The position numbers and the translations under genes are program-made. 64,000 nt of DNA from Flintibacter sp. KGMB00164 (GTDB lineage: Bacteria; Bacillota; Clostridia; Oscillospirales; Oscillospiraceae), in assembly GCF_008727735.1 (NCBI RefSeq), contig NZ_CP044227.1:558001-622000 (forward strand), in the 5' to 3' direction. Of this stretch, positions 1 to 64,000 are shown in pieces (the stretch's first letter is position 1; each line of letters opens with the position of its first letter). The notes beneath the pieces were generated by a model. It was not told where the DNA came from and did no database searches. It worked only from the letters and a program-made list of their open reading frames with translations.

Positions 1-981
1 ACTTTTGCCTCCAACGTGGACCGCATCCAGCAGATCATCGATGTAGCCTCCCGCTATGGCCGGAAGGTAGCGGTCACTGGCCGTTCTATGGAGAATATTA
101 TGAAGGTCTCCACGGAACTGGGCTATATGAATATCCCCGACGGAGTCCTGATGGATCTAAACCACATTAAATCTCTGCCGAAGAATAAGGTATGTATCAT
201 TACCACTGGCAGCCAGGGCGAGACCATGTCGGCTCTGAGCCGTATGGCTTTCTCCACCCACCGCCAGGTAGATATCCAGCCCGGCGACCGGATCATTATC
301 TCTGCCTCTGCCATTCCGGGCAATGAGAACTCCATCGGCAACGTCATTAACGAGCTCTACCGCAAGGGCGCGGAGGTTCTCAATGAGCGGGAGCGCGCCC
401 TGCACGTCTCCGGCCACGCCTGCCAGGAGGAGTTGAAGATCATTCACGCTCTGGTCAAGCCCAAGTACTTCATTCCCGTCCACGGCGAGCAGCGCATGCT
501 GCAGATCCACGCCAAGCTGGCCTGTGAAGTGGGCATGGATCCCCGGAACGTGATCATCAGCGATATTGGCCGGGTCATTGAGTTTACGGCCAAGGGGTGC
601 AAGCTGGCTGGTACCGTTACTGCGGGCAAGGTGTTCGTGGATGGCTCCGGCGTAGGCGATGTGGGCAGCGTGGTTCTGCGTGACCGCCGCCATCTGGCCG
701 AGGACGGTATGGTAGTGGTAGTGGCCGCCATGTCCGGGGAGGACGGCGCTCTGGTATCCGGTCCGGATATCATCACCCGTGGTTTTGTATATGTAAAGGA
801 GTCCGAAGGACTGATGGAGGAGCTGCGCCAGGTGGCGTTGGACTCCATTCTCAGCGTAGATATCCGCTACGCCACCGACTGGTCGGCCATCAAGCAGACC
901 ATCAAGGGCGACCTGTCCAACTACCTTTATAAAAAGACAAAGCGTTCTCCCATGATCCTGCCTGTGATCATGGAAGTCTAA
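1..981 (+). CDS. rnj: Ribonuclease J, C-terminal part (5' end outside window)
   Basis: The frame is open from base 1 to a TAA at 979-981, giving about 326 residues of an enzyme usually 550-600 long, so the N-terminal metallo-beta-lactamase half is missing. RNase J is a cytoplasmic 5'-3' exonuclease and endonuclease for RNA decay and 16S/mRNA processing. Seen here are the beta-CASP region with the TTGSQGE motif, the SASAIPGNE motif, the VSGHACQEELK metal-site histidine motif and PVHGEQRML, followed by the C-terminal domain ending in PVIMEV. No start or promoter can be judged. A hairpin repeat begins two bases after the stop. Confidence 0.93.
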   Translation, partial: TFASNVDRIQQIIDVASRYGRKVAVTGRSMENIMKVSTELGYMNIPDGVLMDLNHIKSLPKNKVCIITTGSQGETMSALSRMAFSTHRQVDIQPGDRIIISASAIPGNENSIGNVINELYRKGAEVLNERERALHVSGHACQEELKIIHALVKPKYFIPVHGEQRMLQIHAKLACEVGMDPRNVIISDIGRVIEFTAKGCKLAGTVTAGKVFVDGSGVGDVGSVVLRDRRHLAEDGMVVVVAAMSGEDGALVSGPDIITRGFVYVKESEGLMEELRQVALDSILSVDIRYATDWSAIKQTIKGDLSNYLYKKTKRSPMILPVIMEV

Positions 982-982
982 C

Positions 983-1047
983 CTACTTTTTTCGAGAAAA
1001 AAGTAGGCAAAAAAGCTTCCTGCGAAACTTCGTTTCGCCTCATAAAG
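983..1047 (+). repeat. Double-hairpin dispersed element, copy A
   Basis: Starts immediately after the RNase J stop. Hairpin 1 is CCTACTTTTTT-CGAG-AAAAAAGTAGG (983-1008). It is followed by CAAAAAAGCTT and hairpin 2, GCGAAAC-TTC-GTTTCGC (1022-1038). The same order of parts follows stop codons at 45047 and 63002. Hairpin 1 may serve as a terminator; what the whole element does is unknown. Confidence 0.7.
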
Positions 1048-1100
1048 CCCTCCTGCAAGGAGTTCCTCCGCCCGAAAGCGCAGGAATAAAATGAAATTCC

Positions 1101-1228
1101 GTCATTTCCGGCGACATGTGCGTCGGAAATGACACATCTCATGAAAGGTGGGCCGACTTTTCCGTAAGGAATCGAGGCTCACCTTTCATGTATCCCCTCT
1201 CGAAAAAGTGGCGCAGCCATTTTTTCGA
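1101..1228. repeat. Chain of three imperfect hairpins
   Basis: Three consecutive inverted repeats are seen. The first is 1101-1133 (GTCATTTCCG / CGGAAATGAC). The second is 1140-1190 (CATGAAAGGTGGGCC / GGCTCACCTTTCATG, one mismatch). The third is about 1204-1228 (GAAAAAGTGGC-GCA-GCCATTTTTTC). No convincing gene is visible between 982 and 1552. Short open frames here lack ribosome sites and known motifs. Confidence 0.55.
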
Positions 1229-1277
1229 AAAAAAGCCCCTGGGTGTACGCGTACGAGCAACACCCAGGGGCTTTTTG
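1229..1277. terminator. Bidirectional Rho-independent terminator
   Basis: AAAAAGCCCCTGGGTG pairs with CACCCAGGGGCTTTTT across a 14-base loop. There is a T-run on each strand, so it can stop transcription both ways. It stands in the place of the hairpin found upstream of the other SLH genes. Confidence 0.85.
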
Positions 1278-1295
1278 CCATATTTGAAGGGGTAT

Positions 1296-1317
1296 GTCCA
1301 CCAAAACTTCTACCAAT
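1296..1317 (+). repeat. Degenerate pair of GTCTACC-type repeats
   Basis: GTCCACCAAAA followed by TTCTACCAAT resembles the paired GTCTACCAAAT repeats upstream of the other five SLH genes. It has the same position relative to the preceding hairpin, but with substitutions and no triple repeat upstream. It looks like a decayed copy. Confidence 0.35.
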
Positions 1318-1501
1318 TTGGGCCGATTTTACTCCTCCGCAAAAAAAGCAGGTATAAAACCGAGAAAGCTGGGCACAGTGCCCAAAAGGAAAAATCCTCC
1401 AAGAACATTTTCGGGGAAAAAGCCCATGGAAATCCTCAAAAGGCCGCATTGTAACAATTCTGACGCAATGTTACGGTTGTGTTACACTTGATCAAAACCC
1501 G

Positions 1502-1530
1502 TTGACGAACCGGGTTCGATGGAGTATGAT
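1502..1530 (+). promoter_or_regulatory. Sigma-A type promoter of the first SLH gene
   Basis: TTGACG (1502-1507), a 17-base spacer, then TATGAT (1525-1530). This predicts a transcript start near 1537 and a leader of about 105 bases. It is better matched to consensus than anything visible upstream of the other five SLH genes. Confidence 0.7.
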
Positions 1531-1552
1531 ACGTGTACAGGCAAGGGGAGTT

Positions 1553-1641
1553 ATGCTTTGCGATTTTGGCAAAAAAGTTCGCTTTTTGGCCAATATTTAG
1601 GAGAAAACAATCCTTCCTGAATAAAAAAGGAGGAATTTCCA
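1553..1641 (+). promoter_or_regulatory. Conserved SLH leader 1: uORF, hairpin and masked ribosome site
   Basis: A 15-codon open frame (1553-1600, MLCDFGKKVRFLANI) follows AGGGG at usable spacing. Inside it, GGCAAAAAAG-TTCG-CTTTTTGGCC forms a hairpin with a UUCG loop. Downstream, TCCTTCC (1611-1617) can pair with the ribosome site AAGGAGGA (1627-1634). The same layout precedes all six SLH genes. A ribosome ending the uORF would sit close to the masking arm, so translational attenuation is possible. That role is inference; the sequence conservation is seen. Confidence 0.6.
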
Positions 1642-4506
1642 ATGAGAAACCTGAAGCGTGCTCTCAGCCTGCTCCTGTCCTCTACCATGGTTCTTGGTAT
1701 GCTGGTCATGGGCGGCAGCGCTGAGAGCTACAAGGACGTTGATCGTGCTGACAATCAGGAAGCCATCGAGGTCCTGCAGGCTGTGGGCATCATGACTGGT
1801 GACGAGAACGGAAACTTTAATCCCGATAAGACTGTCACCCGTAATGAGATGGCTGTCATCATGTCCCAGCTCCTGAACCTGGACTACGACTACTATCGTG
1901 GTACCAATCCCTTTACCGACGTGCCCGATTGGGCCGCCCCCTACGTGGCCGCTTGTGCCGCCGAGGGTGTTGTTGCCGGTATTGGTAACGGTCTGTATGG
2001 CGGAAACAATACTGTTACTGCCGCTCAGGCCAGCCTGATGATTATGAAGGCTCTGGGTTACTTCCAGAACGCCGAGGACTTCGGTTCTGACTGGCAGGTT
2101 GCTACCATCCGTCAGGCCTCTTACATTGATCTGTTTGATGGCATTAACGCCAACGCCGAGACCGCTCTGACCCGTAACCAGATCGCTCAGTTGGTGCTGA
2201 ATGGCCTGAAGTCCGATATGGTGTACTTCACCGGCGACATGGGTATCCAGATCGGTGATGTGACTGTCGGCTACAAGGGCGAGTACACTGTTCGCACCAG
2301 CTCTGACAAAAAGTACAACACTCTGGTTGGCGGTACCACTGACATCGTTGCCAGTGACAAGTACACCATCCAGCTGGGTGAGGAGCTGTACAACGGCAAG
2401 CTGACCGAGCGTTCCGCTACCGATGCTTTTGAGCGTCCCGCCACTACCTGGCGTTACGACAACTCCGACATCGGCACCTACGCTGATGAGCCCGATGCTT
2501 CCTACACCGCTGGTGTGAAGATTGGCACCATCTACAATGACCTGGGCCTGACCAAGGGCATTGCTGATGAGGATACCACCGTCTATGAGGACGGCCGTCT
2601 GGTTGATGGCCTGACCCACGACGCTTGGACCAAGTATGACATCGTGAAGGGCCAGACCGCCAAAATCGGCGGCAACGGCGCCCTGACCGAGGTTTACTAC
2701 AATGATGAGGACAACACCGCCACTATCATTGTTAGCAACACCTATGTAGCTAAGGTCAATGCTGCTTATGCTGAGACCAGCACCCGTGACGCTTATGTCA
2801 CCCTGAATGTGGCTGACAACTTCACCGGCCCTGGCGGCACCTTCGAGACCGATGAGTTCGCCAAGGACGACATCGTGGCCTACACCTACTCCTACAAGTC
2901 CGGCGACACTGGCGTGCAGTCCATGAAGCTGACCGAGAAGGTTGCTGGCACCATGAGCACCTACACCACCACCGGTTCCGTCACCGTTGCTGGCACCAAG
3001 TACGACGCCAACACCGCTTCTGCCACTAAGATCGCTGGCTATATCCCCACTGTGGATAAGAGCCAGGAAGTCGCTGTGTACCTGGACGAGTACGGCTATG
3101 CTCTGTATGTTGACGCCGACACCGATGTTCAGTATGCTGTTATCCTGAACTACAATGCTACCGCTGGTGACTGGAACGACACTGCTAAGGCCAAGCTGCT
3201 GTTTACCGACGGTACTGTGAAGACTGTCGAGGTCAAGATGAACAGTGTTGTTGAGGGTAGCGCTCTGTTTGATGGCTTCTCCAGCAACAAGATCAGCGCT
3301 GGTGATATCGTAGCCTACACTGTGGATAGTGACGAGGTCTATACTCTGACCTTGAAGGCTGATACCGCCTACGCCACTAAGGCTTCTTCTTCCTCCAGCC
3401 CCGTTGCTCTTGTTACCAACGGCATTAACTCCCTGGATGTTGATCCCGCTGACAAGGGTGGCATCGCTGCTGCTGACACTGTAAATCGTGTAGACGGCAA
3501 GACTATCTTCCTGATCTGTGACAAGACCGGTTCTAAGGATGTCTACAGTGTGTATGAAGGCTTTGCCACTGTTCCCACTATCAAGAACAGCAATACTTCT
3601 GGCAATCAGAAGGTGGCTGTTTTTGCCGAGAAGGGCAGCAACACTCCCGCTACTGTGGTTTATATCGAGTTGGTTTCCGGTATGACCATGTCCAGCGATA
3701 ATAAGGACGTCATCTTCGTGAAGGGTAGCAATGTGGGTACTTCCTACAACACCGAGCTGGGTACCTTCTATGAGTATGATGCCTTCATCAATGGTGAGGC
3801 TACTACTATCAAGGTTGATACCAACAACCAGATCACCAGTGATGCTCTGATCTATGGTCCTCACTACAACGCTAAGGGCGTGCTGAATGGCGCTGATGCT
3901 CGCGTTAACTGGGGCACTGACACCACTACTACCACGGTGAATGGCCTGACTAAGACTTACGGCACTGACTCTGTGGTGAACGATGTCATCAAGCTGGGCA
4001 ACACCCACTATGCTTACAATAGTGACGTCAATGTGTACTTCGTAACTGTTGACGGCGAGCTGGTGAAGAGCGACATCACCGCTATCTCTGAGGACAGCAA
4101 CGATCAGGTCTACCTCAAGGTTGACGACAAGGGTCTGCTGACCGACGTTTATGTCCGTGTGGTGGACACTCCTGAGACTGTAAACCCCGGCACTGACTAC
4201 AACATGACCAGCAAGGTGGTTCGCAAGACCGGTGATGGCAGTAGCTTCGCTGTTACCTTCACCACTGCCAATGCTCTGTCTGCTACTGACAAGATCAAGG
4301 TGACTATTACCAAGAAGAACGCCTCCGAGGGCGACGCTTTGGTTGGTACCAGCGCTATGATCACCGCCACTGCTGCTACCACTCAGAACGTGAACACTGG
4401 CATTGCTTTCGCCACTGCTGGTAACTATGTTGCTGAGATCGTCGTGTATAATGCTGCCGGTGAGGTTATTGCTTCCGGCACTACTGCTGTCACCTATGTT
4501 GCTTAA
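1642..4506 (+). CDS. SLH-domain surface protein 1 (class I core)
   Basis: 954 residues starting at ATG eight bases after AAGGAGG. Residues 1-27 are a signal peptide with basic start, hydrophobic core and probable cleavage after GGSA. Three SLH repeats follow at about 31-75 (ending in TRNE), 92-137 and 150-205. These normally bind pyruvylated wall polysaccharide, which would place the protein in the S-layer or outer wall. Residues from about 210 to the end are Thr/Val/Asp-rich, probably beta-sheet, with no family I recognise. Core landmarks (YTVRTSS, NTYVAKVN, FETDEFAKDDIVAY) are shared with SLH proteins 4 and 6. Arg codons are almost all CGT/CGC, pointing to high expression. It converges on the small gene at 4578. 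Confidence 0.88.
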   Translation: MRNLKRALSLLLSSTMVLGMLVMGGSAESYKDVDRADNQEAIEVLQAVGIMTGDENGNFNPDKTVTRNEMAVIMSQLLNLDYDYYRGTNPFTDVPDWAAPYVAACAAEGVVAGIGNGLYGGNNTVTAAQASLMIMKALGYFQNAEDFGSDWQVATIRQASYIDLFDGINANAETALTRNQIAQLVLNGLKSDMVYFTGDMGIQIGDVTVGYKGEYTVRTSSDKKYNTLVGGTTDIVASDKYTIQLGEELYNGKLTERSATDAFERPATTWRYDNSDIGTYADEPDASYTAGVKIGTIYNDLGLTKGIADEDTTVYEDGRLVDGLTHDAWTKYDIVKGQTAKIGGNGALTEVYYNDEDNTATIIVSNTYVAKVNAAYAETSTRDAYVTLNVADNFTGPGGTFETDEFAKDDIVAYTYSYKSGDTGVQSMKLTEKVAGTMSTYTTTGSVTVAGTKYDANTASATKIAGYIPTVDKSQEVAVYLDEYGYALYVDADTDVQYAVILNYNATAGDWNDTAKAKLLFTDGTVKTVEVKMNSVVEGSALFDGFSSNKISAGDIVAYTVDSDEVYTLTLKADTAYATKASSSSSPVALVTNGINSLDVDPADKGGIAAADTVNRVDGKTIFLICDKTGSKDVYSVYEGFATVPTIKNSNTSGNQKVAVFAEKGSNTPATVVYIELVSGMTMSSDNKDVIFVKGSNVGTSYNTELGTFYEYDAFINGEATTIKVDTNNQITSDALIYGPHYNAKGVLNGADARVNWGTDTTTTTVNGLTKTYGTDSVVNDVIKLGNTHYAYNSDVNVYFVTVDGELVKSDITAISEDSNDQVYLKVDDKGLLTDVYVRVVDTPETVNPGTDYNMTSKVVRKTGDGSSFAVTFTTANALSATDKIKVTITKKNASEGDALVGTSAMITATAATTQNVNTGIAFATAGNYVAEIVVYNAAGEVIASGTTAVTYVA

Positions 4507-4522
4507 GCATTTCTGATAGCCT

Positions 4523-4559
4523 AAAAAGGAAGGAGAGCTTTGGCTCTCCTTCCTTTTTT
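4523..4559. terminator. Bidirectional terminator between SLH1 and its convergent small gene
   Basis: AAAAAGGAAGGAGAGC and GCTCTCCTTCCTTTTTT pair around TTTG, with a T-run on either strand. Confidence 0.9.
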
Positions 4560-4577
4560 ATAAGTGACTGTTATAGA

Positions 4578-5228
4578 TTAGAACTTCATCCCATAAATCT
4601 GAACTGTAGATCCGGGCAGCAGATGATAGTCTTTGATGTCATACCACAAATTCAGGGTATCCAGATGCGTGGCGCCGGGCTGCAGATGAGGGCAGGCATA
4701 GGGCTGGCGATCAGGTGCATAGAGCTGATAATTCGAAACCACACCCTCTTGGATGACGCAGACCTTTGGGGGTTCTGCCAGTACAGTAAATTCACAGATG
4801 CCAAAATTTTGCCATCCAGGCTCGTTGACGATGGGAAGATCGCCGCAGTGAGTGGAATCACCATGAGAACTTTTATACCCGGAGGTCAGGCCGTTGATGT
4901 GGAGATTGGCGGTCTGAATACTGTCGCTTCTGAGGCGGGGATAGATCAGCAGTTTGTGATATTTTGTCAAGTCGATCTCGCTCATATCAATATCCCATTT
5001 TTGGCTCTCAACTTCCAGAGTTTCCTCAAGCAGTTTGACCAGGCAGTTTGCCGCCGCGGCTACGTTGTCGCCCTCTTTTCGGGCGGAAACCTCCGCCTCC
5101 AAATCGCCAGCCTGCGCTTTTAATGCTGCATCGATTTTTGTATAACACTCATTGAACTCCTCCCTCAGTACCTCATCTTTGGCCTCCCACTGGCACAGGC
5201 CGTAGTTTTCTGTGTAATTGCTCGCCAT
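4578..5228 (-). CDS. Phage-tail-fibre-like small protein s1 (class B C-terminus)
   Basis: 216 residues from the ATG at 5228, eight bases after GGAGG; an in-frame ATG ten codons earlier lies before the ribosome site and is not used here. Residues 1-40 (MASNYTENYGLCQWEAKDEV then LREEFN...KIDAAL) are the common head of six paralogs in this window. A short probable coiled coil follows, then a class B tail: an IDLxxY motif after about residue 75 and a final LDTLNL...GSTVQIYG strand. Similar heads and tails are typical of phage or prophage tail fibres of Firmicutes, from memory of the family. There is no signal peptide, so export with the SLH partner is not obvious. Function unknown. Confidence 0.72.
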   Translation of the reverse strand: MASNYTENYGLCQWEAKDEVLREEFNECYTKIDAALKAQAGDLEAEVSARKEGDNVAAAANCLVKLLEETLEVESQKWDIDMSEIDLTKYHKLLIYPRLRSDSIQTANLHINGLTSGYKSSHGDSTHCGDLPIVNEPGWQNFGICEFTVLAEPPKVCVIQEGVVSNYQLYAPDRQPYACPHLQPGATHLDTLNLWYDIKDYHLLPGSTVQIYGMKF

Positions 5229-5264
5229 AGGTATTCCTCCTTCAAAAGTAGCGTTCATCTATGG
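5225..5264 (-). promoter_or_regulatory. Inverted repeat covering the s1 start codon
   Basis: In the mRNA sense, CCATAG (5264-5259) can pair with CTATGG (5230-5225), which contains the ATG; the GGAGG site lies in the loop. The same arrangement is found at all six small genes. Upstream (about 5280-5320) the conserved AATTACCAGTATTTG-(T/C)ATAA stretch is a likely minus-strand promoter. Confidence 0.5.
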
Positions 5265-5355
5265 CAGAAATCTGCCTGCAAGTGCATAATATTATGCAAA
5301 TACTGGTAATTGTGCCCCGTCATGCTCTTTTGCTCGCGGGATTTTTTATACCTTG

Positions 5356-5471
5356 GTCTACCGCAAGTCTACCAGATGTCTACCATAAAATCCCCGCAAT
5401 CTCTTGTCTCACAAGGGATTGCGGGGATTTTTGTTTATAAAATGGAAAGACATGTCTACCAAATGTCTACC
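5356..5471 (+). repeat. 11-bp phased GTCTACC repeats around a hairpin, upstream of SLH2
   Basis: GTCTACC begins at 5356, 5367 and 5378 (exactly 11 apart) and again at 5454 and 5465. Between them, AAATCCCCGCAATC (5388-5401) and GATTGCGGGGATTT (5417-5430) form a long hairpin followed by TTGTTT, a terminator-like structure. Another weak plus-strand hairpin lies at 5316-5340 before a T-run. Direct repeats with 11-bp spacing are what PhoB/OmpR-family regulators commonly bind. That link is inference. Confidence 0.75.
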
Positions 5472-5555
5472 AATTTAACTTTTTACTTCTATTTTCGCTA
5501 CCAAATCATTTTCTATATTGGAATATGCAACCATTTTTAATATGTAAGGGTCGTT

Positions 5556-5644
5556 ATGCTTTGCGATTTTGGTAAAAAAGTTCGCTTTTTGGCCAATATT
5601 TAGGAGAAAACACTCCTTCCTGAATAAAAAAGGAGGAATTTCCA
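5556..5644 (+). promoter_or_regulatory. Conserved SLH leader 2
   Basis: uORF 5556-5603 codes for the same 15-residue peptide as leader 1, after AGGG at five bases. It has the same UUCG-loop hairpin and a CCTTCC arm facing the AAGGAGG site. A weak promoter candidate, TTGGAA (5518-5523) with 17 bases to TATGTA (5541-5546), lies upstream. Confidence 0.6.
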
Positions 5645-8600
5645 ATGAGAAACCTGAAGCGTGCTCTCAGCCTGCTCCTGTCCTCTACCATGGTTCTTGG
5701 TATGCTGGTCATGGGCGGCAGCGCTGCGGGCTACAAGGACGTTGATGCTTCCAACGATCACCAGGAAGCCATCGAGGTCCTGCAGGCTGTCGGCGTCATG
5801 TCTGGCGTTGACAACGAGGGTAACTTTGATCCCGACGGAAGTGTTACCCGCAACCAGATGGCTGTTATCATGGCCCATCTGCTGAACCTGGACTACGATT
5901 ACTATCGTGGTACCAATCCCTTTACTGACGTGCCCGAGTGGGCTGCTCCCTACGTGGCCGCTTGTGCTGCCGAGGGCGTGATTGCCGGTATCGGCAATGG
6001 TCAGTTCGGTGGTGAGATGAAGGTCACCGCCGCTCAGGCCAGCCTGATGATCATGAAGGCTCTGGGCTATTTCCAGAACGCCGAGGACTTCGGTTCTGAC
6101 TGGCAGGTCGCCACCATCCGTCAGGCTTCCTACATCAACCTGTTTGATAAGATCGACTCCAACGCCGAGTCTGCTCTGACCCGTGGCCAGGTGGCTCAGC
6201 TGGTGCTGAATGGCCTGACCTCTGATATGGTCTACTTCACCGGTGACAAGGGCATTCAGATCGGTGATGTAACTGTGGGTTACCGCGCTGAATATACTCA
6301 GAAGACCGGTACTGCTTCTAAGTACAATACTCTGGTAAATGGCAAGACTGACATCTCCGAGCAGGGCCAGTACTACATCCAGCTGGGTGAAGAGCTCTAC
6401 GAGGGTAAGCTGGCCGTGGATCGCGATGTGGATGATTTTGGTCGTCCCACCAACGATTGGACCTACAATAAGGAAGATATCGGCTCCTACGTTAACAAGG
6501 ATCTGATGGTCGCTGAGTATACTGAGGCCTTCGAGTACGGTGATCTGTACAGCGATATTGGTGCAACTGCCGCCAAGAGCTATGATCTGTTTACTTATGT
6601 TGACGGTAAGGTTGGCTCTGTGGATCAGGATAAGATCACCAAGAATAATGACACCGACGTGCCCGATAGCGATCTGGGCGCTCTGACTCAGGTTTTCGTT
6701 GATGTTGAGGCGGAGGAAGTCTATGTGGCCACTATTAACACTTGGCTGGCCAAGGCTATCACTGACTACAACGAGACTACTGGCAAGGCTACTGTTGAGG
6801 TGTACACCGGCCGTAATTCTGACGGTACCACTGCTTCTGTAACCAAGCGTCTGTCTGACGAGGACTTTGAGATCGTCAAGGACATGGCTGAGGGCGATTT
6901 CTTCACCGTCACCATGGCTAAGGATGTTGTGAAGACCGTTGCTGAGCCCGAGGTTGTTTCCGAGGCTACTATCAGCGAGTATTCCTCCAAGCCCGATGAC
7001 GGTCAGTCCTACAAGGATGCTGTTAACGGTCGCCTGACCAAGGTTATTGCCGCTGGCACTACGTACAAGACCGCTGCTCAGGCTTGGTTTGATGCCGAGT
7101 ACCTGTATGACTACGCTGAGAAGCAGCTGGACGGCTTCACCTATGACCTGCTGCTGGATCAGTACGGTAACCTGCTGGGTATCAAGAACGTGACCTCCGA
7201 CGAGGACACCCTTTTCGTGGTTGGTTATGAGGATGGCTCCAGCTACCTGGCTGAGACCGTGGATAAGGCCCTGGTTATCTTCCCCGACGGCACTATGAAG
7301 ACCGTAGATGCCATGGAGAAGAAAGGAACTGCCAAAATCTCTAAGGGTGATGGCGACTTCCGTGTCAATGCTTGGTACGATTATACTGTCAATGCTGATG
7401 GAGTGTATGTCCTCTCTGGTCTGACTGATCGTCAGATTGCTGATGCATATAGCACCTCCGGTAAGATTGACAAAGAAAACACTACTATCGCCGCTACCGG
7501 TGCCATCAACAACACCGATGGTGTTGGTTATATCTTTGGTAACGCCGACTCCACCTATATTTCTGTAACGGCTGACGATAGCGTAGATCCTGCCCGTTCT
7601 ATCGTAGAGGTAAATGGTATCACCACTGGCATTAAAAACACCAGCATTGAGCCCGAGACCGGTTTGCAGTATGACAGTGCCGCTTTCGATGGTGCTACTG
7701 GTTACTACAATGTCTTTGCTCTGTACAACAAGTCCGGCTATGTCACCTACGCTGTGGTTATCGGCGAGGACGGCTCCATTGCCGATAAGCTGGTTTACCT
7801 GACCTCTGGTATCACTTCCAAGTACTATGACTCCACTATTAAGGAGTATGTGTACAAGTATGATGCTATCATCAACGGCGAGCCCACTGAGATCAAGTCT
7901 CTGACTCCCTTCGAGACCGATGGTACTACCGATCTGGTGAAGGATACTCTGTACAAGGCTTCCTATGACGCTGACGGCTTCGTCACCGATATGGAGAAGC
8001 ACGAGTCCAATGTGATGGATAACACCGCCGACTACAAGGCTGAGGGCTACAGCGTCAACAGCTATGCTGTGAATAGCGATGCTACCCTGACTCTGAAGGG
8101 TGCCACCCTGTATCTGCAGGAGGGTAACAACACCAACTATGCCATTCTGGACGAGAACTGCCGCTTCTACGTGAACGGTAAGGACGACAAGGACGGCAAG
8201 TACAACGAGTATGGCAACGCTTCTGCCATGCTGGCTGCCTTGGGCACCGACAACAAGGTTGACGGCGCTGGCAAGATCGTGGTCATCGCTGACAAAAACA
8301 CTGGCTATGCCACCTCCATCATCATCCTCGATGCCAAGTACACCGAGGCTGCTGTGAACCCCTCCAGCAACTATGAGTTCTGGAAGGGCGGCACCCAAAC
8401 TCAGGTCACCAGCCTAACTGGTGTCCAGATTCAGAACGGTACTATCAGTTTCACCGACAGTCTGAAGCTGGTGAACACTGTCTCTTCTAGCACCGTTGCC
8501 GCCAATCGTGTGAAGGTCACCTATGAGGTTGCTACCTGGGATACCGTTAACAACAAGTGGAATGCCTCTCAGACTGTGGAGTCTGCTACCACTGCTACTG

Positions 8601-8746
8601 TAGCCGCAGGTACTGATATCAACACTGTTTGCAGCGCTAGCCTGCCCATGGCTGATGGTGTGTCCTGCAAGGTGACGGTCACCGTTTCCTGCAATGAGCT
8701 GACTTACACCTTCCCCACCGTGGTCGTGGCCGCTCAGGTTATCTAA
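5645..8746 (+). CDS. SLH-domain surface protein 2 (class II core)
   Basis: 1033 residues; ATG follows AAAGGAGGAATTTCCA. It has a signal peptide at 1-27 and three SLH repeats in about 31-205, nearly identical to paralogs 3-5 in this part. The remainder (about 210-1033) diverges. Class II landmarks shared with proteins 3 and 5 are KTDISEQGQYYIQLGEELY, a YV..DLMV.EYT stretch near 290, and FPDGTMKTVDA. No catalytic motif is recognised. It is probably a wall-bound S-layer or adhesin subunit. The first 150 bases and the leader are almost the same as those of SLH4, although the cores belong to different classes. Codon use is strongly biased (CTG, CGT, AAG, GGT). Confidence 0.88.
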   Translation: MRNLKRALSLLLSSTMVLGMLVMGGSAAGYKDVDASNDHQEAIEVLQAVGVMSGVDNEGNFDPDGSVTRNQMAVIMAHLLNLDYDYYRGTNPFTDVPEWAAPYVAACAAEGVIAGIGNGQFGGEMKVTAAQASLMIMKALGYFQNAEDFGSDWQVATIRQASYINLFDKIDSNAESALTRGQVAQLVLNGLTSDMVYFTGDKGIQIGDVTVGYRAEYTQKTGTASKYNTLVNGKTDISEQGQYYIQLGEELYEGKLAVDRDVDDFGRPTNDWTYNKEDIGSYVNKDLMVAEYTEAFEYGDLYSDIGATAAKSYDLFTYVDGKVGSVDQDKITKNNDTDVPDSDLGALTQVFVDVEAEEVYVATINTWLAKAITDYNETTGKATVEVYTGRNSDGTTASVTKRLSDEDFEIVKDMAEGDFFTVTMAKDVVKTVAEPEVVSEATISEYSSKPDDGQSYKDAVNGRLTKVIAAGTTYKTAAQAWFDAEYLYDYAEKQLDGFTYDLLLDQYGNLLGIKNVTSDEDTLFVVGYEDGSSYLAETVDKALVIFPDGTMKTVDAMEKKGTAKISKGDGDFRVNAWYDYTVNADGVYVLSGLTDRQIADAYSTSGKIDKENTTIAATGAINNTDGVGYIFGNADSTYISVTADDSVDPARSIVEVNGITTGIKNTSIEPETGLQYDSAAFDGATGYYNVFALYNKSGYVTYAVVIGEDGSIADKLVYLTSGITSKYYDSTIKEYVYKYDAIINGEPTEIKSLTPFETDGTTDLVKDTLYKASYDADGFVTDMEKHESNVMDNTADYKAEGYSVNSYAVNSDATLTLKGATLYLQEGNNTNYAILDENCRFYVNGKDDKDGKYNEYGNASAMLAALGTDNKVDGAGKIVVIADKNTGYATSIIILDAKYTEAAVNPSSNYEFWKGGTQTQVTSLTGVQIQNGTISFTDSLKLVNTVSSSTVAANRVKVTYEVATWDTVNNKWNASQTVESATTATVAAGTDINTVCSASLPMADGVSCKVTVTVSCNELTYTFPTVVVAAQVI

Positions 8747-8773
8747 TTTTAGGTACCATTTCTGGTAACTGGA

Positions 8774-8812
8774 GGGCCCCTGGATTTTATCCGGGGGCCC
8801 TTGCTTATTTGT
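8774..8812 (+). terminator. Terminator after SLH2
   Basis: GGGCCCC-TGGATTTTATCCG-GGGGCCC followed by TTGCTTATTT. The tail runs into the stop codon of the convergent gene s2. Confidence 0.75.
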
Positions 8813-9305
8813 CCGTTGCAATGAATGCTACATACAGATATGTGACGCCATTGGTGTTCAGTTGAAAAGAGGCATTATTGTAGTGATACCAGGTTACTGT
8901 TTTATTATCCCAGCATACAGTAACGGTAGATTGGTTATAGGCTTCTGAAAAAGACCAGTTCGCGCCCTGTATGAGCATCATTTGAATATTCTCACTTCCT
9001 GTCCGCGTAGATGGAGTAACAAATATAGCCAGTGGTTGTTTTAAAAAAGTCAGCGTACATCCGTTTTCAATACTTCCATAGGTTCCTGTTCCTGTATAAT
9101 TACCATACAGAATCCGACAATTTCCGCATAGTCCAATTTGATTTTCTAATACGGCATCTTTTGCTGCCAGTGAAAAAAGATTATTAAAATGATCGTTTAA
9201 TGTTGCATCTACCTTAATATTATCTTCATTAAACTCCTCCCTCAGCACTTGATCTGTGGCCTCCCACTGACATAGGCCATAATTGCTTGTATAATTGCTT
9301 GCCAT
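8805..9305 (-). CDS. Phage-tail-fibre-like small protein s2 (class A C-terminus)
   Basis: 166 residues from the ATG at 9305 behind GGAGG. It has the common head (MASNYTSNYGLCQWEA, then LREEFNEDNIKVDATL), a short probable coiled coil and then the class A tail. This tail starts at a GNCRILYG motif near residue 60, continues with YTGTGTYGS and LTFLKQPLAIFV, and ends with VTWYHYNNASFQLNTNGVTY. The pattern GTGTxG...LTFP.P.VVI...VSWY...QLN..G.TYYY is familiar from C-terminal domains of clostridial prophage tail proteins (family knowledge, not searched). No signal peptide or membrane segment. Same tail class as s3 and s5. Confidence 0.74.
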   Translation of the reverse strand: MASNYTSNYGLCQWEATDQVLREEFNEDNIKVDATLNDHFNNLFSLAAKDAVLENQIGLCGNCRILYGNYTGTGTYGSIENGCTLTFLKQPLAIFVTPSTRTGSENIQMMLIQGANWSFSEAYNQSTVTVCWDNKTVTWYHYNNASFQLNTNGVTYLYVAFIATDK

Positions 9306-9340
9306 AGGGTCATCCTCCTTATGAAGTCTTTCACCTATGG
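9302..9340 (-). promoter_or_regulatory. Inverted repeat covering the s2 start codon
   Basis: CCATAGG and CCTATGG (seven pairs in mRNA sense) flank the AAGGAGG site and include the ATG. Here the start-side arm is preceded by an extra C, so pairing is kept although the local sequence differs from the other copies. Confidence 0.5.
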
Positions 9341-9391
9341 CGGGAATCTCTCTTCAAGTGCATCTTTATATACAAATACTGGTAATTACGC

Positions 9392-9423
9392 CCCGTCATG
9401 CTCTTTTGCAGACGGGATTTTTT
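9392..9423 (+). terminator. Plus-strand terminator-like hairpin before the repeats
   Basis: CCCGTC-(13 bases)-GACGGG then ATTTTTT. The matching hairpins at 13501-13532 and 17703-17734 read CCCGCC/GGCGGG, so the pairing is kept by a double change. It overlaps the presumed minus-strand promoter of the small gene. Confidence 0.55.
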
Positions 9424-9431
9424 ATGCCTTG

Positions 9432-9546
9432 GTCTACCGCAGGTCTACCAAATGTCTACCACGGGTCATCTGGAAACCCTTGGGCCGCAACAGTTTCCAG
9501 TCATTTTCTTGGTTCTTCCATCTGCTCGGTCTACCAAAGGTCTACC
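9432..9546 (+). repeat. 11-bp phased GTCTACC repeats upstream of SLH3
   Basis: GTCTACC starts at 9432, 9443 and 9454, then 9529 and 9540; phasing is exactly 11 within each group. The intervening hairpin is weaker here (CTGGAAAC at about 9470 and GTTTCCAG at about 9493). Confidence 0.75.
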
Positions 9547-9630
9547 ACTTCAATTATTTTTCATTATTTCCTCTCAATTTTTATTATATATATCAAATTA
9601 TACAACAAATCTAAAAAAGCAAGGGTCGTT

Positions 9631-9719
9631 ATGCTTTGCGAATTCAGTCAAAAAGCCGCATTTTCGACCAAGATTTGCTAAAAAACTCCTCTTACTGAAT
9701 AAAAAAGGAGGAATTTCCA
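9631..9719 (+). promoter_or_regulatory. Conserved SLH leader 3 (divergent version)
   Basis: uORF 9631-9681 encodes MLCEFSQKAAFSTKIC after AGGG. The internal hairpin keeps its stem by a compensatory change (GTC...GAC instead of GGC...GCC). The masking arm is CTCCTCTT opposite AAGGAGGA, again complementary although different from leader 1. Confidence 0.6.
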
Positions 9720-12700
9720 ATGAGAAACCTGAAGCGTGCTCTCAGCCTGCTCCTGTCCTCTACCATGGTTCTTGGTATGCTGGTCATGGGTTCCAGTGCT
9801 GCGGGCTATCAGGATGTCGATGCTTCCAATGACAATCAGGAAGCTATCGAGGTCCTGCAGAAGGTCGGTATCATGACCGGCGACGAGAACGGGAACTTCA
9901 ATCCTGATGGCAGCATCACCCGTAACGAGATGGCCGTTGTCATGGCTCACCTGCTGAACCTGGACTACGATTACTATCGTGGTACCAATCCCTTTACTGA
10001 CGTGCCCGAGTGGGCCGCTCCCTACGTGGCCGCTTGTGCCGCCGAGGGCGTGGTCACCGGCATCGGCAACGGTCAGTACGGCGGCGACCAGAAGGTTACT
10101 GCTGCTCAGGCCGCTCTGATGATCATGAAGGCTCTGGGCTACTTCCAGAACGCCGAGGACTTCGGCACTGACTGGCAGGTTGCTACCATCCGCCAGGCTT
10201 CCTACATCAACCTGTTTGATAAGATCGACTCCAATGCCGAGTCTGCTCTGACCCGTGGCCAGGTGGCTCAGCTGGTGCTGAACGGTCTGAAGGCCAAGAT
10301 GGTTGACTTCACTGGCGACAAGGGCATCCAGATCGGCGACGTGACCGTGGGCTATCGCGCCGAGTACACTGCCAAGACCGGCACTGATAAGAAGTACAAC
10401 ACCCTGGTGAGCGGCAAGACCGACATCTCTGAGCAGGGCCAGTACTACATCCAGCTGGGCGAGGAACTGTACGACGGCAAGCTGACCGCTACTCCTTCCA
10501 CTGACGACTTTGAGCGTCCCGCTACCACTTGGGTGTACGATAAGAAGGAAATCGGCACCTATGTCAACTGGGATCTGATGGTTGAGGAGTACACCACTGC
10601 TATCACCGGCAAGGACCTCTCTGAAGTGCTGACCAAGACCGCTATCGAAGAGAACTATGTGAACTATTATGTGGACGGCAAGGAGAACCCCACCATCAAG
10701 GCCGAAAACATGATCAAGTCCAACACCAAGACCTACAACACCACCGGCAACGGCGTTCTGACTCAGGTCTTCTTTGATAAGGATGACGAGCAGATCACCA
10801 TTACCTCCATCAACACCTACCTGGCTAAGGCTGATGCCGACTATGATGCTGATGACGAGGAGCTGCTGGTTGACATCTACGCCGATCCTACCTCTCACGA
10901 GGAAGGCGCTGATGCTGAGGTGACTCTGGACGAGGTTGCTGGTATCGAGAAGTACAAGGAAGACGACATGATGCTGGTCAATGTGGCCTGGGATGGCGCT
11001 GACTACAATATCGTCGCTGTCTCCGATGTGACTTCTATGGTCAACGTTGATCTGTCCAAGTACTCTGTGAACAGCTATGTGGTTTCCGATGGCACTCAGT
11101 ACAACTATGCCCTGAACGGCAAGCTGTCTGATAGCCTGAACGAGATTACTACCTATGGCACTGGTGCTCTGACTCAGTACACCTACACCCTGTATCTGGA
11201 TCAGTATGGCTACCTGATCGGCAATGAGGTCTATGAGGGCGATGCCAATTACCTGTTCATGACCGGTTACGATCTGACCGGCAGCAACCTGGCTAATAAG
11301 ACTGCTGATGCCAATGTCATCTTCCTGGACGGCACCATGTCCACCGTAAAGGTTGACAAGGACAAGACTAACTCTGCTATTGGCACTACTGCTTGGTACA
11401 AGACCCTGCGTACCGGCGGTGAGTCTGAGTACAACAAGTGGTTCACCTATGTCACCGAGGAGAAAAACGGCGAGACTGTTTATACCCTGACCCCTGTGGA
11501 TAACTGGATGAACTCCACTTATGCTTCCAACGGCACTGTAAACAGCTACGACTTCCGTGCTCAGGCCAACGGTCTGAATAGCTCTTCCGTAACTTGGAAT
11601 TCCTATGTCTGGGGCAATGATGATTCCACCTATATCACCGTCGAGGCTGGAGTTGTTAGCGACACCACCTACAACGGCATTACCAAAGTTCTGGCTACCT
11701 ACACTGGCGTGGAGGACATCAACCTAGATGTTCTGTCTGCTGGCTCCAACGGTCTGCTTGGTACGAACTACGCCAATAACGCTGTTGATAACGGCCCCAA
11801 TACCGTCTACACTAGCACCAAGGAGGACTCCAGCATTTACGCTGTGGTTGACGATGACAATTATGTCATTGGTGCCGTCATCCTGGGCGAGGATACCACC
11901 TCTACTAACAAGTACGCTTACGTTCTGGAAGACACTCAGAACGAGTGGAAGGACAGCGAGGACAACGTGTACTGGGAGTTCACCGCTATCGTTGATGGCA
12001 AGGTCGAGACCCTGACCATGAAGTCTCCCAAGTCTGGCTACGCCGCTCTGCAGGCTCGCATCGCTGCTCAGCTGGGCACTGATGATATCAACGAGAATGG
12101 CATGATGAAGCTGACCTACGACAAGGACGGCTATGTCATTGACGCCTATGTTGTTTCCGATGCTATTACCAACGGCAAGCTCTATGACAATGCTGATTTC
12201 GGTGTTCTGATGAATCCCGATAATTACAATGTTTACAGCATGCGTTGGGTGACCGGCGGTGTGAATGTCAATGAGGCTTCCTTCAACATCAGCGGCCGTA
12301 CTCTTTATGGTCAGTGGAATGACCGCGGCATCCGCATCAACACCGATGCTCCCGTGTACGTTGTCTGGGAGGAGACCTACACTGGTGGTGAGACTCCCGC
12401 TGTGGTTTACAAGTCCTACAAGGATCTGGATACCGCTATCAAGGCTCTGAGCAATGCCGGTACCTTCGACGGTTGGGTCTCCGCTGTCCTGGCTGACAAC
12501 GGCAACGCTGAGTACATTGTCATTAAGAGCGCCGATCCCGTCAGCGTGACCACTGATGGCGGCGATTCCAAGGATCCCGTTAGCAACATTTCTTCTGTTA
12601 CCCTGAATAGCACTGGTACTACTATTACTGTTCGCGATAATAATGGTACTGCCATTGCTCTGGGCGACCTGAAGGATGTAAGCTGGAAGCTGGAGATGCG

Positions 12701-12875
12701 TGCTCCTGGCCAGGCCTCCTTTGATGTGGCGCTGGATGGTAACGATTATACCACCGAGAAGGCTGGTATTCTCACCTTTATCAGTAGCGTTGGTGGTAAC
12801 ACTGGTGACACTTACTCCTTCCGCGTAACTTTGGATGGTGTAGTTTCCAATACCATTACTATCATTGTCCCCTGA
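9720..12875 (+). CDS. SLH-domain surface protein 3 (class II core)
   Basis: 1051 residues with ATG after AAAGGAGG. It has a signal peptide at 1-27 and SLH repeats at about 31-76, 92-137 and 150-205. The class II core (KTDISEQGQYYIQLGEELY, NTYLAKADADYD, YSVNSYVVSDGTQYNY) is closest to SLH5, to which it aligns along most of its length. The C-terminal 100 residues after a Gly/Asp-rich linker (SVTTDGGDSKDP) look like a small separate beta domain. Probably wall-anchored. Enzyme activity is not indicated. Strong codon bias as in its paralogs. Confidence 0.88.
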   Translation: MRNLKRALSLLLSSTMVLGMLVMGSSAAGYQDVDASNDNQEAIEVLQKVGIMTGDENGNFNPDGSITRNEMAVVMAHLLNLDYDYYRGTNPFTDVPEWAAPYVAACAAEGVVTGIGNGQYGGDQKVTAAQAALMIMKALGYFQNAEDFGTDWQVATIRQASYINLFDKIDSNAESALTRGQVAQLVLNGLKAKMVDFTGDKGIQIGDVTVGYRAEYTAKTGTDKKYNTLVSGKTDISEQGQYYIQLGEELYDGKLTATPSTDDFERPATTWVYDKKEIGTYVNWDLMVEEYTTAITGKDLSEVLTKTAIEENYVNYYVDGKENPTIKAENMIKSNTKTYNTTGNGVLTQVFFDKDDEQITITSINTYLAKADADYDADDEELLVDIYADPTSHEEGADAEVTLDEVAGIEKYKEDDMMLVNVAWDGADYNIVAVSDVTSMVNVDLSKYSVNSYVVSDGTQYNYALNGKLSDSLNEITTYGTGALTQYTYTLYLDQYGYLIGNEVYEGDANYLFMTGYDLTGSNLANKTADANVIFLDGTMSTVKVDKDKTNSAIGTTAWYKTLRTGGESEYNKWFTYVTEEKNGETVYTLTPVDNWMNSTYASNGTVNSYDFRAQANGLNSSSVTWNSYVWGNDDSTYITVEAGVVSDTTYNGITKVLATYTGVEDINLDVLSAGSNGLLGTNYANNAVDNGPNTVYTSTKEDSSIYAVVDDDNYVIGAVILGEDTTSTNKYAYVLEDTQNEWKDSEDNVYWEFTAIVDGKVETLTMKSPKSGYAALQARIAAQLGTDDINENGMMKLTYDKDGYVIDAYVVSDAITNGKLYDNADFGVLMNPDNYNVYSMRWVTGGVNVNEASFNISGRTLYGQWNDRGIRINTDAPVYVVWEETYTGGETPAVVYKSYKDLDTAIKALSNAGTFDGWVSAVLADNGNAEYIVIKSADPVSVTTDGGDSKDPVSNISSVTLNSTGTTITVRDNNGTAIALGDLKDVSWKLEMRAPGQASFDVALDGNDYTTEKAGILTFISSVGGNTGDTYSFRVTLDGVVSNTITIIVP

Positions 12876-12905
12876 TTAAATCTGATTTGATTTAAAACAG
12901 AGGAA

Positions 12906-12941
12906 AAAGATCCCCGGGCTTCGGCCCGGGGATCTTTCTTT
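12906..12941. terminator. Terminator after SLH3
   Basis: AAAGATCCCCGGGC-TTCG-GCCCGGGGATCTTT, a long stem with a UUCG loop, then CTTT; usable from either side. Confidence 0.85.
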
Positions 12942-12945
12942 ACCC

Positions 12946-13413
12946 TTACACAGTATAGAAGGCAATTACGCGGTACGAGACTCCGGCAGAATTAATGATT
13001 ATCCCAAAATTTGCATACCAGGAAACAGTGTTTCCAGACCAACTAAAATATATATTCCCCTGTGGGGAATCAACAGCATAGCTCATCCCTTGATAAAGAA
13101 AATATGCCACGCCGTTACTGTCGGAAAGAATAACCAGAAACGGTTCGCTGGGAAATGTGATGGACGCTTTTCCTGCCTCACCGCTGGTTCCAGTCCCAAT
13201 ATAAGTGCTGCACTCCACCCGACAGTTTCCGATTTTTGTGTTTATAGCACGAATTGCCTCTGTCCGAGCGCTGACCTCGTCTTCAATGGACTGAGCATTT
13301 TGGGCCAGCGCCTCGTCCACCTTTGCGCTGTCCTCATTGAAGTCGGTCCGCAATACCTGATCCGTGGCCTCCCACTGACAAAGGCCATAGTTTTCCGTGT
13401 AATTGCTCAACAT
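12946..13413 (-). CDS. Phage-tail-fibre-like small protein s3 (class A C-terminus)
   Basis: 155 residues from ATG at 13413, eight bases after GGAGG; begins MLSNYTENYGLCQWEA, the only copy with Leu at position 2. A probable coiled coil at about 35-60 (AQNAQSIEDEVSARTEAI) is followed by the class A tail with GNCRVECSTYIGTGTSG, ITFPSEPFLVIL, NTVSWYANF and a final VSYRVIAFY. It converges on SLH3, with its stop only five bases from the terminator. No export signal. Resembles a tail-fibre or receptor-binding fragment rather than a complete phage protein. Confidence 0.74.
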   Translation of the reverse strand: MLSNYTENYGLCQWEATDQVLRTDFNEDSAKVDEALAQNAQSIEDEVSARTEAIRAINTKIGNCRVECSTYIGTGTSGEAGKASITFPSEPFLVILSDSNGVAYFLYQGMSYAVDSPQGNIYFSWSGNTVSWYANFGIIINSAGVSYRVIAFYTV

Positions 13414-13449
13414 AGGTATTCCTCCTTAAAAAGTATCGTTCACCTATGG
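13411..13449 (-). promoter_or_regulatory. Inverted repeat covering the s3 start codon
   Basis: CATAGG and CCTATG (six pairs) include the ATG and loop out the GGAGG. The pairing is one base shorter because codon 2 begins with T. A likely minus-strand -10, TATAAC, lies at 13481-13476. Confidence 0.5.
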
Positions 13450-13540
13450 TGGAAATCCGTCTGCAAGTGCATAATGTTATACAAATACTGGTAATTATGT
13501 CCCGCCATGCTCTTTTGAAGGCGGGATTTTTTATACCTTG

Positions 13541-13656
13541 GTCTACCGCAAGTCTACCAGATGTCTACCATAAAATACCCGCAATCTCTTGTCTCACAAG
13601 GGATTGCGGGTATTTTTGTTTATAAAATGGAAAGACATGTCTACCAAATGTCTACC
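13541..13656 (+). repeat. 11-bp phased GTCTACC repeats around a hairpin, upstream of SLH4
   Basis: GTCTACC starts at 13541, 13552, 13563, then 13639 and 13650. The hairpin (about 13573-13618) is the same as upstream of SLH2 except that CCCC/GGGG has become ACCC/GGGT. This double change keeps the pairing. A plus-strand terminator hairpin (CCCGCC/GGCGGG) precedes it at 13501-13532. Confidence 0.78.
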
Positions 13657-13740
13657 AATTTAACTTTTTACTTCTATTTTCGCTACCAAATCATTTTCTA
13701 TATTGGAATATGCAACCATTTTTAATATGTAAGGATCGTT

Positions 13741-13829
13741 ATGCTTTGCGATTTTGGCAAAAAAGTTTGCTTTTTGGCCAATATTTAGGAGAAAACAATC
13801 CTTCCTGAATAAAAAAGGAGGAATTTCCA
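13741..13829 (+). promoter_or_regulatory. Conserved SLH leader 4
   Basis: uORF 13741-13788, MLCDFGKKVCFLANI, one residue different from leader 1. Same hairpin region and CCTTCC masking arm. More than 100 bases upstream match the SLH2 upstream region almost base for base. Confidence 0.6.
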
Positions 13830-16800
13830 ATGAGAAACCTGAAGCGTGCTCTCAGCCTGCTCCTGTCCTCTACCATGGTTCTTGGTATGCTGGTCATGGG
13901 CTCCAGCGCTGCGGGCTACAAGGACGTTGATGCTTCCAACGATCACCAGGAAGCCATCGAGGTCCTGCAGGCTGTCGGCATTATGACCGGCGATCAGAAC
14001 GGGAACTTCAACCCTGATGGAAGCATCACCCGTAACGAGATGGCCGTCATCATGGCCCACCTGCTGAACCTGGACTACGACTACTATCGTGGTACCAACC
14101 CCTTTACTGACGTGCCCGAGTGGGCCGCTCCCTACGTGGCCGCTTGTGCCGCCGAGGGCGTGGTCGCCGGTATCGGCAACGGTCAGTACGGCGGTAACAA
14201 CAAGGTGACCGCCGCTGAGGCCAGCCTGATGATCATGAAGGCTCTGGGCTACTTCGAGAACGCCGAGGACTTCGGCACTGACTGGAAGGTCGCTACCATC
14301 CGTCAGGCTTCCTACATTGAGCTGTTTAAAAACATCAATGCCAATGCCGAAAGCGCTCTGACCCGTGGTCAGGTAGCTCAGCTGGTGCTGAATGGCCTGA
14401 AGTCTGACATGGTCAGCTTCACCGGCGATAAGGGCATCCAGATCGGTGATGTGACCGTGGGTTACCGCGCCGAGTACACTGTCCGCACCAGCTCTGAGAA
14501 GAAGTATGATTCTCTGGTTGGTACCACCACTGACATCGCTTCCAAGGACAAGTACACCATCCAGCTGGGCGAGGAGCTGTACAACGGCAAGCTCACCGAG
14601 AAGGCTGACCGCGATGCTTTCGAGCGTCCCGCTACCACTTGGCGCTATGACTACAAGGTCATCGGCACCTACATGAACGATCCCGACCTGACCTACACCT
14701 CTGCTGTGGAGCTGGGCGATATTTACTCTGATCTGGGCCTGTCCAAGTCCAAGACCACTGACGAGATTTATGTCGATGGTAAGGATACCACTGATGTAAC
14801 TCTGGCCAAGAAGGATACCACCGAGATCGGCGCCAACGGCGTTCTGACCCAGGTTTGGTATGACGAGTGGATGGACAGCAACGGTATTAGCAAGAGCGAG
14901 CTGATCATTACCCATGTCAACACCTATGTTGCTAAGGTTAACGCTGTGAATAAGCAGACCAGCAATGCTGACCGTTCTGTCACCCTGAACGCTCTGACCC
15001 GTCCTGCCAGCTCTCTGAACACCAAGTTCGAGACTGAGGAGTTCGAGGTTAAGGATCTGGTGGCCTACACCGCCGCTTGGAACGGCACCCGCTATGACAT
15101 CCAGACTGTTGACGCTCTGGAGCTGACCACCACCGGTACTCTGACCGAGTGGAAGGGCGGTAATATCTATGTCCCCGGCGAGAAGGGCACCAGCAATGCC
15201 AACTTCACTGTGGACAGCACCAATTATAAGTACAGCGCTAATTACTATATCGCTGACGAAGATGGTGCCAGAATCAACATTTCTGACTTCACCGTAAACG
15301 AGTCTGAGATCAATGTCTATGAGGACGCCTATGGCTACGCCATCTATGTGGACGGCGTAGAGTCCCCCAAGAACTATGCTGCCGTGCTCGGCGTTGGTTC
15401 CTCTAACCAGTACGGCGACGAGACCAAGGGCGTGACCCTGCTGCTGCCCGACGGCACCATGAAGACCGTCACTGCCAAGATGGACAACTGGTCTGATCTG
15501 ACCAATGCCACCGTTTCTCCTTACAACATGGTGACCGATCCTGTTGCTGATATCGTCACCTATGTCGAGGGCGATGACGGTGTTTACAAGCTGACTCTGG
15601 CTGGCAGCGAGTTCCCCGCTGGCACCGTCACCGGTAAGTACAACTCCACTGCTTACAATGGCCGCAATGAGGTGATCTTCGAGAACGGCAAGTCCGAGTT
15701 TAAGCTGGACCGTTCCGCTGACAACACCCTGGATCGCACTCTGTACACCACCAGCGAGACCATCTTCATGGTGGCTACTCCCAAGGCTGGCGGCGGCCAG
15801 AACTACAACGTGTATGTTGGCTATAACAACATGCCCGGCATTGATCCCACTATCCCCACCACCGGCATTTCCTATGTGACCAACAGCTACTACACCAATC
15901 AGATCGATGTGGTGTACATCTCCACCTCTCAGCTGGCCGGTATCGCTGGTGTTGACACCTTCTTCCTGAAGGATGGCTCCAACATCATCACCGACAGCAA
16001 CGGCAAGTACTATGTCTTCCCCGCCATCGTGGACGGTGAGGAGACCACCATTAAGATCGACGCCGAGACCGTGGCTGACTGGGATAAGAACAATATCGTT
16101 GCTTCTGGTGAGCAGCTGGTTGGCGCCGCCAAGGGCATGTACGCTATTGACAATGTCACTGTGAACAGCAAGGGCATCATCACTGGCTGTGCTGTTAAGA
16201 ACAACACTTACTTCAACGTTGCCAATGGTGCCACCGGTACCGTGGCCGCTAACGAGGTGGTTCTGGGTATTGGTAAGCTGACCGATCCTGCTCAGTACTA
16301 TGCTTACAACAAGGACACCAAGGTCTACTATGTGTCCGAGGACTTCAAGAGCATCTCTGTTTCCAGTGTTGAGGCTGTGACCACCGACACCACCGATCTG
16401 GTCTACGCTTCCTATGACACGAACCGTAAGGTCCTGACCGATGTTGTGATTGTTGAGGTTCCCGATCACACCACTCCCACCTACACTGTGGCCTTCACCG
16501 GCGCTAACTTCACTGCCAGCAAGCTGGACGGCACCTACTGGGCTCTGTCCAATGCTGTGAAGGAAGACACTGAGTTCAAGTTTACTCTGGCTGCCAGTGC
16601 CGGCTTCGCCATCAAGTCTGTCAAGGTTGACGGCGTGGTGATCACCCCCGATGCTAATGGCGTGTACACTGTTGCTGTAAACGGCAACAAGACCATCGCT
16701 GTGGAGACCTCTGCTATCATTACCCTGACCTTTGAGACTGCTTCTGCTGACAGCGCTATGATCTCCATCAACGGCGGCGAGTACAAGCTGGTCGATAACG

Positions 16801-16982
16801 GTTCCAACAAGCCCACCGTTTCTGTGGCTGCTGGTAGCACCGTGACCCTGCAGATCCTGCCTGCTTCCGGCAAGACTGTGGGCAGTGTGACCTCCGCTGG
16901 TAACTTTGTGAGTGGCACCGGCAATACTCAGACCATCATTGCCAACACCACCGGTAATGTTACCATCACCTATGCTCCCTAA
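13830..16982 (+). CDS. SLH-domain surface protein 4 (class I core)
   Basis: 1050 residues; ATG after AAAGGAGG. It has a signal peptide at 1-27, three SLH repeats to about residue 205 and a class I core (YTVRTSSEKKYDSLVG, NTYVAKVN, FETEEFEVKDLVAYT). Its C-terminal 160 residues carry two units resembling listerial/bacterial surface repeat folds (GFAIKSVKVDGVVI and a later GKTVGSVTSAGNF), which proteins 1 and 6 lack. Probably a wall-bound structural or adhesive protein. The 5' end is nearly the same as SLH2 (class II), suggesting exchange of 5' segments between paralogs. Confidence 0.88.
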   Translation: MRNLKRALSLLLSSTMVLGMLVMGSSAAGYKDVDASNDHQEAIEVLQAVGIMTGDQNGNFNPDGSITRNEMAVIMAHLLNLDYDYYRGTNPFTDVPEWAAPYVAACAAEGVVAGIGNGQYGGNNKVTAAEASLMIMKALGYFENAEDFGTDWKVATIRQASYIELFKNINANAESALTRGQVAQLVLNGLKSDMVSFTGDKGIQIGDVTVGYRAEYTVRTSSEKKYDSLVGTTTDIASKDKYTIQLGEELYNGKLTEKADRDAFERPATTWRYDYKVIGTYMNDPDLTYTSAVELGDIYSDLGLSKSKTTDEIYVDGKDTTDVTLAKKDTTEIGANGVLTQVWYDEWMDSNGISKSELIITHVNTYVAKVNAVNKQTSNADRSVTLNALTRPASSLNTKFETEEFEVKDLVAYTAAWNGTRYDIQTVDALELTTTGTLTEWKGGNIYVPGEKGTSNANFTVDSTNYKYSANYYIADEDGARINISDFTVNESEINVYEDAYGYAIYVDGVESPKNYAAVLGVGSSNQYGDETKGVTLLLPDGTMKTVTAKMDNWSDLTNATVSPYNMVTDPVADIVTYVEGDDGVYKLTLAGSEFPAGTVTGKYNSTAYNGRNEVIFENGKSEFKLDRSADNTLDRTLYTTSETIFMVATPKAGGGQNYNVYVGYNNMPGIDPTIPTTGISYVTNSYYTNQIDVVYISTSQLAGIAGVDTFFLKDGSNIITDSNGKYYVFPAIVDGEETTIKIDAETVADWDKNNIVASGEQLVGAAKGMYAIDNVTVNSKGIITGCAVKNNTYFNVANGATGTVAANEVVLGIGKLTDPAQYYAYNKDTKVYYVSEDFKSISVSSVEAVTTDTTDLVYASYDTNRKVLTDVVIVEVPDHTTPTYTVAFTGANFTASKLDGTYWALSNAVKEDTEFKFTLAASAGFAIKSVKVDGVVITPDANGVYTVAVNGNKTIAVETSAIITLTFETASADSAMISINGGEYKLVDNGSNKPTVSVAAGSTVTLQILPASGKTVGSVTSAGNFVSGTGNTQTIIANTTGNVTITYAP

Positions 16983-17010
16983 CGGTTAATTCCGTACAGG
17001 ACATAACAGA

Positions 17011-17048
17011 AAAAGCCCTCGGCTCATACGAGCCGGGGGCTTCCTTTA
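17011..17048 (+). terminator. Terminator after SLH4
   Basis: AAAAGCCCTCGGCTC-ATAC-GAGCCGGGGGCTT then CCTTTAT; the tail overlaps the stop of the convergent gene s4. Confidence 0.8.
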
Positions 17049-17615
17049 TATTTCACCCCAGATGATGAAACGGTTGCCGGGCTGAGGCATCCCGCCTTTA
17101 AAGACGATTTTGTGCAGCTCCGTATAGATCAGTCCTGTGGGAAAGATCATCTGTCCGCTATTGTTCTGTAAGGACACAAAACGGTTTGCCTGAAAGCCAG
17201 GAAAAAGGGTGATACGGGGGGCGTAAGTGTTGGCTCTGTTGAAAGCGGTGCTTGTCTGGAAAAGAAAAATACCGTCTATAACGTTGACGTAAAGGTTAGC
17301 TTGGGGCATATTGTGTGCTATATAGTCCACATGCACCTTGTCCCACTGGGTCCAGTCAACATCGCTCAGATCAATTTCAAAGCTGGTGAGATATTCTGTC
17401 ACATTGATCTCTTTCAGCTTGGTAAAGCGGCTTTTGGTAGCCAGAGCACGCACCTCGTTCAAGGTGGCTTGGTCCGCTTTTTTGCCTATCTGTTCCTCCA
17501 TTCCCTTTAGTGCCTCATCTACCTTCCGGTTTCCATCGTTAAACTCCTCCCTTCGTACCTGATCTGTGGCCTCCCACTGACACAGGCCGTAGTGTTCCGT
17601 GTAATTGCTTGCCAT
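17046..17615 (-). CDS. Phage-tail-fibre-like small protein s4 (class B C-terminus)
   Basis: 189 residues from the ATG at 17615 after GGAGG. It has the common head (MASNYTEHYGLCQWEA, LRREEFN-like with a swapped residue, KVDEAL), then a probable coiled coil GMEEQIGKKADQATLNEV. The class B tail has FEIDLSDVDWTQWDKV and a last strand GNRFIIWGEI, comparable to IYGMKF in s1 and LYGIKA in s6. No signal peptide. The tail is the most divergent of the three class B proteins. Role unknown. Confidence 0.7.
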   Translation of the reverse strand: MASNYTEHYGLCQWEATDQVRREEFNDGNRKVDEALKGMEEQIGKKADQATLNEVRALATKSRFTKLKEINVTEYLTSFEIDLSDVDWTQWDKVHVDYIAHNMPQANLYVNVIDGIFLFQTSTAFNRANTYAPRITLFPGFQANRFVSLQNNSGQMIFPTGLIYTELHKIVFKGGMPQPGNRFIIWGEI

Positions 17616-17651
17616 AGGTATTCCTCCTTTAAAAGCAGTTTTCACCTATGG
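17612..17651 (-). promoter_or_regulatory. Inverted repeat covering the s4 start codon
   Basis: CCATAGG / CCTATGG, seven pairs, enclosing AAAGGAGG; the start-side arm contains the ATG. Confidence 0.5.
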
Positions 17652-17742
17652 TGGAAATCTGTCTTCAAATGCATATTCTTATACAAATACTGGGAATTAT
17701 CTCCCGCCATGCTCTTTTGCAGGCGGGATTTTTTATGCCTTG

Positions 17743-17858
17743 GTATACCACAGGTCTACCAAATGTCTACCATAAAACTCCCGCAAACCCTTGCAGGGCA
17801 AAAGATTCCCGGCAGTTCCACCTTCAAAATAGGAGGACGTGCCTACCAAATGTCTACC
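17743..17858 (+). repeat. 11-bp phased GTCTACC repeats upstream of SLH5
   Basis: Starts at 17743 (GTATACC, one change), 17754 and 17765, then 17841 (GCCTACC) and 17852. Phasing is kept although the sequence has drifted. The hairpin between them is poor. A plus-strand terminator hairpin lies just before at 17703-17734. Confidence 0.7.
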
Positions 17859-17942
17859 ATATTAACTTTTTTAATCCAATTTTATCATTTTATTGGATTT
17901 TTTATTGAAATATGTAACAATTCATGCTGTGTGAGGGTCGTT

Positions 17943-18030
17943 ATGCTTTGCGATTTTGGCAAAAAAGTTCGCTTTTGGGCCAATATTTAGGAGAAAACAA
18001 TCCTTCCTGAATAAAAAAGGAGGAATTCCA
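17943..18030 (+). promoter_or_regulatory. Conserved SLH leader 5
   Basis: uORF 17943-17990, MLCDFGKKVRFWANI. The leader is one T shorter just before the ATG (GGAATTCCA instead of GGAATTTCCA), a change shared with leader 6. Confidence 0.6.
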
Positions 18031-21000
18031 ATGAGAAACCTGAAGCGTGCTCTCAGCCTGCTCCTGTCCTCTACCCTGGTTCTGGGTATGCTGGTCATGG
18101 GCGGCAGCGCTGCGGGCTATCAGGACGTCGATGATTCCAACAAGAATCAGGAAGCCATCGAGGTCCTGCAGGCTGTGGGTATCATGACCGGCGATCAGAA
18201 CGGGAACTTTAATCCTGATGGAAGCATCACCCGTAACGAGATGGCCGTCATCATGGCCCACCTGCTGAACCTGGACTACGACTACTATCGTGGTACCAAT
18301 CCCTTTACTGACGTGCCCGAGTGGGCCGCTCCCTACGTGGCCGCTTGTGCCGCCGAGGGCGTGGTCGCCGGCATCGGCAACGGCCAGTTCGGCGGCGATC
18401 AGAAGGTGACCGCTGCTCAGGCCAGCCTGATGATCATGAAGGCTCTGGGCTACTTCGAGAATGCCGAGGACTTCGGCTCTGACTGGCAGGTTGCTACCAT
18501 CCGCCAGGCTTCCTACATCAACCTGTTTGATCAGATCAACGCCAGTGCCGAGAGCGCTCTGACCCGTGGTCAGGTGGCTCAGCTGGTGCTGAACGGCCTG
18601 CAGGCCAAGACCGTGTACTTCACCGGCGACAAGGGCATCCAGATCGGTGATGTGACCGTTGGCTACCGCGCTGAGTACACCCCCAAGACTGGCACCGATA
18701 AGAAGTACAACACCCTGGTGAGCGGCAAGACCGACATCTCTGAGCAGGGTCAGTACTACATCCAGCTGGGCGAGGAACTGTACGACGGCCAGCTGCGCAA
18801 GGCTCCCGATGCCGACGAGTTCGATCGTCCTGCCTTCACCTGGAGCTACAAGGCCCAGAAGATCGGCACCTATGTTGATTGGTCCCTGCTGGTCAAGGAG
18901 TACACCACCGGTGTTACCGGCGAGGATCTGTACAACACTCTGACCTCCAGCGCCATCAAGGCCTATGATTTTGCCTACTATGTGGACGGCAAGACCTCTG
19001 ATGTCATCAAGGCTTCCAATATGATCCGCACCAATGACACCAAGTATACTACCACCGGCAACGGTGCTCTGACTCAGGTGTTTGTGGACAACGAGGAAGA
19101 GGAGATCACCATCACCACCATCAATACCTATCTGGCTCAGGCCACTGCTGATTACAACGAGAAGAAGGAGAACCTGTCTCTCGATGTAAAGCAGAACGAT
19201 GGTTATGTGTTCAACACCACCACCGTTTCTCTGGCCGACATTCCCGGTATTGAGAAGTACAAGGAAGAGGACTTTGTGGTCGTGAACGTGGCCGAGAACT
19301 CCAACGGCAAGTATGACATTGTCACTGTCGCTGATCCCGAGGTCATGAGCGATACCACCCTGAGCAAGTATTCCGTCAACTCCTATGTGGTGGCTGATGG
19401 CACTCAGTACGACTATGCCAAGAAGGGCACTGTGTACAATGCTGATCCTCTGAAGGCGTATGATAAGACCGCTCTGACCAACTACACTTACAACGTGTAT
19501 CTGGATAAGTACGGCTATATCATCGGCACCGAGATCTACTCCGGTGAGGCCAACTACCTGTTCCTGACTGGTTACGATCTCAACGGCAGCAACCTGGCTG
19601 TTACTACCGCTGACGCCGGCGCTATCTTCCTGGATGGCACCTTCAGCGAGATCAAGATCGATGTCACCGCTACTCAGGATAACCTGGATAAGGACACTCA
19701 GAATGCTGATTACCCCGACCTGAAGGACGGCAAGAACGTCACTCCTTCTGACAAGGGTACTGGCTCTTCCGAGTACAACATGTGGTTCACCTACAACACC
19801 ACTGAGAAGAACGGCGAGACCATCTACACCCTGGCTCCTGTGGCCGCTAACCGCTGGGCTTCCCAGGCCGCTACCTCTAGCGACACCAAGATCAACAGCG
19901 CCAACGTCCGTGTGATTGACAACTCTAAGGTTGCCTACGGCAACGATGACTCTGTCTACATCACCGTGGACACCGGTGCCGTGGATCTGAACACCGCTAT
20001 GGGCATCACTAAGGTTACCGGCACCTATACTGGCGTTCAGAATGTGGACCTGAAGGTCTTCAAGGCTGACGACAATGCTCTGACCAACGATCCTGCTATC
20101 ATGGCTGTGTATGATGAGGATCTGTACATCATCGGTGCCATTGTGGTGGGCGAGGATGCCAACGCTACCGACAACTACGCTTACGTCCTCGAGGGCGCTG
20201 AGAACGAGTATGTCGACAGCAACGACAACTACTACTGGGACTTCACCGCTGTTGTTGACGGCGAGATCAAGACCCTGACCGTTAAGACCAAGTATCAGTC
20301 CGTCATCAGCGCCATCCAGGCTCAGTGCGGCGCCGACAAGAACGGCCTGATGAAGCTGACCTATGACGTGGATGGCTATGTCATCGCTGCTTCTGTGATG
20401 AACGACGGCAACGCTACCGATAAGGTCTACGGTGCCAGCGATTGGGGCACTGTTATCGATGCCGGTAATGAGACCCTGTATAGCCTGAGATGGAACTCCG
20501 GCTACAAGGCCAACTTCACCGTTGCTGGCCGTACTCTGTACGGTGCTACCTCCGATGTGGGCCTGACCCTGGAGACTGGTGCTCCTGTGATCGTGGTTCA
20601 GGAGGAAGTGTCCAACACTGGTATCACCCGTCTGACCTACACTGCTTACACCACCATTTCTCAGGCTCTGGATTCTCTGAACGATAAGACCGCCTTTGAG
20701 GGTTGGGTGTCTGCTGTCCTGAACGACAAGGGTACTGCCGAGTACATTGTGATCAATAGCGCTGATGCTATCGGCTTTGACAGCGATGATGGCAGCACTC
20801 CCAACAACGGCAAGGTGACTGGTGTTTCCATTGCTGACACTGGTGTTGTAACTCTGTCTCTGAGCAGTTCTGTTGCCGCTGGTAGCAACTTTGAGGTTAC
20901 CCTGTATCAGCTGCGTGACAATGGTTATGTGGCCGTCGGTAACTTCACCGTTGCTGCTGATGGCACCAAGGCTCCCACTGCTGACCTGTCCGGTTCTATG

Positions 21001-21063
21001 GCCAGTGGCCAGACCTATAAGGTTGTCTGCGGCGCTTACAGCGATACCGTTGTTATGAAGTGA
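18031..21063 (+). CDS. SLH-domain surface protein 5 (class II core)
   Basis: 1010 residues from the ATG at 18031, seven bases after GGAGG. An earlier in-frame ATG at 17956 lies in the leader and would place the signal peptide internally, so it is rejected. Signal peptide 1-27, three SLH repeats to about 205, class II core very like SLH3 (KTDISEQGQYYIQLGEELY, YNEKKENLSL, YSVNSYVVADGTQYDY). The last 90 residues form a short beta-rich end (VTGVSIADTGVV). Strongly biased, GC-ending codons, more so than SLH1. Probably an S-layer or adhesin subunit. Confidence 0.88.
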   Translation: MRNLKRALSLLLSSTLVLGMLVMGGSAAGYQDVDDSNKNQEAIEVLQAVGIMTGDQNGNFNPDGSITRNEMAVIMAHLLNLDYDYYRGTNPFTDVPEWAAPYVAACAAEGVVAGIGNGQFGGDQKVTAAQASLMIMKALGYFENAEDFGSDWQVATIRQASYINLFDQINASAESALTRGQVAQLVLNGLQAKTVYFTGDKGIQIGDVTVGYRAEYTPKTGTDKKYNTLVSGKTDISEQGQYYIQLGEELYDGQLRKAPDADEFDRPAFTWSYKAQKIGTYVDWSLLVKEYTTGVTGEDLYNTLTSSAIKAYDFAYYVDGKTSDVIKASNMIRTNDTKYTTTGNGALTQVFVDNEEEEITITTINTYLAQATADYNEKKENLSLDVKQNDGYVFNTTTVSLADIPGIEKYKEEDFVVVNVAENSNGKYDIVTVADPEVMSDTTLSKYSVNSYVVADGTQYDYAKKGTVYNADPLKAYDKTALTNYTYNVYLDKYGYIIGTEIYSGEANYLFLTGYDLNGSNLAVTTADAGAIFLDGTFSEIKIDVTATQDNLDKDTQNADYPDLKDGKNVTPSDKGTGSSEYNMWFTYNTTEKNGETIYTLAPVAANRWASQAATSSDTKINSANVRVIDNSKVAYGNDDSVYITVDTGAVDLNTAMGITKVTGTYTGVQNVDLKVFKADDNALTNDPAIMAVYDEDLYIIGAIVVGEDANATDNYAYVLEGAENEYVDSNDNYYWDFTAVVDGEIKTLTVKTKYQSVISAIQAQCGADKNGLMKLTYDVDGYVIAASVMNDGNATDKVYGASDWGTVIDAGNETLYSLRWNSGYKANFTVAGRTLYGATSDVGLTLETGAPVIVVQEEVSNTGITRLTYTAYTTISQALDSLNDKTAFEGWVSAVLNDKGTAEYIVINSADAIGFDSDDGSTPNNGKVTGVSIADTGVVTLSLSSSVAAGSNFEVTLYQLRDNGYVAVGNFTVAADGTKAPTADLSGSMASGQTYKVVCGAYSDTVVMK

Positions 21064-21089
21064 GACTCCACTAGTAAATAACTTTTAAT

Positions 21090-21126
21090 AAAAGACCCTC
21101 GGGCATTTGCCCGGGGGTCTTTTATT
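21090..21126. terminator. Terminator after SLH5
   Basis: AAAAGACCCTCGGGCA-TT-TGCCCGGGGGTCTTTT, with T-runs on both strands, just before the convergent s5 stop. Confidence 0.88.
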
Positions 21127-21129
21127 GAT

Positions 21130-21612
21130 TCATCTTCCCTTATCTAGCAGAGCGACAATCTGATAGGAGTGGTCGGGATAATTCAGCAGGACTTCTGCAC
21201 TGCCGTCGTAAAACCACGACATAGTATTAGCTTCCCACGTAATCTCCAGCCCATTATGCCCCACAACAGGGATTATTTTTCCTTGACAGGCAATGATATC
21301 GCTCGCATTAGAGAGAAAACCTGTCCACATGCTCATAATCATAACAACGATTGGTTTGTGAGGAAATACATGGAACATGGTTTTGGTTTCTCCATCCCCT
21401 GTGTAGCTGGCAGTATAAAGCTGACAATTTCCAAGCTTGATAATGTAAGCCTGTTGTTTTTCCAGAAGATCTTCCTGTTGTGTCATAGTTTGCGCGAGTG
21501 TGTCCAGAGCTGTGTCCACCTTCACATTATCCTGATTGAATTCCTCCCGCAGTACCTGGTCCGTTTCCTCCCACTGGCACAGACTGTAGTGTTCCGTATA
21601 ATTGCTCGCCAT
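21130..21612 (-). CDS. Phage-tail-fibre-like small protein s5 (class A C-terminus)
   Basis: 160 residues from the ATG at 21612 after GGAGG. It has the head MASNYTEHYSLCQWEETDQV, a probable coiled coil (LDTLAQTMTQQEDLLEKQQ) and the class A tail: LGNCQLYTASYTGDGE, HVFPHKPIVVMIM, ANTMSWFYDGSAEVLLN, SYQIVALL. It is the last small gene before the array is interrupted by four unrelated genes. No export signal. Probably derived from a phage tail fibre, with function unknown. Confidence 0.73.
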   Translation of the reverse strand: MASNYTEHYSLCQWEETDQVLREEFNQDNVKVDTALDTLAQTMTQQEDLLEKQQAYIIKLGNCQLYTASYTGDGETKTMFHVFPHKPIVVMIMSMWTGFLSNASDIIACQGKIIPVVGHNGLEITWEANTMSWFYDGSAEVLLNYPDHSYQIVALLDKGR

Positions 21613-21647
21613 AGGTATTCCTCCTTAAAAGTAGCGTTCACCTATGG
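21609..21647 (-). promoter_or_regulatory. Inverted repeat covering the s5 start codon
   Basis: CCATAGG / CCTATGG, seven pairs, with AAGGAGG in the loop. Upstream the conserved TTACCAGTATTTGTATAAC stretch is present, but the GTCTACC repeats are not. Confidence 0.5.
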
Positions 21648-21732
21648 CGGGAATCCGTCTGCAAGTGCATAATGTTATACAAATACTGGTAATTGTGCCC
21701 TGCCATGCCAATTGCTAAGTATAAATAAACGA

Positions 21733-21765
21733 CAACAGGCCCCGGTCATTGACCGGGGCCTGTTG
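21733..21765. repeat. Perfect 15-bp inverted repeat
   Basis: CAACAGGCCCCGGTC-ATT-GACCGGGGCCTGTTG without a T-run on either side, so not a standard terminator. It marks the right edge of cassette 5. It could be an RNA structure for the tiny frame at 21795 or a protein-binding site. In the remaining 21849-22020 I see nothing but AT-rich sequence. Confidence 0.6.
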
Positions 21766-21794
21766 CCTGTGTGTGTTGTAAAGGAGAGGGAGAA

Positions 21795-21848
21795 ATGGGA
21801 GATATTATTATGATTACTTGGTACGCTCATAGAATAACCGATAATTAA
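21795..21848 (+). CDS. Possible 17-residue small protein
   Basis: MGDIIMITWYAHRITDN preceded by AAAGGAGAGGG at good spacing and by the strong hairpin at 21733. No promoter is evident and a 17-codon frame can arise by chance, so this is only a candidate. Confidence 0.2.
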   Translation: MGDIIMITWYAHRITDN

Positions 21849-22023
21849 GGCAAAACCATGACGGGGATGTGAACTTTCTGTAAACACTCCGGAGAGATTA
21901 CAATCTTTTTTTGCGCAAAAGTTCTCATAGAAGGGAAAGTGCGGCCATCTTAAAACAAAATTAATATTTTCTTAACGGCTTGTCCATATTTCGGACGAAG
22001 AAGAAAAAGCTGTCGGAGCGTGC

Positions 22024-22053
22024 TTGACGCACTCCCTGCATGCGTGCGATAAT
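22024..22053 (+). promoter_or_regulatory. Promoter of the cation transporter gene
   Basis: TTGACG (22024-22029), 18 bases, GATAAT (22048-22053), followed at once by another TATAAT. Leader of about 50 bases. Confidence 0.6.
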
Positions 22054-22109
22054 ATAATGATATTTTACATTGACGGGCCTGGGCCCGCCCTGAATAGGGG
22101 GAACCTTTT

Positions 22110-23285
22110 TTGATTCAGTATTTGATTCGGCGTTGGTTGGACGGCCGGGACCCTAAGTCGCCTGAGGTGCGTCAGATGTGCGGCACCCGGGCCGGCGGAG
22201 TGGGTATCGTGCTCAATACGCTGTTGTGTCTGGGGAAGCTGCTGGCCGGTGTGATCACTGGCTCCATTGCAATCGTGGGTGACGCATTAAATAACCTGTC
22301 TGATGCTGCCTCGTCTGTGATTACCCTTATAGGGTTCCGTTTGGCCGGGCAGGAGGCGGATGAGGAGCATCCCTTTGGTCATGGCCGCATGGAATATCTG
22401 GCCGGCTTGGTGGTGTCTATGGCGATTCTACTTATGGGATTTGAGCTGGGAAAATCCTCGGTGGAGAAGCTGCTCCATCCGGAAGAACTGGACTTCTCCT
22501 GGCTGGCTGTGATCATTCTGGCCGTGTCTGTGGCAGTCAAGGTATGGATGTACTTCTTTAACCGTACGCTGTCTCAGAAGATCAGCTCAGAGACGATGGC
22601 GGCCACCGCAGCCGACTCTCTCTCCGATTCAGCGGCCACCAGTGTGGTTTTGCTGGCTACACTAGTCGGACATTTCTTCCATTGGAAGATCGACGGCTTT
22701 GCCGGGTTGCTTGTGGCCCTGTTCATTTTGAAAACCGGCTGGGAGGCTGCAAAAGATACTCTGGATCCGCTTCTGGGCCGGCCGATGGACCCGGAACTGG
22801 CGGCAGATATCGACCAGCTGGTCCTCTCCCACGAAAATATCCTGGGCATTCACGACTTGGTCTATCATGACTATGGACCCGGACGGGCTATGATGTCTTT
22901 TCATGCCGAGGTTCCTGCCGATGCCGATCTGCTGGAGATGCACGATCTCATCGACCACATCGAGCGGGAGTTGAAGGAGAAACACCACATTGAGACCGTC
23001 ATCCATATGGACCCGGTGGTCAACGACGGGCGCACCACTTCTTTGCGGGAACAGGTAGCCTATCTGGCTCAGCAGCTGGACCCCTGTCTCACCATTCATG
23101 ACCTGCGTATTACTGCAGGTCCCCACCATACCAATGTGCTGTTTGACGTGATGGTACCCTATGGTTTCCGCCTTACCGATCATCAGGTGGTCTCGCAGCT
23201 GCGGAAGGACGTGGAGGCGCTGTCTCCCAAGTATTCTGCCGTTATTCAGGTGGATCATTCCTATGTAGAGCGCCGGGAAAAGTAA
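22110..23285 (+). CDS. Cation diffusion facilitator (CDF) family metal transporter
   Basis: 391 residues with a TTG start after AGGGGGA. CDF proteins export divalent metals (Zn, Fe, Mn, Co) across the membrane in exchange for protons. Seen: the GDALNNLSD motif at 58-65 with both metal-site Asp residues, HPFGHGRMEY at 87-96, the second AADSLSD site, and about six membrane segments in the first 220 residues. A cytoplasmic tail has HIERELKEKHHIETVIHMDP and an additional 90-residue extension. Metal specificity cannot be read from this. It has its own promoter and is not clearly part of the flanking SLH array. Confidence 0.9.
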   Translation: MIQYLIRRWLDGRDPKSPEVRQMCGTRAGGVGIVLNTLLCLGKLLAGVITGSIAIVGDALNNLSDAASSVITLIGFRLAGQEADEEHPFGHGRMEYLAGLVVSMAILLMGFELGKSSVEKLLHPEELDFSWLAVIILAVSVAVKVWMYFFNRTLSQKISSETMAATAADSLSDSAATSVVLLATLVGHFFHWKIDGFAGLLVALFILKTGWEAAKDTLDPLLGRPMDPELAADIDQLVLSHENILGIHDLVYHDYGPGRAMMSFHAEVPADADLLEMHDLIDHIERELKEKHHIETVIHMDPVVNDGRTTSLREQVAYLAQQLDPCLTIHDLRITAGPHHTNVLFDVMVPYGFRLTDHQVVSQLRKDVEALSPKYSAVIQVDHSYVERREK

Positions 23286-23371
23286 TTTACAAAATATTCA
23301 CCTCACTCGGGGGATTTTCCACTATAATATGACTAAACTGAGAATCCACATAGAAACGGAGGAAGTTATCT

Positions 23372-24073
23372 ATGGCGCAGAAGGTTTTGATCGTAGAGGA
23401 TGACAGCAACATTGCTGAGCTGCTCCATCTGTATCTGGAAAAGGAAGGTTTTGAGACCAAGGTAGCCAAAGACGGAGGCAAGGGCGTGGAGTATTTCCGT
23501 TCCTTCCAGCCTGCTTTGGTTCTGCTTGATATTATGCTGCCGGTGATGGATGGCTGGACCGTATTGAAGAAGATCCGGGAGGAGAGTGCCACACCAGTCA
23601 TTATGCTTACAGCCAAAGGTGAGACAGAGGATAAGGTCACCGGGCTGGAGAGCGGGGCAGACGACTATATTGTAAAGCCCTTTGAGATGAAAGAGGTTCT
23701 GGCCCGCATCCATGCGGTGATGCGCCGCACCGGCCAGGAGGAGGAACAGGAGAACAAGAAGCTCAGCTTTGATAAGCTGGTGATCAACCTGGATTCCTAC
23801 GAACTGCTGGTGGATGGCAAGCGGGTAGATACGCCGCCGAAGGAGTTGGAGCTTTTGTACCACCTGGCCTCTGCCCCCAACCGGGTATTTACCCGCAACC
23901 AGCTGCTGGATGAGGTGTGGGGCTTTGACTACTTTGGCGACAGCCGTACGGTAGATGTGCACATCAAGCGTCTGAGAGAGAAGCTGGAGGGCGTGAGCAA
24001 TCAGTGGCGTCTGAAAACTGTATGGGGCGTGGGCTACAAATTTGAAGTTGCTCCCGCCGGTGCAAACAGCTGA
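23372..24073 (+). CDS. OmpR/PhoB-family response regulator
   Basis: 233 residues; ATG eight bases after GGAGG. Receiver domain 1-120 with acidic pair D10/D11, phospho-acceptor D53 in LLDIMLP, T80 and K102. Winged-helix DNA-binding domain about 130-228 (RVFTRNQLLDEVWG, RTVDVHIKRLREKL). Followed after 18 bases by its kinase, then by an HtrA protease; one operon is likely. A TATAAT at 23323-23328 with a poor -35 is a possible promoter. Family members bind direct repeats spaced 11 bp, and exactly such repeats precede the neighbouring SLH genes. Regulation of those genes is an inference. Confidence 0.95.
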   Translation: MAQKVLIVEDDSNIAELLHLYLEKEGFETKVAKDGGKGVEYFRSFQPALVLLDIMLPVMDGWTVLKKIREESATPVIMLTAKGETEDKVTGLESGADDYIVKPFEMKEVLARIHAVMRRTGQEEEQENKKLSFDKLVINLDSYELLVDGKRVDTPPKELELLYHLASAPNRVFTRNQLLDEVWGFDYFGDSRTVDVHIKRLREKLEGVSNQWRLKTVWGVGYKFEVAPAGANS

Positions 24074-24091
24074 TTTGAAGGGGGTGATCCC

Positions 24092-25546
24092 TTGAAAAGC
24101 TTATATAAGCGGCAGCTCATCATGATGGTAGGGATCGTGGCCCTGTCTTTTACCTTGCTGTCTACCGCATTTATGCTGCTGTCCTATCGGTATATTATTT
24201 CAGAGACCCGGGATCGCCTGGAGCGAAATGCGGGGTATATTGCCTCGTTTACCTCGGAGTATTTTACCTCGGACTACTATTTAAAAACCCAGGGAACCAT
24301 TTTGGAGGAAGCTGGAGAAGATTTTTACCGGGCCAATGTGGAGACGCTGACCGCCATGTCGGACTCCTCCATTATCGTGGCTGATTCAAACGGGGAAATT
24401 ATCTATGCCTCTGAGAGCGAGCTGTACACGAAGAAAATCCCGCAGAATGTTGTGGATCAGATCCAGGAGCGTGGCAGCTACACCGGGATTACCACGCTGA
24501 ATGGTCTGTACTCCAGCGGACGTTATTTTGCCGGCCTGCCTATCAATGTAAAGATCGGCGATTTGGAGATCAGCCAAGGTTTGGTGCTGGTTTCTGGAGA
24601 TACCAGCGGACTTTCCGAAATGTGGCGTGCCACGGCGACGATCTTCTTCTTTGCTGCCGTGGTGGTGCTTCTGATCGCTGTGATTGCCAGCTCCATTACT
24701 TCTGCCCATCAGACCCGTCCTCTTACCGAGATGGCCGAGGCGGCACGGAAATTTGGACGCGGGGAATTTGATGTACGGGTCAACAACTATAAAGACCGAT
24801 GTGATGAGATCGGAGAGCTGGCCGACGCCTTTAACTCCATGGCGAACTCACTGGCTAAAGTGGAGAACCAGCGCGCTGACTTTATTGCCAATGTGTCCCA
24901 TGAGCTGAAGACCCCCATGACTACTATTTCCGGCTTTGCAGAAGGTATCCTGGACGGTACCATTCCTCCGGAAAAGGAGCAGGACGCGCTGAAAATCGTG
25001 GTCTCAGAGACCCGTCGGCTCAGCCGTCTGGTCCGGAGGATGTTGGATCTCTCCCGTCTCAACGCTCTGGCTGAGAACAGTATTACCGCACAGGAGCAGT
25101 TTGATCTGGTGGAAGTGGTCTCTCAGGTTATTATCAGCCTGGATGGAAAGATTACAGACCGAAATCTGGATATGGATGTTCAGATGCCGGAGGACAAGCT
25201 GATGGTGTGGGGTGACCCGGACTCGGTCACTCAGGTTTGCTACAACTTGATAGATAATGCGGCCAAATTTGCCGCCGCTGGGACCAGCATTACACTTCGC
25301 ATCACAAAGAAGGATGGCAAAGCATATACTTCCATCAGCAATCTAGGTGCTACCATTCCCCAGGATGAGCTGCCCCTTCTGTTTGAACGTTTTCATAAGG
25401 CGGACTACTCCCGCAGTATGGATCGGGATGGCGTGGGTCTGGGCCTGTATATCGTCAAGACCATTTTGGGCAACCTAAAAGAAAATATTACCGTCACCAG
25501 CGAAGATGGTCTGACCACCTTTACCTTTACGCTCACGCTGGCCTGA
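24092..25546 (+). CDS. Membrane sensor histidine kinase
   Basis: 484 residues from a TTG behind GAAGGGGGTG. Membrane segments at about 11-32 and 182-202 enclose an extracellular sensor of about 150 residues. HAMP follows at about 203-258. The HisKA domain has H270 in FIANVSHELKTP, and the ATPase domain has the N-box NLIDNAAK (about 385-392) and G-box DGVGLGLYIV (about 446-455). It phosphorylates the preceding regulator. The signal is unknown. Coupling to HtrA downstream suggests sensing of wall or secretion stress, which is inference from context. Confidence 0.95.
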   Translation: MKSLYKRQLIMMVGIVALSFTLLSTAFMLLSYRYIISETRDRLERNAGYIASFTSEYFTSDYYLKTQGTILEEAGEDFYRANVETLTAMSDSSIIVADSNGEIIYASESELYTKKIPQNVVDQIQERGSYTGITTLNGLYSSGRYFAGLPINVKIGDLEISQGLVLVSGDTSGLSEMWRATATIFFFAAVVVLLIAVIASSITSAHQTRPLTEMAEAARKFGRGEFDVRVNNYKDRCDEIGELADAFNSMANSLAKVENQRADFIANVSHELKTPMTTISGFAEGILDGTIPPEKEQDALKIVVSETRRLSRLVRRMLDLSRLNALAENSITAQEQFDLVEVVSQVIISLDGKITDRNLDMDVQMPEDKLMVWGDPDSVTQVCYNLIDNAAKFAAAGTSITLRITKKDGKAYTSISNLGATIPQDELPLLFERFHKADYSRSMDRDGVGLGLYIVKTILGNLKENITVTSEDGLTTFTFTLTLA

Positions 25547-25566
25547 CGAAAGACTGGAGTTATCCT

Positions 25567-26784
25567 ATGACGCAGCAACCGCAAGATCTCTGGCAGGGCG
25601 GCCCTTGGGAGCAGCCCTCTCCGCACTATCCAACTCCACCGGCCGTGGTGATTCCGCCTCGCGCTCCCGATATTTTGCGGCCCAAGCGCCGCCGCCCCAG
25701 ACGGGCACTGCTGATTTTTCTTCTGGTGTTTGTCCTGCTGCTGGGATTGGCGGTAGGTATGCTTGTCGTGCGCTACCTCTTGCCGCAGACGGGCGGGGGA
25801 AACGATCCCCAGATTTCTCAGACTTCTCAATCGGAGGATCCCTTTGGTAAGCTGGAGCGGGCACAAACAGGGACAGGCGTAACTGTGCCGATCAGCCAAG
25901 CCTCGGGTCCAGCTCTAACCGCCACAGAGATCTATGAAAAAAATGTAAATTCCATCGTTTCCATTGAAGGCGAAGGAGAAGACAGCTATGGGTCAGGTAC
26001 TGGTGTAGTCATGACTCAGGACGGCTATATTATTACCAACGCCCATGTCGTGGCGGATATGCGCCGGGTACGGGTGATTTTCTCTGATGATTCTATCTTA
26101 CCTGCCAGACTGGTGGGTGCTGATGCGGAGGAGGATATCGCGGTTCTTAAAGTGGAAGCAGAGGGACTGACTCCGGCAGAATTCGGCGATTCCGATCAGC
26201 TGCGCTGCGGAGATATGGTGGTTGCCATTGGTGACCCCTTGGGGTACCGGACCTCCATTACCCAAGGGATCGTATCCGCTCTGAACCGGACTGTAGAGGT
26301 GGATGGGATCCTGATGGACCTCATTCAAACCAGTGCCCCTATCAATTTTGGCAATTCCGGCGGCGCACTCATCAATGACCACGGTCAGGTGGTAGGAATC
26401 ACCACTATTAAGATCGTTTCGGATGATGGTACCGTGGAAGGGCTGGGCTTTGCGATTCCTATGGCCCGGGTCAAGCTGGTGGCTGATCGCCTGATTGCCG
26501 GTCGTCCGGCGGCTATGCTGGGCATCACAGTGCTCACACAACCAGAAGAATCTGGCGGACTGAGAGTCTATGAGGTCGTGCAAGATAGTAACGCCTGGCA
26601 GGCCGGCGTTCGCGAGGATGATATCCTGCTGAGCGTGAATGGTGTCAGTGTGGACAGCCTCGACCGCTTAAAACAGATTGTAGCCAGTCTGGTTGTGGGA
26701 AATGAAGCCACAGTGCGTATTTTACGGGATGGTCAAGAACTGGAGTTTTCCTTTGTCATTCAGAGCCGGGAAGCGCTAGGGTAA
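25567..26784 (+). CDS. HtrA/DegP-like membrane-anchored serine protease
   Basis: 405 residues, starting 20 bases after the kinase. It has a Pro-rich cytoplasmic start, one membrane anchor at about 47-69, then a trypsin-like domain with H160 (TNAHVV), D190 (EEDIAVLK) and S264 (GNSGGAL). One PDZ domain follows at about 310-398. It acts outside the membrane in quality control of exported or misfolded proteins. Its place between two-component genes and a highly expressed S-layer gene is sensible for a protein-folding stress response. The SLH6 repeat region begins seven bases after its stop, and the hairpin there doubles as its terminator. Confidence 0.94.
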   Translation: MTQQPQDLWQGGPWEQPSPHYPTPPAVVIPPRAPDILRPKRRRPRRALLIFLLVFVLLLGLAVGMLVVRYLLPQTGGGNDPQISQTSQSEDPFGKLERAQTGTGVTVPISQASGPALTATEIYEKNVNSIVSIEGEGEDSYGSGTGVVMTQDGYIITNAHVVADMRRVRVIFSDDSILPARLVGADAEEDIAVLKVEAEGLTPAEFGDSDQLRCGDMVVAIGDPLGYRTSITQGIVSALNRTVEVDGILMDLIQTSAPINFGNSGGALINDHGQVVGITTIKIVSDDGTVEGLGFAIPMARVKLVADRLIAGRPAAMLGITVLTQPEESGGLRVYEVVQDSNAWQAGVREDDILLSVNGVSVDSLDRLKQIVASLVVGNEATVRILRDGQELEFSFVIQSREALG

Positions 26785-26791
26785 TACCTTC

Positions 26792-26906
26792 GTCTACCAC
26801 AGGTCTACCAAATGTCTACCACAAAACCTCCGGAAACCGTTGTCTCTCAACGGTTTCCGGAGGTTTCTTTTTTTAGCTGGAAAGATTTGTCTACCAAATG
26901 TCTACC
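26792..26906 (+). repeat. 11-bp phased GTCTACC repeats around a strong terminator, upstream of SLH6
   Basis: GTCTACC starts at 26792, 26803 and 26814, then 26889 and 26900. The hairpin is a perfect 19-bp stem (26824-26842 with 26848-26866) followed by CTTTTTTTT. Its sequence is unrelated to the SLH2/SLH4 hairpin, so structure and position are kept while sequence is not. No small gene lies upstream here, so the repeats go with the SLH gene. Confidence 0.8.
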
Positions 26907-26990
26907 AAACAAACTTTTTCATTCTATTTTTGCTATTAAATAAGGTTTTGATTTGGAATATGCAACCATTTTTAATGTGTGAGGGTCGTT

Positions 26991-27078
26991 ATGCTTTGCA
27001 AATCCAGCCAAAAAGTCATATTTTTGGCCAAGATTTACTAAAAAACTCCTCTTACTGAATAAAAAAGGAGGAATTCCA
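26991..27078 (+). promoter_or_regulatory. Conserved SLH leader 6 (divergent version)
   Basis: uORF 26991-27041, MLCKSSQKVIFLAKIY, after GAGGG. Hairpin GCCAAAAA...TTTTTGGC is a perfect eight-pair stem. The CTCCTCTT arm faces AAGGAGGA as in leader 3. Confidence 0.6.
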
Positions 27079-29766
27079 ATGAGAAACCTGAAGCGTGCTC
27101 TCAGCCTGCTCCTGTCCTCTACCATGGTTCTTGGTATGCTGGTCATGGGCTCTAGCGCTGCGAGCTACACCGATGTGACTTCCGAAGAGAACGTGGAAGC
27201 CATTGAGGTTCTGAAGGCCGTCGGCGTCATGACTGGCGATGAGAACGGTAACTTCAATCCTGACAAGGCCGTTACCCGCAATGAGATGGCTGTTGTCATG
27301 GCCAACCTGTTGAATCTGGACTATGACTACTATACTGGTGCCAAGACCAGCTTTACTGATGTCCCTGAGTGGGCCGCCAAGTATGTGGCTGCCTGCCAGG
27401 CTAACGGCATTATCGCTGGTTACAGCAACACAATCTTTGGTGGTAACGACAATGTGACTGCGGCTCAGGCTGCTCTGATGATGATGAAGGCCCTGGGCTA
27501 CTTCCAGTATCAGGGTGACTTCGAGAACGACTGGCAGCTGGCCACCGTGAAGCAGGCCTCCAAGATCGACCTGTATGACGGCATCAACGCCGGTGCTACC
27601 ACCGCTATGACCCGTAATGAGATTGCTCAGCTGGTGCTGAACACTCTGGAGGCCGACATGGTGGAGTTCAACGGCACTGTCGGTACCGACATCACCACTT
27701 CTGACGGCACTACCATTACCATCGGTTATCGCGCCCAGTATGATCCCTATGCCAGCGTGAAGGGTGACTACACTGCTGCCTCCGGCTATACTCGTGATGG
27801 CTATCTCCAGCTGGCTGAGGAGCTGTTTGGCAGCGACCTGAGAAAGACCACTGGTACCAGCGATGTATTTGAGCGTCCTTCCACCTCCTGGACTTATAAT
27901 AAGTCCGGCGTGGTGAAGAATGTTGGTACTTTCGCTGACAAGCCTGTTCTGACCTACACCGAGGCCGTGGAGCTGGGTACCATTTATACCGAGCTTGGCC
28001 TGTCCGCTAACAAGGCTGCCGCTAACGTCACCTTCCATGTTGACGGCGCTGCTGAGGCCTCTCCCTACACTGGTTATACCATTAGTAAGGGCGACAAGAC
28101 CGAGATCGGCGGCAACGGTGTTCTGACCGAGGTCTTTGTGAACGACACCACCAACGATGTGACCGTGACCATGACCAATACCTACGCCGGTGAGGTTACT
28201 TCCGTCCGTGCTGCTACCAGCACCAAGGATGCCAATATCACTGTTACTCCTCTGAACACCACCCGCGGCGGCAACTTTGAGACCGAGGACTTCAAGGTTG
28301 ACGATATCGTTTACTACACCTATTCCAACAAGGCCGGCGATGTGGGCGTGCAGTCTGTTGCCCTGGCCGAGCAGGTTACCGGCAAGCTGAGCGGCTACAC
28401 CGCTGGCAAGTCCGTGGTTGTGGATGGTACTACCTATAAGTTCAACGCCGCTGCTGTGATTTCCACCAGCGAGCTGGCCGGTGCCATTAATAACGATGTG
28501 ACCCTGACTCTGGATCAGTACGGCTATGTTCTGGATGTGGATGTTTCCGCTACCTCCACTAACTATGCCGTGGTTCTGAAGTACAGCGATGCTACCACCT
28601 GGGAAGATGCCAAGGCTGAGCTGCTGTTCACTGACGGCACCACCAAAGTGGTCAACCTGTCCGGCAATGTTACCAAGCTGGCTGGCGGCAAACTGACTGA
28701 GGGCGACATTGTTTCCTACACCATTAACAACAAGGATAAGTATGTTCTGACTGTCCTGAATGATGCTACTACCCAGGCTTCTGCTACCACTATGGTAACT
28801 AAGGGTAACGCCACCATGACCGCTATTGACGGCATCACTGCTGTTAACGGCAAGACTATCTTCCTGATTGCCACCAAGAGCGGCAGCGACACCGTGTACA
28901 CTTCTTACACTGGTATTGCCAATGTTCCCACCGTTAGCGTTTCCGCCGCTTCCACTGAGGTTGGTGTCTACGCCAAGAATGGCTCTGTTGCTACCGTGGT
29001 GTACATCAATGCTACCGAGGCCGGCAGCTCTGTGACTGGTTCTAGCGACAATGTGGTGTTCGTTCTGGGCGATAGCTCTGTGGCCCGTTCTTACGATTCC
29101 GTCAAGGGTTACTACTACACCTATAATGCCATTGTGAACGGCGAGATTACCACCATTGAGTCCGCCACTCAGCACACCACCTTTGGCATGTACAACACCA
29201 TTACTGAGGATGGCAACGGTGTGGTGACTCTGTCCAATACCACTGGTATCACCAACGGCAATGGTACTGGCAAGGAGGCCAACGGCTCCATCACTCTGAA
29301 CAGCACTGTCCTGTCTTATGCGGATGACTGCCAGGTCTTCTATATCGACACCGATAAGAACATCTCTGTCTCCAGCATCGGTGGCATTGCTGACGACACC
29401 AGCGATCAGGTCTGGTACAAGGTGGTTGACAACGAGGTCGTTGCTATTGTGATCTATCAGCAGATTGGTACTACCAGCGCTTTCAGCGTGAAGTATCAGC
29501 TGCAGAGCGGTCCTGCTGGTTCTCCCGTGTCCAGCGGCAGCTTCACTAGCGGCAACTACACCTTCAGCGATGGCGGTTCCCGCAGCGCTGGCGATGTGCT
29601 GTCCCTGACTGCTACTGCTGTGGACGCTGGCGCTACCGTGAGCTTCAGCGCTCCTCAGACCCTGGTTGCCGGAACTACCTCTTATGCCTTCACCTATACT
29701 GTGACTGCTGAGAATGGCACTTCTGCTACCGGCACTATCACTGTGACTTTTAGTAGCGTTGCCTAA
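27079..29766 (+). CDS. SLH-domain surface protein 6 (class I core, most divergent)
   Basis: 895 residues; ATG after AAAGGAGG. The signal peptide is identical to its paralogs over the first 24 residues, but the SLH region (about 30-205) has drifted (SYTDVTSEENVEAIEVL, YTGAKTSFTDVPEWAAKY, CQANGIIAGYSNTIFGG). The class I core resembles SLH1 (IGGNGVLTEVFVND, GNFETEDFKVDDIVYYTYS, YAVVLKYSD). The last 100 residues hold a possible immunoglobulin-like segment (FTYTVTAENGTSATGTITVTF). It lies apart from the first five genes, behind the two-component/HtrA operon. Its codon use is rich in GCT, ACT and GGT, like SLH1. Confidence 0.87.
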   Translation: MRNLKRALSLLLSSTMVLGMLVMGSSAASYTDVTSEENVEAIEVLKAVGVMTGDENGNFNPDKAVTRNEMAVVMANLLNLDYDYYTGAKTSFTDVPEWAAKYVAACQANGIIAGYSNTIFGGNDNVTAAQAALMMMKALGYFQYQGDFENDWQLATVKQASKIDLYDGINAGATTAMTRNEIAQLVLNTLEADMVEFNGTVGTDITTSDGTTITIGYRAQYDPYASVKGDYTAASGYTRDGYLQLAEELFGSDLRKTTGTSDVFERPSTSWTYNKSGVVKNVGTFADKPVLTYTEAVELGTIYTELGLSANKAAANVTFHVDGAAEASPYTGYTISKGDKTEIGGNGVLTEVFVNDTTNDVTVTMTNTYAGEVTSVRAATSTKDANITVTPLNTTRGGNFETEDFKVDDIVYYTYSNKAGDVGVQSVALAEQVTGKLSGYTAGKSVVVDGTTYKFNAAAVISTSELAGAINNDVTLTLDQYGYVLDVDVSATSTNYAVVLKYSDATTWEDAKAELLFTDGTTKVVNLSGNVTKLAGGKLTEGDIVSYTINNKDKYVLTVLNDATTQASATTMVTKGNATMTAIDGITAVNGKTIFLIATKSGSDTVYTSYTGIANVPTVSVSAASTEVGVYAKNGSVATVVYINATEAGSSVTGSSDNVVFVLGDSSVARSYDSVKGYYYTYNAIVNGEITTIESATQHTTFGMYNTITEDGNGVVTLSNTTGITNGNGTGKEANGSITLNSTVLSYADDCQVFYIDTDKNISVSSIGGIADDTSDQVWYKVVDNEVVAIVIYQQIGTTSAFSVKYQLQSGPAGSPVSSGSFTSGNYTFSDGGSRSAGDVLSLTATAVDAGATVSFSAPQTLVAGTTSYAFTYTVTAENGTSATGTITVTFSSVA

Positions 29767-29795
29767 TCTCGTTCCAAACAGGTAACTCAAAAGGA

Positions 29796-29834
29796 AAAAC
29801 AATCCCTGCTCTAAATAGAGCAGGGATTGTTTTC
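29796..29834. terminator. Terminator after SLH6
   Basis: AAAACAATCCCTGCTCT-AAAT-AGAGCAGGGATTGTTTT, a long perfect stem with T-runs both ways. Confidence 0.9.
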
Positions 29835-29861
29835 ATTGTTGCCGCTTTAGCGCAACGAAAA

Positions 29862-30582
29862 CCCCCAGCTATGCTGGGGAGAATAAAAAGAATTAAATAG
29901 TGAAAAAACCTTCTGGTAGAATGGAAGTTGCGGTCGGCCAACTGCAACAACAATCACCAGGAGGTTTTTTCGATGAAAGAAAAAGATATAGGGAATTTGC
30001 AGCATACGACATGGAGATGTCAATACCATATCGTATTTGCCCCCAAATACAGACGGCTAGCCATATATGGACAGATCAAGAAGGATGTTGGACAAATTCT
30101 GCGGAAACTATGCGAGCAAAAAGGTGTGGAAATTATAGAAGCAGAAGCATGCCCAGACCATATTCACATGCTAATCAGCATACCGCCCAAGTACAGTGTA
30201 TCACAAATCATGGGGTATCTCAAAGGAAAAAGTAGCCTGATGATATTCGACCGGCATGCGAATTTAAAATACAAGTACGGAGACAGGCATTTCTGGGCAA
30301 GAGGGTACTATGTGGACACAGTAGGGCGAAATAAAAAGCAGATACAAGAGTACATACGGAGTCAATTAGAGGAGGACAAGATCGCGGACCAAATCAGTAT
30401 CAAGGAATTTATCGATCCGTTTACGGGTAGCAAGAATCCCAAGGCATAAAAATAGCCCCTTCAGGGGCCGGCCATGAGTCAGCAATGCAGTTGGCCGACC
30501 CATTCGCGGCCCCTTTAGGGGCGTTGTCCGTATTGTGCCCTTCTAGGGCTTACTCAAGCCCCCGGCTTAGCCGGGGGTCCTG
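29862..30582 (+). mobile_element. IS200/IS605-family element, transposase only
   Basis: About 720 bases, bounded on the left by hairpin CCCCAGC-TAT-GCTGGGG (29864-29880) and on the right by CCCCCGGC-TTA-GCCGGGGG (about 30559-30577). Subterminal end hairpins and absence of terminal inverted repeats are typical for this family. One tnpA gene and no tnpB. Several more short hairpins (GCCCCTTCAGGGGC, GCCCCTTTAGGGGC, GCCCTTCTAGGGC) lie after tnpA. Exact ends are estimates. It inserted between the SLH6 terminator and the stop of s6, leaving both intact. Confidence 0.85.
29973..30449 (+). CDS. tnpA: IS200/IS605-family transposase TnpA
   Basis: 158 residues from ATG at 29973 after AGGAGG; an earlier in-frame ATG at 29928 lies upstream of that site. 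It is an HUH-type Y1 transposase that moves single-stranded DNA. Seen: YHIVFAPKYRR at the start, the HUH motif in CPDHIHMLISIPP, and the region with the catalytic Tyr near ARGYYVDTVGRNKKQIQEYI. Length is normal, so it may be active. The ribosome site is buried: AAAAAACCTTCTGGT (29903-29917) pairs with ACCAGGAGGTTTTTT (29956-29970), as known for IS200 leaders, keeping expression low. Confidence 0.93.
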   Translation: MKEKDIGNLQHTTWRCQYHIVFAPKYRRLAIYGQIKKDVGQILRKLCEQKGVEIIEAEACPDHIHMLISIPPKYSVSQIMGYLKGKSSLMIFDRHANLKYKYGDRHFWARGYYVDTVGRNKKQIQEYIRSQLEEDKIADQISIKEFIDPFTGSKNPKA

Positions 30583-30585
30583 ACT

Positions 30586-31164
30586 CTATGCTTTAATTCC
30601 ATACAGTGTGATTTTTGTACTCACTGGTAATGCTGTTTCCCACGGCTTAAAATTTAGGGTATCTAGTTGACTCCAGGTACAAGGTGCCGTGTATTGGTAT
30701 CCGGAAAAAGAACTAGAGCCGTTTGAAGTGATACTTACGCATCCGACTAGGCTGTCAGGATAGGGGGTATAGAACAACAATACTCCATAATTGTTGGGCT
30801 GGATTAGTGCCAGATATTGAGAGTATTCCGGCGTGCCGCTTCCTCCTCCACTGATCTGCACTTGATGGTATCCTGTGGTCAGGTTATTGGTCTGCATCCA
30901 TATGTTCCCTGTGCAACCCGGTGAATAGATAAATAATTCGATCTTAAGGTACTGCGAGAAGTCAATGTCACTGACATCCAGATCAATTTGTCTGGCTGCA
31001 TGGTCTGTTACTATCTCCTTGAGTTTTATATAATGATTTGCTGCTTGAATTCCCACCAACGCTTCATCAATCTTTGCATTATCCTCATTAAATTCCTCCC
31101 TCAGTACCTGGTCTGTAGCCTCCCACTGGCACAGACCATAGTTTTCTGTGTGATTGCTCGCCAT
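30586..31164 (-). CDS. Phage-tail-fibre-like small protein s6 (class B C-terminus)
   Basis: 192 residues from the ATG at 31164 after GGAGG. It has the common head (MASNHTENYGLCQWEA, LREEFNEDNAKIDEAL) and the class B tail: YIKLKEI, IDLDVSDIDFSQYLKIELF, a Gly/Ser-rich loop (QISGGGSGTPEYSQY), and LDTLNF...STKITLYGIKA. It is separated from its convergent SLH6 partner by the IS200 element, whose right end lies a few bases beyond the stop. No signal peptide. Class agrees with s1 and s4, as the SLH6 core agrees with SLH1 and SLH4. Confidence 0.73.
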   Translation of the reverse strand: MASNHTENYGLCQWEATDQVLREEFNEDNAKIDEALVGIQAANHYIKLKEIVTDHAARQIDLDVSDIDFSQYLKIELFIYSPGCTGNIWMQTNNLTTGYHQVQISGGGSGTPEYSQYLALIQPNNYGVLLFYTPYPDSLVGCVSITSNGSSSFSGYQYTAPCTWSQLDTLNFKPWETALPVSTKITLYGIKA

Positions 31165-31200
31165 AAGTGTTCCTCCTTCAAAAGTAGCTTTCACCTATGG
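31161..31200 (-). promoter_or_regulatory. Inverted repeat covering the s6 start codon (weakest copy)
   Basis: CCATA / TATGG, five pairs, because the start-side arm has changed to CTTATGG. GGAGG is again in the loop. A TATAAT on the minus strand precedes it at about 31233-31228. The rest of 31200-31390 has no visible gene, and the GTCTACC repeats are absent. Confidence 0.4.
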
Positions 31201-31390
31201 TAGAAATCTGTCTTCAAATGCACATTATTATACAAATATTGGTAATTATGTCCCGCCATGCCTGTTTCCATGTGCGGGGCTGCTGTTTTCTTCCAGGAAA
31301 CTTGTTTGGTAGCCTAAATCTCTCCTCTAGAAAGAATTGTGCAAATACAATAAAAACATTGAAAAGCATATGGAAAGTTTATGGTCAATA

Positions 31391-31399
31391 TGATATAAT
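31391..31399 (+). promoter_or_regulatory. Extended -10 promoter of the AraC-family gene
   Basis: TGATATAAT, an extended -10 (TGN-TATAAT), with no clear -35. It lies about 70 bases before the gene. Confidence 0.45.
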
Positions 31400-31467
31400 A
31401 TCCACAACAAATAGAAAGAAGGTCCTAGCTTTATAACTGATTATGGTTCAAAAAGGAGGGGCGTAGG

Positions 31468-32298
31468 ATGGGTGGATCCTGGTTCGCGCACGGAGCAGAT
31501 GAAGTTCGAGAGTTGTCGTTCTTGTTTTGCGGCCGCCAGAATTGTCAATCTGGAGAGGCGGTTGGCCCCGCAGTGCGGGAGCACTATGTGATGCACTATT
31601 GCTTGTCGGGACGGGGAGTGTACCGGGCTCAGGGAGTAAAGTATGAGATCGGTCCGGGAGATGGATTTTTGATTCTGCCCGATGAACTCAGCTCCTATCA
31701 GGCAGATTCCCAGCAGCCCTGGAACCATATTTGGGTAGGCTTTACCGGAAGCCGGGCGGCGGACTATCTTAAGTGCTGCGGCTTGGGAAAGGAGCGGCGT
31801 ACCTTCCAGTGCGCCCAGTCCCAACAACTGGAGGAATGTGTGCAGGCCATGCTGGGCTTTGATACTGCCGGAGCGGGCAACGAATTGCTGCTGCTGGGAG
31901 AGCTGTATGTATTTCTGGGGTGGATTGCCCAGTCGGCACAAACTTCTGTCCGGCGTAGCCGGGAGACCGCATCGGAGTATGTGGAGCTGGCCATGGAGTA
32001 TATCCGCAACCACTTCCAGGAGGACATCACGGTGGCCAAGCTGGCCCAGTACGTGGGGCTTAACCGCAGCTATCTGACCACAGTATTCCAAAATACCATC
32101 AACATGTCGCCCCAGCAGTATCTGATGCGGTTCCGCATGGAATGGGCAGCCAGAATGCTGAGTGAAAATAAGCTGACGGTGGGGGAGATCGCACGCTCCT
32201 GCGGCTATCCCGATCCTCTTACCTTCTCCAAGGCGTTCAAGCGCACTTTGGGAGTTACCCCCACCCAGTATCGCCGGGAGCATGAAGAACAGCCCTAG
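31468..32298 (+). CDS. AraC-family transcriptional regulator
   Basis: 276 residues; ATG after AAGGAGGGGCGTAGG. N-terminal cupin-like ligand domain (about 30-130; HYVMHYCLSGRGVY, GPGDGFLILPDE), the fold of AraC regulators that sense sugars. C-terminal double helix-turn-helix about 175-272 (FQEDITVAKLAQYVGLNRSY and ARSCGYPDPLTFSKAFKRTL). It probably activates a carbohydrate gene set, but no sugar genes lie next to it, so the target is unknown. The next gene begins about 140 bases downstream on the same strand. Confidence 0.93.
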   Translation: MGGSWFAHGADEVRELSFLFCGRQNCQSGEAVGPAVREHYVMHYCLSGRGVYRAQGVKYEIGPGDGFLILPDELSSYQADSQQPWNHIWVGFTGSRAADYLKCCGLGKERRTFQCAQSQQLEECVQAMLGFDTAGAGNELLLLGELYVFLGWIAQSAQTSVRRSRETASEYVELAMEYIRNHFQEDITVAKLAQYVGLNRSYLTTVFQNTINMSPQQYLMRFRMEWAARMLSENKLTVGEIARSCGYPDPLTFSKAFKRTLGVTPTQYRREHEEQP

Positions 32299-32435
32299 AA
32301 CGGCTTATTGTGCGGGGACAGGTTTTCATTGTCATTTTCCGGAAGAGTCGCTATAATATGAAATATACCCTGCATGAAGGGCCGGCCTCCGCCGGTCCCC
32401 CCGCGAGGGAACAGTCCAGACAGGAGGCGCGCCAT

Positions 32436-33068
32436 ATGAGCAACTATGTTATTTCCATCAGCCGTGAATTTGGAAGCGGCGGAAGATTGATCGGGAAGAG
32501 GTTGGCCGCCCGGCTGGGAATCCCGTGTTATGACCGTACTTTGATCCAGAAGACCTCGGAGAAGAGCGGCCTTTCCCCGGAATTCATTGCTCGGGCAGAA
32601 GAACGGGCAAGAAGCCGCTTTCACCTTACCTTTACGCCCATTGGTATCGGAATTCCCACCTACACCCAGCAGGGAGTGCCGGTAAGCCTCCAGGCTTTTT
32701 TTGCCCAGGCCGAAGTGATTCGGGAGCTGGCTGACCAGGGACCATGTGTCATTGTGGGCCGCTGCAGCGACTATGTGCTGGGAGAGCGTCCGGAGTGCCT
32801 GAAAGTGTTTGTCCATGCGCCCCTGGAGGACCGGGTGGTGCGGTGTGTGGAGGAATACCACATCCCCACCAGCAACATGTCCGAACGGATTCGGGATATG
32901 GACCGGGGCCGGTCGAACTACTATAACTACTACACCGGTCACACCTGGGGCGAGATGCGCCGGTATGACCTGACCATCAACTCCAGCGTGACCGGCATCG
33001 AGGGAGCGGTGGATCTCATCGCCGCACTGGTTCGTCTGCGTACCGCCCAGGCGGAGATGGCCGAGTGA
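32436..33068 (+). CDS. Cytidylate-kinase-like family protein
   Basis: 210 residues from ATG at 32436, after AGGAGG; an earlier ATG at 32310 precedes the ribosome site and codes for unlikely sequence. Phosphate-binding loop SREFGSGGRLIGK (9-21) and the YDRTLIQ and IVGRCSDYVL segments fit the cytidylate-kinase-like family, which is common in Firmicutes with unproven substrates. The Asn/Tyr-rich SNYYNYYTGHTWG stretch near the C-terminus is typical. It overlaps the next gene by four bases (GTGA), so they are translated together. Confidence 0.85.
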   Translation: MSNYVISISREFGSGGRLIGKRLAARLGIPCYDRTLIQKTSEKSGLSPEFIARAEERARSRFHLTFTPIGIGIPTYTQQGVPVSLQAFFAQAEVIRELADQGPCVIVGRCSDYVLGERPECLKVFVHAPLEDRVVRCVEEYHIPTSNMSERIRDMDRGRSNYYNYYTGHTWGEMRRYDLTINSSVTGIEGAVDLIAALVRLRTAQAEMAE

Positions 33069-33736
33069 GTTTTCAGAACTACCAAGGAGAAAAGCATATC
33101 CCAAAGGTCCAGATTTCCGGCCAAGCGGGCGGACTGGAACGCTATATCCGCGCGGTAGAGCGAGTAGGAGCGATTCCGGTGCCTGGGATTTGTCCCATAC
33201 CTGATCCCAACTGCGATGCTTTGGTGCTGTGCGGCGGAGGCGATATGGACCCGGTCCTGTTTGGACAGGAGAACCGGGGTTCCAATTCACCGGACCGGGA
33301 GCGGGACCGGGCGGAGCTGGCTCTGGCGGAGGCGTTCCTTACCTGGAAACGCCCAGTGCTGGGAATTTGCCGGGGGATGCAGGTGCTCAACGTGTTTCTG
33401 GGAGGCACGCTGATCCAGGACCTGCAGCTGGCTTGGCGGGTGCGCCACCAGGGAGAGGAAGATGTCTATCACCCGATCTGCTGTCAGCCGGGAAGCCTGC
33501 TGGAGCAGCTTCTGGGGCCTTGTCCCGTGGTCAACAGTGCCCACCATCAGGCGGTGGACCTCCTGGGACATGACCTGACAGCCACCGCTTGGGCGCCGGA
33601 GGGATTTACAGAAGGGATCGAACATGGCAGCCTGCCTGTGCTGGGGGTGCAGTTTCATCCGGAGCGTCTGTCCGGGCCGGGCCGGGGCGAGGGAAATGCC
33701 CTGTTTCAATGGCTCATTTCTTGTATTGAAGCATAA
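33065..33736 (+). CDS. Peptidase C26 family amidase (gamma-glutamyl-GABA hydrolase-like)
   Basis: 223 residues with a GTG start overlapping the previous stop by four bases. Class I glutamine-amidotransferase-like hydrolase with C102 in GICRGMQ, H198 and E200 in QFHPER, and the LCGGGDMDP loop (56-63). Family members cleave gamma-glutamyl amides such as gamma-Glu-GABA in polyamine breakdown. It is shorter at the start than typical PuuD, lacking part of the first strand (no PRIGI-type opening). Substrate uncertain. Terminator follows directly. Confidence 0.85.
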   Translation: MSFQNYQGEKHIPKVQISGQAGGLERYIRAVERVGAIPVPGICPIPDPNCDALVLCGGGDMDPVLFGQENRGSNSPDRERDRAELALAEAFLTWKRPVLGICRGMQVLNVFLGGTLIQDLQLAWRVRHQGEEDVYHPICCQPGSLLEQLLGPCPVVNSAHHQAVDLLGHDLTATAWAPEGFTEGIEHGSLPVLGVQFHPERLSGPGRGEGNALFQWLISCIEA

Positions 33737-33776
33737 AAATGGAGGAAACCATTTGGTTTCCTCCATTTTTCTTATT
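33735..33776. terminator. Bidirectional terminator
   Basis: AAAAATGGAGGAAACC-ATTT-GGTTTCCTCCATTTTT; serves the amidase gene (+) and the converging SLH operon (-). Confidence 0.9.
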
Positions 33777-35643
33777 TTGCAACCACAATGCGGATGCGTC
33801 CGCCGTTGCTTTCTGCCTTGTCGTACCAACCGGTGAGGCTCAGTCCCTTTTCCTGGACCCGCTGGGCGGAGGAGAGGTAGTAGGAGCCGTTGCGGTATTC
33901 GTAGACCACCACATTGTCTGCCATGGTGTAGGAGCGGTTGCTGGCGATGAGCTGATTTCCGCTGATGCTGGTGGCAGTCACCTTGGTGAGGTTGTAGATC
34001 TTGTCGGGGTTAGTAAGGTCGCCCTTGATCATCACACCGCCGGTGCTGACGGGGAAGCCGGTGGTGATGTTGGGCAGGGTGTAGGTGGTGCCGCCCACAT
34101 CGTACACATAGGTGTAATAGGTAGTGATGCTTCCGGTGGGGATTACATCCATACGGGTCAGCAGGCCGTAACTGTAGTTATCGCCGGTAACATCGTTCAG
34201 AATCAGACGGTCGATCTCACCGCTGCCGTTCATGGTGTAGTAGCTGACCATATCCTGGGTGAGGCTGATGCCGGCCAGGCGGCTGGCAAAGACCCGGGTT
34301 CCGGAGTTCTCGTATACGTCCAGAATTTCCACGCCGTCAGCCAGAGGGGTGGAGCCGATTTTGCTGCCGTCGCTGCTGACCTTGCCGGAGAGCTTTGCAG
34401 CCTGCAGACGCTTGAGGGAGACGGTGCCGTCTGCGGCAATGTTCACGCCTACCAGATCGCCTACCTCGTAGGTGTGGGTGGTGCACTCGTAGTTGTAAGA
34501 GTTGCCGTCGGTAGCCAAAAGGGTAATGGTATCGGCGGTGTAGGAGGAGTGATAACCGTCGGAGTAAGATTCCCGGGTGACCTTGGTGACCACACCGCAA
34601 CGCTCCGAGGTGGTGGCAATGGGGTCGGTGACAGCGGCTACCTTGCCCTGACGGCCAAGGAGCAGAGAGACTGTGTCGCCCAGGTCATAGGTGCCCAGAT
34701 CGGACAGAGCATAGACGGCAGCCGCGCTGTCCAGCTCATAGGAGTGTCCGCCGATGGTCACTGCAGTGGGAGCAGCGGTGTTGGGGGTGATGGCCTGAAT
34801 GGTGCCCACCACCTTGTCCGAGTAGACCCACAGGGTGCGCATGGACTGGCACCAGTAGACCACATCGTACTCCTGTACCTTGCTCAGGGAGGAGGCCTCG
34901 CCATCCCGGGTCACGGTAACGCCCGAGAGGGAGAAGGGAATGGAGGACTGCCAGTTGCCGGTGGCTACCAGGGGACCGTCCATCACGCCGTTGATCAGAG
35001 CCACCAGATCCACCTCACCGGCGGCATTGAGGGAGTGTCCCAGAGAATTGATGTACGGAGTGCCGGATTTGGTGTTGGTGGAGAGCATGTTGTAGAAGAG
35101 ATACATGGCGTCGTAGCGGGTGAGCACGTCGCTGCTGTTCTGGGATTTGAGCCCTCGGTCCAGTTTCAGGCTGTGGTAGAGAGCCATCTGCGGGGTGGGG
35201 TAGGCGCCGGAAAAGTCTTCGTTGCTGTATCCCAGCAGCTGCAGGACAATGGTCACGCCCTCGGCCAGGGTGATCTGATTGGAGGGGCGGAAGGTGCCGT
35301 CGGAGTATCCGGTGATAAGCCCGGCAGCCACACCGGCCTCTACAAAGCCAGCCGCCCAATGGGTATAGGGTACGTCAGGGTAGGGGGAGGTGGAAGCCTC
35401 TCCCACCTGGTCTCCGTTGGGAGAGGCCTTGACCGCCATGGTGATAAACTCTGCCCGGGTGACGGTGCGGTCCAGCTGCATGTTGCCCTGACTGTCGCCC
35501 ACCATAATACCCAGGGCGTTGACCACCTGGGTCACCTCCTGCTGGGCAGGGACCGTGGCGGAGCGGGCGCCGGCCGGCAATACCAGCATCCCCACAAGCA
35601 GGGCAGCGGCAGTGCCGGCGGCGAGAATGGATTTTAACTTCAT
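33772..35643 (-). CDS. SLH-domain protein 7, last gene of the export operon
   Basis: 623 residues; ATG after AAGGAGG. Signal peptide 1-27 (MKLKSILAAGTAAALLVGML...PAGA). SLH repeats at about 36-78 (VTRAEFITMAV), 85-135 (YPDVPYTHWAAGFVEAG, GTFRPSNQITLAEGV) and about 150-195 (VLTRYDAMYLFYNML). The 430-residue rest is repetitive beta-rich with no recognised family. It is not closely similar to the six array proteins. It lies 18 bases after the permease of a MacAB-like transporter. It may be an exported partner or wall-bound part of the system, which is inference. Confidence 0.88.
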   Translation of the reverse strand: MKLKSILAAGTAAALLVGMLVLPAGARSATVPAQQEVTQVVNALGIMVGDSQGNMQLDRTVTRAEFITMAVKASPNGDQVGEASTSPYPDVPYTHWAAGFVEAGVAAGLITGYSDGTFRPSNQITLAEGVTIVLQLLGYSNEDFSGAYPTPQMALYHSLKLDRGLKSQNSSDVLTRYDAMYLFYNMLSTNTKSGTPYINSLGHSLNAAGEVDLVALINGVMDGPLVATGNWQSSIPFSLSGVTVTRDGEASSLSKVQEYDVVYWCQSMRTLWVYSDKVVGTIQAITPNTAAPTAVTIGGHSYELDSAAAVYALSDLGTYDLGDTVSLLLGRQGKVAAVTDPIATTSERCGVVTKVTRESYSDGYHSSYTADTITLLATDGNSYNYECTTHTYEVGDLVGVNIAADGTVSLKRLQAAKLSGKVSSDGSKIGSTPLADGVEILDVYENSGTRVFASRLAGISLTQDMVSYYTMNGSGEIDRLILNDVTGDNYSYGLLTRMDVIPTGSITTYYTYVYDVGGTTYTLPNITTGFPVSTGGVMIKGDLTNPDKIYNLTKVTATSISGNQLIASNRSYTMADNVVVYEYRNGSYYLSSAQRVQEKGLSLTGWYDKAESNGGRIRIVVAK

Positions 35644-35661
35644 AAGAGGTCTACCTCCTTG

Positions 35662-36909
35662 TTATTCATAGCGCAGCGCGTCGATGGGATTGAGCTTGGC
35701 GGCCTTGTTGGCGGGCAGGTAGCCAAACAGGATGCCCACGCCCACCGATACGCCAAAGGCCACGGCAATGGCCCCCAGAGAGACCACGGCGGTAAACTCT
35801 GTGGAGCCAGAACTCATCATACCATCGATGAGGGTGCCCGCTAGCTTAGCCAGTACGATGCCAAGCACGATGCCGATCAGGCCGCCGATGGCAGAGGTGG
35901 TGCCAGCCTCGATGATGAACTGTCCGCGGATGTCCCGGCGCTTGGCGCCCAGGGATTTGCGGATACCGATTTCCCGGGTGCGCTCCGAGACGGATACCAG
36001 CATGATGTTCATGATACCGATGCCGCCTACCAGCAGGGAGATGCCTGCAATGGCAACCAGCACCACCATCATGGTGTCCATCATGGTGTTCATCATGTCC
36101 AGCATCTCAGCCGAGGTGACCACCATGTAGTTGCCGTCCTCGCCGTACACTTTATCCAAAAAGGTTTCGATGATGCCGCGGGAGGCGGTGGCGGTGTCCT
36201 TGCTGGTGCCGCTGAACATGTAGTTGTCCATGCTGAAGGACATGCCGCCTGCTCCGGCGCCGGCAGTGTCACTGCTCAAGGCGCTGTTAAGCTGCTGGGC
36301 GTTGGTGTAGGGAATGATAATCACATCATCCGCAGAGCTCTTGCGGGACTCCGCGCTCTCGGACAGGATGCCTACAATGGTGTAGTTATAGCCGCTCAGG
36401 CCGATGGTCTTGCCCAGCGCATTGCCGTTATAGTACTCCTTGCTGATGTAGGAGCCTATCACGCATACCTTCTGAGAGCGGAGTACGTCCACATACTGAA
36501 GGAAGCGTCCCTGCTCCACCGTGAGCGCCCGAATTTCGTCATAGTCCTCGCTGACACCTACTACGCTGTAGGGGGTGAAGGTGTCGCCCGGGGTACGGGC
36601 GGAGGCGGAAGAGACCGTGATATAGGGGCTGACCGCGGTGAGGTATTTGGGGTTTTTCTCCACCAGGTCATACATGTCGTCCGTGTCTACCTCACGGGAG
36701 GAGCCGCTGGACTGAACGGTGACCTGAATGAGGTTGGCGCCCAGCTCGTCAAAGGAGTCGCTCATCAGCTTCTGCATGCCGTCGCCCAGGGAGATGATGA
36801 TAATGACTGCGGCTACGCCAATGATGATACCCAGCATGGTGAGCAGAGCACGCATCTTGCTGGTGGCCAAAGACTTCAGAGCCAGGAAGAAGGATTGCTT
36901 CACACCCAT
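35662..36909 (-). CDS. MacB/FtsX-type ABC transporter permease
   Basis: 415 residues; its ATG overlaps the ATPase stop (TGATG). One N-terminal membrane helix (about 18-42), a large extracellular domain (about 45-280, MacB core fold), then three helices in the last 135 residues (MVVLVAIAGISLLVGGIGIMN, the EIGIRKSLGA coupling segment, GVSVGVGILFGYLPA). Works with the ATPase and adaptor as a mechanotransmission-type exporter of peptides, antibiotics or envelope compounds. In a Gram-positive cell no outer-membrane channel is expected, and none is seen. Confidence 0.93.
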   Translation of the reverse strand: MGVKQSFFLALKSLATSKMRALLTMLGIIIGVAAVIIIISLGDGMQKLMSDSFDELGANLIQVTVQSSGSSREVDTDDMYDLVEKNPKYLTAVSPYITVSSASARTPGDTFTPYSVVGVSEDYDEIRALTVEQGRFLQYVDVLRSQKVCVIGSYISKEYYNGNALGKTIGLSGYNYTIVGILSESAESRKSSADDVIIIPYTNAQQLNSALSSDTAGAGAGGMSFSMDNYMFSGTSKDTATASRGIIETFLDKVYGEDGNYMVVTSAEMLDMMNTMMDTMMVVLVAIAGISLLVGGIGIMNIMLVSVSERTREIGIRKSLGAKRRDIRGQFIIEAGTTSAIGGLIGIVLGIVLAKLAGTLIDGMMSSGSTEFTAVVSLGAIAVAFGVSVGVGILFGYLPANKAAKLNPIDALRYE

Positions 36910-37667
36910 CAGGCATTCACCTCCTCGTCCAGATCCTCGTCCTCATCCTCGTCCAGTTTGGGCTGGACCACAGCCTGAGGATCGCTGGAGTCGCCGTCAT
37001 AGATGATTTTTCCGTCCTGAAGGCGGATAATGCGCTTGGCCCGCACGGCGATGGAGTTGTCGTGGGTAATAAGTACCACGGTGTCGCCCTCCCGGTTGAG
37101 CTTTTTCAGGAAGGAGAGGACCTCACGGCTGGTGTGGGAGTCCAGTGCGCCGGTGGGCTCGTCGGCCAGGATGACTGAGGGGTTGCCTGCCAGAGCCCGG
37201 GCAATGGATACCCGCTGCTGCTGGCCGCCGGAGAGCTGGTTGGGACGGTTTTTGTATTTCGATGCCAATCCAACCCGGTCCAGCGCGCTGAGAGCCCGTT
37301 CCCGCCGCTCCCGTTCCGGAACTCCGGCATACAGAAGGGGAAGCTCCACGTTTTCCAGCACGTTGAGTTTGGGAATCAGGTTGTACTGCTGGAAGATAAA
37401 GCCCAGCATCTTATTGCGGATTACCGCCTGCTGGTCGTCGTCCATGGTGGATACATCCACGCCGCCCAGGAAGTAATGTCCGCTGGTGGGCACGTCCAGA
37501 CAGCCAATGATGTTCATGGCAGTGGATTTACCGGAGCCGGACTGGCCTACGATGGCCACAAACTCGCCCTTGTCGATGGAGAAGCTCACCCCATCCAAAG
37601 CGCGTACCTGGGTATCACCCATAGGATAGATCTTATAGACCTGCTGAAATTCGATCAGGTGTCCCAT
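36909..37667 (-). CDS. MacB-type ABC transporter ATP-binding protein
   Basis: 252 residues starting three bases after the adaptor stop. Walker A GQSGSGKST (41-49), signature LSGGQQQR (145-152), Walker B VILADEPTG (165-173) and H-loop ITHD. Belongs to the LolD/MacB class. An unusual acidic tail (about 237-250, DEDEDEDLDEE) extends past the normal end. Powers the permease that follows. Confidence 0.95.
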   Translation of the reverse strand: MGHLIEFQQVYKIYPMGDTQVRALDGVSFSIDKGEFVAIVGQSGSGKSTAMNIIGCLDVPTSGHYFLGGVDVSTMDDDQQAVIRNKMLGFIFQQYNLIPKLNVLENVELPLLYAGVPERERRERALSALDRVGLASKYKNRPNQLSGGQQQRVSIARALAGNPSVILADEPTGALDSHTSREVLSFLKKLNREGDTVVLITHDNSIAVRAKRIIRLQDGKIIYDGDSSDPQAVVQPKLDEDEDEDLDEEVNA

Positions 37668-37670
37668 GGC

Positions 37671-39326
37671 TTACATCCCCATCATAGCGGCAAAGGGATT
37701 GGAGACCTCGTTGACCCACACGACGATTTCTCCCTCGCTGAGACCGCTGGTAATCTCGATGTTGTCGTTATCATTGCGGCCCAGCGTGACCTCGCGGGTC
37801 TCCAGCTTGGAGGGATCGACCACGTTTCCGTTTTCATCCAGAGCGCCCTCCTGGGCCACCTGGACGGTGGGCTTATCGCTGCCCCGGTTCACAGCGTCCA
37901 CCGGCACGCACAGAACCGTGCCGGCTCGCTCCACAATGATGTCGGCGGAGACGTTCATTCCCGGCTTGAGGTCCTGAGGCTCGTTGATGACCACCGTAAC
38001 GGGATAGTTGGTCTGGCCGCTGACGGTGGTACCGTTGATGTTGACGGTGTCCACCATACCGGAGAAGGTGACGCCTTCCACTGCATCGGCAGTAATGGTG
38101 ACCTCCTGGCCGACCTGGACCTTGTTGATATCCTTCTCATCGATCTTCATTTCAAAGGTCAGAGTAGACATGTCATAGAGAACGGCCAGGGTGCCGCCGG
38201 CGGCGGTGAGGCTGTTGTTGTCAATGGTGTCACCGGCCTTGAAGTTCTTTTCGATCACGGTGCCGGAGATGGGGGCGGTGATGGTGTAGTTGTCCAGCGC
38301 GTCCTGGGCGTTCTGCAGAGAGAGCTGCGCATTCTGCAGGGAGATGGAGGCGTTCTCCAGAGAGGTTTGCGCGGAGGAGCCGCCCAGCGTGGCCAGCACC
38401 TGACCGGCGGACACCCGGCTGCCTGCGGAGACGTTCAAGCTGACCACCTCGCCGCTGCCGGTAGCGACGACAGTCTGGGTGAGATTGGCCTCAAAGGTGC
38501 CGCTGCCGGCGCAGGCGATGCTGCCCACCTTGGCGGTGGCTGTGGTAGAGGTGGTGAGAGCGCCGGGGTTCTGTACCCGAATCTTTACCTGACGTACCAG
38601 AGCGCCACCGTTGCCCACCAGATCAGCGTTGGCTACCGATTCCACCGTGCCGGTGAGTGTCTCCAGCGTGCCGGCCAGCGTGACCTGAGCGGAGGAGCCC
38701 ACGGCGATGCGCTGAGCATCGGCGGACTGGAAGGGGACGGTAAGGGTCATCGTAGAGGTATCCGAGATATCCGCAATGGGGGAGCCGGCGGATACCAGAT
38801 CGCCCTTCTTCACGTGCAGCTTCTGCACAACTCCGGCGCCGGAGGCCTTGGGGTTGAGACCATCTACGATGGAGTCGTAGTTGAGCTGGGCCTGCTGTAC
38901 CGACAGCTGGGCCTGCTGCAGAGCGGTCTCGGCGCTGCCGGGATCGATGCGGTAGAGGACGTCGCCCTTTTCCACCTGGTCGCCCACCTCAAAGGGGGCC
39001 TCCAGAACCTCGCCGGTGACCATGCCGCTGACGTTGTAGGAGTCGATGGGCTGGATGGTGCCGGTGCTGGAGACGGATACGGTCATCTCCTGCATCTGAG
39101 CAGTGCTGGTCAGGTAGGCGCCCGCCAGCAGTTCTTTTCCCGCACCCAGCATGGGCCGGATGACGAAGAAGAACAGGGCGGCCAGCACCAGGAGTACCGC
39201 GATGACCACTTTAGGCCAGCGGCGCTTTTTCTTGGGGGCTTTCCAGGTCGGGGTGCTGTCCTGCTCGGGAGCATCCGCGATGACGGGGACCTCGGGAGCG
39301 GTTTGCAGTTGTTCTTTTGTTTCCAT
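37671..39326 (-). CDS. MacA/HlyD-like membrane fusion (adaptor) protein
   Basis: 551 residues; ATG 11 bases after AAGGAG. Membrane anchor about 36-58 after a Lys/Arg-rich KKKRRWPK stretch. It is longer than usual adaptors (about 400) and appears to carry two lipoyl/coiled-coil units. One is at about 75-160 (IDPGSAETALQQAQLSVQQAQ), the other at about 280-390 (SAQTSLENASISLQNAQLS), each followed by beta-barrel sequence. Such adaptors link ABC permeases to the outside or to the wall. First structural gene after the TetR regulator; 44 bases separate them, so cotranscription is likely. Confidence 0.9.
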   Translation of the reverse strand: METKEQLQTAPEVPVIADAPEQDSTPTWKAPKKKRRWPKVVIAVLLVLAALFFFVIRPMLGAGKELLAGAYLTSTAQMQEMTVSVSSTGTIQPIDSYNVSGMVTGEVLEAPFEVGDQVEKGDVLYRIDPGSAETALQQAQLSVQQAQLNYDSIVDGLNPKASGAGVVQKLHVKKGDLVSAGSPIADISDTSTMTLTVPFQSADAQRIAVGSSAQVTLAGTLETLTGTVESVANADLVGNGGALVRQVKIRVQNPGALTTSTTATAKVGSIACAGSGTFEANLTQTVVATGSGEVVSLNVSAGSRVSAGQVLATLGGSSAQTSLENASISLQNAQLSLQNAQDALDNYTITAPISGTVIEKNFKAGDTIDNNSLTAAGGTLAVLYDMSTLTFEMKIDEKDINKVQVGQEVTITADAVEGVTFSGMVDTVNINGTTVSGQTNYPVTVVINEPQDLKPGMNVSADIIVERAGTVLCVPVDAVNRGSDKPTVQVAQEGALDENGNVVDPSKLETREVTLGRNDNDNIEITSGLSEGEIVVWVNEVSNPFAAMMGM

Positions 39327-39370
39327 TGCAGTGAACTCCTTGCTGTATGTTAAATTGAAGGGGTGACGGG

Positions 39371-39982
39371 TCAGGTAGCCTCATGGCGGGCCAGCATTCC
39401 CCGGCGGAGAATGTCCAGCTGGGCGCAGAAGCGGGTCCATACAGGCTGAGGGTCTGTATGGGACAGTGCGGCGCACAGTGCCGGCGCGGTCACGCTGATG
39501 AGAATATGGAACATGTCCTCCAGGTCCTTCTCTTGGCGGATGGACAGCCGGGAGGCATCGATGTGGTCAGACAGGGCGGCAAACAGTGAGTGGGTGCCTG
39601 CCGAGCGCAGCAGTGCTCCCTGCTGGACACCGGCATTGCGGTGCAGGATAGCCTGAAACTGCTGAGCAGCCAGATCCTCTCTCCGCTCCACCAGAGCTTG
39701 GAATAGGGACTCAAAGGCGGCAAAGAGATCGCCCTGTTCCCGGTCCAGCAGCTGGACCATCAGCTGGGTCAGATCGTCCAGATAGCACTGCAGCAGATAG
39801 CGGAACAGGTCCGCTTTGTCTGTGAAGTACATATAAAAGCTGCCCCGGGAGATCTCGGCCTGATGGACGATGCGGTTGATAGAGGCCTCATCAAAGGGCA
39901 CCCGGGAGAACTCATCCCGGGCACATTGAAGGAGCTTTTCCCGCTTGGCCTGGGGCAGATGGAAAAATGTTGTGCTGGGCAC
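39371..39982 (-). CDS. TetR-family repressor of the export operon
   Basis: 203 residues from GTG at 39982, placed ten bases after GGGGG; upstream in-frame GTG/ATG codons at 40006 and 39991 lie on or before that site. The start PSTTFFHLPQAKREKLLQ is typical of the family. Helix-turn-helix about 20-50 (INRIVHQAEISRGSFYMYF) and a ligand domain beyond. A 19-bp palindrome directly after its -10 box is the likely operator, so it should repress itself and the four genes downstream until an inducer binds. Confidence 0.92.
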   Translation of the reverse strand: MPSTTFFHLPQAKREKLLQCARDEFSRVPFDEASINRIVHQAEISRGSFYMYFTDKADLFRYLLQCYLDDLTQLMVQLLDREQGDLFAAFESLFQALVERREDLAAQQFQAILHRNAGVQQGALLRSAGTHSLFAALSDHIDASRLSIRQEKDLEDMFHILISVTAPALCAALSHTDPQPVWTRFCAQLDILRRGMLARHEAT

Positions 39983-40008
39983 GGTGTACATACCCCCAAA
40001 AAACACAA

Positions 40009-40056
40009 ATATGACAAGTTGTCATATAGTATAATCGCCTGTGTTTTTCCGGTCAA
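40009..40056 (-). promoter_or_regulatory. Promoter and operator of the tetR-macAB-like operon
   Basis: Minus strand: TTGACC (40056-40051), 17 bases, TATACT (40033-40028), then the perfect palindrome ATATGACAAGTTGTCATAT (40027-40009) covering the predicted transcript start. This is a standard position for repression. Confidence 0.85.
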
Positions 40057-40210
40057 GAGGCAAGGAAGCAATTCATAATTTGTTCATACTTCCAAGCTGT
40101 CGTGCTCCGTTTCAGTGTAGCGTAGGCAGGTGAGAAATTTCAAAAAAATTCCTTAAAATTTCATAAAATCTGAGCTCAGCATATACCCTCCACCAGAGGG
40201 AAGGTCAAGG

Positions 40211-40246
40211 GAAAAAAGAAGACGGCGCGGAATTTTCCGCGCCGTC
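40211..40246 (-). terminator. Terminator after the HAD/FeoB genes
   Basis: Minus strand: GACGGCGCGG-AAAATT-CCGCGCCGTC followed by TTCTTTTTTCCC. Confidence 0.88.
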
Positions 40247-40262
40247 TGGGGATCGCATTTGG

Positions 40263-41066
40263 TTAAGGCTGTTCCATGGCCCAGCGGATGGCATGAGCCA
40301 CGCCCTCGTGGGCATTATCGGGGGCAATGTGGCGGGCAGCCGCTTTCACAGCCTCACAGCCGTTGCCCATGGCGATGGGGGTTCCTACCGCCTGGAGCAT
40401 AGCCAGGTCGTTTTCACTGTCGCCTACCGCGGCGCACTGGTCCAGAGGAATCCCCCACAGCAGAGCCAGCAGGGCCAGGGTGCGGCCTTTGTTGACTCCG
40501 GCGGGTACCAATTCAAAGTCGTGATCGTTGGAGGAGGTGAGTTCTACACCATGGAGCTGTGAGAGCTCCTCCAGGGGGTAGGCCGGCCGGTTCCAGTCTC
40601 CGTGGATCTTGGTCAGCGGAAGGTCGTGCTCCTCTAGATAGGCGATGGGATCCTCGGACACCACCGCCGCGTTGTGAAAGACCGGATAGGGGAAGGTCTT
40701 GGAGAGGGACTGCTGAGAGAAGGGGTCCAGTACGATCTGCTCCCCGGCAAAGATCATCAGTTCAATGTCCCGATTCAGACAAAGCTCCAGGGCCTTTCGG
40801 CTGACGTCCGCCGGAATATCCCAGCGCCGCAGGTGGGCGCCGGTTGCGTTATCCGACAGCACGGCGCCTCCCAGGCAGACAGACAAATTGTCACACCCGG
40901 CCTGGGCAGAAAAGTCGGCAGCTTCTTGCACGGAGCGCCCGGTGGACAGCACCACCTTGATACCCGCCTGGCGGGCCTGAGCAATCGCGGCTTTTGTCTC
41001 GTCGGTGATCTGGCCTGCCGGGTCCAGCAGGGTTCCGTCCAGGTCCAGGGCTATGAGTCGGATCAT
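40263..41066 (-). CDS. Cof-type HAD-superfamily phosphatase
   Basis: 267 residues; ATG after AAGGAGG. HAD motifs: DLDGTLLD (D8, D10), VLSTGRS, K near 199 (NKGRTL) and GDSENDLAML (about 217-226). A Cof/type IIB cap separates motifs II and III. These enzymes remove phosphate from small sugar phosphates or cofactors such as FMN or pyridoxal phosphate. Substrate not predictable. About 30 bases after FeoB on the same strand, possibly cotranscribed. Confidence 0.92.
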   Translation of the reverse strand: MIRLIALDLDGTLLDPAGQITDETKAAIAQARQAGIKVVLSTGRSVQEAADFSAQAGCDNLSVCLGGAVLSDNATGAHLRRWDIPADVSRKALELCLNRDIELMIFAGEQIVLDPFSQQSLSKTFPYPVFHNAAVVSEDPIAYLEEHDLPLTKIHGDWNRPAYPLEELSQLHGVELTSSNDHDFELVPAGVNKGRTLALLALLWGIPLDQCAAVGDSENDLAMLQAVGTPIAMGNGCEAVKAAARHIAPDNAHEGVAHAIRWAMEQP

Positions 41067-41096
41067 GATAAGGTCCTCCTTAGTATGGTGTGTATC

Positions 41097-43505
41097 TCAG
41101 CCCAGTCCAAGCAGCACACCGATGGTGTGCACCAGCAGGGAGGCCACATAGGCCACGCCAAGCTGCCAGGCGATGGAGAAGAGGGTCCACTTGGTGCTCT
41201 GCATCTCCCGGGCCAGGGTGGACACCGCGGCCACACAGGGGACATAGAGCAGGATAAATACCAGCATGGAGAAGGCGGCCAGGGGGGTAAAGCCGGTCAT
41301 AGCCGCGGCCACCTGGGCGCTGGTAGCGGTCAGGGCAAAGCCGTAGAACATAGACAGGGAGGAGACCACCATCTCTTTGGCGATAAGGCCGGTGAGCAGG
41401 GCCACTGCCGCCTGCCAGAAGCCAAAGCCCATGGGAGCAAAGATGGGGGCAATCCATCCGCCGATGATACCAAGCATGGAGGCGGAGGCGTCATCCACCA
41501 TGTGCAGGGAGAAGTCGAAGGACTGCAGCAGCCACAAAATCATGCTCATAAGCAGGATGAGGGTACCCGCCTTGATGAGAAAGCCCTTTACCTTCTGCCA
41601 CACGTGGGTGGCAATGTTTTCCATGGAGGGCAGACGGTAGGGGGGCAGCTCCAGTACGAAGGGAGCGGGTTCTCCGGCAAAGAGGGTGTGCTTGAAGAAG
41701 ATGCCGGAAAGGATGCCTACCAACATGCCGATGACATACAAGCCAAAGACCACCAGACCTGCCCAGGGGCCGAAGAACGCTCCGGCGATCATACCGTATA
41801 CCGGCAGCTTGGCCGAACAGGACATGAAGGGGATGAGCAGGATGGTCATGCGCCGGTCCTTCTCATTTTCCATGGTCCGCGCGCCCATAATGGCGGGCAC
41901 CGAGCAGCCAAAGCCCATCAGCATGGGGATAAAGGCCTTGCCGCTCAGACCAAACCGCCGCAGCAGCCGGTCCATGATAAAGGCGGCACGGGACATGTAG
42001 CCCGAATCCTCCAGAAAGCTCAGGAAGAAGAACAGCAGGGCGATCTGGGGCAGGAAAGAGAGCACTCCGCCCACACCGGCAATGATTCCGTCACACACCA
42101 GGCTGATGAGCACGGGAGAGACATTTCCGGCGGTCATAGTGTCCCGCAAAAAGCCGGAGAACAGATCGATGAGGGCGCTCACTCCGTCCTGAAGCCAGGA
42201 GCCGAAGGGGCCAAAGGTGATGACAAACATCACCAGCATAGCGCACAGGAAGAGGGGAAGGGCGGTGTATTTTCCGGTGACGATGCGGTCGATGCGCTGA
42301 CTGAGAGTGGGCTGGCCGCTGGCCTGGCCTCTGACCACAGAAGCTTTGACCACCCGTTCGATGTACTGATAGCGGCTGTCCGCGATGAGAGTCTCCCGGT
42401 CGCCCAGATCGCTGGAGGCCTCATATTCGGCGATGATCTGATCCAGCTTTTTCTGGGTATCCTGAGGCAGATTCAGGGCCTTGGAGACGATCTCGTCGCC
42501 CTCCAGCAGCTTGATGGATGCCCAGTGGGCGGGGAGATTGGCGGCATAGGCCGCGTCGTGGATGAGTTCGCCCATCCGGTGGTGGATGTCGTGGGTGAAT
42601 TCATCATAGAGGTCGTCCGGCTCAAAGGTGTAGCCCAGGTGCATCTGCCGGTGGGCCACCTCCAGCAGCTCGTCCAGACCTTCGCCGGTGCGGGCGGTGA
42701 TGGGGACTACCGGCACACCCAGTTCTCGGGACAGGCGCTCGATGTCGATTTTGTCGCCGTGGGCGTGGACCTCATCCATAAAGTTCAAAGCCAGCACCAT
42801 GGGGCGCTCCAGCTCCAGCAGCTGTACGGTGAGGTAGAGGTTTCGCTCCAAGTTGGTGGCGTCTACAATGTCGATGATGGCGTCAGGGCCTTCGCCGATG
42901 ATAAAGTCCCGGGCCACGATTTCCTCCATGGAGTAGGGAGACAGGGAGTAGATGCCAGGCAGGTCCACCACGGTCAGTTCCCGGTCGCCCAGATGGGCAA
43001 TGCCCTCTTTTTTCTCCACGGTCACTCCGGGCCAGTTGCCCACGTACTGGTTGGAACCGGTGAGGGCATTAAACAAGGTGGTCTTGCCGCAGTTGGGGTT
43101 GCCCGCCAGAGCTACTTTCATGGGGCGGTTGTCGTGGGCGTTGTGGTCGTAGTCCCGGCCGTGATGTTCCAGCTCGTGGACGTGATCCCGCAACTGACGG
43201 CGGATGGCCTCCGGGTCCTGGCTGCGGTTTGAAGGCTTGGGGGGCGTCATGCGCCGAGGCGCGCCCATCTGAATCTGGGCCGCGTCGTCCTTGCGCAAAG
43301 ATAGCTCATAACCACGCAAAGATACCTCCAGCGGGTCACCCAGGGGGGCAATCTTGGTCACCTTCACCATCGTACCGGGGGTCAGGCCCATATCCACCAG
43401 CCGCCGCTTTACAGCGCCCGACTGGTTGCCCACCGACAGGATCATACCGCTCTCACCGGGGGAGAGCTCCTGAAGGGTGCGTGGGGCGTTTTTCTTATCT
43501 TCCAT
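41097..43505 (-). CDS. feoB: FeoA-FeoB fusion, ferrous iron transporter
   Basis: 802 residues from ATG at 43505, ten bases after GAGAGG; an upstream ATG at 43577 lacks a site. Residues about 10-82 are a FeoA (SH3-like) domain (SPGESGMILSVG, KRRLVDMGLTPGT). A linker at about 105-127 carries seven His residues. The G domain has G1 GNPNCGKTT (about 135-143), G3 DLPG and G4 NFMD. The membrane part has two Gate motifs (GCSVPAIMGART, YVPCVAAV). It takes up Fe(II) under anaerobic conditions. FeoA and FeoB are separate in most bacteria. The His-rich linker may bind metal (inference). Confidence 0.95.
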   Translation of the reverse strand: MEDKKNAPRTLQELSPGESGMILSVGNQSGAVKRRLVDMGLTPGTMVKVTKIAPLGDPLEVSLRGYELSLRKDDAAQIQMGAPRRMTPPKPSNRSQDPEAIRRQLRDHVHELEHHGRDYDHNAHDNRPMKVALAGNPNCGKTTLFNALTGSNQYVGNWPGVTVEKKEGIAHLGDRELTVVDLPGIYSLSPYSMEEIVARDFIIGEGPDAIIDIVDATNLERNLYLTVQLLELERPMVLALNFMDEVHAHGDKIDIERLSRELGVPVVPITARTGEGLDELLEVAHRQMHLGYTFEPDDLYDEFTHDIHHRMGELIHDAAYAANLPAHWASIKLLEGDEIVSKALNLPQDTQKKLDQIIAEYEASSDLGDRETLIADSRYQYIERVVKASVVRGQASGQPTLSQRIDRIVTGKYTALPLFLCAMLVMFVITFGPFGSWLQDGVSALIDLFSGFLRDTMTAGNVSPVLISLVCDGIIAGVGGVLSFLPQIALLFFFLSFLEDSGYMSRAAFIMDRLLRRFGLSGKAFIPMLMGFGCSVPAIMGARTMENEKDRRMTILLIPFMSCSAKLPVYGMIAGAFFGPWAGLVVFGLYVIGMLVGILSGIFFKHTLFAGEPAPFVLELPPYRLPSMENIATHVWQKVKGFLIKAGTLILLMSMILWLLQSFDFSLHMVDDASASMLGIIGGWIAPIFAPMGFGFWQAAVALLTGLIAKEMVVSSLSMFYGFALTATSAQVAAAMTGFTPLAAFSMLVFILLYVPCVAAVSTLAREMQSTKWTLFSIAWQLGVAYVASLLVHTIGVLLGLG

Positions 43506-43671
43506 ATTCTCGGTCCTCTCTGCTTGCAACAAAAACATAATTGTTTCGACCATATATTTTACCCAAGGAAAGGGCACTTTTCAAGGGAAGCGGGGCATTT
43601 TTTGGCCAATCAGCGGAATGGAAAGAGAGAAAATTGTGCTCAGTTACCCACTGGAAACTAGAAGAGGAATG

Positions 43672-43680
43672 TGGTATAAT
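43672..43680 (+). promoter_or_regulatory. Extended -10 promoter for the nuclease operon
   Basis: TGGTATAAT (43672-43680), an extended -10, with a weak CTGGAA-like -35 about 18 bases upstream. It lies 59 bases before the GTG at 43739, in the divergent gap with feoB. Confidence 0.6.
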
Positions 43681-43738
43681 CACTCCTAACCCGCAATTTT
43701 GCCCGCATGTCAGGACGGACTGAGAGGAGGCGCAGACC

Positions 43739-44128
43739 GTGATCTTGATCTTATGTGTCGACGACCGGGGCGGACTGATGTTCAACCGCCGCCGCCAGAG
43801 CCAGGATCGTTTGGTGCGCCAGGATATGCTTCATCTGTGCGGAGCACGTCCCTTGGCTGTCAGCCCCTATACAGCCCGGCAGTTCGGGCCGGAGGACGGC
43901 GTGAAGGTCGTGGAGCAGCCGGGAGAGGAAGATATCTTCTTCCTGGAGGACCTGTCCCCCCAGCCCTTTCTGGAGCAGGCGGACAAGCTCATTTTGTACC
44001 ACTGGAACCGGGCGTATCCCGGAGATGTCCGCATCGAGCTGCCTCCCAAGGGGTGGAAGCTAGCTGAGCGCACGGAATTTCCCGGCTATTCCCATGAGAA
44101 GATCACAAGAGAGGTCTATACCCAATGA
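43739..44128 (+). CDS. Conserved hypothetical protein, nuclease partner
   Basis: 129 residues from GTG after AGAGGAGG. Begins MILILCVDDRGGLMFNRRRQ and contains LILYHWNRAYPGDVRIELP near 85-103. Proteins of this kind occur widely in Oscillospiraceae (from memory) and are sometimes labelled ribonuclease Z, but none of the metal-binding HxHxDH motif is present, so that name is not supported. It overlaps the next gene by four bases (ATGA), so a joint role with the nuclease is likely. No signal peptide. Confidence 0.75.
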   Translation: MILILCVDDRGGLMFNRRRQSQDRLVRQDMLHLCGARPLAVSPYTARQFGPEDGVKVVEQPGEEDIFFLEDLSPQPFLEQADKLILYHWNRAYPGDVRIELPPKGWKLAERTEFPGYSHEKITREVYTQ

Positions 44129-45045
44129 AACGTCTGAATACAGCCCTGCTTTCCTTTCTTTTGCTGATGAGCGTGCTGCTCTCCGCCTGCGGAGCCCTGC
44201 CCCAAAGCGGCGGCAGCAGTGCCACGCTGGACAGCATCCCGGCCTATTCCGGCCAAGCCTATGTAGAGCTCAATGGCAACCAGCCCACCTTCACCGAAGA
44301 TGAGTTGGTTACCGAAAGCTTTGAAACTTACAGTCCGCTGGACAGCCTGGGCCGCTGCGGCGTGGCCTACGCCAATGTAGGGCTGGATACCATGCCCACC
44401 GAGGAGCGGGGCAGCATTGGCCAGGTGAAGCCCTCCGGCTGGCAGACGGTGAAATACGACTGCGTGGATGGCAAGTATCTCTATAACCGCTGTCATCTCA
44501 TCGGCTATCAGCTCACCGCCGAGAATGCCAATAAGGAGAACCTCATTACCGGTACCCGGTACTTAAATGTGGAGGGCATGCTTCCCTTTGAAAATCTGGT
44601 GGCCGACTACGTAAAAGAGACGGAAAACCACGTTCTCTACCGGGTCACCCCCATCTTTGAGGGGGACAATCTGGTGGCCAGCGGCGTGCAGATGGAGGCC
44701 ATGTCTGTGGAGGACAAGGGCGAGGGTGTGTGCTTCAATGTCTACTGCTACAACGCCCAGCCCGGCGTGGCCATTGACTATGCCACCGGCGACAGCTGGC
44801 TGGAAGGGGATGCGCCCGCATCCAGCGGCAGTGACAGCGGTGCGGTGCCGGAGGAGACCTCCAGCAGCACTTCCACGGCAGAGCAGGAACAAGAGTACGT
44901 TTTGAACACGAGCTCCAAGAAGTTCCACCTGCCTGACTGCTCTGGCGTTGCCAGCATGAGCCCGGAGAACCGCCAGGACTACACCGGCACCCGTCAGTCT
45001 CTCATCGACCAGGGCTACTCCCCCTGCGGCACCTGCAAACCCTGA
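44125..45045 (+). CDS. Lipoprotein DNA/RNA non-specific endonuclease with C-terminal Cys domain
   Basis: 306 residues, ATGA overlap with the previous gene. Lipoprotein signal with Cys22 (LLSAC) places it on the outer face of the membrane. The nuclease core (about 60-210) fits the streptodornase/EndA beta-beta-alpha-metal type, with catalytic H124 in NRCHLIGYQ and Asn-rich NLITGTRYLN. A Ser/Glu linker (about 222-258) leads to a 45-residue domain with His and three Cys (FHLPDCS, CGTCKP), possibly zinc- or DNA-binding as in Ada-like ends. It may digest extracellular DNA for nutrients or take part in uptake. Confidence 0.88.
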   Translation: MKRLNTALLSFLLLMSVLLSACGALPQSGGSSATLDSIPAYSGQAYVELNGNQPTFTEDELVTESFETYSPLDSLGRCGVAYANVGLDTMPTEERGSIGQVKPSGWQTVKYDCVDGKYLYNRCHLIGYQLTAENANKENLITGTRYLNVEGMLPFENLVADYVKETENHVLYRVTPIFEGDNLVASGVQMEAMSVEDKGEGVCFNVYCYNAQPGVAIDYATGDSWLEGDAPASSGSDSGAVPEETSSSTSTAEQEQEYVLNTSSKKFHLPDCSGVASMSPENRQDYTGTRQSLIDQGYSPCGTCKP

Positions 45046-45046
45046 C

Positions 45047-45108
45047 CCGCTTTCTTGAAAGAAAGCTTGGCAAAGAACTTCCGGCGAAACTCCGTTTCGC
45101 CCCTGGCC
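45047..45108 (+). repeat. Double-hairpin dispersed element, copy B
   Basis: Directly after the nuclease stop: GCTTTCT-TGA-AAGAAAGC, CAAAGAACTTCC, then GCGAAAC-TCC-GTTTCGC. Same order of parts as copies at 983 and 63002. Confidence 0.65.
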
Positions 45109-45169
45109 CGCCCTGAGGATATTTGGAGCAGGAAGATAGGTGACACGCCGGAAACCTTTCAGAAAACAG

Positions 45170-45209
45170 AAAAAACGCGAAGTCTGATTATTCAGACTTC
45201 GCGTTTTTT
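45170..45209. terminator. Terminator at the end of the cobalamin operon
   Basis: AAAAAACGCGAAGTCTGA-TTAT-TCAGACTTCGCGTTTTTT, bidirectional; it overlaps the cbiC stop by a base or two and also closes the nuclease operon. Confidence 0.9.
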
Positions 45210-45855
45210 ATCGTTCAAAGGTTCGGTAGAGCAGGGCGTTGCAGATGGCCGCTGCCACCGTGGAGCCGCCTTTGCGCCCCATAGCCACAATGGCAGGCAC
45301 CTCCAGCTTTCGGCATAGATCCAGCATGGCCTCCTTGCTCTCCACCACATTCACAAAGCCGACCGGGACCGCAATCACCAGGGAGGGACGGAGCTTGCCC
45401 GCCTCCATCAGCTCGCACATGCGCAGCAGCGCTGTGGGGGCGTTGCCTACGGCGAAGATGGCGTTGGGGTGCTCCTGAGCCCAGCGGTCTACTGCCGCCA
45501 CTGCCCGGGTGGTGCTGTGCTCTTTGGCGGCCTGAGCCACCTCTGGATTGGCCATATAGCAGAACCGTTCCACCCCAAACTGGGTGCAGGCCTTCTGGTT
45601 GATACCGGAGCGGGCCATGTTCGTGTCGGTAACGATGGGCGTACCGGAGCGCAGGGCGGCTGCGCCTGCCGATGCTGCTCCGGGAGTGAATATCAGGTTT
45701 TTGGCGTAGTCAAAGTCGGCGGTGGTGTGGATGGCCCGCCGTACCACATCGGCGCAGTCGGGGTCCAAGGTGACACCCATTTCATCCAGCTCCTGCTGGA
45801 TGATGCGCATGCTCTCCCCTTCGATGCCTCCGGGGGTGTGAAAGGTCAAATTCAA
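45208..45855 (-). CDS. cbiC: Cobalt-precorrin-8 methylmutase CbiC
   Basis: 215 residues from a TTG at 45855, seven bases after GGAGG, overlapping the cbiET stop (TTGA). The longer frame from 45888 runs through the ribosome site and is rejected. It moves the C11 methyl to C12, giving cobyrinate. Seen: IEGESMRII, a RAIHTTADFDYAK segment with the catalytic His, TDTNMARSGIN, and IAVPVGFVNVVESKE. Length is normal. Last gene of the operon. Confidence 0.95.
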   Translation of the reverse strand: MNLTFHTPGGIEGESMRIIQQELDEMGVTLDPDCADVVRRAIHTTADFDYAKNLIFTPGAASAGAAALRSGTPIVTDTNMARSGINQKACTQFGVERFCYMANPEVAQAAKEHSTTRAVAAVDRWAQEHPNAIFAVGNAPTALLRMCELMEAGKLRPSLVIAVPVGFVNVVESKEAMLDLCRKLEVPAIVAMGRKGGSTVAAAICNALLYRTFER

Positions 45856-47069
45856 ACCAGGGCCTCCTTTCGCCCAGTGATGATCCAAACCGGGTTTTGT
45901 CCCATCATCAGATGAAGTTCACCCGCTACGCGGCTTCGTGCCACGGTGACCTGGCTGATCTGGGGCTCCATCCCAAGCTGGGTCATGGCAGCTACTGCCG
46001 TGCCCAGAGTTTCCACCGCAATGGCGGTGATGCAGAACCGGGCGGCAGGATTTTTCCGCAGAGCCGCTTCCAAAATTGCGGGCAGCTCCCCGCCGCTGCC
46101 GCCAATAAAGACCGCATCCGGGGCGGGCAGCTGGGCCAGAACCTCCGGGGCGCGCCCCTGGGTCAGCTCCAGGTTGTAGACTCCGAACTTTTCCCGGTTG
46201 GCCCGGATGAGGGAACAGGCCTCGCCCCCGCACTCTACCGCGCACACGGTGCTGTGGGGAGCCAGCAGAGCCAACTCCACCGATACCGAACCGGTGCCTG
46301 ACCCCACATCCCAGTAGGTCTCGCCATCCCGCACTGCCAGCTTGCCGATGGCAACGGCCCGGACCTCCTGCTTGGTCATGGGGACGTCGCCCCGAAGGAA
46401 AACTTCGTCGGGTAAGCCCTGGGAGCCAGCCGGACGGCAGCTGGTGTACCCCTCCACAAGCAGAACGGTGAGGGGAGCAAAGGCGTGTCCCGCCAGGCGG
46501 GAGACGGAGTCAGAAATGATTTGCTCCTGGGGGTAGGAGAGGGACTGCCCCACCGTGGCAGTCAGGTGGCCCAGCCCCGCCTGAGTGAGGCGTTCACACA
46601 GGGAGCCGGCTCCCTCCGCACCGCTGGTGAGGAAAAACACCGGCTTGCCGTGGGCGGCAAGAATTTCCCCCACCGGGTCGCAGTTGAGGCCGTGGGCGGA
46701 TACCACCGACCACTCCTGCCAGGACCGGCCCAGCCGGGCGGCAAAGTATTGCAGGCTGGAGATACCCGGCAGCACCTGGAAGGGAATGTGCTCTGCCTCC
46801 AAAAGAGGAACCAGCGTGCGGGCGCCGGAGTAAAATCCGGTGTCCCCGCTGTACAGCACGCAGGGGTTCTGCCAGGACTGCTTCTTCAAAATTTCCACAA
46901 TCTCTGCCGATTTGGTGGAAAACTTTCGGGGTACCGACTGGGGCAGGGGACATTCCTCCAACAGCCGCCGGGAGCCAATCAGGCCGTCCGCCTGCTTCAA
47001 GGCGGCGGCCCCGCCCGCCGTCAAGGTGGAGGGATTCCCAAGTCCAATGCCCACCAGCGTCACTTCCAT
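45852..47069 (-). CDS. cbiET: Bifunctional cobalt-precorrin-7 methyltransferase/decarboxylase CbiET
   Basis: 405 residues. CbiE half (about 1-200) has the methyltransferase GIGLGNPSTLT opening and YSGDTGFYSGA. CbiT half (about 210-405) has the SAM-binding WDVGSGTGSVSVELAL and FIGGSGGELPAI. Together they methylate C5 and C15 and remove the acetate carboxyl at C12. Fused here as in CobL; separate in Salmonella. 20 bases after cbiJ. Confidence 0.95.
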   Translation of the reverse strand: MEVTLVGIGLGNPSTLTAGGAAALKQADGLIGSRRLLEECPLPQSVPRKFSTKSAEIVEILKKQSWQNPCVLYSGDTGFYSGARTLVPLLEAEHIPFQVLPGISSLQYFAARLGRSWQEWSVVSAHGLNCDPVGEILAAHGKPVFFLTSGAEGAGSLCERLTQAGLGHLTATVGQSLSYPQEQIISDSVSRLAGHAFAPLTVLLVEGYTSCRPAGSQGLPDEVFLRGDVPMTKQEVRAVAIGKLAVRDGETYWDVGSGTGSVSVELALLAPHSTVCAVECGGEACSLIRANREKFGVYNLELTQGRAPEVLAQLPAPDAVFIGGSGGELPAILEAALRKNPAARFCITAIAVETLGTAVAAMTQLGMEPQISQVTVARSRVAGELHLMMGQNPVWIITGRKEALV

Positions 47070-47089
47070 CCAAGCTCGCTCCTTCCTGC

Positions 47090-47818
47090 TCAGTCCTGGG
47101 TCAGCCAGGACAAAATTTCTTCCAACGTATAGCCTGTTTCCGCGGGACGGCCAATGACCACAAGCTCTGCACCGGCCTCCCGGGCGGCAGCGGCTTTCTC
47201 TTCAAAGCCTCCGGCCCGGCCGCCGTCCTTGGTTACCAGATACCGGATTTGGTACTGCTCCAACATGGCCCGGTTCAGATCGCGGGAGAACGGCCCGTGG
47301 AGAGCAATGATATTCCGGGTGGGGATCCCGGCCTGTTGACAGGCTAAGATGCTCTCCACCACCGGGAGTACCCGGGGATAAAGACGCTCTCGGTCCAGAT
47401 CCTGGAACGCGCCAATCCCCTTGGCGCCAATGGCCAGCAGTACATTGCCGCTGTGTTCCCCCAGCCACCGGGCAGCTTCCTCTGGGCTTTCCACCCAGTG
47501 GCCCGTCTCGTGGGAACTCTCTCCCCGGAGAAGCCGCCGCAGGGGTACTTCTGCTTCCTGACAGGCGGCCCGGATGTTTCGGGAGGCCTCCACCGCATAG
47601 GGGTGGGTGGCATCCACACAACGGTCAAAGTTTTTTAGAAGCTCTGCCATTTCCTCTGTTGTCTTTCGGCCTACCAAAGGTGTGATGCCGGACAGACCGG
47701 ACAGCTCCTGCGCCCCCAGAGGGGTGGCCACGCTCACCGTGGCGGGCAGTCCTCGCTGGGAGAGAGCCTGGGCCAGCAGCCGTCCTTCGGTGGTGCCGCC
47801 GAAAATCAGAATCTTCAT
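47090..47818 (-). CDS. cbiJ: Cobalt-precorrin-6A reductase CbiJ
   Basis: 242 residues; ATGA overlap with cbiH. NAD(P)H-dependent reduction of the corrin ring. Opening GGTTEGRLLAQAL, then DATHPYAVEAS, HGPFSRDLN and VTKDGGRAGGFEEK, all family hallmarks. Normal length. Confidence 0.94.
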   Translation of the reverse strand: MKILIFGGTTEGRLLAQALSQRGLPATVSVATPLGAQELSGLSGITPLVGRKTTEEMAELLKNFDRCVDATHPYAVEASRNIRAACQEAEVPLRRLLRGESSHETGHWVESPEEAARWLGEHSGNVLLAIGAKGIGAFQDLDRERLYPRVLPVVESILACQQAGIPTRNIIALHGPFSRDLNRAMLEQYQIRYLVTKDGGRAGGFEEKAAAAREAGAELVVIGRPAETGYTLEEILSWLTQD

Positions 47819-48549
47819 TTCTTCCCCTCGTAGCCCCGGGGAGTCACCAAGTTTTCCCCAATCTGCCGAGTGGAGGTGGAACCAATAAACACGGTGGTGA
47901 ACATATCCACCTCTGCCTCACGAAGATGGGCCAGGGTGAGCAGTCGCTTTTCATGACCGTCCCGGCCGATGTTCCGCACCCAGCCGCAGGGGGTGTCGGG
48001 GGTACGGTGTTTTAGGAGAATGTCACAGGCCCGGCGCAGGTGGTCCCGCCGCTTTTTGCTCATGGGGTTATAGAGGCACACGGAAAAGTCTCCCGCCCCT
48101 GCGCAGTCCAGCCGTTTTTCAATGACATCCCAGGGAGTGAGCAGGTCAGAAAGAGAGATCACCGCAAAGTCGTGCATCAGGGGGGCGCCCAGCACCGCCG
48201 CTCCGGACAGAGCTGCCGTCACCCCGGGAATCACCTCGATCTCTACCTCTGGGAACTGGACCGACAGCTCCAGTACAGGACCTGCCATGCCGTATACTCC
48301 TGCATCGCCACTGCAAATCATAGCGGTGGTTTTTCCTTCATTGGCCTTCTCCAGGGCCAGGCGGCAGCGCTCCAGCTCCTGGGTCATGGGGGTGGTGACC
48401 AGTTCTTTCCCGGCGGTAAAGTCCGCCGCCAGATCCATATAGGTGGTGTAGCCGCACAGCACCTCACAGTCCTCCAGCGCCTTTCTGGCCTGGGGGGTGA
48501 GATAGTCCGTTCCGCCGGGGCCAAGCCCAACCACATACAACCGTTTCAT
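47815..48549 (-). CDS. cbiH: Cobalt-precorrin-3B C17-methyltransferase CbiH
   Basis: 244 residues from ATG at 48549 after AAGGAG, overlapping the cbiG stop by four bases. SAM-dependent ring-contracting methyltransferase. VVGLGPGGTDYLTP opening, SGDAGVYGMAG, EVIPGVTAALSGAA and the C-terminal TVFIGSTSTRQI fit CobJ/CbiH. The extra redox domain of some CobJ enzymes is absent, as expected for the anaerobic route. Confidence 0.94.
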   Translation of the reverse strand: MKRLYVVGLGPGGTDYLTPQARKALEDCEVLCGYTTYMDLAADFTAGKELVTTPMTQELERCRLALEKANEGKTTAMICSGDAGVYGMAGPVLELSVQFPEVEIEVIPGVTAALSGAAVLGAPLMHDFAVISLSDLLTPWDVIEKRLDCAGAGDFSVCLYNPMSKKRRDHLRRACDILLKHRTPDTPCGWVRNIGRDGHEKRLLTLAHLREAEVDMFTTVFIGSTSTRQIGENLVTPRGYEGKK

Positions 48550-49544
48550 AGGTGCTCCTTCCAAGTCAAATGAAGTTCTTCCATTGCCAGGGCCACTGTG
48601 ACCCCGTCTCGGGCCGTTTTCTTCCGCAGCAGGATCCCGCCGGAGACCAACGCCGCCCGCTCACACACATTGTCCACTCCGGTAACTTGTTCCACAAAGG
48701 GGGAGGGAGTGAAGTTGCCGGGGACCTGCGCCAGCTCCTGGGCGGAGTAGGTGAGCAGCGGCACGTTCCACTCCCTGGCCAACTCCTGGAGTCCGGGCTC
48801 ATCCTTCTTTAAATCAATGGTACATAAGGCGCAGACTGCTTTTTCAGGAATGCCCTCCTGGGTAAGCACTTTCTCCAACAAAGAACGGAGAGCAGTCGCC
48901 GGAGTCCCTCTCCGGCAGCCCATGCCTACCCGCACTCCCTTTGGGTACAGCCACAGGGCGTCCTCCTCCGGGCGGTGCAGGTCCAGCACCACCTGGGCGT
49001 CCTCCAGGGAGACCAGATACAGTCCATGGGGCAGCTCCCCGGCAATGGGCCAGGCGGAGAAGAATCCTACCGCCTTTCCAGCCAGCAGCCGGGAGGAAAC
49101 AGGCAAAATCTGTTCCGGATTGCACACCATCAGCCCCTGCCGCCGGGCCCATTGGTCCACGGCGAACACTCCGTTTACGTCGGTGGCCGTGGTGATGACC
49201 GGAACAGCGCTGGTAAGAGAGGCAATTTCCCGGGCCAGATCGTTGGCTCCGCCCAGATGGCCGGAGAGGATGGGGATGACAAACTGCCCTCCCTCGTCCA
49301 CCACGATCACCGCCGGGTCACTGCTCTTGTGGCGCAGATGAGGGGCAATGGAGCGTACCGCGATGCCCGTTGCCCCCACAAAAATGAGCCCATCGGAGCG
49401 GGAGAAAGCCCGCTCGGCCCACGCTTCCGCCTTCAACCCGTCCCGGGTGCAGAAAGCCTGGTGCCCGTGGTCGGACAGAGTTTTGGCTAACTGCTCTGCC
49501 AGGGCATTGCCCCGCTGGGTAAAAGCGATCAGTTCCAGCTTCAT
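48546..49544 (-). CDS. cbiG: Cobalt-precorrin-5A hydrolase CbiG
   Basis: 332 residues; ATGA overlap with cbiF. Opens the lactone and releases acetaldehyde, an anaerobic-pathway-only step. Central domain with FVGATGIAVRSIAPHL and SGHLGGANDLA; C-terminal domain with GVRVGMGCRRGTPA and FVEQVTGVDNVCERAAL. Both parts present and in order. Confidence 0.94.
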   Translation of the reverse strand: MKLELIAFTQRGNALAEQLAKTLSDHGHQAFCTRDGLKAEAWAERAFSRSDGLIFVGATGIAVRSIAPHLRHKSSDPAVIVVDEGGQFVIPILSGHLGGANDLAREIASLTSAVPVITTATDVNGVFAVDQWARRQGLMVCNPEQILPVSSRLLAGKAVGFFSAWPIAGELPHGLYLVSLEDAQVVLDLHRPEEDALWLYPKGVRVGMGCRRGTPATALRSLLEKVLTQEGIPEKAVCALCTIDLKKDEPGLQELAREWNVPLLTYSAQELAQVPGNFTPSPFVEQVTGVDNVCERAALVSGGILLRKKTARDGVTVALAMEELHLTWKEHL

Positions 49545-50317
49545 AGCGCCGCTCCATCCAGGGAGCCATCCCCCTGCCGGAATTCGGTGGTAAAGCCGGG
49601 GTGGTAGAGAAGGCTGCGCTGGTAGCTGTGGGACAAAAAGTCCCCCACCAGCACCAGGGCAGTTTTGGAAATCTGGTATTCACGTCCCGCCTGGGCCAGC
49701 GTGCCTACGGTACAGCGCACCACCTTCTCCTCCGGCCAGGTTGCCTTGTACACCAGGGCGGCGGGGGTGTCCGGGGTATAGGCGCCTTTGAGCAGTTCGG
49801 AGGATAGTCCCTCCAGCATGCCCGCGGACAGGAAAATCACCATGGTGGCGCCATGGGCAGCCAGGGCGGCAATGGACTCCCGCTCGGGCACCGGAGTGCG
49901 CCCCGCCATCCGGGTGATGATGACGCTCTGGCTCACCCCGGGCAGGGTGTACTCGGCCCCTACCGCCGCCGCGGCCCCGCAGAAGGAGGACACACCGGGG
50001 GTCACATCCCAGGAGATGCCCAGCTCGTCCAGCTGATCCATCTGTTCCTGGATGGCACCGTACAGACAGGGGTCGCCGGTGTGCAGACGAACCGTGGTCT
50101 TGCCGCTTTGCTCCATCTCTCTAATGACGGCCAGCACCTGCTCCAAGGTCATCTGGGCGCTGTTATAAATGGAGGCGCCCTCCCGGGTCATAGCCAGCAG
50201 AGCGGGGTTCACCAAGCTGCCCGCGTAGATAACGCAGTCGGCCTCGCCCAGCAGCTGAGCCCCCCTCAGGGTGATAAGATCGGGCCCGCCGGGGCCGGCA
50301 CCCACAAAATGGACCAT
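49541..50317 (-). CDS. cbiF: Cobalt-precorrin-4 C11-methyltransferase CbiF
   Basis: 258 residues; ATG after AAGGAGG. FVGAGPGGPDLITLRG opening, HTGDPCLYGAIQEQ, DVTPGVSSFCGAAAA and YKATWPEEKVVRCTVG identify CobM/CbiF. SAM-dependent; 12 bases after cbiL. Confidence 0.95.
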   Translation of the reverse strand: MVHFVGAGPGGPDLITLRGAQLLGEADCVIYAGSLVNPALLAMTREGASIYNSAQMTLEQVLAVIREMEQSGKTTVRLHTGDPCLYGAIQEQMDQLDELGISWDVTPGVSSFCGAAAAVGAEYTLPGVSQSVIITRMAGRTPVPERESIAALAAHGATMVIFLSAGMLEGLSSELLKGAYTPDTPAALVYKATWPEEKVVRCTVGTLAQAGREYQISKTALVLVGDFLSHSYQRSLLYHPGFTTEFRQGDGSLDGAAL

Positions 50318-50329
50318 GGATTTCCCTCC

Positions 50330-51022
50330 TTACGGTATAATAATCGTGGTAAAATACCCGCTGGATTGGGGTTTCTCCTCCAGAGAGGGGCAGATCCGCT
50401 CTCCGGGCAGGCCGCAGTTTTCCACCATGGCAGCCTGCTCCAGCAGGCCCCGCTTCTCCAGCTCGTCCAGAACCTGGGGGAAATTGCGCCCCGACTTCAT
50501 CAGTACCTTGGCTCCGGGCAGGTCCAACGTCTCACCGGGACCTTCGCCGCCTCCGGGCAGGATGTGCAGGGGACTGTTCATGGTGGTCAGGCTCCGGCCA
50601 AGCCGGGCGGCCACCGCGCAGAAGGCGGGTACCCCCGGTACCATGACACAGGGGAATTCATCCTTTAATAGATCCATTAGATAGCAGTAGGTAGAGTACA
50701 CCGACACATCCCCCAGCACCGCCATGGCCACGTCCTGGCCCTGCTCCAGATAGGCGCGCACCGCCTGGGCGGCTTCCACGTGGGCCTGGTGCTGCTTGGC
50801 CTTGTCCCGGGACATGGTGAAGTGAAGGGGCAGGAGAGTCTTACCCTCCAGATTGGCCGCCTGCTTGGCAATGTTCAGGGCAGTCATCTCCCCGGAGGCC
50901 GTCTGAGGTGCGGCCAGCACAGGACAGGCTTCTAATGTGCGAATGGCCTTCACCGTGAGCAGATCTGGGTCGCCGGGACCAACTCCCACGCCGTAAAAGG
51001 TTCCTAACTTCTGTTGTTCCAT
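50330..51022 (-). CDS. cbiL: Cobalt-factor II / precorrin-2 C20-methyltransferase CbiL
   Basis: 230 residues; ATG 11 bases after AAGGAG, overlapping the cbiD end by 19 bases. YGVGVGPGDPDLLTVKA opening, LGDVSVYSTYCYLMD and MVPGVPAFCAVAA. With chelation coming first in this operon the substrate should be cobalt-factor II. Confidence 0.95.
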   Translation of the reverse strand: MEQQKLGTFYGVGVGPGDPDLLTVKAIRTLEACPVLAAPQTASGEMTALNIAKQAANLEGKTLLPLHFTMSRDKAKQHQAHVEAAQAVRAYLEQGQDVAMAVLGDVSVYSTYCYLMDLLKDEFPCVMVPGVPAFCAVAARLGRSLTTMNSPLHILPGGGEGPGETLDLPGAKVLMKSGRNFPQVLDELEKRGLLEQAAMVENCGLPGERICPSLEEKPQSSGYFTTIIIP

Positions 51023-52146
51023 CTATCTGTTAACTCCTTCCCCTTGGGGGTCAGGCCGAGAAGGCCATATTGATTGCTGAACAGGACGGTGCCCACCGTC
51101 CCCTCCGGGCCGAAGCGCCGGTCCAGGTGTCCCTGAATGGCCTCCAGCAGGGAGGACAAAACTGCCTCCCGCAGCCCTGCCTGGTCCAGAACCTCCAGAC
51201 AGCCGTCGGTGGTGGGGCAGTCCATAAGAGCCCGGGCGGTGTTTCGGTCCGAGCCCGCCAGAGCGGCGTGGGCGCAAAATAACTCCCGGCGGCCGTCCGC
51301 CCAGCGGGAGTGGGTGTTCATAATGCCTCCGGCCAGCTTGACCAGCTTGCCGATGTGGCCCACCAGCAGAACGTCCCGAAAGCCCTCTAACCGGGCCTGG
51401 TCCAGCGCCTCACCAATAAAGTTGGAGCACCGGACCACCGGGATGTCCTCGGGAATCAGGTCATGCTGGGCTAAAAAGTCCAGGCCGTAGTTACCGGGCA
51501 CCAGCACCAGGCGGCCGTCGCTGTGAAGCGCCGCCTGCCGCAGCTCCAGAGCCATGGTGTCCACCAGGGCCTGAACGCTCATGGGCTCCACAATGCCGGA
51601 GGTGCCTAAAATGGAGATGCCGCCCTCAATGCCCAGATGGGGGTTAAAGGTGCGCTGAGCAGCCTCTTCCCCGCCGGGGACGGAGATAGTCACCAAAAAT
51701 CCATCGGTGCAGCCCAGTGCCTTCCGCTCCCGGTCTATCGCCTGAGTGATCATCTGCCGGGGCACCCGGTTGATGGCCCACTCGCCCACCGGCTGGTCAA
51801 GACCTGGGCGAGTCACCCGGCCTACACCTTCTCCCCCGCGGATGGTAATGGTATCGCCATCCTGACGCACTACCCGGGCCACAATAGGCAGACCATGGGT
51901 GGCGTCGATATCGTCCCCGCCGTCCTTGATGACGGCACACTGCGCCCAGCCCTCTCCCAGCTGAGGCTGGGTGAGAGATACCTCCACCCGCCAGCCCTTG
52001 GGGGTGTCAATGGCCACTAGATCGGGCGGACGGCTGGTGAGCAGCAGCCGTACCGCTCCGGCAGCGGCCAGTGCGGCGCAGGTGCCGGTGGTGTAGCCGC
52101 AGCGCAGGCGCTTGCCTCCGGCGGTGACGTAGTGCTCAAAGGCCAT
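51004..52146 (-). CDS. cbiD: Cobalt-precorrin-5B C1-methyltransferase CbiD
   Basis: 380 residues from ATG at 52146 after GGAGGAG; a longer frame from 52221 lies inside cbiK and is rejected. CGYTTGTCAALAAAGA opening, INRVPRQMI, LGIEGGISILGTSGIVEPMS and GHIGKLVKLAGG are diagnostic. CbiD is confined to the oxygen-independent pathway. Overlaps cbiK by 11 bases. Confidence 0.95.
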   Translation of the reverse strand: MAFEHYVTAGGKRLRCGYTTGTCAALAAAGAVRLLLTSRPPDLVAIDTPKGWRVEVSLTQPQLGEGWAQCAVIKDGGDDIDATHGLPIVARVVRQDGDTITIRGGEGVGRVTRPGLDQPVGEWAINRVPRQMITQAIDRERKALGCTDGFLVTISVPGGEEAAQRTFNPHLGIEGGISILGTSGIVEPMSVQALVDTMALELRQAALHSDGRLVLVPGNYGLDFLAQHDLIPEDIPVVRCSNFIGEALDQARLEGFRDVLLVGHIGKLVKLAGGIMNTHSRWADGRRELFCAHAALAGSDRNTARALMDCPTTDGCLEVLDQAGLREAVLSSLLEAIQGHLDRRFGPEGTVGTVLFSNQYGLLGLTPKGKELTDRWNNRS

Positions 52147-52921
52147 GGTTCTCCTCCACAAGTGTCTTGAGACGGTGGACGTACATCTCCTGCACCTGGG
52201 GCAGGCGGCCCAGCCCCTCAAAGATGGGGGTCACTTCATAGCCGCTGGCCTCCAGGCGGTTTTTCCAACTTTCCGGTTCGGGGCCGGCCATGTCCTCCAC
52301 AGCGTGGGTGCCCGCCACCAGCATCAGGGGAGCCAGCAGGACCCGGCGGCAGTTTTGGCGGCTCAGCTGCTCCAGCACGTCCTCCGCCTGGGGCCAGCCC
52401 TCCACCGTTCCGATGAGGATGTCCTCCCGGCGCAGCCAGTCCAGCACCCCCTGGAGGGCAGGATAGACCAGGTTGCCCGGGTGCTCGGTGCCGTGGCCCA
52501 GCAGCACCACGGCCTGTCCCTCCTGGTGAGGGAAACGGTCACACAGAATTTGCGCCAGAGCCCGCACACCCCAGGTGTCTCCCAGCAGAGGGGGCGCTAT
52601 GCGCAGCTGCTGAAACTGGGGACGCATCTGCTCTGCCGCCTCCAGCAGGTCGTCATACTCATAGCCGGGGAGCAGGTGGGTGGGCAGCACATAGACCCGC
52701 TCCACGCCGTCCTGGGCCAGCTGCTCCAGAGCGGGCACAAAGCCGGGAATGTCGATCCCCCGCCGGGCCAGAATGCGGCGGATGGTGGGGCTGGTGTAGG
52801 CATGATAGGCGGGCAGGTGGGGGAGAGCCTGGGCGGCGGCGCGCTCCACGGCGCAGATGTCCGCCTGACGGGCCTGCTCCACCGCGGTGCCAAAGCTCAC
52901 CGTCAACAGCGCTTCCTTCAT
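52136..52921 (-). CDS. cbiK: Anaerobic sirohydrochlorin cobaltochelatase CbiK
   Basis: 261 residues from ATG at 52921 behind GGAGG; upstream in-frame codons run into the leader. Inserts Co(II) into sirohydrochlorin, ahead of ring methylation. LLTVSFGTAVEQAR opening, YVLPTHLLPGYEYDD with one active-site His, GHGTEHPGN with the second, APLMLVAGTHAVEDMAG. First gene of the operon, directly under the cobalamin riboswitch, so the metal-insertion step is shut off when vitamin B12 is plentiful. Genes for amidation and the lower ligand are not in the window. Confidence 0.95.
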   Translation of the reverse strand: MKEALLTVSFGTAVEQARQADICAVERAAAQALPHLPAYHAYTSPTIRRILARRGIDIPGFVPALEQLAQDGVERVYVLPTHLLPGYEYDDLLEAAEQMRPQFQQLRIAPPLLGDTWGVRALAQILCDRFPHQEGQAVVLLGHGTEHPGNLVYPALQGVLDWLRREDILIGTVEGWPQAEDVLEQLSRQNCRRVLLAPLMLVAGTHAVEDMAGPEPESWKNRLEASGYEVTPIFEGLGRLPQVQEMYVHRLKTLVEENHGL

Positions 52922-52980
52922 GGTAAAATCCTCCTTGGAACAAGCCAGCGCGCCCCTCCTCCTGAGGGGAGAAGGGGCGC

Positions 52981-53018
52981 AAAAGACAACACAAAAGACG
53001 GGCCGCACAGCGGTCCGT
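52981..53018 (-). terminator. Candidate expression-platform terminator of the riboswitch
   Basis: Minus strand: ACGGACCGC-TGT-GCGGCCCGT (one mismatch) followed by CTTTTGTGTTGTCTTTT. It lies between aptamer and cbiK. A second strong stem, GCGCCCC...GGGGCGC at about 52950-52981, lies just before the ribosome site and could instead act on translation. Confidence 0.5.
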
Positions 53019-53059
53019 GGTCTTCCGCCTCTCCGTTTGGTCCGTCCGGAGCGGCAGGC

Positions 53060-53250
53060 CCTGCCTTCAGCCTCAGGCAGTGTGGGTCAGTGGGCAGGTC
53101 TTCCGGCTTGGGTTCCCCGGCCCGCTCCCCCTTCCCGCAAGCATTGCAGTGGCGCTGGAGCGGTCCTCCCCCTTACGGCGGCGGTCCCGCGCGGGCGTTG
53201 CACCCGCTTCCCTATTCTCCCGGCCTTTTCTTCCGGGCACCCGCTGGCGA
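53060..53250 (-). ncRNA. Cobalamin riboswitch
   Basis: Minus strand carries the B12-box order: GGGAAGCGGGTGCAACGCCC, then GCGGGACCGCCGCCGTAAGG, GCCACTGCAATGC, and finally AAGCCGGAAGACCTGCCCA. These correspond to the conserved aptamer core (GGGAA...GGTGCAA...CGCCACTG...AAGxCxGxAGACCTGCC). Exact edges are estimated. It sits directly before cbiK, as expected. Confidence 0.9.
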
Positions 53251-53260
53251 TTTTTTTCTT

Positions 53261-53289
53261 ATTGTACCCAACCTTGGCCCCTCTGTCAA
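53261..53289 (-). promoter_or_regulatory. Promoter of the cobalamin operon
   Basis: TTGACA (53289-53284), 17 bases, TACAAT (53266-53261). The start would be near 53254, directly before the aptamer. Confidence 0.88.
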
Positions 53290-53290
53290 C

Positions 53291-53319
53291 GAAAAGGCCC
53301 GGCGCAGAGTGCGCCGGGC
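53291..53319 (-). terminator. Terminator of the aminotransferase gene
   Basis: GGCCCGGCGCA-CTC-TGCGCCGGGCC then TTTTC on the minus strand, immediately before the next promoter. Confidence 0.85.
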
Positions 53320-53331
53320 CAAAGAACCGGA

Positions 53332-54183
53332 TTACTTGGGCTGGGTCTCCCGCTGGAACTTCTCCAGATAGGCGTCCTGGAGGAGCTTGAGACGCTGGGG
53401 GTCCTTGCCGCCTACGGGGATGCCGTCAATGGACTCCGCCTTCATGCACAGGGCGCTGGAGCTGGTGACGATGACCTCGTCGGCGTTCATCAGCTCCACC
53501 ATGGAGAAGGGCTTCTCCAAAACGGAGATGCCGTGCTCCTTGGCCAGAGCCAGCAGGTGCTTGCGGGTGATGCCGGGGAGGATGAGCTCGTCGGTGGGAG
53601 CGGTCTGGAGCACTCCATCTTTCAGAATGGAGATGTTGCTGTGGGCGCACTCAGTGACCCGGCTGCCCCGGTGGAGGACAGCTTCATCGCAGCCGTGCTC
53701 CACGGCGCGCTGATTGGCCAGTACGCTGGGAATGAGGTTCAGAGTCTTGATGTTGCACAGCTTGAAGCGGATGTCCTCCATGGAGATGAGCTTATAGGGC
53801 TTGTCCATGGACTTCATGGTATGGGGCTTCACATAGATGAGCAGAGTGGGCTCCGTATTGGCGGGGAAGGGGTGGTTACGCATGGCAACGCCACGGGAGA
53901 TCTGCCAGTACAGGAAGTGGATGGGGGAGTCCTCCGCGGCGTCGATGACCTTCTGCAGCTCGGCCTTGACCTGGTCGCGCTCCATGGTGAAGGGGATCTC
54001 CAGCAGGCGCAGGCTGTTGTACATCCGATCCAGGTGATCGTCCAGGGCGAAGGGAACACGGTTTGCCACGCAGGTGGCCTCGTAGATACCGTCGCCGAAG
54101 TAGAGGGCGCGGTCCCCCATGGGGACGGTCATCTCCTCCAGAGGACCCATGGTTCCATTATAATATCCTACATTTTTCCACAT
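53332..54183 (-). CDS. dat: D-amino-acid aminotransferase (class IV, PLP)
   Basis: 283 residues; ATG after GGAAAGGA. Class IV fold like D-alanine and branched-chain aminotransferases. MGDRALYFGDGIYEATCV near the start, catalytic Lys in CNIKTLNLIPSVLANQRA and the VTECAHSNISIL cofactor region. The IKTLNLIPNVLA-like pattern favours the D-amino-acid type, which supplies D-Glu/D-Ala for peptidoglycan. A branched-chain specificity cannot be excluded by eye. Single-gene unit with its own terminator. Confidence 0.85.
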   Translation of the reverse strand: MWKNVGYYNGTMGPLEEMTVPMGDRALYFGDGIYEATCVANRVPFALDDHLDRMYNSLRLLEIPFTMERDQVKAELQKVIDAAEDSPIHFLYWQISRGVAMRNHPFPANTEPTLLIYVKPHTMKSMDKPYKLISMEDIRFKLCNIKTLNLIPSVLANQRAVEHGCDEAVLHRGSRVTECAHSNISILKDGVLQTAPTDELILPGITRKHLLALAKEHGISVLEKPFSMVELMNADEVIVTSSSALCMKAESIDGIPVGGKDPQRLKLLQDAYLEKFQRETQPK

Positions 54184-54302
54184 GGTTTCTCGATCCTTTC
54201 CAATGTGTCCTGATATGTACCCGGAGCAGAGTGTTCCAGGGGCTATCGCAGGCCAGTTCCTTCTGCCCCTAGCATAGCAGACCTGGCGGGCAAAGTAAAG
54301 CG

Positions 54303-56294
54303 TTATTCCCGGTGGTCCTCGGGGACGGCACCGGCTTTGTAGGCGCTGAGCAGATCCCGCAGGGCGTCGGCCTGAGCTTGGAGTTTGGCGCCGATGTCAG
54401 TCTGGGCAATCTTGATGCGGGTGTCCATACGCTCAAAGACCCGGGAGCTGTTGGCGATGTCCATGTTTTTCTCGATGGCGGTTTTCCGGCCGCAGAAGGG
54501 TTCATGGGAGACGATGCGCAGCACCCAGGAGTTGTAGATGAGGGTGTAGCCGGCGATGCCGGTGGTGGGCTGGTAGGCTTTGCAGAAGCCGCCGTCGATG
54601 ACGATGAGCTTGCCGCCGCCCTTGATGGGACTCTCGCCCTTTTTGGACTTGACGGGGATGTGGCCGTTGATGATGTGGCAGTGGGGGCCTTCCAGGCCAA
54701 ATTCCTTGAGGAGCATATCGCACACGGCGGGGTCCTGATAATAGGTGTAGTAGGGGTTCTTGGGCTCGGTCCAGGCGCTCTCGTCCTTGATGAGCCGGCG
54801 CTCGAAGGTGGTCATCCGGTCCCGGCCGAAGATGGGGCTGTTGCGTCCGGCCCAGAGGAACCAGAGGAAGTCCATGCCCAGCTGCCGCTCCGGGGTGCCC
54901 AGCTTGTGGTAGTAGGCCTGGCGGGCAGCGGTGTCGGCGTAGTCCAGGAACTCCTGACCCTTCCGCTCTTTGCCGCCAATCTGGAAGGAGAGCAGCTCTC
55001 CGTCTGCCGTCATGGGGATACAGCCGTGGAAGAGAAGGTTGCCGTTGAATACCTTGTAGAGGCTGCCCTTGGAGTAGAGGAAGCGGATGTGCTTTTGCAG
55101 CTTCTCACTGCGCAGGAAGGAGGCGGTGAGCTGGTTGATGACCGTGTCCTCCTCGGGGGTGAGGGTGTAGGGGTCCTTGGGGTCTACGGTGGGGAAGTCC
55201 ACATCCTCCAGGGGATAGGTGGTGTCTCCAATGGTGATGCACTTGTTGGCGTAGTCGATCTTGTCCAGCAGCAGCCGGTCGCTCATGCCATACTCGGGAT
55301 GGCGCAGAAGCTTCTGGCCCTCCAGCTTGAAGAGGATGATGGTGATGGCCTTGTGCATCCGGGCGGAGAGGAGCTTGTCCTTCTCGCTGTACTGGTCGGC
55401 GTCGGGGCCGGTGAGCTTGACGGCAAAGCGGTGGACGTCGCAGTCCTTATATACCTCGTTGGCAAAGACGGACAGGGGGCGCAGGGAGACGCCGTAGCCT
55501 GTCTCAATCACTTCCAGGTTGTTGTAGTGGATGGAGTTGGCCAGCACGGTGGCCACCAGGGTGCGGGAGCCGGAGGCGGCGCCCATCCAGAGAATGTCGT
55601 GGTTGCCCCACTGGATGTCCACGCTGTGGTAGTCCAGCAGAGAGTCCATGATGATGTCCGCCCGGGGACCGCGGTCAAAGATATCGCCCACAATGTGCAT
55701 GTGGTCCACGGCCATGCGCTTGATGACGGCGGAGACCGCTTCGATAAAGCCATCGGCCTGCTCCAGATCAATGATGGTGGAGATGATGTTTTCAAAGTAG
55801 TCCCGCTTGTCGGCCTCGGCGTAGTTGGTGTGGATGAGTTCGTCAATGATGTAGGCGTAATCCTTGGGCAGGGCTTTGCGCACCTTGGAGCGGGTATACT
55901 TGGAGGTGACAAAGCGGCACACCTCGATGAGGCGGTGGAGGGTAATGCGGTACCATTCATCCATGTCCTTCATCTGGCGGTGGAGCTGTTCCAGCTTCTC
56001 CTCCGGATAGTAGATGAGGGTGGCCAGCTCGTCCCGCTCGCCCTTGGAGATGGTGGAGGCAAACAGGTCGTCTACCTTCTCCCGAATGACGCCGGAACAG
56101 GAGTTGAGAATATGTAAAAAGGCCTCGTGCTCTCCGTGGACGTCGGAGATGAAGTGCTCGGTGCCTTTCGGCAGGTTCAAAATGGCCTGAAGGTTAATAA
56201 TCTCGCTGCTGGCGGCCTGTACGGTGGGGTACTGCTGAGCCAACAATTTCAGATAACGTAGTTCTTCCTGAGAAAATGACTTTTTCCGCTTCAT
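54303..56294 (-). CDS. fbp: Fructose-1,6-bisphosphatase class III
   Basis: 663 residues from ATG at 56294, seven bases after GAAGGAGG; the frame upstream lacks a site. Class III enzymes belong to the metallophosphatase superfamily and serve gluconeogenesis. Seen: ISDVHGEHEAFLHIL, VGDIFDRGPRADIIMD, QWGNHDILWMGAAS (metal and phosphate ligands) and the late INGHIPVKSKKGESPIKG motif. Length is close to the B. subtilis protein (about 670). A short inverted repeat CTCTTTAA...TTAAAGAG lies upstream at about 56375-56398. Confidence 0.95.
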   Translation of the reverse strand: MKRKKSFSQEELRYLKLLAQQYPTVQAASSEIINLQAILNLPKGTEHFISDVHGEHEAFLHILNSCSGVIREKVDDLFASTISKGERDELATLIYYPEEKLEQLHRQMKDMDEWYRITLHRLIEVCRFVTSKYTRSKVRKALPKDYAYIIDELIHTNYAEADKRDYFENIISTIIDLEQADGFIEAVSAVIKRMAVDHMHIVGDIFDRGPRADIIMDSLLDYHSVDIQWGNHDILWMGAASGSRTLVATVLANSIHYNNLEVIETGYGVSLRPLSVFANEVYKDCDVHRFAVKLTGPDADQYSEKDKLLSARMHKAITIILFKLEGQKLLRHPEYGMSDRLLLDKIDYANKCITIGDTTYPLEDVDFPTVDPKDPYTLTPEEDTVINQLTASFLRSEKLQKHIRFLYSKGSLYKVFNGNLLFHGCIPMTADGELLSFQIGGKERKGQEFLDYADTAARQAYYHKLGTPERQLGMDFLWFLWAGRNSPIFGRDRMTTFERRLIKDESAWTEPKNPYYTYYQDPAVCDMLLKEFGLEGPHCHIINGHIPVKSKKGESPIKGGGKLIVIDGGFCKAYQPTTGIAGYTLIYNSWVLRIVSHEPFCGRKTAIEKNMDIANSSRVFERMDTRIKIAQTDIGAKLQAQADALRDLLSAYKAGAVPEDHRE

Positions 56295-56433
56295 TTCAAA
56301 ACCTCCTTCAAGTGCGAGAATTAGACGCGAACACATTATTTCACATTTAGCCGCTGCTTGCAAGTGTGTTGACGCTCTTTAACAAAAAATTAAAGAGGAT
56401 AAAGAAGTGCTAAGAGAAAAGATATGTGCTATC

Positions 56434-56462
56434 TTTTCACTCTGAGAATTTTGTGCTATAAT
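56434..56462 (+). promoter_or_regulatory. Promoter of the MATE gene
   Basis: TTTTCA (56434-56439), 17 bases, TATAAT (56457-56462) with an extended TGC before the -10. Confidence 0.65.
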
Positions 56463-56491
56463 GAACCATCTTAAAAAAGGAGTGAGTTCCC

Positions 56492-57859
56492 TTGGCGCAG
56501 ACCCGTGACGAAGAACGCCTGGCCAATGCCCCCATCGGCCCGTTGATGCTGAAATTGGCGGTACCGGCGGTAGCGGCTCAGGTCATCAATATGCTTTATA
56601 ATATTGTGGACCGAATCTACATCGGCCACATCCCGGAGGTGGGAGACATCGCGCTCACCGGCGTGGGCGTCACCTTCCCCATTATTATGCTGGTATCTGC
56701 CTTTGCTGCCTTTGCTGGCCAGGGCGGCGCGCCCTTGGCCTCGATCCAGCTGGGTGCGGGCAACCGGGAGAAGGCGGAAAAAATTCTGGGCAACTCTCTG
56801 ACTTTGCTGCTGATTGCCGCGGTAGCCCTTACGGTGGGGTTCAGCGTCTTCAAAGAACCCATTCTCTATGCCTTCGGCGCCTCGGAAAATACCATCGGCT
56901 ATGCCATGGACTACATCGGCATCTACCTCATCGGTACCATCTTTGTTCAGCTGGCTCTGGGACTGAATACCTTCATCAGTGCCCAGGGTAAGGCCCTGGT
57001 GGCTATGCTCAGCGTGCTCATCGGTGCGGTCTTGAATATCTGCCTGGACCCGGTATTTATCTTTGGCCTGCATATGGGAGTGAAGGGTGCAGCTCTTGCC
57101 ACCATTCTCTCTCAGGCGGTAAGCGCAGCCTGGGTGGTAGGCTTCTTGTGCAGCCGCCGCAGCGGCCTGCGTATCCGGAAGGAAAATATGCGCCTGGAGC
57201 CCAAGGTGGTAGGCCGGGTGGCCGGTTTGGGCGTGGCTCCCTTTATTATGCAGTCTACGGAGAGCCTGGTGACCGTGGTTCTGAACACCGGTATGCAGAC
57301 CTACGGCGGTGACCTGTATGTAGGCACCATTACCATCATGCAGTCCATCATGCAGATGATCGTTCTGCCCACTCAGGGTATTACCCAGGGCACCCAGCCC
57401 ATCATGAGCTACAACTACGGAGCGGGGAACTATCTGCGGGTGCGCCAGACCTTCAAACGGCTGCTCACCGTTACCTTGACTGTGACCTGTGTTTCCTTTG
57501 TGGTGGTGGCTCTGTTCCCGGGAATGCTGGCCCGGATCTTTACCCCTCAGCAGGAACTCATTGACCTGGTAAGCCGGGTCATGCCCATCTTCTTTGGCGG
57601 TATCTGGGCCTTTGGCGCTCAGCTGGCCTGCCAGACCACCTTTATGGCTCTGGGCCAGGCCCGTACCAGCCTGTTCCTGGCTTTGCTGCGTAAAGTGATC
57701 CTGCTGGTTCCCCTGGCTATTATTCTGCCCCGGGTGACAGGCAGCGTCATGGGAATCTACGCCGCTGAGCCCATTGCGGATGCTCTGGCCAGTGCGACGA
57801 CCCTGACCCTGTTTTTGAGCCGGCGCAAAAAGCTGCTCCCCACCGCAAAAGACCAATAA
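56492..57859 (+). CDS. MATE-family efflux transporter
   Basis: 455 residues with a TTG start after AAAAAAGGAGTG. Twelve predicted membrane segments in two similar halves; LAVPAVAAQVINMLYNIVDRIYIG at the start and PTQGITQGTQPIMSYNYGAGN in the second half are family hallmarks. Uses Na+ or H+ gradients to expel drugs or metabolites. Substrate unknown. Monocistronic, with its own promoter and terminator. Confidence 0.93.
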   Translation: MAQTRDEERLANAPIGPLMLKLAVPAVAAQVINMLYNIVDRIYIGHIPEVGDIALTGVGVTFPIIMLVSAFAAFAGQGGAPLASIQLGAGNREKAEKILGNSLTLLLIAAVALTVGFSVFKEPILYAFGASENTIGYAMDYIGIYLIGTIFVQLALGLNTFISAQGKALVAMLSVLIGAVLNICLDPVFIFGLHMGVKGAALATILSQAVSAAWVVGFLCSRRSGLRIRKENMRLEPKVVGRVAGLGVAPFIMQSTESLVTVVLNTGMQTYGGDLYVGTITIMQSIMQMIVLPTQGITQGTQPIMSYNYGAGNYLRVRQTFKRLLTVTLTVTCVSFVVVALFPGMLARIFTPQQELIDLVSRVMPIFFGGIWAFGAQLACQTTFMALGQARTSLFLALLRKVILLVPLAIILPRVTGSVMGIYAAEPIADALASATTLTLFLSRRKKLLPTAKDQ

Positions 57860-57891
57860 AAAATGGGACCGCCGAGGCGGTCCCATTTTTT
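57858..57891. terminator. Bidirectional terminator after the MATE gene
   Basis: AAAAAATGGGACCGCC-GA-GGCGGTCCCATTTTTT; also ends the converging operon 60424-57890. Confidence 0.92.
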
Positions 57892-58132
57892 AGTTTTCTC
57901 CGTCCAGAGTCTGAATGAGCAGGTTGCACAGGGAAATGGCGCTCTGGCGGTTCATCACCATGGAGGCCACCTGCTCGGTGTTGGGGGTGGCGATGTTCTC
58001 GAGTCCGTTGGTGGTAACTGTCACTGTATTTTCCATATATTTATAGGAGGCGTCCAGGGTGATCTCTAAAATCTCACCTTGCTTGTCGCTGACCTTGCGC
58101 AGGCCGAAGGTGTTGACATATTCCGGTTTCAT
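57890..58132 (-). CDS. Small hypothetical protein
   Basis: 80 residues; ATG after AAAGGAGTCCTGTGG. Begins MKPEYVNTFGLRKVSD and ends LCNLLIQTLDGEN. No membrane segment or Cys motif. An alternating hydrophobic pattern suggests a small beta-alpha protein. Last of four genes on this strand, 14 bases after the epimerase. I do not recognise the family. Confidence 0.6.
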   Translation of the reverse strand: MKPEYVNTFGLRKVSDKQGEILEITLDASYKYMENTVTVTTNGLENIATPNTEQVASMVMNRQSAISLCNLLIQTLDGEN

Positions 58133-58146
58133 CCACAGGACTCCTT

Positions 58147-59028
58147 TCAGGTAAAGGTAGCGGTGTAGGACAGCTCTTCCCAGGTGCCGGGCTGCAGGCT
58201 GCGGATACCTGCCTTGTCTTTCAGCTCACGGCCCACAAAGGTGGCGTCGGGGAGGGTGGACCAGGGCTCAATGCACACGTAGTTGGTGTCAAAGGGCTTG
58301 GCCTGGGTCCAGATTCCCAGATAGGGAAAATCGGCGAAGTCCGCAGTGACCCGTGGACGGTCCTGCCCGTCCACCAGTACGGCTCTGGCCTGAGGAGGCT
58401 GATCCAGAATCACGGTATCCAGATGATACGTGGTGGGGTCCAGGGCGATGCGCCCGTTTTCCAGCGCAATGGTGCCATTTTTAGGCGTGACCAGGGACTG
58501 CTCATTGAGTCCATAGGGCTCGATGGCATCCTCCAAACCGGGCAGGCGAATGGCATACTGTCCCATGGTCTCCCCCTCCTCCAGGGGAGCGCGGAAGCCG
58601 TCGTGGACGCCCAGTTCGTAGTACATCACTTGCTCCGAGCGGTTTTCCACCCGGTGGCATTTGATCAAACGGTTCTCTTCCAGTGTATAGGTGACCGTGA
58701 GCGTGAAGGAGAAGGGATACATGCGCCGGGTCTCCTCGTTGTCGGTCAAGCGGAAGGAGACCTTGGTGTCTGTGTGTTCCACGACCTCAAACACGCAGTC
58801 CCGGGCAAAGCCGTGCTTGTTCATGTGATAGGGGACGCCATCCAGCAGGTAGGTGTTGTCTTTCAGACCGCACAGCACGGGAAAGAGGATGGGAGCGCGC
58901 CGAGCCCAGATGTCTGCGTCTCCCTGCCACAGGTACTCCGTGCCGTGGTGGTTGCGTACCGAGGCAAGCTGAGCGCCCAGGTCCTCGATGTCTACGGTGA
59001 GACATTCATTTTGAATGGTGACGATCAT
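58147..59028 (-). CDS. Aldose 1-epimerase family protein (LacX/GalM-like)
   Basis: 293 residues from ATG at 59028, ten bases after GGAGG; the longer frame to 59223 lies within the NUDIX gene and is rejected. Galactose-mutarotase fold: GAQLASVRNHHGTEYLWQGD near 20-38, RRAPILFPVLCG, HGFARDCVF with the catalytic His, and CIEPWSTLPD. LacX-like members act on unknown sugars or sugar phosphates. ATGA overlap with the preceding gene. Confidence 0.9.
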   Translation of the reverse strand: MIVTIQNECLTVDIEDLGAQLASVRNHHGTEYLWQGDADIWARRAPILFPVLCGLKDNTYLLDGVPYHMNKHGFARDCVFEVVEHTDTKVSFRLTDNEETRRMYPFSFTLTVTYTLEENRLIKCHRVENRSEQVMYYELGVHDGFRAPLEEGETMGQYAIRLPGLEDAIEPYGLNEQSLVTPKNGTIALENGRIALDPTTYHLDTVILDQPPQARAVLVDGQDRPRVTADFADFPYLGIWTQAKPFDTNYVCIEPWSTLPDATFVGRELKDKAGIRSLQPGTWEELSYTATFT

Positions 59029-59510
59029 AGAGAAGGTCCTCCTTTGATATAGGTTCCGTTGAGAACAGCTTGCGTCAGCTCCTCCCCACGGTAGCATAGC
59101 TTCAAAGAGAAGAAGGGAGTGTCCTCTTGGGCGATGAGATCCAGAAAGATGGCGTCTCCCTCCCAGTGGGGCAGCTCCAACAGTTTTTTGCGGGGAATCC
59201 ACTCCAGCACGCCCTCGTCGCACTCCTTCAGCGTTCCGTTGAAGCCGTCGGCAGTAAACAGGTGCATGTACTCGGTGGGCCAGCGGTCAGAGACAAAGGT
59301 GACGATCCCACGGTAGCGGTAGGAGGTGAGGGTCAGACCGGTCTCCTCCTTTGCCTCCCGCAGCACGCAGTCCTCGGGGCTCTCCTTGTCCTCGAACTTT
59401 CCCCCAATGCCGATCCACTTGTCGTGGTTGAGATCGTTTTCCTTCTTCACCCGGTGGAGCATGAGATAGTCCTCACCCCGAGATATGTAGCATAAGGTGG
59501 TGTTGATCAT
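59025..59510 (-). CDS. NUDIX hydrolase (8-oxo-dGTPase-like)
   Basis: 161 residues; overlaps both neighbours by four bases. NUDIX box at about 36-58 with GG, then REAKEETGL giving the metal-binding Glu residues. Opening LCYISRGEDYLMLHRVKKEND is typical of the MutT-like group that cleaves oxidised nucleoside triphosphates. Exact substrate unproven. Confidence 0.92.
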   Translation of the reverse strand: MINTTLCYISRGEDYLMLHRVKKENDLNHDKWIGIGGKFEDKESPEDCVLREAKEETGLTLTSYRYRGIVTFVSDRWPTEYMHLFTADGFNGTLKECDEGVLEWIPRKKLLELPHWEGDAIFLDLIAQEDTPFFSLKLCYRGEELTQAVLNGTYIKGGPSL

Positions 59511-60424
59511 TGCGCGGCCTCCACGTAGCCCAGCTTGGCGGCTACCGCGTCATACCGGGGGGTGGGCACGCCGTACTGCCGGCCCAGGCGCACCACCTGG
59601 AAAATGAGGCCATCCACCTCAGAGGGCTTTCCGGCGTCCAGGTCCCGCTTGAGGGAGGTGGAGGCGTCGGGGTCCAGGGCGTCCTGAATGGCCAGGTTGC
59701 GCTCTGCCAAGTCGTCTCCCAGAGGAAAACCCATGGCAGCAGCCAGAGCACCAATCTCATTGACAAAGGCCGCAAAATCGTCCCGGATGGGGCCGGGGTG
59801 CTGCATGGCACCTACTTTCACATCGTGGAAGATCCCGCAGGCGGCCATGGAGGAGACCACTGAGAACTTCATCCAAGCATCCCGCTGGATGTTGTCGGAG
59901 AGAATGGCCTCCACGCCGCACTCGTTGAGGTCCTGCGCCACCTGCTTAAGCTCTGGGCGGTACTCCTCAGGAGTGCGGGGGCCAAAGACCACACGGAAGA
60001 TGTCTCCGCTCATGTGCACCACTCCGGGAGCCTTAATCTCGGCGGCAATGTATACGCATCCGTCGGTGACCAGAGACTGGGGCAGGCGGGGCTGCATGGC
60101 GCCGCCGGTCCCTACCACATTCAAAATGGGGATCACGATGGTCTCCGGGCGGCACAGCCGCTCCAGGGTGGGAAAAATGCCCTCCAAAGAGTAGCCCTTG
60201 ACACAGACAAAAATAACGTCGGGCTGCTGGTCGTAGCGCTCCTGTTCAAACGCGGGAATGGGGACGGCAAAGGTGCCGTGGCCGGTCTCCAGCACCAGGC
60301 CGTTTTCTTCAATGGCATCCCGGTGGGCGCCTCGGGCAATGAGGGAGACATCCTTTCCGCTCATGGCTAAGAAGGCGGCCAGACAGCCTCCTGTGCCGCC
60401 GGCGCCATATACAAGGTACTTCAT
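59507..60424 (-). CDS. Ketopantoate reductase family protein (PanE-like)
   Basis: 305 residues from ATG at 60424 after GGAGG. NADP-binding YGAGGTGGCLAAFLA near 6-20, CVKGYSLEG, and the C-terminal KRDLDAGKPSEVDGLIFQV typical of ApbA/PanE. In the pathway it makes pantoate for coenzyme A. No other pantothenate gene is adjacent, so it may act on another 2-oxo acid. First gene of a four-gene overlapping set. Confidence 0.85.
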   Translation of the reverse strand: MKYLVYGAGGTGGCLAAFLAMSGKDVSLIARGAHRDAIEENGLVLETGHGTFAVPIPAFEQERYDQQPDVIFVCVKGYSLEGIFPTLERLCRPETIVIPILNVVGTGGAMQPRLPQSLVTDGCVYIAAEIKAPGVVHMSGDIFRVVFGPRTPEEYRPELKQVAQDLNECGVEAILSDNIQRDAWMKFSVVSSMAACGIFHDVKVGAMQHPGPIRDDFAAFVNEIGALAAAMGFPLGDDLAERNLAIQDALDPDASTSLKRDLDAGKPSEVDGLIFQVVRLGRQYGVPTPRYDAVAAKLGYVEAAQ

Positions 60425-60511
60425 AAAAGCCTCCAAGCAGTGTATAATTTATTTCCAGTATACCACGCTGAGGCGGCCAGGCGCAACACAGCCCGCCCGG
60501 GAAAAAAAGAA

Positions 60512-60540
60512 TTGACAAACGGCAGGAATGGAGGTAAGAT
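60512..60540 (+). promoter_or_regulatory. Promoter of the branched-chain amino acid operon
   Basis: TTGACA (60512-60517), 17 bases, TAAGAT (60535-60540); the start falls just before the T-box leader. Confidence 0.88.
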
Positions 60541-60554
60541 GAAAATCACTTACA

Positions 60555-60846
60555 CAAATTAAAGTGTTGAAGAACTTAAAATGGCAATGACCGGGTAGTA
60601 GGCGAGTCCAAAACGCGCAGAGAGGGAGCGGCTGGTGTAAGCTCTCGGGGAGGACTCAGGACCGAAGCTCGCCCGCGAGCTATCTCGCTGAACGGCTTTT
60701 TGGCTGAGTAGGCGGGGTCGGATGCCCACCGTTATCGGGGTTTTGAGTGCGCGTCGCACACAGCAGCGGCGCGAAGTTAGGTGGTACCACGGAGTTTAGC
60801 GGCTTCGTCCTATCGTTTGATAGGATGTGGCCGCTTTTGCTTTTTG
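60555..60846 (+). ncRNA. T-box leader with terminator
   Basis: Contains AGTAGGCGAG and AGAGAGGGAGCGGCTGGTG as in T-box stem I, then the T-box proper GTTAGGTGGTACCACGG (about 60776-60792). It is followed by a terminator GCGGC...GTCCTATC-GTTT-GATAGGATG..GCCGC with TTTTGCTTTTT (60799-60846). Uncharged tRNA binding would allow read-through. The specifier codon is not certain: CUC (Leu) in GGACUCAGG is one candidate and fits the operon. Confidence 0.9.
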
Positions 60847-60872
60847 GAAAGGAATGCGGAGGTGACGGTGAA

Positions 60873-62501
60873 ATGAATGGAGCGCAGGCACTGATTGAAA
60901 GTTTGCTTCGAGAGGGCGTAACCCACATGTTTGGCTACGCCGGAGCAACGATCTGTCCGGCGGTAGACGCCCTGAAGGAACACCCGGAGATTGAATATAC
61001 TCTGGTACGGACCGAGCAGAACGCGGGCCATATGGCTTCCGGCTATGCACGCATCAGCGGCAAGGTGGGCGTGTGCATGGTAACCAGCGGCCCGGGAGCG
61101 ACCAACCTTATTACCGGTATCGCCACCGCCTACATGGACTCCATCCCCATGGTGGCCATCACCGGCCAGGTGCCCAGCCATCTGCTGGGCCGGGATATCT
61201 TCCAGGAAGTGGACATCACCGGCGCGGTGGCTCCCTTCTCCAAGCACAGCTACCTGGTCAAGAACGCCAACGACATCCCCAGGGTAATTAAGGAGGCCTT
61301 CCATATTGCCTCCACCGGCCGTCCCGGTCCGGTTCTCATTGATATTCCCATTGACGTGCAGGAACAGCACCTGAGAAGCTTTCATTATCCGGAGCAGGTG
61401 GATATCCGGGGTTATAAGCCCAGCATCAAGGGCAACGATCTGCAGATCAAGCGTGTGGTAGAGGCCATTGCCCGTTCCCGTCAGCCCCTCATCTGCGCCG
61501 GCGGCGGCGTTTGGCTGGCCGACGCCCGTGCCGAACTGCTGGAGCTGGCTGAGAGCTGTGCCATCCCCGTGGTCAAGACCATGATGGGTATCGGCCTCAT
61601 CCCAACCGACCATCCCTTGAATATGGGCATGATCGGCGCTCACGGAAACCACTGTGCCAACCAGGCGCTGGCCCGGGCGGACCTGCTGATTATGGTAGGC
61701 ACCCGCGCCGCCGACCGGGCGGTCGTGGATCCCCGGGAGATCCAGCGGCGTATGGCAACCATCCACATCGACGTAGACCCGGCAGAGATCGGCAAAAACA
61801 TGCAGGCCGCAGTTCCTCTGGTGGGCGATGTGAAGGTGATTTTGCAGCAGATTCTGGAGCGGGGCGCTCCGGTGACCGACTCGTCCGCCTGGCTGGAGCA
61901 GCTGAAGGACTACCGAAAGGCGGAGCTTCAGCGCACCTTCCCCCAGCGGGAGGGCTATGTCTTCCCCGGTACGGTCATGCGTAAGCTGGGCCGAAAGCTG
62001 GATGAAGATGCGGTGGTCTGCGTAGACGTGGGTCAGAACCAGATTTTTGCCTGCAAGTACCTGCCTCAGAAGCAGGGGCGGCTGCTGACCAGCGGCGGCC
62101 TGGGCACCATGGGCTACGCCCTGCCCGCCGCCATTGGAGCTAAAGTGGCGGCGCCGGAGAAGCAGACGGTCGTTGTGTGCGGCGACGGCTCCTTCCAGAT
62201 GGCTATGAATGAGCTCTCCGCCATCCGCTGTGCCGATATGGACATAAAGATCGTCCTGATGCGCAACCATATGCTGGGTTTGGTCCATCAGATCCAGTGC
62301 AGCGCCCCCTACCACGGTCCCTTCGGAGTGGCTCTGGACGGCTCTCCGGATTTTGAGACCATTGCCGCCGCCTACGGGATTCCCAGCCTGCTGGCCAACG
62401 ACGAGGAGAAGCTGGATGAGGTCTTGGATCAGTTCCTGAACACCAAGGGGTGCTGCCTGCTGATCTGTGAGGTCCACCCCGACGTGGGCACCAACGACTG
62501 A
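60873..62501 (+). CDS. ilvB: Acetolactate synthase large subunit-like protein (first copy)
   Basis: 542 residues from ATG at 60873, after GGAGGTGA; the frame further upstream lies in the leader. ThDP enzyme: catalytic E48 in RTEQNAGHMASGYAR, SGPGATNLITGIATAYMD, FAD-site region in the middle, and the ThDP/Mg motif GDGSFQMAMNELSA. The usual NN after that motif is RNHMLGLVHQIQ here. It condenses two pyruvates, or pyruvate with oxobutyrate, in Val/Leu/Ile synthesis. Specialised synthases with this fold exist, so the exact reaction is less sure for this copy. Confidence 0.88.
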   Translation: MNGAQALIESLLREGVTHMFGYAGATICPAVDALKEHPEIEYTLVRTEQNAGHMASGYARISGKVGVCMVTSGPGATNLITGIATAYMDSIPMVAITGQVPSHLLGRDIFQEVDITGAVAPFSKHSYLVKNANDIPRVIKEAFHIASTGRPGPVLIDIPIDVQEQHLRSFHYPEQVDIRGYKPSIKGNDLQIKRVVEAIARSRQPLICAGGGVWLADARAELLELAESCAIPVVKTMMGIGLIPTDHPLNMGMIGAHGNHCANQALARADLLIMVGTRAADRAVVDPREIQRRMATIHIDVDPAEIGKNMQAAVPLVGDVKVILQQILERGAPVTDSSAWLEQLKDYRKAELQRTFPQREGYVFPGTVMRKLGRKLDEDAVVCVDVGQNQIFACKYLPQKQGRLLTSGGLGTMGYALPAAIGAKVAAPEKQTVVVCGDGSFQMAMNELSAIRCADMDIKIVLMRNHMLGLVHQIQCSAPYHGPFGVALDGSPDFETIAAAYGIPSLLANDEEKLDEVLDQFLNTKGCCLLICEVHPDVGTND

Positions 62502-62517
62502 GAAAGGGGGAGAAGTG

Positions 62518-63003
62518 ATGAAACAGACGATTTCCGTTCTGGTAGAAAACCGGGCAGGCGTGCTGAACCGAATTACCGGACTTTTCTCCCGCCGGGCGTT
62601 TAATATCGACTCCCTGGCTGTGGGTGTCACCGATGACCCCACCATCTCCCGCATTACCATTATTGTGGACAGCGGAAACAACGTGGTGGAGCAGGTAGAA
62701 AAGCAGCTCAACAAGCTCATTGAGGTCATCAAGGTCCGGACTCTGGAGGAGAACAACCTTATTGGCCGGGAACTGATGATTTTAAAGGTAAATGCCAACA
62801 ACAAGACCCGCCAGGACATCATGACCATCTGTGAGATCATGGGGGCTAAGGTGGCGGATATTTCTCCCACCTCCCTGACCATGGAGCTGTCTGACACTCC
62901 CGACCGTCTGGATACCTTCCAGTCTATGATGCGCCCCTTCTCCATCTTGGAGGTGGCCCGCACCGGTGTGATTGCAGTACAAAAAGGTGGAGGAAAAATT
63001 TAA
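62518..63003 (+). CDS. ilvN: Acetolactate synthase regulatory subunit IlvN
   Basis: 161 residues; ATG after AAAGGGGGAG. N-terminal ACT domain (ISVLVENRAGVLNRITGLFSR, with the valine-binding surface) and the C-terminal IlvN domain (EIMGAKVADISPTSLTMEL). Controls the large subunit by valine feedback. 16 bases after the first large subunit gene. Confidence 0.95.
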   Translation: MKQTISVLVENRAGVLNRITGLFSRRAFNIDSLAVGVTDDPTISRITIIVDSGNNVVEQVEKQLNKLIEVIKVRTLEENNLIGRELMILKVNANNKTRQDIMTICEIMGAKVADISPTSLTMELSDTPDRLDTFQSMMRPFSILEVARTGVIAVQKGGGKI

Positions 63004-63065
63004 GTTCCTTTTCTCGTGAGAAAAGGAACCAAAAGAGCTTTGTGTAAAACCTTGTTTTGCCTCTT
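63002..63065 (+). repeat. Double-hairpin dispersed element, copy C
   Basis: Begins inside the ilvN stop codon: GTTCCTTTTCTC-GT-GAGAAAAGGAAC, CAAAAGAGCTT, then GTAAAAC-CTT-GTTTTGC. Stem 2 differs from copies A and B yet still pairs. Confidence 0.65.
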
Positions 63066-63113
63066 CCGCTTTGAAGGAGAAAAACACGTTCCTGTATTTT
63101 AGGAGTTGAATCT

Positions 63114-64000
63114 ATGAAAATCAGAGCCACTCAGGCCATCATGGAGTGCCTGCTGGAGCAGGAGGTGGACACCGTCTTCGGCTATCCCGGCGGAACCATC
63201 CTGAATCTCTATGATGAACTGTATAATTATCAAGATAAAATACGTCATGTATTGACTGCTCACGAGCAGGGAGCCTCCCACGCCGCTGACGGCTACGCCC
63301 GCTCTACCGGAAAGGTGGGAGTGTGCTTTGCCACCAGCGGCCCCGGAGCCACCAATCTGACTACCGGCATCGCTACCGCCTACATGGACTCCTCCCCTGT
63401 GGTGTTCATCACCTGCAACGTCAGTGAGAACCTGCTGGGCAAGGACTCCTTCCAGGAGGTAGACATCACCGGTATTGCCATGCCCATCACCAAGGCCACC
63501 TATCTAGTCCGGGATCCCCAGACCATCCCCGACGTGATGCGCCAGGCCTTTGCTGTGGCGGCCACCGGCCGGCCCGGCCCGGTGCTTATCGACTTTTTGA
63601 AGAATGTCACCTTCCTCAACGCCATGATCGACTATGAGTTCATCCCCTGGACCAAGAACCGCTCCACCAACAGCATCCGGGAACTGGCGGTGAACCACGG
63701 TCTGAAGGCGCCCGAGCCCGACCTGGGAGATATCGACAAGCTGGTGGATATGATTGCTCAGGCGGAGCGCCCGCTGATCATCTGCGGCGGCGGCGTGGTT
63801 CGGGGCCGGGCGGATAAACAGTTCCGGGAATTTGCCGAGAAGTTGGACGCGCCGGTGGCCATCACGGTCATGGGCGGCGGCGGCTTCCCCGGTGCTCATC
63901 CCCTCACCACTGGTATGATCGGCATGCACGGCTCCCAGGCCAGTAATGTGGCCTGCAATGAGTGCGACTTGCTTATCGCGGTGGGCTGCCGGTTCTCCGA
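63114..64000 (+). CDS. ilvB: Acetolactate synthase large subunit (second copy, 3' end outside window)
   Basis: 295 codons visible from ATG at 63114, after AGGAGTTGAATCT; open to the window end. E51 in TAHEQGASHAADGYAR, FGYPGGTILNLYDEL, SGPGATNLTTGIATAYMD, and FQEVDITGIAMPITKATY are standard catabolic/biosynthetic acetolactate synthase motifs, closer to typical IlvB than the first copy. The FAD/ThDP C-terminal half is not in the window. Presumably the same T-box operon. Confidence 0.92.
   Translation, partial: MKIRATQAIMECLLEQEVDTVFGYPGGTILNLYDELYNYQDKIRHVLTAHEQGASHAADGYARSTGKVGVCFATSGPGATNLTTGIATAYMDSSPVVFITCNVSENLLGKDSFQEVDITGIAMPITKATYLVRDPQTIPDVMRQAFAVAATGRPGPVLIDFLKNVTFLNAMIDYEFIPWTKNRSTNSIRELAVNHGLKAPEPDLGDIDKLVDMIAQAERPLIICGGGVVRGRADKQFREFAEKLDAPVAITVMGGGGFPGAHPLTTGMIGMHGSQASNVACNECDLLIAVGCRFS

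Follow-up and report, generated by a model that had tools for sequence, protein, structure and literature searches.

Five SLH genes in the window, the 64,000-nucleotide stretch of Flintibacter sp. KGMB00164 DNA analyzed here, are preceded by GTCTACC repeats at 11-bp steps, and the question raised by this locus is what kind of protein would read them. To us the repeats look like docking sites of a DNA-rearranging enzyme that would move one promoter among mostly silent surface-coat genes. The window contains 30 copies of GTCTACC, whereas 100 shuffled versions average 5.8 and reach 13 at most; for pairs at exact 11-bp steps with at most two mismatches the count is 15, versus a shuffled mean of 0.28. 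The five arrays of the original prediction, three repeats 5′ and two 3′ of a hairpin, were all recovered at their predicted positions, upstream of genes that carry Pfam SLH and are all of the "MRNLKR" type. Two of the 25 listed repeats have one mismatch (17743, GTATACC; 17841, GCCTACC), so that 23 are exact. The hairpin between the clusters is present, but by eye it is weak in the arrays at 9432 and 17743, and the "decayed pair" suspected at 1296 is a weak match (GTCCACC followed by TTCTACC) with a spacing of 12 bp and not 11 bp. The features of the five array copies, named after the roles proposed below, are as follows.

5356..5384, plus strand: first putative arm-site cluster, three GTCTACC at 11-bp steps
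5390..5432, plus strand: intrinsic-terminator-like hairpin followed by a T-run
5454..5471, plus strand: second putative arm-site cluster, two GTCTACC
5543..5559, plus strand: core TGTAAGGGTCGTTATGC, proposed crossover, 71 bp past the last repeat
5645..8746, plus strand: SLH gene u5 (Pfam SLH; ATG start), array copy, proposed silent
9432..9460, plus strand: first putative arm-site cluster
9529..9546, plus strand: second putative arm-site cluster
9618..9634, plus strand: core, 71 bp past the last repeat
9720..12875, plus strand: SLH gene u9, array copy
13541..13569, plus strand: first putative arm-site cluster
13639..13656, plus strand: second putative arm-site cluster
13728..13744, plus strand: core, 71 bp past the last repeat
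13830..16982, plus strand: SLH gene u13, array copy
17743..17771, plus strand: first putative arm-site cluster, first unit GTATACC
17841..17858, plus strand: second putative arm-site cluster, first unit GCCTACC
17930..17946, plus strand: core, 71 bp past the last repeat
18031..21063, plus strand: SLH gene u17, array copy, ATG at 18031
26792..26820, plus strand: first putative arm-site cluster, immediately 3′ of an htrA-like gene
26827..26874, plus strand: terminator-like hairpin and T-run
26889..26906, plus strand: second putative arm-site cluster
26978..26994, plus strand: core, 71 bp past the last repeat
27079..29766, plus strand: SLH gene u26, array copy

The genome-wide search for 11-bp-step pairs that had been suggested as a check returned 16 exact and two one-mismatch pairs, all within C1:555376-584906, while the remaining 10 pairs have two mismatches each and are scattered; at this tolerance of up to two mismatches a reversed control pattern gave 36 matches in the same genome versus 28 for the true pattern, and it gave zero exact ones. 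The search added a sixth array, on the minus strand at 555376-555490, 2.5 kb left of the window, which precedes a seventh MRNLKR SLH gene. Exact GTCTACC pairs are present in 13 of 200 family genomes, the comparison being of one assembly per species. The claim that phase is kept holds beyond the window, in that the gap between the two clusters falls in few discrete lengths: among 92 distinct two-cluster arrays, most of them from a scan that permitted gaps of 52-80 bp only, it measures 57-60 bp in 50, 67-72 bp in 41 and 90 bp in one, with none at 61-66 bp. A 17-bp core, TGYAAGGGGNGTNRYAC, which together with the bases 3′ of it often forms an inverted repeat, lies 70-73 bp 3′ of the last repeat in 89 of these 92 arrays. 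The 11-bp steps, the gaps differing by about one helical turn and the near-fixed distance to the core fit the predicted protein bound to one face of the DNA; the role as a transcription-factor operator that this had implied is a different matter. As side observations, three of 57 readable loci (L091, L121 and L173), plus a pair in L037, have arrays without a nearby MRNLKR start, and in L126 the core follows the array by 47 bp, with a second, array-free copy that lacks a recognized promoter. Viral contigs gave 16 array matches, of which L389, L391, L394 and L397 have the core, three of these four with an MRNLKR gene, and the other twelve lie in a different context.

The sister gene at 1642 has the same core without an array, and here a promoter abuts the core.

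1471..1485, plus strand: TTAC-N7-TTAC direct repeat of the promoter copy, 31 bp 5′ of TTGAC
1502..1530, plus strand: sigma-A-type promoter TTGACG-N17-TATGAT, proposed single expression site
1540..1556, plus strand: core of the promoter-bearing site, GGCAAGGGGAGTTATGC, A at +9
1642..4506, plus strand: SLH gene u1, joined to the promoter in the present assembly

Judged from sequence, a core carries an array or a promoter, but not both. Of the 82 array copies whose core could be scored, 81 show no −35/−10 promoter of the sigma-A class, the only one covered, in the 70 bp 5′ of it (five further copies yielded no core score), and a promoter-like match elsewhere within 430 bp 5′ of the gene was seen in 5 of 47 array copies. 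All 82 arrays have C or T at core position +9; of the 8 promoter copies defined by regular expression, 7 have A there. Among the copies examined, eleven genomes each have a single promoter-bearing copy with the core type of the arrays, alongside 1-10 array copies (1 + 6 in the window's genome, 1 + 10 in G204 and in G200, 1 + 8 in G205); no promoter copy was seen in G202 (four arrays) or G207 (three arrays). G200 has two further array-free MRNLKR copies, one with its own promoter and a different core, and two same-genus genomes, G039 and G128, have an MRNLKR gene with a promoter, no exact array and no recombinase match at E 1e-35. An AAGGGG...TATAC element considered as an extended −10 was dropped because TTGAC-N17-TATAAT-like boxes lie upstream of the same element in promoter copies.

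Seven-base units at 11-bp steps are a usual layout of sites for OmpR/PhoB-type regulators, and the repeats could on that ground be the operator of such a response regulator, activating or repressing the SLH genes. An OmpR-type regulator gene does lie between the arrays (23372-24073) and an orphan one immediately 5′ of the sixth array. The former, however, is found in 190 of 200 family genomes, against exact pairs in only 13, and is therefore not array-specific; for the latter, 7 of the 12 genomes searched yielded no match at E 1e-50, and of the five matches one is the window's own and two share 40-43% identity. A SARP/BTAD regulator, also considered and set aside, is present in 55 of the 200 genomes overall and in 4 of the 13 that have the exact motif. 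Because the array copies have no sigma-A promoter at the core and no tested regulator tracks the arrays, an operator role is unsupported; a regulator would also leave the reshuffling at the core, described below, unexplained. We consider the OmpR/PhoB reading very unlikely, and the GTCTACC repeats are probably not a transcription-factor operator. TTAC-N7-TTAC, another 11-bp direct repeat, which all 14 promoter copies checked carry 31 bp 5′ of TTGAC, is a likelier candidate for a transcription-factor site.

The sequences left and right of the core are reshuffled among gene copies, with breakpoints at the core, as for a short recombination site common to each gene. In five genomes, with 4-10 copies per genome, similarity just left and similarity just right of the core correlate with r = 0.11, −0.20, −0.23, −0.22 and −0.81, versus 0.52-1.0 for neighboring segments right of the core; coupling within the left side is weak in G204 (−0.16) and G200 (0.19), and in G000 the segment farthest to the left is correlated with the right side (0.53). 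Over their first 260 columns the seven SLH proteins of the window's genome share 64-79% identity, and past that point 16-28%. Homologous recombination or gene conversion might shuffle such copies, the repeats merely marking duplicated DNA, and indeed the copies are paralogues with a highly similar region after the core. Breakpoints of pairs similar on one side only, however, fall within or beside the 17-bp element in 17 of 19 and 3 of 3 cases and not along the conserved leader, and the cluster gap is confined to the two length classes given above in 91 of 92 arrays, which makes this explanation highly improbable.

Of 115 distinct arrays, 72 have a terminator-like hairpin somewhere between first cluster and core, versus 4-9 in five shuffles, which would suit arrays that work at the RNA level, as a leader containing attenuator hairpins. 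Against this, Rfam finds nothing above the gathering score at the arrays, and a riboswitch or leader RNA was dismissed on that ground; moreover, the hairpin lies between the clusters in 45 of the 115 and after the second cluster in 46, so its place is not fixed. We regard action in RNA as extremely unlikely; insulation of silent genes by terminators would account for the hairpins.

A chromosomal tyrosine recombinase is our candidate for the protein on the arrays. Of the 13 exact-motif genomes, 10 have a full-length relative, as do 16 of the 187 others (Fisher p = 5e-8, at a cut-off chosen after the matches were seen), and 8 of these 16 have variant arrays. Eight recombinase genomes show no array or one isolated relaxed-pattern match among the matches listed. 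A recombinase match is absent from two array genomes, G086 and G045, although their genus-mates G157 and G133 have one. In five genomes, all from one clade (G022, G078, G118, G182 and G050), the recombinase gene sits next to an array, and in the window's genome it lies unlinked to the arrays at C1:2273528, with a penicillin-binding protein gene and mraW among its neighbors. R208, K243, H321, R324, H347 and Y357, which we take to be the catalytic R-K-H-R-H-Y set, are invariant in the 18 aligned of 26 members. PF14659 (core-binding SAM-like) and PF00589 (catalytic) score above cut-off in 8 of 8 members scanned, and all 26 proteins have an N-terminal extension ahead of the SAM-like domain; PF14657, the Pfam arm-binding model, matches one of the eight, below cut-off (E 0.006). 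Among the solved structures that match are 6emy (chain name Int protein) and 1z1g (Integrase), the Tn1549 and lambda integrases. A phage origin was considered and rejected: one single-protein scan found no relative in viral contigs, and the 1,108 phage records that match are all below 60% identity (27.6-29.1% among the ten matches listed).

On the sequence evidence, the GTCTACC arrays are very probably recombinase arm sites, with crossover at the 17-bp core, and form together with it an S-layer switch built around a single promoter. The enzyme would be the integrase-type tyrosine recombinase with the arrays as its arm-type sites; co-occurrence and adjacency tie it to them, and its binding to GTCTACC is putative. 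The expression site (window 1471-1642) would comprise promoter, core and gene without arms, and the other, presumably silent, copies arms, core and gene without a promoter at the core, and in many cases also a terminator to stop read-through. Recombination between two cores would exchange their upstream parts, bringing the promoter to a silent gene and the arms to the formerly active one. Because the five window arrays share the direction of the promoter site, direct exchange with any of them would remove DNA. In the window's genome, the array at C1 555376, on the minus strand, has the orientation suited to inversion, and exchange may proceed mainly by inversion. Phase variation of the cell surface would be the result. 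With less assurance, though we favor it, we propose a domesticated arm-site integrase, widespread in gut Oscillospiraceae, that would secure exclusive S-layer gene expression through site asymmetry, with an arm-free, attB-like promoter site and arm-bearing, attP-like silent sites; each exchange would swap the two states, and therefore exactly one gene would be on.

In Campylobacter fetus, promoter inversion at sap switches one promoter among several S-layer genes, much as proposed here; C. fetus, however, is Gram-negative with a non-SLH S-layer, and we know of no arm-site recombinase in that system. Arm-binding integrases of the Tn916/Tn1549 and lambda types share domain order, catalytic set and the use of arm and core sites with the present recombinase, but they move mobile elements, whereas its proposed targets are S-layer genes. 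The Vpma switch of Mycoplasma agalactiae (Xer1) likewise combines a unique promoter, silent surface-protein genes, recombination sites in the 5′ untranslated region and a tyrosine recombinase; in the part of that source consulted, the putative sites are the 72 bases that precede the start codon, and arm sites go unmentioned (PMC2268961). The present system differs in having phased arrays solely on promoterless copies, and its genes encode S-layer proteins of the SLH type in gut Bacillota; it would be a Vpma-like promoter switch plus arm sites. CwpV of Clostridioides difficile, also from Clostridia, is, according to the excerpts seen, a cell-wall protein with phase-variable expression, but is one gene, in contrast to many genes sharing one promoter. 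The titles and abstract openings listed from the open-licence literature give no account of the present switch, and none of the six terms sought occurs in one review (PMC11868660). If our reading is true, an arm-site architecture of the integrase type, for which mobile elements are the usual setting (PMC8138268), would here serve as a host gene switch, and arms, 70-73 bp and core would form a sequence signature for finding such genes in any genome. Common gut commensals (Flavonifractor, Pseudoflavonifractor and Lawsonibacter records) would then have a programmed DNA switch for exchanging the protein coat on their outside, with roughly ten silent alternatives at most, which would bear on their encounters with phages and host immunity.

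The GTCTACC repeats of the original prediction are present in the sequence at the coordinates proposed, 23 of the 25 listed sites being exact and two carrying one mismatch. The heptamer occurs 30 times in the window versus a shuffle mean of 5.8, and 11-bp pairs with at most two mismatches 15 times versus 0.28 expected from shuffles. A genome-wide search at 11-bp steps, the check originally suggested, returned 16 exact and two one-mismatch pairs, all inside one 30-kb SLH cluster, which also includes a sixth, minus-strand array immediately outside the window's left edge. Only near-exact pairs are meaningful, because at two mismatches a reversed control pattern, itself with zero exact matches, outnumbers the true pattern in this genome (36 versus 28). 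An Rfam search at the arrays gave no match. Between the SLH genes, 22110-26784 encodes a cation efflux gene, an OmpR-type response regulator (present in 190 of the 200 family genomes), a histidine kinase and an HtrA-like protease. Six small divergent ORFs resemble one another at the start (MASNYTENYGLCQWEATDQVLREEFNED-like) and vary towards the end; none matches Pfam or PHROG, nor do the three tested match NCBIfam. These and two Rfam features of the window are as follows.

4578-5258, minus strand, small divergent ORF
8805-9305, minus strand, small divergent ORF
12946-13413, minus strand, small divergent ORF
17046-17645, minus strand, small divergent ORF
21130-21612, minus strand, small divergent ORF
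30586-31194, minus strand, small divergent ORF
53076-53259, minus strand, cobalamin riboswitch (Rfam)
60578-60815, plus strand, T-box leader (Rfam)

Exact 11-bp pairs occur in 13 of the 200 genomes of the family set (G handles), in which the control pattern gives single, scattered matches. Inspection of the DNA of the twelve others mostly revealed an array upstream of an MRNLK- or MNNLK-type gene; no gene start is visible in the stretch inspected after the array in G045 and G069, the start is MKKLLAL in G154, and the single pair of G098 (fetched locus L037) precedes an unrelated gene and may be a chance occurrence. A collection scan yielded at least 120 stretches, and among their arrays with at least 400 bp downstream an M[RN]NL[KR][RK] start follows within 480 bp in 54 of 57 (exceptions L091, L121 and L173). 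In 91 of 92 distinct arrays, 57-60 or 67-72 bp separate the two repeat clusters; array counts here include related, non-independent copies. Both L121 and L173 lack an MRNLKR gene in the vicinity and derive from a single MAG titled Bacteroidales (Horse_feces130); L173 has a longer series of GTCTACC units. In twelve viral contigs (L383-L388, L390, L392, L393, L395, L396 and L398), GTCTACC and GGTAGAC repeats occur in either orientation within a different context, at a guess as replication iterons of satellite elements.

A second fixed element, the core TGYAAGGGGNGTNRYAC, lies downstream of the last repeat and is often paired with an inverted counterpart, for example CCCCT. Searching 40-130 bp downstream at a threshold of at least 11 of 15 positions placed it 70-73 bp past the last repeat in 89 of the 92 distinct two-cluster arrays and 47 bp past it in one; the remaining two, both from L173, gave no match in that range. 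All five window arrays have the core at exactly 71 bp, and the intervening spacer is less conserved than the core. The SLH gene at 1642 shares this core but lacks an array, and TTGACG-N17-TATGAT stands directly upstream of the core instead; this division recurs in other genomes.

Array and promoter copies per genome, with matches examined
Window genome: 6 array, 1 promoter
G204: 10 array, 1 promoter (11 of 11)
G205: 8 array, 1 promoter (9 of 10)
G200: 10 array, 1 promoter, plus two copies of another core type, one with promoter (13 of 13)
G118: 3 array, 1 promoter (4 of 4)
G071: 2 array, 1 promoter (3 of 3)
G206: 2 array, 1 promoter (3 of 3)
G203: 1 array, 1 promoter (2 of 3)
G022: 2 array, 1 promoter (MRNLKR copies only)
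G078: 1 array, 1 promoter (MRNLKR copies only)
G189: 1 array, 1 promoter (MRNLKR copies only)

No promoter copy was seen among the four arrays readable of seven matches in G202, or in G207, where all three matches are arrays; G087, G014, G050, G030 and G182 were covered in part. Over all fetched loci, excluding 18 SLH starts at which no core was scored (five of them array-bearing), a promoter lies within the 70 bp upstream of the core in 1 of 82 array copies and in 8 of 13 array-free copies. Among the remaining array-free loci, L306, L315 and L352 have a promoter farther upstream, the core match of L231 in G022 is spurious (the promoter of that genome was found separately), and L126 is the fifth. 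Somewhere in the 430 bp upstream of the gene, a promoter-like match is present in 5 of 47 array copies. At core position +9, all 82 arrays carry C or T, and 7 of 8 promoter copies carry A. Of 115 distinct arrays, 72 have a terminator-like hairpin between the first cluster and the core, versus 4-9 in five shuffles. TTAC-N7-TTAC, an 11-bp direct repeat resembling a WalR-type box, precedes TTGAC by exactly 31 bp in all 14 promoter copies checked (1471-1485 in the window) and occurs nearby in 6 of 216 array stretches (not deduplicated). It is a good candidate for the site through which the S-layer promoter is actually regulated. The two G200 copies with the other core, of GGGGAGGTTTCC type, lie near 299130 and 306810 of contig C10 (L317 and L318; one with and one without promoter) and possibly form a second, separate switch.

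A tyrosine recombinase gene adjoins an array in divergent orientation in G022 and G078 and, by coordinates, in G118, G182 and G050; the repeat units of these genomes read GGCTACC or something close to it (GGGTACC and GGCTACC at a 12-bp step in G078). With the cut-off at E 2e-82 or better, placed at the observed gap from 2e-82 to 4e-50, full-length relatives occur in 26 of 200 family genomes, namely 10 of 13 with the exact motif versus 16 of 187 others (Fisher p = 5e-8). Half of these 16 carry variant arrays: GGCTACC-type in G022, G118, G182, G050, G078 and G158, TTCTACC in G030, and GTCTACC at 12-bp steps in G071. A relaxed search of the others (G146, G056, G064, G133, G082, G184, G122 and G029) gave, among the matches listed, no array or one isolated match. 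In the window genome the gene is distant from the arrays (contig C1, positions 2273528-2274646). All catalytic positions are unchanged across the 18 members aligned, and the solved structures matched are chains of integrase or Xer type. Heptamer type does not map neatly onto the recombinase tree, in which G158 (GGCTACC) has G087 (GTCTACC) as nearest relative. According to published work, arm-binding domains of such recombinases recognise accessory arm sites, and mobile-element recombinases arose through gain of such a domain (PMC8138268).

Within genomes, how alike copies are over the 68 bp left of the core is no predictor of how alike they are right of it, with r = 0.11 (G000, the window genome), -0.20 (G204), -0.23 (G205), -0.22 (G200) and -0.81 (G202), each correlation here resting on 4-10 copies with no significance test. 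Neighbouring right segments agree (0.81, 0.52, 0.93, 0.67 and 1.0, same order), as do left segments in G000 (0.73), G205 (0.44) and G202 (0.88) but not in G204 (-0.16) and G200 (0.19). Contrary to exchange at the core, the far-left segment follows the right side in G000 (0.53); elsewhere the values are 0.25 (G204), -0.01 (G205), -0.37 (G200) and -0.84 (G202). For pairs alike on one side only, the last left mismatch falls at core -3 to +9 in 17 of 19 and at -33 in two; on the right, three pairs first differ at +8, +18 and +23. Promoter/array pairs with a common right side differ last at +9 in 3 of 3, including 1642 versus 13830 and 18031.

In the mechanism we propose, the promoter-bearing site would be free of arms and every other site arm-bearing, such that exchange at the core would pass the promoter to a silent gene and the arms to the formerly active one. 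The promoter of the window genome faces plus and the array at contig position 555376 minus, and because of this opposite orientation the pair should be able to invert; this would leave the promoter facing minus, from where inversion with each of the plus-strand copies would become possible. G200 has its promoter copy on the plus strand of a contig and all ten array copies in minus orientation, nine of these on that contig. The switch would work like the C. fetus sap system. It would likewise resemble the Vpma switch (PMC2268961). Its distinguishing features are phased arm arrays confined to promoterless copies and an enzyme of integrase type; the literature listings searched gave no description of such a switch. 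One expression site with many silent cassettes is the simplest account, with binding, inversion and expression inferred from sequence. The SLH proteins of the window genome share 64-79% mean identity over the first 260 columns and 16-28% beyond, and this conserved N-terminal part with a divergent remainder is as expected for surface variants.
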